Under the pieces are notes generated by a model. That model did not search any database and was not told the DNA's origin. It saw only the letters and a list, made by a program, of their open reading frames with translations. A stretch of DNA of 38,003 bases from Jaapia argillacea MUCL 33604 (taxonomy: Eukaryota > Basidiomycota > Agaricomycetes > Jaapiales > Jaapiaceae), in the NCBI GenBank assembly GCA_000697665.1, contig KL197760.1:155052-193054 (forward strand). Reading direction: 5' to 3'. Numbering within the stretch: position 1 is the stretch's first letter; each line of letters begins with the position of its first letter. The position numbers and the translations under genes are program-made. Below are positions 1 to 38,003 of the stretch, one piece after another.

Positions 1-945
1 ACCTATACCTCTCCCATTCCCATGATGTCTCCCTCACTCTTCCTTTCCCTATTATACTCCAATTCATCCTCCCATTCTCCTTTCACTTACTCTCTCACCC
101 CCTACTCTGCCAATGATCATTTACCTACCTCTTCCCCCCTGTCTGTTTCCTACTTTTCCACTCAACTCTTCTCTTCCCTTTCTTCTGATGGCTTCTCCCC
201 TACTTCAGATTTGTCTTATGTACTGTAATGCTTGTAATGCATGTACACTCTGTCTGATCCTCACTGTTTCTGGCATTTGAAAAAAAATCCACTATTCGTA
301 TCCAGGTAGGTTATCAAAGCTAGAGTTCCAAGCTCCATGACAGATGAGGGTTTACCCTCATAAAATACATAGTTTCACAAAAGGTCTCCGTGGCCTTACC
401 CAAGCCCTTCGGGGACGTAACCGCCAAATATTGGCGTGACGTTCCTTCCTCAGGTCACGAAACTCCCAGGCCGAGTTGGGGGTGTAAGAGTACTTATTCG
501 AATGTCTCCGTCGATGCTGCTTGATCATGTAAATGGAATTTGGCTAAAGCCGGAGGCTACGTGACAGGGAATGGGTCATCCTGGGGAACCGTCTCTCGGA
601 AGGAGCATATCCTGACTCCGTCCACAGCTCTTCGAATACGACGAACTAGGAACAAACATTGATCTAGCAATTATCGCTCACACCAACAATTTTTACTACA
701 CAATGCATCCAGTCCCCAAATTGCTTCCACGGACGCCAGACTCGGCAACCACTGTACGCGGTGGGCGATATGATTGTATCCTACGAAGAGAATGGGACGG
801 ATGACCATACGCTCACCGAAAGGGCGATGGTGATAGATCTTTGGAGCCGCTCGCTCGGAGTGCACTCTGGTCGATGGTCCACTCAATGCAAGGGTACCAG
901 CTGGCGAAAATGAGTCGACTCTTCTCGAGGTAATGGAGGGCAGAT
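1..945. other. No supportable gene; CT-rich stretch and downstream flank
   Basis: The first 230 bases are strongly CT-rich on the plus strand. Their only open frame is a Ser/Leu/Pro-rich translation that looks like low-complexity sequence. After it come AT-rich bases and TGTA-type motifs, as in a fungal 3' flank, then unremarkable sequence up to the stop codon of the minus-strand membrane-protein gene at 946. A 92-codon minus-strand frame at 671-949 overlaps that stop and has no recognisable feature. I see no RNA gene, repeat or mobile element here. Confidence 0.5.
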
Positions 946-2386
946 TCATGGTGCCACGACATCCATCGGAACGAGAGGACGAGGTTCAGGAACGTTCACT
1001 GTGTCGCCGTCGCCGTCAGTAGGTCCCAGGGAAAAGAGCTCCAAGTCCGATATGCGGATTTGCGATGTTAGACACGCCACGGAGTCGCCTTCCACACTCT
1101 GTCGGACCCCAAATCCATAGAGATTCAAAATGAGTCGAGAGCCCTGTAAGGAGTGTGTCATTTCTCAAATCCCCAAAGAAATCGGGGTTATTAGTTACCG
1201 AGAATGAAACTATGGTCAAAAACCATCTACAAACAGAATCATCCTCAGAACAACCAGAGAAGACAGCGATGAGGTTGACAGTTTTAACTTACGTGAAGAC
1301 GAGATCGCGGTATAGTGGCCCGACGAAGATGTCAAAGATTTGGCTGAGGAACACCACGCCTACATATACGTTAGGGAGAATGCTGGAGGAGGGATGAAAA
1401 TAGTACCAATCATGAGTCCGAATACCCATGCACCGTCTCGTGCCACCACGAAGATGATTGAAGGCGTTCGGTACCTCCAACCCTTTCGCATCGAAGCCAC
1501 AGGCTTAATCATGGTCAAAACTAGGAGTGTGACTTGAACAATCGCAGTCACCCCACTGAGCACGATGAGACTTCGAGGATCGCGATAACCGTATGACAAG
1601 GAGCATACCTTAACAGGTGTAACGGTAGTTGACTCATGGGGGAGGGTCGAGGCTCGCACATCTCGTCAAGTTCGAGTAGAGGGAAAAGAGCACAATAAAT
1701 CGGGAGGATGAGGAGCATTTCGATAGAAAATAAGGTTTGAAGGATCGAGCGGACCCGACGTGCCCTGTTGTACAGAGCATAGACTGATGCGTGAGCGGAT
1801 GGAGGTGAGTGAGATGGCGAGCACGGGCCGAAAGGGTGGAAAACGAACCTCTCAACATTAAAATCAGCCCCAAGCCGCTCAACATGGATTGGAATGCCAC
1901 AATTTTGAAGATGAACCAGGTCCGACAGGATAGGTAGTGTGAGGGGGGCGTGCGGGGTAGATTAACCCGTGGAACCAACAAGACGCTGCGACCTGTCTGG
2001 TCAACCAGTTTCCATTGCGAGAGGGGAAAACTTACACTTGTGCAATGATAGAGAAATACCTTATGTATAGAAACAGAGGCTTCGCTGGCGATCCCCACGC
2101 CTGTCTGGAGGACATTGCGCTCGATACATTCTGTCCTCTGCCCATGAAGGTAAACCACTCACTTCCAGATATATTCAACTTCATCGTCGAACGTCAGGTG
2201 AATATCCCAGACCAGAAAGGCGAGTGCGGAAACTTGAACCAGAGATCGCCAGATCAGTCGTCAGAGCCGCTACAGCAGTTGGTAAATACCTGAGCTGTAT
2301 GTGATGACTTGCGCAGCCTGTGCAGAGAAGACAGGGTCTATTGGCGCCGACTTCAAGGCGAGCCTGAGCTGGGGATCGACTGGCAT
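946..2386 (-). CDS. DUF6533-type seven-helix membrane protein, nine exons, 337 aa
   Basis: This is a predicted integral membrane protein of the DUF6533 family, abundant in agaricomycetes and of unknown biochemical role. My exon model on the minus strand is 2386-2290, 2232-2163, 2104-2038, 1996-1849, 1783-1609, 1570-1407, 1359-1293, 1226-1199 and 1143-946. It sums to 338 codons with stop, and every GT-AG junction keeps phase. Family signatures are FDDEVEYIWK in the first third, RYFSIIAQ, FKIVAFQSMLSG, LRVYALYNRARR and RDGAWVFGLM, then GSRLILNL before a hydrophilic tail. Hydrophobic segments alternate with short loops, as expected for about seven helices. The start at 2386 was chosen because the intron from 2289 then joins in frame to the VSALAFLVWD segment. 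Ligand and partners cannot be told; receptor-like function is only a guess from topology. Confidence 0.8.
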
Positions 2387-2825
2387 CGATGAAGCGACAG
2401 AAACCAAAGGTTGAAGGGGATATGGGTCCAGTATTGAGGAAACGACACCGACATGGAAGCCGTGGGCATTGCGAAGACTTGGCAGGGTGGGATGGTACAG
2501 CTTCCGAGCGGGACCGGCTAAAATCAGGCAAGTAGAAAGGAAGCAATCGAGTAGGCGAACCCTAAAGATGAGAGTGCGCTTATATTGGGGGACACTCACT
2601 CCAAGTCTGGATATGAAGGCCTCGGAGGGTATATTATAATAAATTTGAAGTCCGGACGATGTGCTATCCTTCCAGTACAACAGTACAAGTACAACGAACA
2701 AAAAGTCCCGCAGGTATTGAACAATTCTACTCCTACAAACACCATATATCTTCCCGATCCCCTGCCTAATACTCCCGATGGGTATGCGGCATCATGACCC
2801 ACATACAACCTCCGATCCCCCCTAT
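2387..2825. promoter_or_regulatory. Intergenic region, presumed promoter of the DUF6533 gene
   Basis: This gap separates the DUF6533 start at 2386 from the zinc-finger stop at 2826; both genes read leftward. It holds an AT-rich tract at about 2629-2646, roughly 250 bases upstream of the DUF6533 start, that could act in transcription initiation. Frames here overlap the DUF6533 exon 1 frame upstream of its chosen ATG, so a longer N-terminus cannot be excluded. Confidence 0.35.
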
Positions 2826-4480
2826 TTACACACATTTATGCCGTTTCAACGAGTCACTCCTGGAGAATTCGGTGCCGCAACCTTGACAAATCTGCACCAA
2901 AGCCTGGCAATGTACACTTTGCACATGCCTACGCATGGAACCTCGTTGTATCTCCAACGAACAGCCCTGCCAAAGGCAAGGAATCTTGACGGTCTCATCG
3001 TCTCCTTTAACAACTCCATGGAAAACCGAAAGATGGCTGGGGATATCATCGGTTTGGATCTCCGCGATACATCCTGCCCATTGACAAGCAACCTTCTTTC
3101 CCTTTTTAGCAGGACGAGAGTAGGGAGTCTGCTTGGGCCGCTTTATCGCTTTGACCTTCTTTGAATGTCTCGAAGGTCTCGCGATTGGACGCTGAGGAAT
3201 AGTCGTGGCGGTTGGGGGACTGGCCAAAGCAGAGATAGAGCCAGTGTTGCTGTGAGATGTACCCACTGTAGGATATGCAGGATACAGCTCGAACGACGGT
3301 AAAGCTTGGGCACGAGAGTGGAAGTACTCTGCTCCATGATATTCGGTCACCTCTCCAGACGCCTCAACCAGATGATTGGTCTCGGGGTACATATTCGTCT
3401 CGAAATGAGAAGGGATTGTCGAATCAGGAAGGATCGATCCCTGTTGACATCCATTTGCGCTGGTTGACGATTCGGGGGTCTGCCAACGACCCGCCACCAT
3501 ATCTTGTTGGCCATCGAAATATATCTTCGTAGAATTCACCGAAGTCCCGGGGTTCGCAAATTTCGCGCGGAAGTTGAACTGAGCTGCGAAGTACGGCTGC
3601 GGTAGTTTACTGCTTTTGGAGTTTGGGGTATTAACAGATGACGAATCGGATGAAGTTGGGAGCGACGAAGAGGCAGTCGTAGATGACGACGGCGTGGAGG
3701 AGGTATACGATGACGGTGAAGGAGCTGGAGTCTCGTCTTCGGGGAGGTCGAATGGTTCCAAGGTCTGTGAAGAGTAGCTTGGAAGTAGCTCCATGCTAGA
3801 TTCGAGCCAGCCTTGTGGAGTAACCTCGGGGAGGAAAGGATTTCTGTTGACGATATCAAAAACTAGTGAGTTCGCGGAACGAGTAAAGGATAAACGTACA
3901 TTATCTGACGCTCTTCACGGGGGGCATCCAAATCCCGAGATTCGTACGGTCCAAACCCACCAAAGGTGGAAGGAAGACTTGCATACGCCCCGGGATGCCT
4001 ATTCGAAAGAGTAGATGAGATCAAAGACACACGTTGGATGTAATGGATGCACGTACTGGTTGAGATACTGAATGGCAAGATACTCAATGGCATCGACTTT
4101 CGGTGGCGAGGACCTTCTCCATTGATTTACGGGGTCGAACTGGAGGAAATGTTCGTTGGTCGGGCTCAGCGTATTTGTCCTCCCGTACAAATTCTGGTCT
4201 ATTTGTATGCCAAGTCTGGATTGGAGTACGACATAAGCATCGTCACTGAGAAAAGGTAGGAAGAAACACGAACCTCAATGCACGGGGAGAGGGAGCAGCA
4301 TTGTCGAACAGAAGCGATGGCCGGTTATAATTATCACTCAGTATGAAGGGAGTTTTATCCCTGAAGACGTGGCAGATGAATGAGCGGTTCGCGTCTGGGG
4401 GGGGTCAAAATAAACCATGAGTGGCACACTTACCGAGGAGCGAGATTCGAACGCTTTGGCATGTCAAAGCCCTCAGGCAT
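2826..4480 (-). CDS. C2H2-type zinc-finger protein, five exons, 469 aa
   Basis: This is a probable nuclear DNA-binding regulator. The exon model on the minus strand is 4480-4434, 4360-4274, 4215-4057, 3998-3900 and 3843-2826, which sums to 470 codons with all phases consistent and introns of 56-73 nt. The first ~150 residues have no domain I recognise. Residues ~150-380 are Ser/Thr/Pro-rich, like a disordered activation region. The last ~87 residues (about 383-469) carry three fingers. The first two are of the form C-x4-C-x(about 11)-H-x4-H (CQWAGC...HLSVFH and CLWQGC...HVQSVH). The third is C-x2-C...H ending in Cys (CQGCGTEF...LKRHKC). A basic run with KKVKAIKRPKQ and PAKKGKK just before the fingers may be a nuclear localisation signal. 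The long x4 spacing resembles basidiomycete-specific fingers. Target genes are unknown. Confidence 0.8.
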
Positions 4481-4839
4481 TGTTGCAAAGCAAGAGGAAG
4501 CTGGTAGACCGAGCGGCAACGATAGAGAGGACTATGGAAGGGTGAAGATGAAGGTTGGTTGAAGGAAAGTGGATTGTTGGATGGATGTAGAGGAAAGTGA
4601 GAAGGAAGAACGCGTCTCTGAACCGCGTTTTGGCCACACTCGCCGAAAGGAGGTCACGATCTGGAGAAGCTGTGACAAACAACTCAACAAACGCGTCCTC
4701 GCGCTTTCGACTGTCCACAATTCCCTAGCTTTGAGCCGGCTAAGGTTCCCCGTTGCAGGTCGGTAACTTGACTCGGCATTCAGACAACAATGGCACAGAT
4801 TCTATAGTTGCTTTGGCTTTGGCGAAGCGATGAAGTCGC
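4481..4839. promoter_or_regulatory. Upstream flank of the zinc-finger gene
   Basis: The presumed promoter of the minus-strand zinc-finger gene lies here. Only short overlapping open frames are present and none resembles a protein I know. I see no TATA-like box that I could defend. Confidence 0.25.
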
Positions 4840-5790
4840 GTGGATGTTCGGTCCTGGTATGCTTTGTTCGGATTTGACTACATCATTCGGTGAATGTCAG
4901 TCTCCCAAAATTGTTACTTCGCGCACTACAGGGGGTTGACATACCACTGAGATACTTGCAGCCACCCATCCTCCCGGAATGAAGACGATTTATCTATCAG
5001 CAAAATAACCCGCATGAACGGCAATCAAGAAGTTCGACCTCCTCGCTTTCGCCACATCCGTTACAGAGGGCTCACAACAAAAGGCACTCTTCTTCGCGTA
5101 CTGATCGACGGAATGAATTGGATGCCGCAACGGCAACAACACTGGAGGACCGATCAGCCCAGCGCCGAAAACGATGCTCATATCCACCTCGGTATTCTGC
5201 ATCGATGCAGGCGCTATATGCGGGTCAATGATAGGTCCGTCACTTAATGAAGCTGGGAACTTCGCGCGAGCTCACCATAGTGATCCCCTTCCCCCAGCTG
5301 TTCGTCCTGGTACGCTTCGATTGGCTAAATCATTCGGGGTAAACATATCAGTCACTCGAAGCCAACAACCTCGCTCTCTCATAGGAATTGACGTACCACC
5401 CTGCTACTCACAGTCTCAACCCTTCCGGAATGAAGATGTCCTATCAGCCAGAAAGACGATAAGCTGTTCTCGTCCTCGCTATCGTCGCATCCGTCACCAA
5501 AAGCATTCACGATGGTGCGAGTCGTGGCGTACAGCTGAGGGAACGAAGAGGATACCACAATCGTAACGAGAGTCGAGCGTGGAACAGGCCAGTATAGCAC
5601 AGGAACAACGTCCACCTCGATGTCCCTTTGGCCAACGAATAACCTCACTCAAATCATATCATCATTTCATATCGGCCAAGGAGCTCAACTCCCCGGTCTT
5701 CTCCATCAATTCTGGGACTATATGCGTGCGTAACGGTAAGGTTATCATCCAAGAAAGATGCGAACTCCGTACGAGCTCACCTCGGTGAAG
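4840..5790. repeat. Two diverged tandem copies of a ~450-bp unit
   Basis: Two adjacent blocks are recognisably related, at roughly 4840-5290 and 5290-5790. Matching landmarks, about 450-500 bases apart, are CATCATTCGG near 4881 and AATCATTCGGGG near 5328; TTGACATACCAC near 4936 and TTGACGTACCAC near 5389; CCGGAATGAAGA near 4975 and 5424; and GAACTTCGCGCGAGCTCACC near 5258 with GAACTCCGTACGAGCTCACC near 5761. On the minus strand GGTGAGCTCG looks like a splice donor and CATATAG like an acceptor in both copies. The blocks could therefore be exons of a decayed, tandemly duplicated minus-strand gene. No intact protein can be built, so I annotate only the repeat. Confidence 0.55.
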
Positions 5791-6270
5791 ACATAGGCTT
5801 TATCTCGCTCCCCAATCGTATACTTACGGCGACACCAGTCGAAGCAGGCGACTCTAGACATCATCGTCAGAAATTTGAAGAGGCCAGTGCTCCAACTGCT
5901 TGATCTTGAGAGATACCAACAGATACGATATAGAGAAGCTATAGTAACCGAGTAACCGGGCAGAAAGAATGTCGGTGTAGCCGAGACGAATAGGTGAGGG
6001 CACCCTTTCACCTGGATAAATACCCACGGTACTCCGTTCACCGACATCAGCAGATAACGGCGTGGACTGAGTCCATCCCTTGGGGTATGGAGACCGATCC
6101 CATAGAACCTCATATGTATCAGATATTGAGGGGCGTGGGCAGGTATAAATGCAATGAATCGGGTGAGAATGACAAGCAGTAGAGAGATAGTTTGTCGGAC
6201 AGCAGTTCAGACACAACCTCGAATGATCTGAACCTCCCGAAGCCTGCCAAATTTGCTCTGATATGGCCTC
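5791..6270. other. Degenerate sequence, no supportable gene
   Basis: Overlapping minus-strand frames (for example 5745-6113 and 5854-6216) contain a hydrophobic patch GYYSFSISYLLVSL but do not join into a coherent product. The stretch may be the upstream part of the decayed minus-strand gene represented by the tandem repeats next to it. Confidence 0.3.
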
Positions 6271-6285
6271 CTAATTCGCGGATGA

Positions 6286-6588
6286 ATGTGGTTTGAGTGG
6301 GAGTTGCGCTCGGAGATTCTTGTGGTTCAAATAAGAGGCCATGAAGATCGATACCAGGATCAAGAGGAAGAGAAATTTTTCAAAGCACCAGGTGATTATA
6401 TGCAGCGATTTTTCAGTCCAAGCAAATCGAAAGTGGCCACCCATAGTACGCGTCACTTTGTGGCGAACTTGTTTGGCGTTGTTAGAATCGGAGGTCGTTG
6501 GTACACAATCATCAACAACGTTTTGATCCGCCCATATTCCGGTGAGCCTGCATGTCCCGACCTCAACCACTCCCCAACTTCCGGGTGA
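6286..6588 (+). CDS. Possible 100-aa protein or fragment, unknown function
   Basis: A single open frame of 100 codons carries a coherent-looking C-terminal half (THSTRHFVANLFGVVRIGG, then RWYTIINNVLIRPYSG). The DNA of that half recurs, inverted and decayed, near 36750-36860, so it belongs to a dispersed sequence family rather than being random. The minus strand of the same stretch is also open (6271-6618), with a hydrophobic FLFLLILVSIFMASY segment, so the coding strand is not certain. It may be a piece of a mobile element or a fragment of a larger gene. No domain is recognised. Confidence 0.25.
   Translation: MWFEWELRSEILVVQIRGHEDRYQDQEEEKFFKAPGDYMQRFFSPSKSKVATHSTRHFVANLFGVVRIGGRWYTIINNVLIRPYSGEPACPDLNHSPTSG
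6430..6545 (+). repeat. Dispersed repeat, copy 1
   Basis: About 100 bases here match the reverse complement of about 36750-36860. Shared blocks include GTCACTTTGTGGCG, GTTAGAATCGGAGGTCG, TGGTACACAA and CTTGATCCGCC or TTTGATCCGCC. The second copy has small indels that break the open frame seen here. Confidence 0.6.
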
Positions 6589-7020
6589 TTGGAAACAAAA
6601 GGACTTATAGAGTTTCACGAGACTCTTCTAATTTTTTCCTGCAATGAGTATAAATTGTACATTTCCTTCTAACCCGACTCCTTCTAGCCCAACATATTCC
6701 GAACAACTAGAGCCAAGTACAATACTTTCGCTACACTACACAACAATGAGATTATTACCGTACATCCCTTCGATCCTACCAAGTACCAATGTTTTCCTCC
6801 GGGCCCAGGTAAAATCATGATTGATGCTGAGAGACGATTGGATCTGCGAACGGTCAGAAACCTTCCTCGTCGCTGAGAAGATCATCTTCATCATCAGAGG
6901 GAAGTCCACAGTTCCCATTTCCGCCTCCAAAACCTTCGATGATGTTGTGTCTGAACGTGGAAATGTCAACGTCAGGATCTGGTCGGCAGTTCGCCAAGGG
7001 GACAGCGACAAAGATGGAAC
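6589..7020. other. Downstream flank of the phosducin-like gene, no gene seen
   Basis: Frames at 6736-7011 (-) and 6821-7027 (+) are mutual shadows with no recognisable product. The stretch most likely includes the 3' untranslated region of the minus-strand phosducin-like gene, which stops at 7021. Confidence 0.35.
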
Positions 7021-8076
7021 TCACTGAACGAGTAGTTCCTCAACCCCAGCCCTCCCAGCTTCCCAATCGACCCTAACCCAATTATGCACTAGTTCACCAT
7101 CCCGGTAGACCAGCAGCGTCGGTAACATATCTTCATCAACATTCGAATTCTCCTCCTCTTCTTCATTCCAATCTTCATCGCCTCCTCCACCATCACCACC
7201 CTCATCTTCGTCCGAATCTTCTTCGCGGATGAAGGCTCCGGGAATTCGAGGACGGGAGGAACGGAGCTGAGAGCTTCGGGAACGAGATTTTGAGGTGGAG
7301 GGTTTCGAGGCGAAACCGATAGCTCCTGCTCGGCATCGAATGAACTTGGTTTGAGTGTGAATGCGAGCGAGTCGAGAGAGTGTGTCATCCAGAGCATAAC
7401 ATCGGTCCAACGACTATGGCACCAACGGTTCAACAAAGGTATTAAAGACGCAAAAGAGTGACATACCGGAGAATAGATGTGAATGACAACCCAAACCGCC
7501 CTCGACTCCTGCTCTATAGCAGGTAAATAACCTCTCGCCCCAACCTCCCTCAAATGTCCGAACCGACCCTTCTTCCCAGGCTCACCAAACGTAACCCCAG
7601 GAAAGTCGCCATCAAGCATAACCTTCTCCCACATCCTTTCCTCGTCTTCCTCCCTATATGTTTTCGCACTCAACGCAGCCTTCTCCATCTTCTTATTCAA
7701 CTCATCGATCTCGCGCGCTTTGACAGATTTCGTGGCTTGGTCAGACTCGATCTTGTCTCGGATGACTCCTTTGACACCAGTTCGACCTTGGACGCCTACT
7801 CCGGTATTACCGGTATTGGAAGATGAAGAGAGAATTCTGTCGATGGCTTTGGAACGTTCTTTATCGGAGTCGTAGTCTTTACCGTCGTCGTCTTCGTCGT
7901 CGGAGAGATTGAGAGTGGGCCATGAGGAGGAGGGAGAAGGCGCTCGAATTGGCGAAGAGGATCTTGAGGAGGGTTGGAAAAGTTTCCCGGAGAGGACGAG
8001 TTCTTCGAGTTCAGCCTTGTATCGGGTTTTGAGGATGTGGGATTCATATTATGAGATATTTCAGAGGGCGCACCAT
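7021..8076 (-). CDS. Phosducin-like protein with thioredoxin-fold domain, 314 aa
   Basis: Phosducin-like proteins bind G-beta subunits and the CCT chaperonin and help assemble G-beta-gamma in the cytosol. Exons on the minus strand are 8076-8074 (ATG only), 8015-7467 and 7413-7021. They give 315 codons with introns of 58 and 53 nt. After an N-terminal AELEELVLSGKLF and an acidic linker (SDDEDDDGKDYDSD) comes the phosducin-type core: a helical segment, FGHLREVGARGYLPAIEQES, VWVVIHIYSP, LARIHTQTKFIRCRAGAIGF, and at the end LPTLLVYRDGELVHNWVRVD. A long insertion of Ser/Arg residues and then an acidic Gly/Glu/Asp run (about 60 residues) separates AIGF from LPTLLVY. The one-codon first exon rests on an in-frame TAA upstream of exon 2 and on a matching ATG-GT in pseudogene copy 1. 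The gene is divergent from the 665-aa gene. Confidence 0.85.
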
Positions 8077-8873
8077 GATTGAAGGAACTTGTTTGGGCTG
8101 GAAGGAGGCAACTGTACTTGTTCGCGACCGGGATGGTCGGATCCGTCAAATAAGACGGACTCGGTCAGGGGTGGACGAAACTAGACGAAGTTACTTGGAA
8201 GTATTGGAGATTCCTTTGTATCTGGCGTGGATATGCCGTTGAAATTTGTGAAGATAAAAGTGGATAAAGCGCGGAAAGTCGAGAACCTTGACGGAGAGGA
8301 GGGAAACCAATTCCAATCTGCTGATGGATCGTGACACGCGACAAACCAGTGACTTCCGTGACACCAAGCTCTCCAGTGACATTCATGTCGGACTGTTTGC
8401 ATACCCGTTTCTCCCGCCTTTGAACCATCAAGAAGATTAACTTTCGATATAACATTGTTCAAAGCTTGCCTTTGGAAACGCGGCGCAGAGGGTCTGTTTC
8501 TCAGGACATCGCCTGAGCGCTTATATTGCTTTCGGAACGGCCCTGCGACTCTTTTAGTGCGATATGACTCTCAAGGTTCTGTCCAGATCAATCACAACGG
8601 CGTTGACCATTGTGGTCGTCTCAGGCAATGTACTGTACTGCAGTTTGGCAGTCTTCGGTTGATCGTCGAGGAGTTATGAGCGCTTCATGCCCACAATATG
8701 TATCCTATTTTGTTGACTTGTCAAACTTCGTTGCACTGCTTCCTCGTCCTTCAAATACCGCAGTGCACTCGTCAATCTGTCCGTCCAATCTCTCTCATTC
8801 TCCTTCCAATCATCCTAGTGAGTGCATCACCTGAGACCTTCCATTTCGTCACTCACCGAAATTCGATAAAGAA
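8077..8873. promoter_or_regulatory. Divergent promoter region between PhLP and 665-aa gene
   Basis: About 0.8 kb separates the start codons of two divergent genes. Large parts are conserved, inverted, upstream of the 658-aa paralogue at about 27.9-28.5 kb, and in part near 30.29-30.58 kb. One shared block contains GGAACGGCCCTG followed by TTTAGTGCG. The conservation shows that the duplications carried the whole regulatory region. Confidence 0.55.
8331..8380. promoter_or_regulatory. Cluster of four GTGAC motifs in the divergent promoter
   Basis: GTGAC occurs at 8331, 8349, 8358 and 8376, four times in 50 bases. The corresponding regions of the two other cassette copies carry the same motif in the same orientation relative to PhLP: five GTCAC at 28261-28301 and three at 30295-30319. 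The sequence between motifs differs, which fits a repeated protein-binding site better than plain duplication. The binding factor is unknown. Confidence 0.4.
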
Positions 8874-10871
8874 ATGGGGGTTTCCGTCGCACTTACAGCG
8901 CTTGTCATCGCTTTCGTCGCACTTACAGCGCTTGTCATCGCTTTCGTCGCCCTCTTCGTCGCCCTTCTCCAGGTCGCCCAGCAGTACGCCTCCTCGTCCG
9001 AGGCTCGAGGCAAAGTGAACACCGCCGCCATCGGCCGATGGTCACGCAAGAATAAGTATCGTTGGAGTTTCTGGGAATGGAAGCTTCGAGTTAGATATGC
9101 TCGTCCAGTCCTGACATCTGATATGGCCATGGATATGATCAGCGCGCAAGAAAACCTTCGTAGTGAACGTTTGCCATCCATTCCAAACGTTGCCGTTACG
9201 AGGCGAACTCATCTTTCCGACGGACGTAATGGCCCTCAGATTAGCGCACCTCCGAAGTTAATCTTTACTCGACGAGATGCGGAAGACCAAAACGAGATTC
9301 CCCTCGAAGAACTCCCGCGTCGTCATCGGCGAATAGCCAAGGCTGTCGAGAAAGAAATGGCGAGAGAGTACTTACCATCGGTGCCCTGCAAGGCATCCTG
9401 GTGCAATCTGATGAACGACATTGGACTTGATCCTGAGGCTGTCCCAAGTACCGAGATGCTCGACGCCGATCTCATCATATCCTCTCTCGATGCACCTACC
9501 ATGCAAATTCGCCTGTCCGACCTCATTGACTTCGGTCTATTGCTTGGCATGAAGGTCGTTGAAGTTGATGAAGATAACCACGTCCTCACTATGACTGGGA
9601 GACACTGCAGTATCACTACGCGTTACTGCGAAGGCGTGGGACAACTCTCACGATACTCTGGCATGGCACCTCAGATCCAGCCCATCGTTCGAGCGGCTAA
9701 TCCTCAGGAACTTCGCACCGCCATGCGAACTGCTACAGGGGTCCTTCAGCTCGGTGACTCTTTCGCGCTAGTGCCAGACTGGGGTTATAACTCGATTGAT
9801 TTGGTCTTGGGTACAGCATTAGGAAAGGCGGAGGGGGAGGATTGGAAGAAAATCAGTATCAAAGATACCATGGCGCTGGTTGAAGCTGACTCGGACATCA
9901 AGTGGGGAGGTAAATGGCGACACCCCAAAACATCCTCTCTCCGATGCTCGTTTGCCCTATTTTCCAACGTGGCAGTCGTCAACGCCTTCCCCCATGTGCT
10001 CCTGCATGGCTGGACGATAGAGGAGCGAAACGCCGCGTGTCTTGCCGCGATTGATGAGATCCATCGTTCGGTCGAGTTTATCGAGGCTCCGCAAAGGCTT
10101 TTCCACACCATTCGAGAGAATGGAATCGACATCTTAGTCATGGACTATTTCAAGGCTGCGAATAACTATGGATGCGAGTATGGGGGCCTGCGTGGTTGGT
10201 TATCCACCAATCACGCCGTTTTCACAGCACGACTAGCAAGGTGCTGGCCTGTGGACCACATCACCGAAAGGGTTCCGATTCTTCCGCGTCTCTACGCCGC
10301 CCTCAAGGAAGCAGCATTGCAGCCCGAGTGGTGCAAAACTTACGATCAAGCCCACGTCGCCGTAGAGGGTAAGACGGGCAAAGGGGATGAAGGGCCTGGT
10401 TGGAGAATGACGGCCAATTCACTCCTTTGGATGCAAATTACGATGTTGGATACTTGGATTGGCCGAAAAGCCGATCTCATGACCGGACGGGTTTCGGACG
10501 AGGTCGCCGTCCCTGCTGATCTCGTTACCGCGACGACCCAGTCGAACATATCAATGCAGCGGCCGCAGACCACGGCGTGGAAGAAGTCTAGAATGGAATT
10601 CGCGCGGGCGTATTTGTCTCGATTGGCGGAGGGAGCCGATGGGAAAGCCGTCAGTTGTATGTCTATGGGGGTAGGAGATGGGGTAGCCCAACCAACCCTT
10701 GGCCCTGCTGGTTGGGAAAATATGGCGTTCGGAAAACCTGAAGACTGGGCAGCCATGGATGCTGTCCTTACGCTGCGTTCGATGCTTATGGTGACACGGT
10801 TCGAGATCATGAACGACTCTTCGGTGTTACTTCGCCTTCGTCATTTCAATCCGGTCGTACTGCTCGCATAG
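8874..10871 (+). CDS. Membrane-anchored protein of unknown function, 665 aa
   Basis: A single uninterrupted exon. Residues ~4-34 form a long hydrophobic helix, followed at once by a Trp-rich basic segment (RWSFWEWKLRVRYARP, about 64-79). Further on are a KASWCNLMNDIG motif (~173), LSDLIDFGLLLGMKVVEVD, a GVGQLSRYSG stretch, and ILPRLYAALKEAALQPEWCK. The layout (N-terminal anchor, Trp-rich juxtamembrane region, K-A-S/T-W motif, then L-G-M and G-x-G segments) reminds me of the modin family of filamentous ascomycetes. That comparison is from memory. I do not know a biochemical activity. The gene is divergent from PhLP, convergent with the 354-aa gene, and has a close full-length paralogue at 25746-27722. 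ATG at 8874 is supported because MGVSV matches MAVSV of the paralogue. Confidence 0.85.
   Translation: MGVSVALTALVIAFVALTALVIAFVALFVALLQVAQQYASSSEARGKVNTAAIGRWSRKNKYRWSFWEWKLRVRYARPVLTSDMAMDMISAQENLRSERLPSIPNVAVTRRTHLSDGRNGPQISAPPKLIFTRRDAEDQNEIPLEELPRRHRRIAKAVEKEMAREYLPSVPCKASWCNLMNDIGLDPEAVPSTEMLDADLIISSLDAPTMQIRLSDLIDFGLLLGMKVVEVDEDNHVLTMTGRHCSITTRYCEGVGQLSRYSGMAPQIQPIVRAANPQELRTAMRTATGVLQLGDSFALVPDWGYNSIDLVLGTALGKAEGEDWKKISIKDTMALVEADSDIKWGGKWRHPKTSSLRCSFALFSNVAVVNAFPHVLLHGWTIEERNAACLAAIDEIHRSVEFIEAPQRLFHTIRENGIDILVMDYFKAANNYGCEYGGLRGWLSTNHAVFTARLARCWPVDHITERVPILPRLYAALKEAALQPEWCKTYDQAHVAVEGKTGKGDEGPGWRMTANSLLWMQITMLDTWIGRKADLMTGRVSDEVAVPADLVTATTQSNISMQRPQTTAWKKSRMEFARAYLSRLAEGADGKAVSCMSMGVGDGVAQPTLGPAGWENMAFGKPEDWAAMDAVLTLRSMLMVTRFEIMNDSSVLLRLRHFNPVVLLA
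8886..8945 (+). repeat. Perfect 30-bp tandem duplication inside the anchor helix
   Basis: Two identical 30-base units (8886-8915 and 8916-8945) encode the repeated decapeptide VALTALVIAF. The paralogue at 25746-27722 has a single unit at this place. The duplication lengthens the hydrophobic helix by ten residues without changing frame and is evidently recent. Confidence 0.9.
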
Positions 10872-11314
10872 GAGCCCCCCCTCCATCTTGGCCAAACTTA
10901 TTCTTTGACTTTATTATCTTGTTTGTAAGCGTCAACAATACCCTATGGATGGTTTGTCAGAATCGCAGTTATCTTACTCGCCCATACTCGTCCTTCTACT
11001 TTGACTCCATTCGCGTTCTTTTGTGCTGGCCTATTAGTCGACCCCAGAGAACTTTTTGAACCGTCTGTCCACTGTGCTGTGCTGTCGATCGCGCGATCTC
11101 CTTTCTTGCTGCACCTTTGTCGACAGGGATTTTGGATCTTTTCGTCAGAATCGGTTTGATCATTTGGAATAGTGTGTTACGATCGCCTACTAATGTGTAC
11201 GAATAAAATTATGTCACTTCTTCTGAGCAATGTGCAGCGACTCTACCCAGATCTGCTCAACCGAACCAATAGGTTTAGTGTTGGCAGTCCAAACACCGGA
11301 GTGATAAAAGCGTG
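10872..11314. other. Convergent intergenic region, 3' ends of two genes
   Basis: This stretch lies between the stop of the 665-aa gene and the stop of the convergent 354-aa gene. It is T-rich on the plus strand just after 10871, as expected for polyadenylation. I see no gene. Confidence 0.4.
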
Positions 11315-12672
11315 TCATCCAACGTAGGTAACGTTCACAAAAGGGGAATACACATCCTCCTGATTCGGTCGTAGCTGTCTCCTCTGTCCCGACACAGCCA
11401 AGAGACCCCTTGACGACGTTTCTGTCCATCCGAAAATGTCCTTCCATGACCCGTGACACCAAGTGGCCATCGCCATGATGATCGCAGGGTCGCGCCAGGT
11501 ACAAGGGAGGATAGGAGTGAGATGAACATCAGTCATACCGCCGTTCCTCACTATTGGCGGTGTGGGTTAGGTCAGAATCGAATGTACGGAAGTAAATGAA
11601 GCCGAGACTGACTGGGTTCGAAGTAACCAAATGCCCATTGATTCCAGGATGAGATGACGAATTGATCTGTACGCTCTTCGATGCATTGTTTCACGATCTA
11701 TAGCCGAACGGAAGGATTATTCAACGGATTGCGTTGGTCGAAAAGGAAACTCACGATATACCAAATCGTTTCTGCGCGGGCAAAATTATCAGACTGGTCG
11801 TTCTCGGTGCTGCGGCGGGTAGGCTACGCAAGCGCGTTAGTATGATACCTCGGATCGAACAGAAGGAACATGCACGGACGGGACCTGTCCCCTTCCAAGA
11901 CACAAGGAGTTCAAAGACCTCGGGAGTAAGATAGCTGGGTATGAATACAAATGCTTGAGAATCAAACGGCCCTTCGACCTGAGAATCATCCAAGTCATCA
12001 GTAAAAATGCGCCACAACGAACATGAAGAGTCACTTACATACATAGATGGATTTCTGTTCCTCAGAACCCAACGATGACAGATCTCTCCAACGCCCATAT
12101 CAGGGAGCTCACTTCTCCATCTTCCAGCGCTTTCAGCCTGAGGGTCGGGAGACATTGAGAGTTCATTAACTGTGAGAAAGATGTAGAAGCCGATGTCAAA
12201 GTAGAGGGTGTTATGATGCGTCAGGGTTGAGAATTTGTGGGCGACTTTGTTTCGCCAGAGCTCTGCGATGTTGGCTACGATTTCACGTGCGGATGTCTGA
12301 TGGTTTTCGCCCCAGGAACTCTGGAGATCTAGGGGCGACGAATAATGAGATAGTAATGGAGCGGTGAGTGACGGAGTGGTACATACAATTTGCGACGCGA
12401 TACTCCAGCATATAGAGTGATATTGGAGTTACATTGGGCGACTCCGTGAGGGATCGGGAGGCGATGACGGGCAAGGGGTTCGGCGCGACGCAAGGAGGGA
12501 GCCAGTCACCCAGATCTTGGAATTCGTCGGGTATCTTCAAGAGGCTGAATTCCTCAACATCGGTGGGTTTGGCGAGCAAGGAGGGGTCCTCATGCCACAT
12601 CGCTGAGAAAGCTCCAAAAGCTGATTTGAGAGTTGTCTTGACGGTGTGTTGTTTTGGTTTGAGGGACGACAT
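11315..12672 (-). CDS. Unknown protein family, copy 1, six exons, 354 aa
   Basis: First of three intact paralogues. Minus-strand exons are 12672-12387, 12328-12039, 11978-11880, 11823-11755, 11697-11613 and 11550-11315. The sum is 355 codons, with intron phases 1,0,0,0,1, the same as in copies 2 and 3. Shared motifs are VKTTLKSAFGAF near the start, TPISL before intron 1, RWVLRNR before intron 2, GPFDSQAF and TPEVFELLVSWKGTGP in exon 3, RAETIWYI at the end of exon 4, FVISSWNQWAFGY in exon 5, and GSWKDI in exon 6. No signal peptide or membrane helix is visible; it looks cytosolic or nuclear. I recognise no domain and assign no function. The start at 12672 (MSSLKPK) matches the starts of the paralogues; an upstream in-frame ATG at 12762 exists. 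It is convergent with the 665-aa gene. Confidence 0.8.
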
Positions 12673-13438
12673 GAGAGTTAGGGGATCAGGTGAGAGAGAA
12701 GAATTGGGGATGGTCTCAGAGATTTCGAGCGAGGCTTTGTATTGACGGTTTCGCCCCATCAAGGTGACCTGGGAGGCAGTACATTCTCCATAGTGAACAA
12801 GCCGTGAGAGGGATGCGTGATCCAGACAATTAGAGGGCTCAGTTGAACAAGTAGTTGAACAAGGACGGTCGTCAAGATATCCCAGGTTTTTCCAGAGCTA
12901 GACAAGAAGGGCCACAGAAGCGGACTAGGAACGGTTGCATACCCTGGGTTTGACTGTGTGGCGGACAACAAGTAGCAAGCGATCGAACCTGGTGGCGGTG
13001 GCGGTCCCTGATCTCTTGTTTGTTTTTGTGTTGCAAAGCCTTCCCGATCTAACAAGGACAAAACTTGCTCAGCCACCAGCCATCAACCGTCCGAACTCCA
13101 TCAACCAGCTGTTCTTTCTCTGCGACGATACGAGAATTTCGAACCGACTCACCGAACACGCCTTTATCTTTATCTTTGGCTGGAACAGCTATCTCCGTCT
13201 ACTGGAAAACGGCCCTTGCGAGATTTCTTGTCCTGATATTTGCAACTGAAGTACTGGATGTGACACAATGACGCCCGTACCTTCGCCCCCCCCTAGTCCA
13301 AATCCACCCTTTAAGGCTTAAATACCGTGCCTTCAGCAGCGCTCTCGTCTATCTGCTCGTCACCCCCTTACAGTTCCTCTTGCCGACTCAGCTGAGTATC
13401 TTCAATCTTCAAACCCGTTCGGAACTCCCATAACGACG
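12673..13438. other. Intergenic region between the 354-aa gene and the next plus-strand start
   Basis: It holds the presumed upstream region of the minus-strand 354-aa gene and, at its right end, a pyrimidine-rich stretch (about 13340-13430) with TTAAGG and TTAAATACC just before it, which looks like a promoter for the ATG at 13439. A 22-base motif at 13034-13055 recurs at 23472-23493. Open frames here are short and not recognisable. Confidence 0.35.
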
Positions 13439-14114
13439 ATGTCATCGGAGGCCACTTTCGAGAGAGGCACCAGTCAGGATATTTTCAAGTCGCCGAGTCT
13501 GCACGCACGATCCAAAAACCGGTTCATCTCGAGATTTTGTAGTGATTGTCAGTATTCTCATTCGCCAGGCCCTTTCCTGACTCTTCCCTGGTGCAAAATC
13601 ATCTCCTTCGTCGAAGTATCAAACAAGTAGTCAATAACCAGATCCCGGAAGTTTCAATCTCGGTATTGGCGCTTCTGGTTGTATTGATAGACAAATTGGC
13701 GCCCAGTGCAACGACCTCACCACACCCTGCGCTTCTGGCAAGGCACTCCCCACAGCCGACCAATGGCGAGTTTCAAGGGACTTCATTTGCGGTATCGATG
13801 ATATCGATAGACGACATGGGTGCTCCGTGCAGCACATCCTCTACACGCTGGACAGATGTTTCCAACATATCGTCTCATATATAGCTTCTCGTCCTTCGGA
13901 ACGTGTGCCAAATGGCGTCTATTGCCGACTATCCTCACAAATTAGGTCATCAAGTTCGGCGCATGTTATGCTCCGTTGGCCTCGTTGTTTCATCGTGCCA
14001 TCCTCTCCGTGCCCACGCCTGGAGTTCCTTAAATCTGTGATTCGCAACCCTCCCCCTCCCCAGTCATTCTTTTTCTCTGCAATCCTGGCTCATGATGTTC
14101 GAGTATGCCTCTGA
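13439..14114 (+). CDS. Possible two-exon Cys-containing protein, about 193 aa, unknown
   Basis: Exon 1 (13439-13547) starts MSSEATFERGTSQDIF behind a promoter-like CT-rich leader. A GT-AG intron of 94 nt joins it in phase to a frame open from 13642 to the TGA at 14112-14114. That frame includes GASGCIDRQIGAQCNDLTTP and SRDFICGIDDIDRRHGCSVQ, which look coded rather than random. The 3' end is doubtful: the last part overlaps the start codon proposed for the C2/NLR gene at 14105, and its composition turns low-complexity after about 13930. It may be truncated, end by an unseen splice, or be part of the NLR gene. No domain is recognised. Confidence 0.35.
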
Positions 14115-15478
14115 AATTCTCTTCCCTTATTACCTTGCGCTCACTCAAGCTCAACAGCGACCGTTACTACAACGTCACCATCCACGGTACAGTCGCTCCC
14201 CCTATGCCCTGAACAGATAACCCTAATTCTTTCCTGCAGATTTGTCGATTGAAGATCTGCAGCTACCAATGGGTAGTAGGACCACCGGTTGCTTCCTCTC
14301 GTTTCACATCAACGGACACGAACGACGAGTCTCGACCATAAAGCAAGCTCCTAATCCGTCTTGGGACGGGGAAGAATGGAAGCTGTGCGTCAATCGTTCT
14401 CTTCTCGTGAGAAAATATGCTTCACGAGGCCATGTCCGGACAGTGAAGTCAAGAAAGGCGAATCAATTGAGGTCATCGCCATCCACAAAGGACGAACTCG
14501 AGACTGAGTCGTTGGGCATGCCACAGTCCACTTTGAGGATATTCATGAATCAGCATCGGACAGCCGTCAGTTTATGTCTCCCCGTCGGAAATATGGTTTC
14601 CTGATGATTTGCTGGATTCTCAGTCATCACCCTCAATTTGTCGAAATGGACTCACTTGAGCAGCAGGGGCCTGATCAAATTACGCGTCGCCGATATAGGA
14701 AACCATCGACTTGACGACCCAAAGATGGGTCGAAAACCCCATCATGGTCTTGTATCTGAAGCTCACGACGCCGTCGTTGCTTTACGGGTCGATATGCCAT
14801 CCTTCTACAAGCCCTTGCGCCTCGTGGCCGAGCATATGAATGTTGTTCTTGGTATCTTCGAAAATATAAGTGAAGTAAGCTCCCGGCCCTGGTTGTGTCT
14901 TTGATAGAGTTTCCAAGCTAACAGGACACAACTCAGATCCATGGTGTTCTTCAAGCAGCGTGCAAGCTACTCACAGCAGCATACAAGGTGATTGGCGACT
15001 CGTCACACCCAACCGGACTGCTGTCTGAATCTATCCAGGTGCTCGAAGCTCAGCGTCAACGAGACGCGCACGTTGTTGAACTATCGAAGGCTATGCTCCA
15101 TCTGTTCACATGGTCCACAGCAGTCAACAGTCTCAAAGATCAACTGCATTGCCTCAAGGACACCGTTAAAAGGATGGCTGATCACTCCCTCTTATGTGCG
15201 CAGTTTATTCGCAAGTATGTTTCTCAAGGTTTCGTTCGTATGTCGTTCGCGCAACATCTCTTCAGGATCGCTTCTCATTTTTTATCTTAGGCCACATGAT
15301 CTGGAGCCCCGATAGCAAGTTGGCCGAATTGATTGATGGATGCAAGGAATTGCGCGAAACATTCTTAGTAGACCTCGGGGTGGCGAACCTTGCTGGGGTG
15401 GATGAGCTAAAATGCCATCAAAGTACCCATCCACAATACCTATCTATATCGGTGAAGCTGACGATCCCCATTCGATAG
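14105..15478 (+). pseudogene. C2 domain plus NLR-type N-terminal helical region, truncated
   Basis: This is the front of a mushroom NLR-like (STAND) receptor without its NTPase. Exon 1 (14105-14186) and exon 2 (14240-14384) encode a C2-like domain: LRSLKLNSDRYYNVTIH, then MGSRTTGCFLSFHINGHERR and NPSWDGEEWKL. Exon 3 (from 14429) continues it with GESIEVIAIHKGRTRD but hits an in-frame TGA at 14505-14507, after which VGHATVHFEDIHESAS continues the domain. Downstream, IHGVLQAACKLLTAAYK, QRQRDAHVVELSKAM, LKDQLHCLKDTVKRM and CAQFIRKYVSQGF match the helical region that precedes NACHT domains in agaricomycete NLRs. GHMIWSPDSKLAELIDGC and LRETFLVDLGVA follow. The frame then ends at 15478, before any P-loop. 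The stop codon plus the missing NACHT point to a pseudogene or a decoy-like remnant. Confidence 0.6.
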
Positions 15479-16771
15479 TATTCAGAGATGATGATGAAGA
15501 CACCGATGACTCTGATTACGACGATTCCCACCATCGGATCGCATCCCATCGGGTTCGACTACCCATTGGACTCCCAGAGCTCGCTTACCAATGTCACGAA
15601 CGAGAGGGGAGTAGGACATCTTCTAGGGTCTGAAACCATCTCATGAAGGAATCACCATCTCACTCACGGCTTCGAGGTGATGATTTGTGATACCGCTTTC
15701 TATTTCTCAGAATCTCGCCCATATTCCAATCATAATCTCATCCCGGGGATCCCCTTCCTTGACATCCACGGTTCTATTCTTCCCGTACTTCTCCGATCTG
15801 GCATCGACGAATTTATATCAGTCTCACCCCTAAATTCATCCTTGTGAACTGCTGCGCCTTGCTGGGCTGGAATATGCCGTCACTTCGTCATTCACGTTCA
15901 CTATCTACCAATTCTTCAACATTTTTTGTAGTCCAACATTCACGAGCTTCACTTCGGACCACCGCGACTCTAACCTTGCTACTCCCATTTCTCGACATCG
16001 AACGCCATCTCGAGGCACCTTCAAAACTTCAAATGCGAACAGGATCCCCGAGGAGCATTATTCGATCCCGGGATGGGGGCGAAGAACAATAATGTGATTG
16101 CAGGTAGCCTGGAAATCCATTCAGGCGAATTTTCCCGACTGCCGACATCTCATTGGTCTTGAATCTGGCCAAGCCCGGATACACCAGGTTCGAGCAGGCA
16201 GCAATGGAGGCCCTAGCGAGTTATCTCGCCCGACGCTTCATGTTCAAACGAGCTATATATCGGATATGGAAGGCCACCAGGGAGACGGAATGGGCGCTCC
16301 GAGGCCAATCCTTTCTTGGGTTAGGGTTACCCCACACTTCTCGCCCATTTCATCTCCATCGTGATTCATGGTCGGTCACCGGACCACAGTTCTGACCTTC
16401 GGACCGATACTTCTCTTACCCGCAAAGGTCACCTGTCAAACACCACACCTCGAACAATTCCCTTCGATAACCACCTTTAACCGCGATCAATTCACTTCAC
16501 ATGAGGCGGGATACTTTAGTTTCGAAGGATCTTCGAGCTTCATGTGTGGTTCCGGTGCCGTTAAGGGTGCTACGAAACTCGGACATCCTGGAATTGATCT
16601 AGTACAGGGGTAGTTTCCCCAGTGTATCCCCGGACTCTCCCCGAAAACCATGACCTCGATGCATTCCCTGAAGACCTTCAAGTAGCTAATAAAGGCCTGC
16701 GCTGCTTCTCTCTATCGTCCTTATCTTCCATACAATCATCCTTTGGAAGCCCCTTCCTCAAGGGTGCAACG
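15479..16771. other. Region without an intact gene; possible remnants, then transporter promoter
   Basis: Several moderately long plus-strand frames occur (15412-15633 acidic, 15844-16092, 16153-16395 with FEQAAMEALASYLARRFMFK, and 16368-16613) but they do not join into a product I recognise. They may be debris from the truncated NLR gene or from another lost gene. The last ~150 bases are the presumed promoter and leader of the sugar transporter. Confidence 0.35.
16617..16633. promoter_or_regulatory. Two candidate CreA/Mig1-type sites upstream of the transporter
   Basis: CCCCAG at 16617-16622 and CCCCGG at 16628-16633 both fit the reverse complement of the fungal catabolite-repressor consensus SYGGRG, about 140-155 bases upstream of the transporter start. 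Paired sites in front of a sugar porter are biologically sensible, but six-base matches arise easily by chance. Confidence 0.3.
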
Positions 16772-18900
16772 ATGGCTACGACACGCCCCGCTACGACCTC
16801 ACGAGACGACGAGAAACACAGTATCGGCAAAGAAAGTATCACTCATCTTGACGACCACACTCCTACACCCTCTTCACTCGAAAATCATGGCACAGCAGAA
16901 GTCGTTCAAGTCCAAGATTCGCGCATGGCGGCTATCATCGCGAAACACAGACCCAGCCCATTATCTCGTTCCCTTTTGTTGCTCTACCCGATTCTTTTCG
17001 TCGCATACATGAACTCAGCAGCGAATGGGTTTGATGGGAATACCTTTGGAGGTGTTAGTAGTGTACCGGACTTTCAGGCGAGGTTTGGAACCGGAGTTGC
17101 AGCGAATAATGGGTTTTTGGCCGCGATTTACATTTTGGGTACGTTTGATCCATTTGCCTACATCGCGAATCGCCATTGATGTGATGTTGGGTTTCGCTTG
17201 ATAGGGAATGTGATTGGCTCGTTCTTCGCTGGCCCACTAGCCGACTATATGGGTCGTAGGAGGGGAATGTTCATCGCCAATATTGTGGTCCTTATTGGGT
17301 CCATCGTTCAGGCTGCCGCCATGAAAAGACGAGATATGATTGCAGGTCGTGTTGTTCTCGGTATCGGCTCCTGTCTCCTCGGTGAGGATCTCTCACTTCA
17401 TCTGCCCTCCTCCGTGGCGTGAGCTGACCCCCAACTCCTTCGCCACAGGTCCCTCTGCGCAATCTTACACCGTCGAGATCTCACATCCTGCCTACCGCGG
17501 CGTCATGCTCGGACTATACAACGGATGCTATTTCATCGGCGCTATCGTATCGACTTGTCGGTCTCACCTTTCCCACCTTTGCTCCATTGGTCTCCTCTGA
17601 CCTGGTTCGTTCGTAGGGCTAGAGTACGGAATCGTGAATGACATAAAAGGAGAAATCAACTGGCGTATCCCGATGGCCACTCAAGGTCTTCCATGCATCA
17701 TCGTTCTTGCATTCGTCTTCCTTCTCCCCGAATCGCCGAGGTGGTTGATGAGTCGCGGGAGGGATGAAGAAGCCTTGGCTATCTTGGCCAAGTTTGTAAT
17801 CTTTTCCCTAATGGATTTTCATTCAGGTTGCTGATTCTGCTGGTGTAGATATCACGGTGAAGGAGACCCCAACCACGAGATCGTCCAGTTGGAAATGGAA
17901 GAGATGAGGGGTATGATTAAGACTTCTGGAAGTGACAAGGTATGCACCCATCTCGTCTCTGACATCTGACCGTATATGAATCCGTCACTGACGCTCTGTA
18001 CCAGCGCTGGTACGACTACAGAGATCTCGTCAACTCGCGCGGTGCTCGTCATCGCACTTTCCTCGCCCTCTGCATCGGTTTCTTCGGTCAAATTGATTTG
18101 CCTCCCACCAGGTTCGACCCCACGCTCTCTTTCATCTTCCTTTCCTACCATTTACTGATCCTGCTCCGCTCAAAGTTACTATATGCCACTCATGGCCGAG
18201 AAGGCTGGCGTGACCTCCGAAAAACAACGGTTGTTGATGAACGCATTACAAAGTCCTATCATGACTATCGCAACCCTTCTTGGAGTCCGATTCATCGACA
18301 AGGCTGGACGAAGGCCAATGCTCATGGTAAGTAACTGCTTCACATTTCATTCATTGTTGTGGGGTTTTGGTACTAATGCGACTTGTAGGGATCGAGCACG
18401 ATCTGTTCGATCTGTGTATTGATCATCGTCATCTGCAGTGCGAAGCAGAACCAAGTCGCTGGCCTTGGGTTGACGGGGATTTCTTTCGTTTATGTCTTCC
18501 TCTTTGCGTTTGCATTTGTCTGGACGCCCATGCAAGCTTTATACCCATCGGAGGTAACCCATCCCCATTATTCACCCTCCAACCCCCTTGCTAATTATAT
18601 TGCAACCATCAGGTCTTCGCATATAACTCCCGAGCCAAGGGTATCGCAATGCTCGGTCTCTGGCTCAACATCGTCTCTTTCATCAACACCTACGCAGCTC
18701 CCGTCGGAATAACCAACTCCGGCTGGAAATTCTACATCTTATACCTCGTCATCGACGCTGTCGGTATAGCCGTCATTTATTTCTGTTTTGTTGAGACGAA
18801 GGGAAGGAGTTTGGAGGAGATTGATGAGATTTTTGATGATCCTCATCCTGTTAGGGCTAGTTTGAGGAAGCGGGGTGTGGTGGTTGATAAGGAGGAATGA
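16772..18900 (+). CDS. Sugar-porter MFS transporter, nine exons, 542 aa
   Basis: A twelve-helix plasma-membrane transporter of the sugar-porter branch of the major facilitator superfamily, likely a hexose or disaccharide/H+ symporter. Exons are 16772-17138, 17205-17381, 17449-17556, 17617-17791, 17849-17939, 18005-18111, 18176-18326, 18389-18553 and 18613-18900; they sum to 543 codons with all phases consistent. Motifs are ANGFDGNTFGG in helix 1, DYMGRRRGMF after helix 2, AGRVVLGIGSCLLG and AQSYTVEISHPAYRG around helices 4-5, PESPRWLMSRGR (255-266) before the central loop, DKAGRRPMLM after helix 8, and ETKGRSLEEIDEIF (508-521) after helix 12. The substrate cannot be fixed from sequence. The N-terminal ~60 residues are polar and cytosolic. 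Length is normal for the family. Confidence 0.93.
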
Positions 18901-19209
18901 TTTTTGGATGAGCTTTTTTGTTGATGATTTTTTTACGAGCTTGGATGAAATATATGTTCTCATGGTCATTTGTACTTGTACACTCCACATCTCTGTTCGG
19001 TCCGAGACGCAAAAAGACAGGTGTTCAAAGCCTTCATCATACTGGTTTCGTACAGATTTCCCATGTAAATAAGCATAACTACTGGAGAGTAAACCGACAC
19101 GGAAACAGCTGATATCGGTGTGAGTCACATGGTCGGAGAGTGGGTGTGAAGACAACCAGAGACCATTTTCTCTCGTACGACCGATTGTGACTACACCACT
19201 CCTGATTCC
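18901..19209. other. Transporter 3' flank
   Basis: T-rich sequence directly after the transporter stop fits a 3' untranslated region. The rest separates it from the convergent small gene that stops at 19210. No gene is seen. Confidence 0.4.
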
Positions 19210-19919
19210 TCAATCACCACCGCCGTACCCATATCTCATCTCCAAAGGCTCGTAGAACGTGGGCGGAGTTCCAAGGGGGCCAAATGCGATTGCCAGTGCC
19301 CTCTGGGAGACGTGTCTAGATAGGGTTACGGTGGATGGATAATGCGGGATGGACGTGGTCATCTCTGTACGACCGAATGTATGAAGCAAAAAGGAAAACG
19401 CACCAAGGGCTGCGGTCACGTCTCCGAAGCTATCTGCATTCCGTTAACAGATCAGCCGAACCTGCGTTGAAAGGTTCGGGGCGAAAGTGTCGGTGAGGGA
19501 GATTTGGGCCAAGCTCGAATTTCAGAGGAAAGGAAAGTAGCAACGGTTGTCTTCGAGCTGAGTGTAGCCATAGGAGTCGAATGATTGTAAAATACCTCAG
19601 GCCACTGCCGGAAAGCAATGGTGATAGAACTCGGTCGTGATGGGTCGTGTGAGACGGAGGTCATGGAACTCGAATTAGGAGCTTTTGGCAAAGCAGGAGC
19701 TTCTATTTCAGATCTGTTGGTCTGGGGGTGTGGCCATCCGAGGATCTTGACGGTTAGAGACGTGGAAAGTGGCGATGCGGAGGGGTGGGCACTGTAAAAG
19801 ATGCAGGTCGTTAACTGGTTGTGAGCTGAGCATTTTCGCCACCTTAAAACAGGGGGACGTGGAGGAGCTTTGAAGACGGGTCCGACGGTCGAAAGGAAGT
19901 GGTGCACGATATGCCACAA
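19210..19919 (-). CDS. Predicted four-exon protein of unknown function, about 174 aa
   Basis: A minus-strand model, 19919-19843, 19791-19596, 19513-19462 and 19409-19210, gives 175 codons with all junctions in phase and introns of 51, 82 and 52 nt. The product starts MWHIVHHFLSTVGPVFK, runs through a Ser/Pro-rich middle (LTVKILGWPHPQTNRSEIEA) and ends in a well-formed segment: LGAFSFLLHTFGRTEMTTSI, SRHVSQRALAIAFGPLGTPP, and EMRYGYGGGD before the stop. The C-terminal exon looks most surely coding; the N-terminal exons are less certain. A shorter intron (28 nt) could join exons 3 and 4 differently. No known domain is seen. Confidence 0.5.
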
Positions 19920-20083
19920 CAGACATCACCGATTGGCCCAAGCGTGGGAACATTCCGCCACCGACGCGTTCAATGTCGCGCTCAATTCAGCGACGCGTCT
20001 TTCGCGATCTAACCTCCTACCCAGTGTCCAAGTTCTCGTCCGCCATGGATGGATGCCTTCCTCTAGCTAATGGGGTCGACTGT

Positions 20084-20635
20084 ATGTTTAGCTTGAGCCC
20101 TTGGCCCAACGGGAAGGTATGGTCTATAGCTTGATGCAAAACCGAGATCTGACCCACCCCACTTTAGCCCAGATCTATCGAAGCTTTTCCATGGCCAAGT
20201 CCCACTCTTCCGGAGAAATACAAAGTTGCCAACCCGCGCGACTACCGTCGTCGCGACCAGGTACCACTCCTCATATATGGAATCGAATGTTCAACACAAG
20301 AGATTATGCGCTACGCCAAGAAATACAAGCTTGGACCCGAGGAGTTCTGGGACAGCGACAACAAGCTGCACGTTGCGTGTGTTATCGAAGATGTGATCCG
20401 TCGTTTGAATAAGCGTACCAGATACAAGATCCACTTTCGTTTTCCCGTCAGCAGGAGCGGCTGGACTGGAGTTTTTGGGATTTACTCGAACCATCGATTT
20501 GTGGAAGAGGAAATGACCGAGGAGGAGGAGGAGGTGGATGTTTTCAATATCTTGAATGAGGAGTTGGGAACCATTGGTCGACCACCGATGTGGCATTGGG
20601 ACGCTGGTAACCATTGGGATCCTTGGTATTCATGA
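20084..20635 (+). CDS. Two-exon protein of unknown function, 166 aa
   Basis: Exon 1 (20084-20116) encodes MFSLSPWPNGK. A 51-nt intron with a CTGAC branch-like site before TTTAG joins in phase 0 to exon 2 (20168-20635). The product contains LPEKYKVANPRDYRRRDQVP, LLIYGIECSTQEIMRYAKKY, KLHVACVIEDVIRRLNKRTR and GWTGVFGIYSNHRFVEEE, then an acidic run and an aromatic tail ending WHWDAGNHWDPWYS. No signal peptide or membrane helix is visible. It looks like a small soluble protein; I do not recognise the family. Upstream in-frame stop codons fix exon 2 as internal. It reads in the same direction as the following 354-aa-family gene, 0.5 kb away. Confidence 0.65.
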
Positions 20636-21134
20636 AGTTGACCATCGTGGGTGCGTGTTTTTGCCTCCTATGGATCATTCAATCATACTCAGCTCCGAGA
20701 ACCTACACTAGGATAAAGTCCAGAGAGTTTGGGCCGTTAGTTTCTTCCGCTCCCTCGTCGTGACCTATATTACAATTATCTCCCTATGGCTTGAAGCTTG
20801 AGCTTGAGGAGCTGAACCGAATGTTGTGTCTGTTCAGTGTTCGATATGCAAGGCTTTAGAAAAACAACCGCAAATAGAAATGTGTGCCGATAGCGTCTGC
20901 CGAAAGTGCCGCCCCAACGCCAAGAGGTGGTGGGCAACACAGCTTTGCAGTGCAGACCAAGGCCGAGATGATTATCTGAATTCATCTGAACCGCCCTTCT
21001 TCCACGCAGCACAAGCCATGCATGCGTGGCTGACCGATCCTGAACCTCGCTTTTTCGAAACAAGAGGCAGTTGTTCCACGAACTCATAAAGCTGGTTCCT
21101 CCTCGATTGCTCGTTCCTCAAATCTCTCACTCTC
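20636..21134. promoter_or_regulatory. Upstream region of the second 354-aa-family gene
   Basis: No convincing gene. Frames at 20826-21089 (+) and 20776-21087 (-) shadow one another. The last ~60 bases before the ATG at 21135 are pyrimidine-rich, as in many fungal leaders. Confidence 0.35.
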
Positions 21135-22483
21135 ATGTCTATTCGATCTCTATTCTCCCCCGAGCCCAAATCTGATGCTGTCAAAACAGCTCTCAAGACC
21201 GCTCACGGAGTCGTTTCTGGTATCGCACAGGAAAACCCTGTACTTCCTATCGTCCCTTGGGAAATCGGGGAAGTGAGCCTTAGGAAAGACCCTGATCTTT
21301 ATGAGGATTTGCGAGATCTAGGGCTCACGAACTATAAATCTCGTCCAAATACCATACCGCCCGCTTATACTCAAACCCTCACCGATTCACCCACCGTGAT
21401 CCCAATCTCGTTCGGGAATCTGATGGGACGTGTTAATCAATGTACGTTGTGTCGACTCTTTTCAACCCGTCGCTCCTGACCGTCTGCCCGACAGACCTCA
21501 AAAGCCACAAAGGCGAAACACTCCCTACTTCAACTCGTCGACACATGACAGGCCTCCTCTGGCTCTACAGAGAACAACTCCCCGTCAACAGAACGCAGAT
21601 GACACACCCAGTCGACTCGAACGATTTCATCGAATATTACGTGCTTCAAATGGTCAATATGTTGTTAGCTGCGAGGGGGATTTGTTCTGTCGATCCGAAG
21701 ATCTCGACTGCTGGTATGTGGACACGGAGGAAAGTGGAGAGTGGGGCGAGAGATGTTTGTGTTAGGTGGGTGTTGAGGAATCGATTGGATTCGGTAGGTG
21801 ATCAGAATGTTTGTGGTGGGTTTGGTTTGTTGATTGGTGGATGGTTTTAGCATGGTCCTTTTGATGCTCAAATGTTCGGATTCGCTCCTTGTTACCTCAC
21901 GCCCGAGGTGTTTGACCTCGTTCGATCTTGGAAAGGAACAAATCGCGTACGTGGATCTTCGTCCTCCACTTTATGGATACTATATTGATGTGCTTCCTGT
22001 AGCCTTCCAGCGACAGTCCCGACAAGGAACAGTTAGATATCTTCGTGCGGGCAGAAACGATTTGGTCCATCGTAAGTTCCCTCCTATATCATTCTCCGTC
22101 AGCTGAATAACCTTTTCGTTCGGCTATAGATCCTGGAAGAATGCGGTGAAGACGATACCACCCAATTCGTCATCACATCATGGGATCAATGGGCGATTGG
22201 TTACATCTCACCCGGTCAGTATTGTGTCTCCATCTTCTCGTGCCATCAACTCTAACCCGATATCTGTCTTGTAGGTTCGGAGGGGAATTCGAAAGAAGTT
22301 TACGTAACACCTATCCTCCCTTGCAAGTCCCAAGAACCAACGATCATTTTGGCCATGGTGACTTGCGGTATTCATCGGTCATGGAAGGAGTTTTTGGGAG
22401 GGCCGGAAACGACGCCATTGGAAGAAGTGGTGTCGGTGGTGGATAATTCGGTGACGGAGGAAATCACTGTGACTGAATGGTGA
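21135..22483 (+). CDS. Unknown protein family, copy 2, six exons, 354 aa
   Basis: Exons 21135-21441, 21495-21793, 21851-21946, 22003-22071, 22130-22214 and 22275-22483 total 355 codons, with intron phases 1,0,0,0,1 as in the other two copies. Conserved landmarks are VKTALKTAHGVVSGIA near residue 16, VIPISFGNLMGRVNQ before intron 1, NMLLAARGICS and AGMWTRRK in exon 2, HGPFDAQMFGF and FDLVRSWKGT in exon 3, RAETIWSI closing exon 4, ILEECGEDDTTQFVITSWDQ and WAIGY in exon 5, and HRSWKEFLGGPE in exon 6. It ends with an acidic tail. Function is unknown. Exons 3 and 4 have exactly the same length as in copy 3, which supports recent common descent. A relic of the 665-aa family follows about 0.2 kb downstream on the opposite strand, so this too is a partial cassette. 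Confidence 0.82.
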
Positions 22484-22704
22484 GGGGTGCGTTCTTTGAT
22501 TTGTCGGAGCGTATGCTTCCATCATTCTAGCTTTTCGGATGATACACATTGGACCTGCTGGTTAGGTTATACAAAACTGCATTGCCAGAAAACTGAGCTC
22601 GTAAGGGTGATACAAGTTCTCACTATACTGGGTTCGGGTTATAATCCGTTGTTGCGTGCGCATGAACGAACCGGATCCTGAATCCTAGATCCATGTGCAG
22701 CTCT

Positions 22705-22830
22705 TGATTTCGTCCGCCAATCGAACCAAATACGCCCACACAAAGATCTAGTTCTGCACGCCGTGATATGCAGGCGTGAAATCTACCTGTCGCGCAGATC
22801 GTTCCTGTAACCAGATCGTAAGGTAGCAGC
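22705..22830 (-). pseudogene. Relic fragment of the 665-aa gene family
   Basis: The plus strand here matches the plus strand of the minus-strand 658-aa gene near 25985-26110: CCGCCAATCGAACCAAATAC against the same sequence with a G for A, then TGCACGCCGTGATATGC against CCACGCCGTGGTTTGC, then a weaker stretch around GGTAACGAGATC. It corresponds to the C-terminal third of the protein. All frames are broken. It lies downstream of, and convergent with, copy 2 of the 354-aa family. Confidence 0.55.
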
Positions 22831-23471
22831 GAGGAGATGGGTGGGATGGATGTGGTATCTTGAGCCTAGAATGGCGGACTGAAGGGTGCGAAGCGTCGTA
22901 TTCAGGAGCCTCGTGGATTATGACGATCCAAGCAAGCACAGGTGTCGTACCAACGGGAACACGCAAGGATCTTCAAGCGGCGGATCGTCGAATGGGACTT
23001 ATGGGATAGTATGCAGCCTGAGGTAGTGAGTTAGTCAAAGCAACAAATGTAGAATTCCAGGAGGATGGAGGATGTCATACTCAAGCCTAACACTCCCCAA
23101 ACCAAGCTATCGACACGCATTGTTACAAAGTTCGAGCATCATGGATACGAAGGGGAACGCGCGCCGTGTACCACCGATATCCTTCTCCCAGTGTGGTCAG
23201 GGACTCAATCCTAAATCCCAATACTGAATAAAGTTGCAAGATCTGGTCATAACGGGCGAGCTTGTGCGCCTAGCGTACGTCTCACTGGAATTAATGGGCG
23301 GACGAGGTTACTTCTTGAGACCTCGGTTTGGCTGGAATCCTGGGCGGAACAGGGAGTAATCGATCAGGACAAGCTCAAGTAAAGGCTGAAGCGCTCAAGC
23401 TGACCGCGCTGTTGACGCTGCCAACTTCGATGGATCCGGCCCAGTGGCTGAAGTGATTTGTGGTTGTTGTC

Positions 23472-23493
23472 CAAAGCCTTCCCGATCTAACAA
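23472..23493. repeat. 22-base motif shared with 13034-13055
   Basis: The sequence CAAAGCCTTCCCGATCTAAC followed by AA occurs here, 316 bases upstream of copy 3 of the 354-aa family, and at 13034-13055, about 360 bases upstream of copy 1. Both are on the plus strand, so orientation differs relative to the two genes. Flanking bases are different. It may be a regulatory element or a leftover of a repeat. Confidence 0.45.
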
Positions 23494-23808
23494 ACACAAA
23501 CACAGCTGCAGGTTTCGCAAGCGCCACTCACTGGCACTCAGCGAAGTTCGCCACAATTGTTGGCGTACAGCCTCGTGGACAAACGCTGAGATTCCTATGC
23601 AACCATTCTTGTTCCGCTAAGACTTGGCTAAGACCTTCGATGGCTTGGTGGATCAATGCCTCTCACGTATTGTTCTCTGCGGCTTATCGTTTCCTAGATT
23701 AGGTTGTGGCCTGCGCTGTGGGGCAAACCTTTTAAAGCCCCTGCTCGACGTTCTCTGGCGATGCTTCACTGTCACTATCCCACGTCTTTATCTCCCAAAT
23801 AATCCTCC

Positions 23809-25150
23809 ATGTTCTCTACCAAGCCCAAAGAAGATGCTGTCAGGACAGCTCTGAAGTCGGCTCTTGGAGTTGCCTCTTCGATGGGACACGAAAGACCTCC
23901 CTTACCCACCATACCTATGCCGTTTGAGGAAATGTGCCTCATGAAGAAAAACGACAAGTACAGCGATCTGGACACTCTCTGGCTCACCCCTTACGAAACC
24001 GAGATCCGCACGCCACTCGAGCCCGCCAGCTACTCCGAATCTATAACTCAGCTGCACACTGTTATCCCAATATCCTTCGGGAGCCTGAACAAACGTGTTC
24101 GAAAATGTAAGTGCTAGCGTGTCATTTCCCGTATGCCTCGGTTTGACTCGTTGTCCCCCGTAGTTCTCAACTGTCAATATGACGAGGACCTACCCGCAAC
24201 CACACGTCCATACATGAACGTCCTTGTATGGCACTGGAGGGAACAAATCCCTATGAAACGATTGGCTGCGAGGGATGTCCCCATGGGTAACCTCTTCAAT
24301 AACGTCTTCTACTTGGTCAATAAGCTCTTAGCGGCTCGCGGTATTTGCTCCGCTGACGCTAAGATTACAATGGCTGGGATGTGGACGAGACGTAAGCTTG
24401 ATGCGGAGATTCGAGATATCTGTGATCATTGGGTGTTGAGAGGCAGACAGGACTCGGTAAGTCGCATGAAGTGTTCTTGGTGAGGGTGAATGTAGACTCG
24501 GATGGTTTTTAGCACGGACCGTATGATGCGCAGGCTTTTGGGTTCTCGCCTAATTATCTTATACCACGCGTTTTCGACCTTATCAGATCTTGGAAAGGTA
24601 CAGGTCCGGTATGCACTCATTCATCCTTTGCTATCTTGGATATGAAGTTGACGTGTTCCCTTTAGCCTACTACTAGCAGCACCGATAACTACGAGGTGGA
24701 AATCTACAAACGCGCAGAAACGATCTGGTCCATCGTAAGCTTCCTCCCTTCGACCAATGTACATCCCACGAATAACCTTCCTACTCGGCTGTAGATCCTG
24801 GAAGAATGTGACGAAGGGGAGAACAGTCGGTTTGTCCTCACATCTTGGAATCAATGGGCGTTGGGTTACATCCTACCTGGTCAGTCTTGTTTCGTCACCT
24901 CCCTACACATTCGACCTAACCCCGAGTATCTGTCTCGCCAATAGCCTCGGAGGGCAACTCGAAAAGAGTTCATATCACCTCTATCCTGCATTGTAAATCC
25001 CGCGAGCCGACGATAATCGCGGCAATAGCGACTTGCAGTATCTATCGGTCATGGAAGGAATTTCTAGGAGGGGCGGAAATTGTTTCGTCGGGAGGAGTAG
25101 CGTTAGCGGTGGATGGTTCGGTGAGGAGGGAGGAAATCTCTGCGTCTTAA
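23809..25150 (+). CDS. Unknown protein family, copy 3, six exons, 348 aa
   Basis: Exons 23809-24106, 24164-24456, 24513-24608, 24666-24734, 24795-24879 and 24945-25150 sum to 349 codons, with intron phases 1,0,0,0,1. The product starts MFSTKPKEDAVRTALKSALG and has SFGSLNKRVRK before intron 1, NKLLAARGICSADAKITMAG and MWTRRK in exon 2, HGPYDAQAFGFSPNYLIPRV in exon 3, RAETIWSI at the end of exon 4, FVLTSWNQWALGYILP in exon 5 and YRSWKEFLGGAE near the C-terminus. It lacks any visible membrane helix or signal peptide, and no known domain is recognised. It is convergent with the 658-aa gene, mirroring copy 1 and the 665-aa gene. A decayed copy of exons 1-4 lies at 36935-37672. Confidence 0.85.
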
Positions 25151-25745
25151 CCGCGAGTATGCGTTCCTCTTTCGTGCATTGCGGAATGCAGACACATCGC
25201 TTCTACTTCGCCTGCTGGCCAGGTCGAACAGAGCTGAATGGAGTCGCTCCTCTCACAAATGCGATACAAATTGATTCGTACATATTACTAGGTACTCGGT
25301 TCTGGTCATCAGACGGAAGACGAAATTCATCACAACGAACAGATTGCAGTCCAGTCCGAGCGAAAATACGGCAAAGAAGTACAGTAGAGTGCGATACAAT
25401 ACAGAACATGTTCAAGTGAGTAGCATAGGATACGATTCTGGCAAAGCATTCGAAAATTATTGCGAACGAAGATCCTAAATACCGATAGTTTGTCAAAGGA
25501 AATGTACAACCAAGAAGTAGAATGCGTCACAACGCAAAAAAGCCGAGGGAAGATGGGAAAGGTTTGCTAGGGTTACACTGGGTCAACAAAGATAACGCTG
25601 AAGAGTTGAAAGAGAACGACGAAGGTAAGCGAGTAGCATAGGATATGATTCTGACAAACCATTCGAAAACGATCATGATTGCGGACCCTGGACGAACAAG
25701 ACAATGAAGACAAGAGATAACTTCAACCAAGATAGAGGAACGTCA
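25151..25745. other. Convergent intergenic region with a direct repeat
   Basis: No gene is visible. Two related ~60-base segments, about 25413-25475 and 25624-25685, share GAGTAGCATAGGATA, ATGATTCTG or ACGATTCTG, and CATTCGAAAA, about 210 bases apart. They lie in the shared 3' flank of copy 3 and the 658-aa gene. Confidence 0.5.
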
Positions 25746-27722
25746 TTATGCGAGCAGCACGGCTGGATCAAAATGACGCAGGCGAAGCAACACCGAAGAG
25801 TTATTCAGATTCTCGAACCGTGTCACCAAGAGCATCGAACGCAGGGTAAGGACAGCATCCATAACTGCCCAATCGTCGGGGTTTCCAAACGGCATATTTT
25901 CCCAGCCAGCAGGGCCGAGAGTTTGTTCAGCTACCCCATCTCCTACCCCCATAGACATACAACTGACGGCTCTCCCATCGACTCCCTCCGCCAATCGAGC
26001 CAAATACGCCCTCGCGAATTCCATCCTAGACTTCTTCCACGCCGTGGTTTGCGGAAGCAGCATTGATATGTTCGCCTGGGTCGTCGCGGTAACGAGATCC
26101 GCGGGGACAGCGACCTCGTCCGAAACTCGTCCAGTGAGGAGATCGGCCTTTCGGCCAATCCAAGTATCCAACATCGTAATTTGCAGCCAAAGGAGCGAAT
26201 TAGCCGTCATTCTCCAACCAGGTCCTTCATCCCCTTTCACCACCTTACCCTCGACAGCGACGTGGGCTTGATCGTAAGTTTTGCACCATTCGGGCTGCAA
26301 TTCATCGTCCTTAAGGACGGCGTAAAGACGTGGGAGAATCGGAACGCTGTCTGTGATGCTGTCCACAGGCCAGCACCTCGCTACTCGTGATGTAAAAACG
26401 GCGAGATTAGTGGATAACCAACCACGCAAGCCCCCGAATTCGCATCCATAATTGTTCGCAGCCTTGAAATGGTCCATGACTAGGATGTCGACGTCGTTTT
26501 CTCGAATGGTATGGAAAAGCCTTTGCGGAGCCTCGACGAACTTGACCGAACGATGGATCTGATCGACCGCGTTATGACACGCGACTTTTCGCTCCTCTAT
26601 CGTCCAGCCATGCAGGTGCACGTGTGGGAAGGCGTTGACGACTGCCACATTGGAAATTAGGGCAAACGAGAATCGAAGAGAGGGTGTTTTGGGGTGTCGC
26701 CATTTACCTCCCCACTTGACGTCCGAGTCACCTTCGAGCAGCCCCATGGTATCTTTGATACTGATCTCTTTCCATTCCTCCCCCTCCGCCTTTCCCAATA
26801 CCGTCCCCAAGACCAAATCAGCCGAGTTAAAGCCCCAATCTGGTAGTGCCGCGAAGGAGTCACCCAGCTGAACAACGCCTGTGGCAGTTAGCATGGCGAT
26901 GCGAAGTTCTTGAGGATTAGCCGCTCGAACGATGGGCTGAGTCTGAGGTGCCATGCCAGAGTATCGCGCGAGTTGTCCCACGCCTTCACAGTAACGTGTA
27001 GTGATACTGCAGTGTCTCCCAGTCATAGTGAGGACGTGGGTATCTTCATCAACTTCAACGATCTTCATACCCAGCAATAGACCGAGGTCGATGAGGTCGG
27101 ACAGGCGAATTTGCATGGTAGGTGCGTCGAGCGAGGACGCGATGAGATCAGCGTCGAGCATGTCGGTGCTTTCGACCAAGGCAGGATCCACTCCAATATC
27201 GTTCATCAAATTGCACCACGACGCTTTGCAGGGCACCGGCGGGGAGTACTCTCGTGCCAGATCGTTCTCGGCAGCCTTGACGATCCTCCGCTGACGACGT
27301 GGGAGGTCGTCGACGGAAATCTCGCGCAGGACTTCTGGATCCTCTGCAGATAGACGAAGCAAGGTCAGCTTGGGAACTGCGCTCATTTTAGGGCCATCGC
27401 GTCCGTCGGAAAGCTGAACCCGCTCCATCACGGAAACATTTGGAATCGATTGTAAAGATGCGGTACGAAGGATTTCATGTGTCTTGATAATCTCCATGGC
27501 GTTGTAAGATGTTAGAACGGGTCGAGCGTATCGAACTCGAAGCCTCCATTCCCAGAAACTCCAACGATAAGCGTTCTTGTGTGACCATCGCCCGATGGCG
27601 GCAGTATTAACCTTGCCTCGAGCCTCTAATGAGGAAGCGTACTGTTGGGCGACCTGGAGGAGGGCGATGGCGAGGGCGAATAAGGCGATGACAAGGGCTA
27701 CAAGTTCGACAGAAACCGCCAT
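25746..27722 (-). CDS. Membrane-anchored protein of unknown function, 658-aa paralogue
   Basis: A single exon, closely similar along its length to the 665-aa protein at 8874-10871. Shared features are the N-terminal helix (VALVIALFALAIALLQ), the juxtamembrane RWSFWEWRLRVRYARP, PCKASWCNLMNDIG, SDLIDLGLLLGMKIVEVD, CEGVGQLARYSG, ILPRLYAVLKDDELQPEWCK and the C-terminal LRLRHFDPAVLLA. It has only one copy of the helix decapeptide that is doubled in its relative. The open frame extends to an ATG at 27818, but the start at 27722 (MAVSV) matches the paralogue. GTGAGTATC just upstream followed by an AG suggests an intron in the leader. It is convergent with copy 3 of the 354-aa family and divergent from a PhLP pseudogene. 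Activity is unknown; a membrane-tethered cytosolic role is inferred. Confidence 0.85.
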   Translation of the reverse strand: MAVSVELVALVIALFALAIALLQVAQQYASSLEARGKVNTAAIGRWSHKNAYRWSFWEWRLRVRYARPVLTSYNAMEIIKTHEILRTASLQSIPNVSVMERVQLSDGRDGPKMSAVPKLTLLRLSAEDPEVLREISVDDLPRRQRRIVKAAENDLAREYSPPVPCKASWCNLMNDIGVDPALVESTDMLDADLIASSLDAPTMQIRLSDLIDLGLLLGMKIVEVDEDTHVLTMTGRHCSITTRYCEGVGQLARYSGMAPQTQPIVRAANPQELRIAMLTATGVVQLGDSFAALPDWGFNSADLVLGTVLGKAEGEEWKEISIKDTMGLLEGDSDVKWGGKWRHPKTPSLRFSFALISNVAVVNAFPHVHLHGWTIEERKVACHNAVDQIHRSVKFVEAPQRLFHTIRENDVDILVMDHFKAANNYGCEFGGLRGWLSTNLAVFTSRVARCWPVDSITDSVPILPRLYAVLKDDELQPEWCKTYDQAHVAVEGKVVKGDEGPGWRMTANSLLWLQITMLDTWIGRKADLLTGRVSDEVAVPADLVTATTQANISMLLPQTTAWKKSRMEFARAYLARLAEGVDGRAVSCMSMGVGDGVAEQTLGPAGWENMPFGNPDDWAVMDAVLTLRSMLLVTRFENLNNSSVLLRLRHFDPAVLLA

Positions 27723-28532
27723 TGCTTTGTTAGCTACTGTCAACGCATGGCAATCAATGAATAGCAAAATGGAAATTGTGTGATACTCACCAAGATGATG
27801 GAATGAGTGAGAGCGCACAGATGGGGTGGATAGAAGAGATTGCGGTATTTAAAGGATGAAAAAAGGCAGTGCAGCACGGTTTGACAAGTTGGCAAAACAG
27901 GATACATGTGGTCGTAAAGCGTCTAGCGGTCAGCTGTGGGCTTTACGCGGATGGGATTGACATGGACAGGGCGAAGGCCCACCGAGTGATCGATAATATA
28001 CAAGTCCGAAATGTCTGCCGACCTTTGGAGTAGCGTTGTGTGGCCATAAGTACCGCACTAAATGAGCAGCAGGGCCGTTCCAGAAGCAATACAAGTGCTT
28101 GGCAAATGAATCATGATGTGCAGAATATTGGGCTGCCCACTGTGTCGCGGGTTTAGAGCCTCGAGTCAGATTGATCCCTTCATGTTTCGATTGTGCCGAA
28201 GTCGGGAGAACAGACTTTGCTCGAATGTTTCGATTGCGCGAGGAGTTGGGAGGTTGGGCTGTCACACGTCACTTAGGCTCGAGTCACTAGTCACTAGTCA
28301 CTGCTGACTGGAGTCCGCCAAGTGCTTAATCAACCATTTCAGTATATTCCATCACCAGTATCAGCGGCGTATCCGCGCCAGACACTAGCACTGAGGAATC
28401 TTCAATACTTCCAACAAGCTTCCTCTAGTTTCGCCCACCCCGAACGAGTCCATTCTTCGACATATCTCACCCTCGCAGTTGCGGTACGAATACAATGTCG
28501 CCTCCTTCCAGCCCAAACCAGCTCCTTCAATT
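27723..28532. promoter_or_regulatory. Duplicated divergent promoter with five GTCAC motifs
   Basis: This region matches, inverted, the promoter between PhLP and the 665-aa gene. The stretch near 28040-28100 is the reverse complement of the block near 8520-8570, and TCAGCGGCGTATCCGCGCC near 28360 matches the reverse complement near 8230. GTCAC repeats lie at 28261, 28268, 28283, 28290 and 28297; three of these form the exact string AGTCACTAGTCACTAGTCAC. It still fronts an intact 658-aa gene on one side but only a pseudogene on the other. Confidence 0.5.
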
Positions 28533-29300
28533 ATGGTGAGCACCCCGAATCCTTCATGAGGCAAATCACCCAGGCTCGAAAATATATATCAGGATGAACT
28601 TGGAGGACTTATACTCTCAGAGAAACTTTCCCGCCCCCGTCGAGATCCTCTTGGCTGTCTATCGCTCCCTTCATGGCCCGCTCCGATGACGAATAAGACG
28701 TCGATAAGGCTGCGACTCTGATCAAGCACTTCCCAAAACTATCAGTAGCATCATGTCTTCGCCTTCCAACCCAGCCATACCGGAGCAGACGTCCAAGGCC
28801 CAACAGGTGTTAAGAACGTCATCCAAGACAACATAGACTCGGACCAAGCCGCAAAATCAATCTCAAAGCGCTTGAGAAGTCTGCACTGCGTGCGAAACCG
28901 TAGGGAGGGATGGGCCGTGGTGTGGGAGAATGTTACACTTGGCGAATCCAGGAAGGTTTGAGGTTTCGTATATTTCAGGGAGGCTGTGGCGAGGGGTTAG
29001 ATCCCCGGTATCGACGACAAGGGTTGTTTGCATCGTAACCTACATAGACTCTGGTACGCTTTTTCTTTCATGGTTTGAATGTCATTTTGAATCGTTGGTG
29101 TCACAGTCGTTGGATCAATGTTAAAATCTGAATACCCCGGAGCCGACTTGCTTGCAACCCACGCTTAATCCCAGTTCATTGGATCGACCAGGAGCGACCG
29201 ATCCCGCCCCAAAACCGTCTCCCTCATTCCGGAACATACCATCTTCATTCCTCCCATCCTCGAACTTCAGGATCCTTCATCTGTGAAGAGGATGTGGACC
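28533..29300 (+). pseudogene. Phosducin-like pseudogene 1
   Basis: Collinear with the PhLP gene at 7021-8076 on the opposite strand. It keeps the ATG followed by a GT donor (28533), the exon-2 start region (GAGAAACTTTCCCGCCCCCG near 28620 against the SGKLFQP coding stretch), the segment around GGGAGGCTGTGGCGAGGGGTTA, and the intron 2 region (TCTGGTACGC to CACAGTCGTTGG, about 29050-29113). It ends near the acidic insertion (CATCTGTGAAGAGGATGTGG). Frame is lost at many points. Because introns remain, it arose by DNA duplication, not retroposition. Confidence 0.75.
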
Positions 29301-29628
29301 AACTTGAGGGTAGCCAACGCCCAGGCAAAGTTCGCCAAGACTAGTAACACATGGCTGTAGCGGCTCTGCTGGTTACCCTGAACGTCGAACTGGGCGGACG
29401 CAGCCCCTCGCCTGGGGCGAGACGAATTGATTGGTGTACGTTGATTTAGCCCAAGTTAAGTAGTATAATAATACACGATTACGATGAAGCCTTGAAGAAT
29501 GGAACATGCTATCGTGAACTCTTATGGCTATCCCTGCAACAGTGACAACAAAAACAAAAAGTCGAATGAGTTCCGTAAAGCGAACGATAATAAAGGCAAG
29601 GAACAAGCCCAGCAAAGATAGAGGAACA

Positions 29629-29830
29629 CCGCTATGCGAGTAGCGCAATTGGATCGAAATGATGAAGGCTAAGCAACACCGATGAGTCACTCATGAGCTC
29701 GAACCGTGTCACCAGAAGCATCGAGCGCAGGGTAAGGACAGCGTCGAAAGCTGACCAGTGCTTCAGAAGGCATGTTCCCCCAACTAGTTGGGACGAGAGT
29801 TCGCTGAGCTGCTTCACGTACTCGAGACAT
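29629..29830 (-). pseudogene. C-terminal fragment of the 665-aa family, copy a
   Basis: The minus strand reads WSAFDAVLTLRSMLLVTRFE, then LHHFDPIALLA and a stop, matching the last ~60 residues of the 658- and 665-aa proteins. Upstream of this the match decays (QLVGGTCLLKHWS in place of GPAGWENMPFGNPDDWA). Nothing else of the gene is present nearby. Confidence 0.7.
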
Positions 29831-29998
29831 GAGGGGAAGCAAGGAGAACTACACCACCACCCCCTTCCAAAGTCGGGTCACAGCTCTTCCTTGGAATACC
29901 CCCCTGGTAGTCCCGCGATGGGTTTCTCGATCGACAGGGGCGTCGGAATATGGGTTGCAGAGTCATCCTCGAGTTAGGACGGCAGTAATGTAGCCATC

Positions 29999-30200
29999 CA
30001 CTATGAGAGCAGCACAACTGGATCAAAGCGACGAGGGCAAAGCAACATCAAGGGGTCGTTCACGAGCTCGAGTTGTGTCGCCAGGAGCGTCGAACACAGT
30101 GTAAGGACAGCATCGATAAGTAGTTGCCCAGTCTTCGGTCTTTCAAAGGGCATCTTTCGCCAACCGACGGCGCGGAGAGTGAGCTGGGCTTTCCTATCAA
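29999..30200 (-). pseudogene. C-terminal fragment of the 665-aa family, copy b
   Basis: The minus strand reads LTLRAVGWRKMPFERPKTGQ, IDAVLTLCSTLLATQLELVN and CPRRFDPVVLLS before a stop. It matches the same C-terminal end as copy a but with a different set of changes. The two fragments sit 370 bases apart in the same orientation. Confidence 0.7.
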
Positions 30201-30284
30201 CAGCCTCCTCCGATCGAATAGTAAGGCAGGAGAATACACGTTGTTCCATTGTTTCACCTTCGATGGCCCGGGTGTGTGGAGAAA

Positions 30285-30582
30285 GAGGTTGGGTGTCACG
30301 ATCACATGTCACGCGTCACCGGATGTACGGTTTCGCCGACTTCCGCCAAGGTTCACGACTGTGCGCCTTAACCACCCTCTATCTTCACCAATTTCAGCGG
30401 CGTATCCACGCCAAGCACTGAATAATCTCCTATACTTCCAACAAGCTTCCTCTAGCTTCGTCCACTCCTAAGGAGTCCGTTCTTCGACGTATCCGACCGT
30501 CGGGGCCACTGCAGTCACGGTTGCGAACGGATACGGTGTCGTATCCTTCTAGCCCCAAACAATTCAAGTTCCTTCAATATTC
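30285..30582. promoter_or_regulatory. Third copy of the PhLP upstream region, decayed
   Basis: The segment with CCGCCAAGGTTCACGACTG near 30351 through CAGCGGCGTATCCACGCC near 30396 matches the reverse complement of the PhLP upstream region near 8230-8300. Three GTCAC motifs occur at 30295, 30308 and 30315. Confidence 0.5.
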
Positions 30583-31275
30583 ATGATGGGGAGCATCCAG
30601 AATCTCTCATAACCCGGGTCTTCCAGGCTCGAACACGATATCTGGATGAGCGTGAAGGACTTAACTCTCCGAGAAACTTTCCCGTCCCCGTCGAGATTCT
30701 CTTGGTCGATCCGAGCTGTCCGCATGGCTCCGATGAAAAATACGACGGTGCTAAGACTACGACTCCGTAGAGAACTTTCCAAAACTATTAACAACATCCT
30801 GACTTCATTTTTCAACCCGTGGCGGGCGTCCAAGGCCCAGCATGATCGGCTCGAACCAAGCTGCAAAATCAGTATCAAAGCCGTTAAGAAGCCTGCGCTG
30901 GGTGCGAATCCGCAGGGAGGGATGGGCCGTGGTGCGGGGGAAATTTGCGCTCGGTGAGTCCACGAAGGTTCGAGGGTTCGAATGTTCTGAGGGAGGTCAC
31001 TGGGGTGAGGCGTATCTACGCCGTATCGAGGGCAAGGATTGTTTGCGTCGAAGTTCACATCTGCCCTCTGGTATGGTTTCTTTTGTGTGCTTAATGTTGT
31101 TGAATTGTCGACGTCGCTATCACCGGGTCGATGTTATCATCTCCATATACCCCAGCCGAATCGCTCCCACTGACGTTTCAACCAAGTGCATTCCATCAAA
31201 ACTGCCTTCCTCGTTCCGAACCATAACACCTTCGTTTCTCCCATCTTCGAACTCCAGGATCCTTCATCTGTGAAG
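30583..31275 (+). pseudogene. Phosducin-like pseudogene 2
   Basis: Collinear with PhLP and with pseudogene 1. It shows the exon-2 start (CTCCGAGAAACTTTCCCGTC near 30670), a GATGAAAAATACGACGG stretch matching the acidic linker, GTGCGGGGGAAATTTGCGCT near 30930, the intron region near 31070-31130, and the same 3' junction as pseudogene 1 (GAGGGTAGCCAACGTCCAGG here, GAGGGTAGCCAACGCCCAGG in pseudogene 1). The shared non-PhLP junction means one pseudogene was copied from the other, or both from one broken parent. No frame is intact. Confidence 0.75.
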
Positions 31276-31584
31276 AGTATGCACACGAAGTCGAGGGTAG
31301 CCAACGTCCAGGCAAAGTCTGTCAAGACCAACAGATTCGCTGTAGTGCACCTGCTGGTTACGTTGAGCGTCGAAGCTTTTAGACGCAGCCGCTCTCACGG
31401 GACGAGACGAATTGGTTGGTATACTTACGTACTGGCAAACTCCATTCTCGACATCGTTTACACCGCGGTTTGCGATACATAGCTTCATGGATTTGTTCGT
31501 GAAAGTCGTCGCGGTCTAGAGATCGTCAGGAACAGCGACGCCGTCCGGAACCCTTCCGGATCATCCTTTCGGCCAACCCAGATA

Positions 31585-31619
31585 TGGTGCGGTTCACTTA
31601 GACACCGCTACTTTTGTAC
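31585..31619 (+). repeat. Left terminal inverted repeat of the transposon
   Basis: It pairs with 35961-35995. Differences are a few substitutions and one or two single-base indels around the CACCGCTACTTTTGTAC segment. Confidence 0.85.
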
Positions 31620-32254
31620 AAAATCTAGGGAAATTCGAATAAAAATGCGAATATTATTTGGTCTTGCCAAACGACTCCTTTTGATTGGGGGAAGACATTG
31701 GCAAGACCGATTTTCGATTGCTATAAAATTGGTGGAGATAGCAATTTCTCGGAGGCTCAGATTGGCGGAGGGTGACAGGACAGTCTCACCACGGCCAAAT
31801 AACCGCTCCAAACCGCCATTGGGACAGATTGGGACCCATTTCAGTCATCGACAACCCGTTGCAGCGGTTTTCAGAATTATGCGGAATCGCAATTCTGTGA
31901 CGCGGCTCAAACGTACGGTGGGAAAGTCGCGGGAAGTTCCCGAGAGAGACTTTACAATAATTATTGTACTGTTATGTCGCGGTTGTCAGTAGTTATCAAG
32001 TGGCTTCAGTCTGAATACGACTCACTCATCCCCACATCAATGCCCCCTCGCAGTGTTTCACAGGACCTAAAAGCTAGGGTTCCAGTTCTCTGGAGTGATG
32101 GCTTTTCTGTCAAAGAAATCTGTGGGCTTCTCGGGATCAAAAAGTCACTCGCATACAAAACTTTGGAACACCATCGCTGCCATGGCATAACCTACAATCA
32201 GTTTGCTCGTACTCAGGGTCAACAACACAAACTTACAACTCCTGATATCAACTA

Positions 32255-32771
32255 CTGTACCATTTCAATCTATTCAACACCCCTTATGACGTGTGACACC
32301 AAAATTCCATTTCGACATTTTGGCACTTGGCCTCAAGACGAGTGACAATGTCGAAATTTTTGGCAGTTGACTGGCAAAGTACTGCACCATTTCGATCTAT
32401 TCGGCATGTCACATGTCACAAGGGCCAAAAATGACGAAATTTTGGGCCTTGTCACTGGTCACCAGACCCTCTGCTGAATCCAAAATTTGGTTGTCACAGT
32501 GGCAGAAAATCGTAAAAATCTCTCTGAAGCTCCTGAGACACTGTTTTTGGTGTTTTTGGCCTGGTTTTCATTCTCCCTTTCTGTAGTTAGCTCTGTAGGC
32601 TATACTTCAACTGACTTAGATTCAAATAACTGTCTAAAACTATTACTTTTGTGACACAATTGCCAAAAATTTTCACTTCGTCACTTGTCCCAAGGCCAAG
32701 TGCCGAAATGTCGAAATGGAATTTCATTGTCACAGGTCACAGGTGGTGCCGAATAGATCAAAATGGTACAG
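32255..32771. repeat. Inverted pair 1 of the composite element
   Basis: The sequence after 32255 and the reverse complement from 32771 share the terminal CTGTACCATTT motif, then a long stretch including ATTCCATTTCGACATTT and GGCACTTGGCCT. This pairing is much better than that of 32255 with 33034. Confidence 0.7.
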
Positions 32772-33034
32772 TAGCAATTTTGAGCAAGTATTTACATTGC
32801 AGAAAAGCACAAAAGCGGGATACAGGTGTAATTACAGAAAGGGAGGCCAAAATGGACTAAAACCAACAAAAATAGTCACCCAAGAGGGCCAGGGAGAAAT
32901 TTTCGGGTTTTGAACCCTTGTGACACCAAATTTTGGATTTGGCAGAAGGCCTGGTGACCTGTGACACAGCATAAAATTTCGTCAACTTCAGGCCTTGTGA
33001 CATGTGATGTGCCGGATAGATCGAAATGGTACAG
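32382..33034. repeat. Inverted pair 2 of the composite element
   Basis: The sequence after 32382 and the reverse complement from 33034 share CACATGTCACAAGG, then GACGAAATTTT, GGTCACCAG and AATCCAAAATTTGG, extending roughly 120 bases. It overlaps pair 1 instead of nesting inside it. Confidence 0.7.
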
Positions 33035-34198
33035 TATCTCAAGAATCTCCTGCTTGAGGATAATACCCTCTATCTCGACGAACTCCAGGATAGGCTCTGT
33101 GAGGAACACCACATCCATATCTCCATTCCAACTCTTGTTCGCACACTCTGTTGCACTATCTACACCAACAAGAAGATCTCAGCAAAGGCATTGGAGTGGA
33201 ATGAAGACATACGTGCTCTCTTCATGAACATGATTGCCACAGTTGCTCCTGATCCCGAGATGTTGATGTTTGGAGATGAAGCTACAAAAGACGAGCGAAC
33301 ACAAGGATGGAGGAAAGGGTGGTCTCAGATGGGTGTCCGGTGCTTGCAGAGCAAACCATTTGTACGAGGGAAGCGGTACTCCATCCTCCCCATTCTGATG
33401 ATGGATGGAATCATCACATATGATATTATTGAGGGTTCGGTGACCTCAGAGCGGTTTGTGCAATTTTTGCGTGACCATGTGGTATGTTGAAATCTCAGAT
33501 CTTTCTTGGTATAATCCCTGATGCTGGCATAGATTCCCCTTACCAATCCATATCCAGGCCCACGCAGTGTCCTTGTCCTCGACAACTGTAGCATTCATCA
33601 TTCTGAGGAGGTGAGGCAAGTGATTGAAGATGAAGCAGGTCAGTCAAATTCCCTCTCTCTCTTCCCTGCTGTATCTCATTCATGGAAGCAGAGTGCAAAC
33701 TTGTCTTTCTTCCACCCTACTCTCCTGACTACAACCCAATCGAGCAAGCTTTTTCCTCTATCAAGGCTTGGCTGCATCGTCATCACTTGGATAAATCTGT
33801 GTGGGCAATGTGTTGTGCATGTCGTCAGATTACCCCAAAGAAGGCCTTTGGATACTTTAGTTCCTCAGGATATATATAATCTATAGGATTTCATGAATGT
33901 ATGAAATAAGTATCTCAGAAGTGACATGGACATCTCTATGTATAGAATACTACTCCCAGCCAGCTTCTCTTGCCATCTCCTCTTCAACACTTTGCACAGG
34001 TGCCTGATAACCAGGAGGAATGGGAACCATCTCACTGAGGGCTTCATTGAAATAGTTGAACACATCACCGTTAGGACAAGGGTTACCAGACTCAAGTGGC
34101 CCTGCTGTGAAACAATTCCCACCTCCCACAGCAAAGATAACCTCATACTGTACCCTTTTATCATCCCTCCCCCAAACTTCCGCAATACTTGATTCAGA

Positions 34199-35533
34199 TC
34201 ATTTCCTCTTCACATCCGGCCCTTTCCACCACTTTTGACTACCATTTTGGAGTCGTATGACATCTCCAGCTGGGATTTTGAGGGCAGTAAGATCAGCCTT
34301 TGGGACTTTGTGGAGGATATCAGGACCGTAACTGTGCTCTGCCATCTTGTCCTCACAGCTGAGGGCATTGCAAACACCAAGGTGGTCCTGAGCATATGTG
34401 AGAAAGTGACCAAGATGTGAAGGACTAGGTGCTGGAGGAGATGATCCCAGCTCGATTGGAAGATGTTGAGTGCAAGGACGGGTTGGTGTTTCAGGAAGGA
34501 TTGGTGTGGTATGGCCCAACATTGCCGCAGCAAGGGAAGTGACAGAAGTAATTGCATGGGCAAATGGAGTAAATTGATCACCAGCTGTGGGTGTCAAAGG
34601 TGTCTGACGGTCTGGATGGAGAGCAGCCTTGCATTTCTCAGGGTCAAATTCATCTGAATTAGGGGGATGGTCGATGGTTGCTTTTGCAGAAATCTACAAT
34701 AGAATATGAGAGAGAACATCAACAAAGAGAGAAGAAATTATACTCACAATCACAAGACACCAAGTTTGGCACTGAGCAGGAGTAATCTTGATGTTGTCCT
34801 TAGGGTCATTGGTAGGACAGTACCAAAACTCCCCTTGACCTTGTTATGAACATGCATAAGCTCCTTGTGCCACTTTGCACACTGCAAGTCAAGGTCAGTC
34901 GCATTCTTGTACTCGCCCATCTCCTATTGTCTCTCAGAGGTGAGACTCGAAAAACTGAGCACAAAGACATACCTTAACACCATCATTCCCACTGTTGTCA
35001 CTATCAACATCCTCATCAGCCTATGGGGCTAATGTGAGTCCAAAGTCATGAACTGGGGGAAGAAATACAAAACTCACACCAACACGGCATTTTGCCTTGA
35101 TTTCATTCGAGTCAACAAGAATTGTAACCTTCTGTGGACCCTCCTTTTGGATAGCCTGAACCATCCCATTGTACTCAGCCTGGTTCTCGATGTCAAGAGG
35201 TGTGACAGACTTCCTATATGTGGTGTTACAACCAGAAGAAGTCTGCAATAACACTGAGATGACATATGATTTGGGTGATGCAAATGTGTATTTGAATGGG
35301 TATGGCCGTCTGGCAGTCGCGTGGAATTTTTGTAGGCTGCAACAGTCCAGGACTGCTTGCAAGAAGAGAGTGTAGTTGTCAGCAGCAATTGCAAACTCAA
35401 GTTCTTTCGATTTCATCGAAACCTTAGGCTTGGCCTGAGATTTTTTCCCAAATGCAAGTACAGGTTGGGGGGAGTAAACAGTCAAGTGAATTCCAAAAGC
35501 AATGAGTTCGTTCTCACCCTGAGTGTCTGACAT
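34199..35533 (-). pseudogene. Transposon accessory gene of unknown function, frameshifted
   Basis: Minus-strand exons are 35533-35078, 35020-34973, 34923-34748 and 34693-34199, with introns of 57, 49 and 54 nt. Exon 1 (MSDTQGENELIAFGIHLTVY, FKYTFASPKSYVIS, EYNGMVQAIQKEGPQKVTIL) and exon 4 (DKMAEHSYGPDILHKVPKAD, LQNGSQKWWKGPDVKRK at the end) are open. The exon sum is one base short of a whole number of codons. The loss is in exon 3 near the CCCC run at 34831-34834: before it the frame reads WHKELMHVHNK, and one base later it would read EFWYCPTNDPKDNIKITPAQ. With that base the product would be 391 aa. No domain is recognised; DNA binding or transposition regulation is only a guess. An upstream in-frame ATG exists at 35548. 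Confidence 0.7.
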
Positions 35534-35960
35534 CTCGTTGATTCGCAAGGCTTTTGTGACAGGGACTCAAGCACACCGTGGAGCGAAGGCAATTTTATTT
35601 TGAATTACATTTACAGTATTACTTAGAATATTGCCGGCAGCCTCGGGTACCAACTACCCGCGGTGTGGTGCAATTCCAGAGTACTGGAACAGAATTTGTG
35701 ATTCCACCTAATTCTGAAAGTCGCTGTAAACCAATTTTGGACTGTATTTTCACCCAATTTGTGTGGCAAAAATATCAAATTTTCTCGCAGGGAACATCCT
35801 CAATGCCTCCCGCGACCACAAAGGTGTGTTCCCCATCGCTTTGAGGGCTCACAGGGGAGGTTTGAGTCAGATTTGGGGTGAAAATATACCAAAAAATCAT
35901 TCAAAAGGCTCTCAGAGGTACACAACAAAAAAATTTTGACCTTCAGTCGATTTGGTGGCT

Positions 35961-35995
35961 GTACAAAGTAGGTGGTGACTAAGTGAACCACACCA
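35961..35995 (-). repeat. Right terminal inverted repeat of the transposon
   Basis: The reverse complement of this stretch matches 31585-31619. The TA at 35996-35997 is the right target-site copy. Confidence 0.85.
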
Positions 35996-36258
35996 TAAGT
36001 TTTGCGCCATTCTGGATGCAATGCGTCTTCCTTGAGGATGGCATAGAAGAAATGTGGGAGAACACACTTCATGGAGTCTAAGGTACATAGCATGTGGAAT
36101 CAAGCGAGCACAGATGATATCACACACTTGAGACAGAATGAAGAAAGCAAGTAGAACCATGCAGCTCCTCCCTTCCAAGATCTGCGGAATGTTGGTGACA
36201 GAAGTAGTTTTGAGCTTAGTAGGGTTGGATATGCGTAGGACTTATAGCTGGAGGAGTA

Positions 36259-36648
36259 CTGTAGATTTTCAACCAACCTGGTGGCCCTTATGATGTGTGA
36301 CAACCAACCTTAGGCCGGCGGGCTGGTGAAAGCGACCATGACGTGTGACTGAATGGTGAGGACGGCGGAAGTGGTGACACTGACCCTCAGTTTTAGTGAA
36401 GGGACAGGCTTTGGAGAGGGCGCTGGGCTTAGGAAGACTCGCAAACGGCGTTTGCCACAGGTTTGGGGCACTTCCCGTTGCTTGCAATGCAGGCCAAGAT
36501 TTTTTGAGAAAAATAGCCAATAAATTGAATATTTTACCTTGGTTGTCACAGGCAGCGAAAAGGCTTGTGACACCATACAGGGTGCCCTGACCCGGCGATT
36601 TTGGGGGCTTTGTGACCTGTGACCGCCGGGTTGGTTGAAAATGTACAG
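36259..36648. mobile_element. 390-bp miniature inverted-repeat element
   Basis: The ends are CTGTAGATTTTCAACCAACC (36259) and, inverted from 36648, CTGTACATTTTCAACCAACC, continuing with GG-GG matches. TA flanks both sides (36257-36258 and 36649-36650). The next bases, CTTATGATGTGTGACA, resemble the subterminal CTTATGACGTGTGACA of the composite element at 32255, so the two are related families. It has no coding capacity. Confidence 0.85.
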
Positions 36649-36749
36649 TACTAGAGCACTAGTGGCTATGGTAATGTTGTGATTTGATGGGTGGTTTGGT
36701 GGGTGAATGAACTGAGGTTGTCACAGATGTGATGTGCCAGAACTCTCTA

Positions 36750-36860
36750 GATGATATCACTCCAATACTCCGAGGCGGATCAAGGCATTGTTGATGGTTG
36801 TGTACCACGACCTCCGATTCTAACATCACCAAATACCTCCACGCCACAAAGTGACTACTT
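36750..36860 (-). repeat. Dispersed repeat, copy 2
   Basis: The reverse complement matches 6430-6545, with GTCACTTTGTGGCG, GTTAGAATCGGAGGTCG and CATCAACAATG as landmarks. It has small deletions relative to copy 1. It lies between the miniature element and the decayed 354-aa-family copy. Confidence 0.6.
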
Positions 36861-36934
36861 AGGCTGGGGTGAACTGAACCTGTGACTCACTGTCGTGGAG
36901 AGATTGGCATGGAGCAAAACACGAAACCGATGTC

Positions 36935-37672
36935 CACACGCCAATCGAGCCCACCAGCTACTCCAAATCTATCACTGAGCCGCACACTGTAATCCCAAAA
37001 TCGTTTGGGAGCCTGAACAATTGCATTTGAAAATGTAAATTCTAGCCCATCGTCTCCCGTATGCCCTCATATGCCCCAATTTGACTCGTTTCACCGTAGT
37101 TCTCAACGGTCACTGTGACAAGGACCTACCCGCAACCACACATCCGTACATGAACATCTTTGCATGGTACTGAAGGGAACAAGTGCCCATGAAACGATTG
37201 GCTGCAAGGAACTTCCTCAATAATGTCTTCATCTTGGTCAATAACATCTTAGTGGCTCGCGGTATTTGCTCTGCTGATGCTAAGATTACAATTGCTAGGA
37301 TGTGGACAAGATGTAAGCTTGATGCGGAGATTCAAGATCTGTGATCATTGGGTGTTGAGAAACAGACAGGACTCAGTAAGTCACACGTCATGTTCTTGGT
37401 GCCGCTTTGAATCAAGACTGGGATAATTTTCAGCATGGACCGTTCGATGCTCAGGCTTTTGGATTCTCGCCCAATTATCTTATACCCCGCGTTTTTGACC
37501 TTGTCAGATCTTGGAAACGTACAGGTCCAGTATGCACTCATTCATCCTTTGCTGTCTTGGATATGAAGTTGACATGTTCCCTTTAGCCTACCACTAGCAG
37601 CACCGATAACGCCAAGGTAGAAATATACAAACGTGCAGAAACGATTTGGTCCATCATAAGCTTCCTCCCTTC
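36935..37672 (+). pseudogene. Decayed copy of the 354-aa family gene
   Basis: Collinear with copy 3 from about 24003 to 24752, introns included: ACGCCAATCGAGCCCACCAG against ACGCCACTCGAGCCCGCCAG, then GTAGTTCTCAACGGTCACTG, GGATGTGGACAAGATGTAAG, and CAGAAACGATTTGGTCCATC. It lacks the first ~190 bases of exon 1, has a deletion in exon 2 (the DVPMGN region) and several stops (for example TGG-TAC-TGA). The match stops abruptly at 37672, where unrelated repeat-like DNA begins. Confidence 0.8.
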
Positions 37673-38003
37673 ATCAGGAAATCTAGTCTGGGTCTAGAAT
37701 TACTATTTTTGTCTCTCGGAGTCTATTTGGGTGCCAATAGTTTCCATAGTGCTTCTAGCCGGTTCTAGAAAGGGTGCCATCTTTTTGGTGCTCTGAAAAT
37801 AGCCTTTCAAGTCAGAAAGACCTTAATAGTTGGGCGTTCACAGCCCAGAGCGCAGAATAGTCCAAACTAGATGGGCTTCATCTAGTTGTCTTTGGCGCTG
37901 AATCTATGGGTCTCAAAGAGACCCAAATAGTTAGAGGGCTCAATTTATAGACTATTCTAGGCTGCTTTGTTCTTAGCGTCTGATTATTGGGTGATAATAG
38001 AAT
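37673..38003. mobile_element. Probable end of another transposon, cut by the window edge
   Basis: The decayed 354-aa copy breaks off exactly here. The new sequence is full of short recurrent boxes (AATAG, CTATTTGGGT, AATAGTT, TCTATGGGT) and holds a hairpin, CTAGATGGGCTTCATCTAG, at about 37868-37886. Dense subterminal boxes of this sort are usual at the ends of CACTA- or hAT-like elements. No open frame and no second end are in view, so the class is not fixed. Confidence 0.35.

Follow-up and report, generated by a model that had tools for sequence, protein, structure and literature searches.

A duplicated, decaying gene block with putative exchange between its copies in Jaapia argillacea

Fungal incompatibility genes are marked by HET, NLR and gasdermin domains, by balancing selection and by concerted evolution of repeats, according to excerpts of two accounts (PMC12881547, PMC2873952). 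Of these traits as excerpted, only concerted evolution has a parallel at the locus of the basidiomycete Jaapia argillacea MUCL 33604 described here. The likeness to Podospora hnwd, in the excerpt of PMC2873952, would lie in paralogues that exchange sequence and in a suspected repeat-directed mutation process. The hnwd genes, in the same excerpt, encode STAND proteins that carry WD40 repeats and are under diversifying selection at particular positions; none of these features was found at the Jaapia locus. The het loci, as excerpted from PMC12881547, also comprise genes at a rearranging locus; the difference is that Pfam gives no HET, NLR or gasdermin domain here. As regards phosducin-like proteins, the gene at 7.0-8.3 kb of our sequence is above the Pfam cut-off and its duplicates here are relics. 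A literature search joining modin with Podospora incompatibility or with vegetative incompatibility found nothing. Among the matches listed for Podospora modA incompatibility, basidiomycete incompatibility and inverted duplication, none evidently concerned the Jaapia locus in the portions of text returned.

The window, that is, the whole stretch of 38,003 nucleotides analysed, corresponds to positions 155052-193054 of contig C52 (GenBank KL197760.1), and its right end is the end of that contig. Short introns, together with a DUF6589 element, are in keeping with a basidiomycete. Own-genome searches covered 43.7 Mb in 95 contigs, and the match counts they give are lower bounds. The following features were placed in the window.

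4246..6555, forward: X, flanking DNA of the duplicated unit (blastn 66-73% to contig C87)
7021..8300, reverse: PhLP (phosducin-like), the sole intact close copy found; 5' and 3' ends approximate
8300..8873, no strand: intergenic region of the divergent gene pair, with homology between left and right copies
8874..10871, forward: 665-aa gene, left copy (ORF)
11315..12672, reverse: fA, 354 aa, six exons (spliced model)
21135..22483, forward: fB, 354 aa, six exons (spliced model), without an adjacent 665-type partner
23809..25150, forward: fC, 348 aa, six exons (spliced model)
25746..27722, reverse: 658-aa gene, right copy (ORF, blastn, own-genome search)
28352..29439, forward: PhLP relic 1
29586..29766, reverse: 665-type 3' relic, 78.6% to 10738-10918
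29998..30198, reverse: 665-type 3' relic, 72-74%
30385..31424, forward: PhLP relic 2, tandem copy of relic 1, 69.7% to 28352-29439
31432..31580, reverse: 665-type relic, 68-69%
31803..33490, forward: broken Tc1/mariner-like transposon sequence (HTH and DDE_3 pieces)
35996..36188, reverse: 665-type internal relic (35996-36062, 80.6% to 26275-26338) with DNA shared with C87 42035-42217
36717..36855, reverse: X relic of the right copy, 84% to 6452-6532 and 79% to C87 41649-41783
36921..37672, forward: D, frameshifted fragment of a 354-type gene (about aa 61-253), truncated by a dispersed repeat, 83.1% to 23993-24751
37674..38003, forward: end of a dispersed repeat, then the contig end; nine genome matches including itself, all from the same base

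Comparison of the window with itself by blastn revealed the collinear anti-diagonal that a preliminary description had led us to look for, between 8681-11024 and 27921-25586 (81.7%, E=0). The PhLP stretch 7198-8251 matches 29311-28352 (66.5%, E=1.8e-74), and 11419-11826 matches 25079-24663 (68.5%, E=5.9e-30). A repeat search of the window also returned an inverted arm pair of 1595 nt, ungapped, at 87%. With the gene models, these matches bear out the mirrored gene order and the matching divergent and convergent spacing noted earlier. The probable PhLP start is about 0.8 kb from the 665-type start in left and right copies alike, and the 665-type stop is 0.44 and 0.60 kb from the 354-type stop in the two window copies. 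The DNA that separates the two copies contains at least fB and a sugar transporter (Pfam Sugar_tr).

In the PhLP/665 intergenic region, 314 of 555 aligned bases are identical between left and right (57%), as compared with 36-43% in 10 unrelated stretches. What had been called a conserved promoter is homologous in both copies but not strongly conserved, conservation being found in islands, for example at 8516-8564 (84%). Downstream of the 665-type gene, 388 of 631 bases are identical (61%). Because the controls, made for the upstream stretch, reach only 36-43%, the left downstream flank is homologous and not unrelated. The collinear homologous blocks therefore take in noncoding flanks, as in a segmental duplication, and intact genes (fA, fB, fC, 665 and 658) are mixed among the copies with relics of PhLP, 665 and 354. 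We rejected an assembly artefact, since divergence between the window copies ranges from 13% in the best stretch to 39% in the downstream flank.

The three-gene cassette first proposed is present, but it is too small. Positions 39.4-41.8 kb of contig C87 match 4.25-6.55 kb of the window, and the unit therefore includes the noncoding flank X, down to about 4.25 kb. We rejected X as a gene: its similarity extends over all frames, with stops, and no open gene was found. The right-copy relic of X (36.7-36.9 kb) lies beside a 665-type scrap and the 354-type fragment D. The match on C87 belongs to a third copy, at the end of that contig, made of X, 665-type and 354-type sequences, all broken. Its 665-type gene (49356-51299) is full length with one TGA. 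Its 354-type gene is represented by the 3' end (aa 281 onward), convergent to the 665-type gene and cut by a repeat at the contig end; past the fragment, an 87-bp tandem repeat extends to the end of C87. The stretch of C87 from X to the 665-type gene holds DUF6589 and helicase pieces, and no PhLP match was found there. D and the C87 fragment cover complementary residues, as if the ends of C52 and C87 met. The two fragments would then be one gene, and D would have a full-length 665-type neighbour. This join is unproven, because the end repeats of the two contigs were not found together in five stretches with repeat copies, taken from 9 and 21 listed matches, and some 185 bp of the 354-type gene are missing between the two breakpoints.

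The PhLP gene, as a hand-joined two-exon model, matches Pfam Phosducin PF02114 with E 5.3e-13 (49 bits versus a cut-off of 23). An own-genome protein search with it, up to E 0.1, recovered the intact gene and relic 1 only. Decay of PhLP in the second copy, already proposed from a first look at the sequence, is clear: stops interrupt the relic in each of the three frames of its strand. The right side holds more than the single pseudogene then described, since a second PhLP relic, with stops in all three frames as well, stands in tandem and is accompanied by at least three 665-gene relics (29.6, 30.0 and 31.4 kb).

The own-genome search with the 665 protein gave five matches: the left and right copies, the full-length C87 gene and two of the window's 3' relics. 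The same five places came up when the 658 protein was used in a looser search. Neither the 665-type nor the 354-type family was found outside C52 and C87 in these searches, with counts as lower bounds. The listed ORF of the 658-aa gene begins at an upstream GTG, giving 690 aa. The N-terminal hydrophobic segment of the left copy is 10 residues longer owing to a 30-bp tandem repeat, perfect and in frame, at 8885-8950. The 354-type models were predicted from sequence, with splice sites picked by hand from the paralogues; fA, fB and fC have open frames and five GT-AG introns at matching positions.

Pfam showed no family over cut-off, HET, NLR and gasdermin included, for the 665, 658, fA, fB and fC proteins. 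NCBIfam had no match for 658 and fC, and IMG/VR no relatives of these two proteins. In bacterial and archaeal contigs, 52 stretches match the 658/665 alignment pattern and none encodes a relative. No credible relative of either family was found in the PDB. Matches of the 354 profile to PHO23 (best E 0.0067, profile positions 68-133) were treated as chance, given the short stretch and the three-sequence profile. AlphaFold2 prediction from the two-sequence 658/665 input has a mean pLDDT of 31.4. No 10-residue block averages above 70 except residues 11-20 of the 658 model (pLDDT 77). These form the one structural hint, an N-terminal helix that is hydrophobic in sequence. Because this helix is hydrophobic, and 10 residues longer in the left copy, the 665-type protein is probably membrane-anchored by one N-terminal hydrophobic helix, as far as the model goes. 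Modin-like fungal proteins, with a hydrophobic N-terminal helix followed by a QQY...IGRW-type stretch, may resemble it.

Divergence was estimated by the Nei-Gojobori method, with which dS values near 1 or above are close to saturation. The 665/658 pair has dS 0.369 (bootstrap range 0.30-0.44) and dN/dS 0.29 (0.22-0.37). Against the C87 gene, the left copy has dS 0.687 and dN/dS 0.28, and the right copy dS 0.601 and dN/dS 0.33. In the 354 family, dS and dN/dS are 0.963 (0.77-1.26) and 0.53 for fA/fC, 1.368 and 0.38 for fA/fB, and 1.481 and 0.24 for fB/fC. Thus all pairwise dN/dS values are below 1 and both families are under constraint. The number of stops expected per 665-type frame, simulated with simple uniform mutation at divergences set from the dS values, is about 7-13; none is observed in the left or right copy and one in the C87 copy. 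Retention of both families with intact frames in both window copies, closely linked, thus stands as described earlier. Three-point splitting gives 665-type branch dN/dS of 0.22 (left), 0.40 (right) and 0.31 (C87), so that loss of the frame in the C87 copy was probably a late event. The pairwise ratios do not show the fast-evolving recognition or conflict locus first suspected. Only the fA branch looks fast (dN/dS 0.78), with a very wide bootstrap range of 0.41-5.06 and 29% of bootstraps above 1.

The closest relative of a copy changes along the block. In the 665 CDS, the left and right copies differ by 14.6% and the right and C87 copies by 23.1%. In the stretch that starts at the 665 stop and reaches into the final 354 exon, left and right differ by 37.8% and right and C87 by 22.1%. 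The closest pair therefore switches from left-right inside the 665 gene to right-C87 just downstream, and this holds after CpG masking. With all differences, none of 400 bootstraps reverses the order in the CDS and all 400 place right-C87 closer than left-right downstream, whether or not CpG is masked. When transversions alone are counted, the order in the CDS is reversed in 0-1.3% of bootstraps, depending on the sites used, and the downstream order never. It follows from the switch that the copies exchanged sequence, or at least that they are without one common tree, on the scale of three copies and a flank of 406-521 sites. Inside the 665 CDS, a GENECONV-like run test found no discrete left-right tract (p 0.45 with all sites, 0.13 with third positions), and 4-fold divergence on the two sides of codon 195 is not significantly different (p 0.21). 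One 4-fold block, picked after viewing six, has 1/35 left-right differences versus 45/172 elsewhere (Fisher p 0.0014). Unequal rates among the copies could add to discordance.

Our reading, as far as the alignments of the copies indicate, is birth-and-death duplication in which the copies exchanged sequence. A single inverted duplication of the whole cassette, with the 354 proteins alone evolving fast and no later exchange, would account for the matching gene order and spacing and for the homologous flanks on both sides. It leaves unexplained the about 2.6-fold gap in dS between the two gene pairs, with non-overlapping bootstrap ranges, the change of nearest copy across the 665 stop codon and the extra tandem relics. 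We regard it as already disfavoured and unlikely.

The preliminary description saw in the two families the retained unit, perhaps working together. A stronger form of this idea makes the 665-type and 354-type proteins a functional pair, one membrane-anchored and one soluble, selected as a recognition or conflict locus, with PhLP as a passenger. In its favour, each of the three full-length 665-type genes in the genome, one with a stop codon, lies convergent to a 354-type gene, and the own-genome searches found no further site of either family. Constraint on both families and the ratio of the fA branch point the same way. Adjacency, however, follows from copying the block. Linkage alone is no evidence of joint function, because the whole block, noncoding flank included, was copied. 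Two of the five 354-type loci (fB and D) are without a full-length 665 neighbour as assembled, the C87 pair has a stop in one gene and a truncation in the other, and the left pair mixes ages, with dS of 0.37 for 665/658 and 0.96 for fA/fC. Pairwise dN/dS ratios all below 1 and the lack of any Pfam domain over cut-off also argue against it. That the pair is the retained unit is thus not supported, and we hold such selection for a functional pair to be quite improbable. Partnership of the two proteins is a guess, and a role in recognition or conflict is conceivable but unsupported. Even less probable would be two halves of a fungal recognition or conflict system, in which 354 would be a diversifying specificity partner, and gene conversion between the inverted copies would keep the membrane partner 665 homogeneous. 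That the unit is cargo of a self-copying transposable element is the least credible proposal, despite the repeat-rich setting (the DDE transposon, the DUF6589 and helicase pieces and the repeats at the contig ends), as the repeat listing shows no pair of repeats that bounds both window copies, no member of either gene family was found beyond C52 and C87, and the transposon pieces lie within or beside single copies with none seen in common.

The repeats may also bear on the decay of the copies. The transposon sequence is just under the Pfam cut-offs (HTH_23, 24.2 bits of 24.6; DDE_3, 28.1 of 28.6), and dispersed repeats stand at the ends of both contigs. On the C87 branch of the 665 gene, 127 GC-to-AT versus 68 AT-to-GC transitions were counted (p 2.9e-5), 66 of the 127 being at CpG. 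The left and right branches are without such a bias (33 versus 38 and 39 versus 35). The observed/expected CpG ratio is 0.70 in the C87 665-type gene, 0.75 in D and 0.45 in the window at 32-38 kb, as compared with 1.10 and 1.12 in the window genes. Such CpG loss is as expected if repeat-rich DNA were methylated. The two PhLP relics have ratios of 0.90 and 1.11, without depletion, and their decay is therefore not of the CpG kind.

The locus is a duplicated, decaying gene block, mostly a matter of ordinary local gene duplication. On present sequence comparisons, it is probably a local birth-and-death gene cluster that arose by segmental duplication, with exchange between copies. The unit of X, PhLP, 665-type and 354-type sequences is present as an inverted pair in the window, the X and PhLP of the right copy being relics. 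X, 665-type and 354-type sequences are found again, in broken form, at the C87 end. Copies may then have exchanged sequence by ectopic recombination or gene conversion, so that the 665-type and 354-type pair would not evolve as one block. Copies next to transposons would lose CpG, as under cytosine methylation, and die, and a spare PhLP may have been dispensable and decayed.

The locus thus holds two constrained gene families without a Pfam match over cut-off or a credible PDB match. If the mosaic reading is true, it would offer a compact natural case of a duplicated block with homogenisation of one gene next to divergence of its neighbour, and with CpG decay of the silencing type on the side of the transposons.

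The region of contig KL197760.1 around the cassette is prone to duplication; a second tandem duplication, distinct from the cassette, is located to its left. There, positions 5124-7259 of the stretch directly left of the window (L028, contig positions 145052-155051) match window 504-2634 at 78%. Within the cassette, the hydrophobic N-terminus of the 665-aa protein is 10 residues longer than that of its 658-aa copy, through a 30-bp tandem repeat that is perfect and in frame (window 8885-8950). Three further features were recorded, in the window and on C87, the contig carrying the broken third copy at its end.

Window 2826-3794, (-) strand: 322-aa ORF; its C2H2 zinc-finger matches are weak and under the cut-off.
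Window 37674-38003: dispersed-repeat terminus; 9 genome matches including itself, all with the same start base.
C87 52057-52444: 87-bp tandem repeat; related copies on 9 other contigs.

No ORF of at least 250 aa was found in one stretch with a dispersed-repeat copy (L052). The CpG observed/expected ratio is 0.45 in window 32000-38003, 0.70 in the third 665-type gene (C87 49353-51302) and about 1.1 in intact 665-type genes. The low values in the first two suggest a methylated and transposon-rich contig end.
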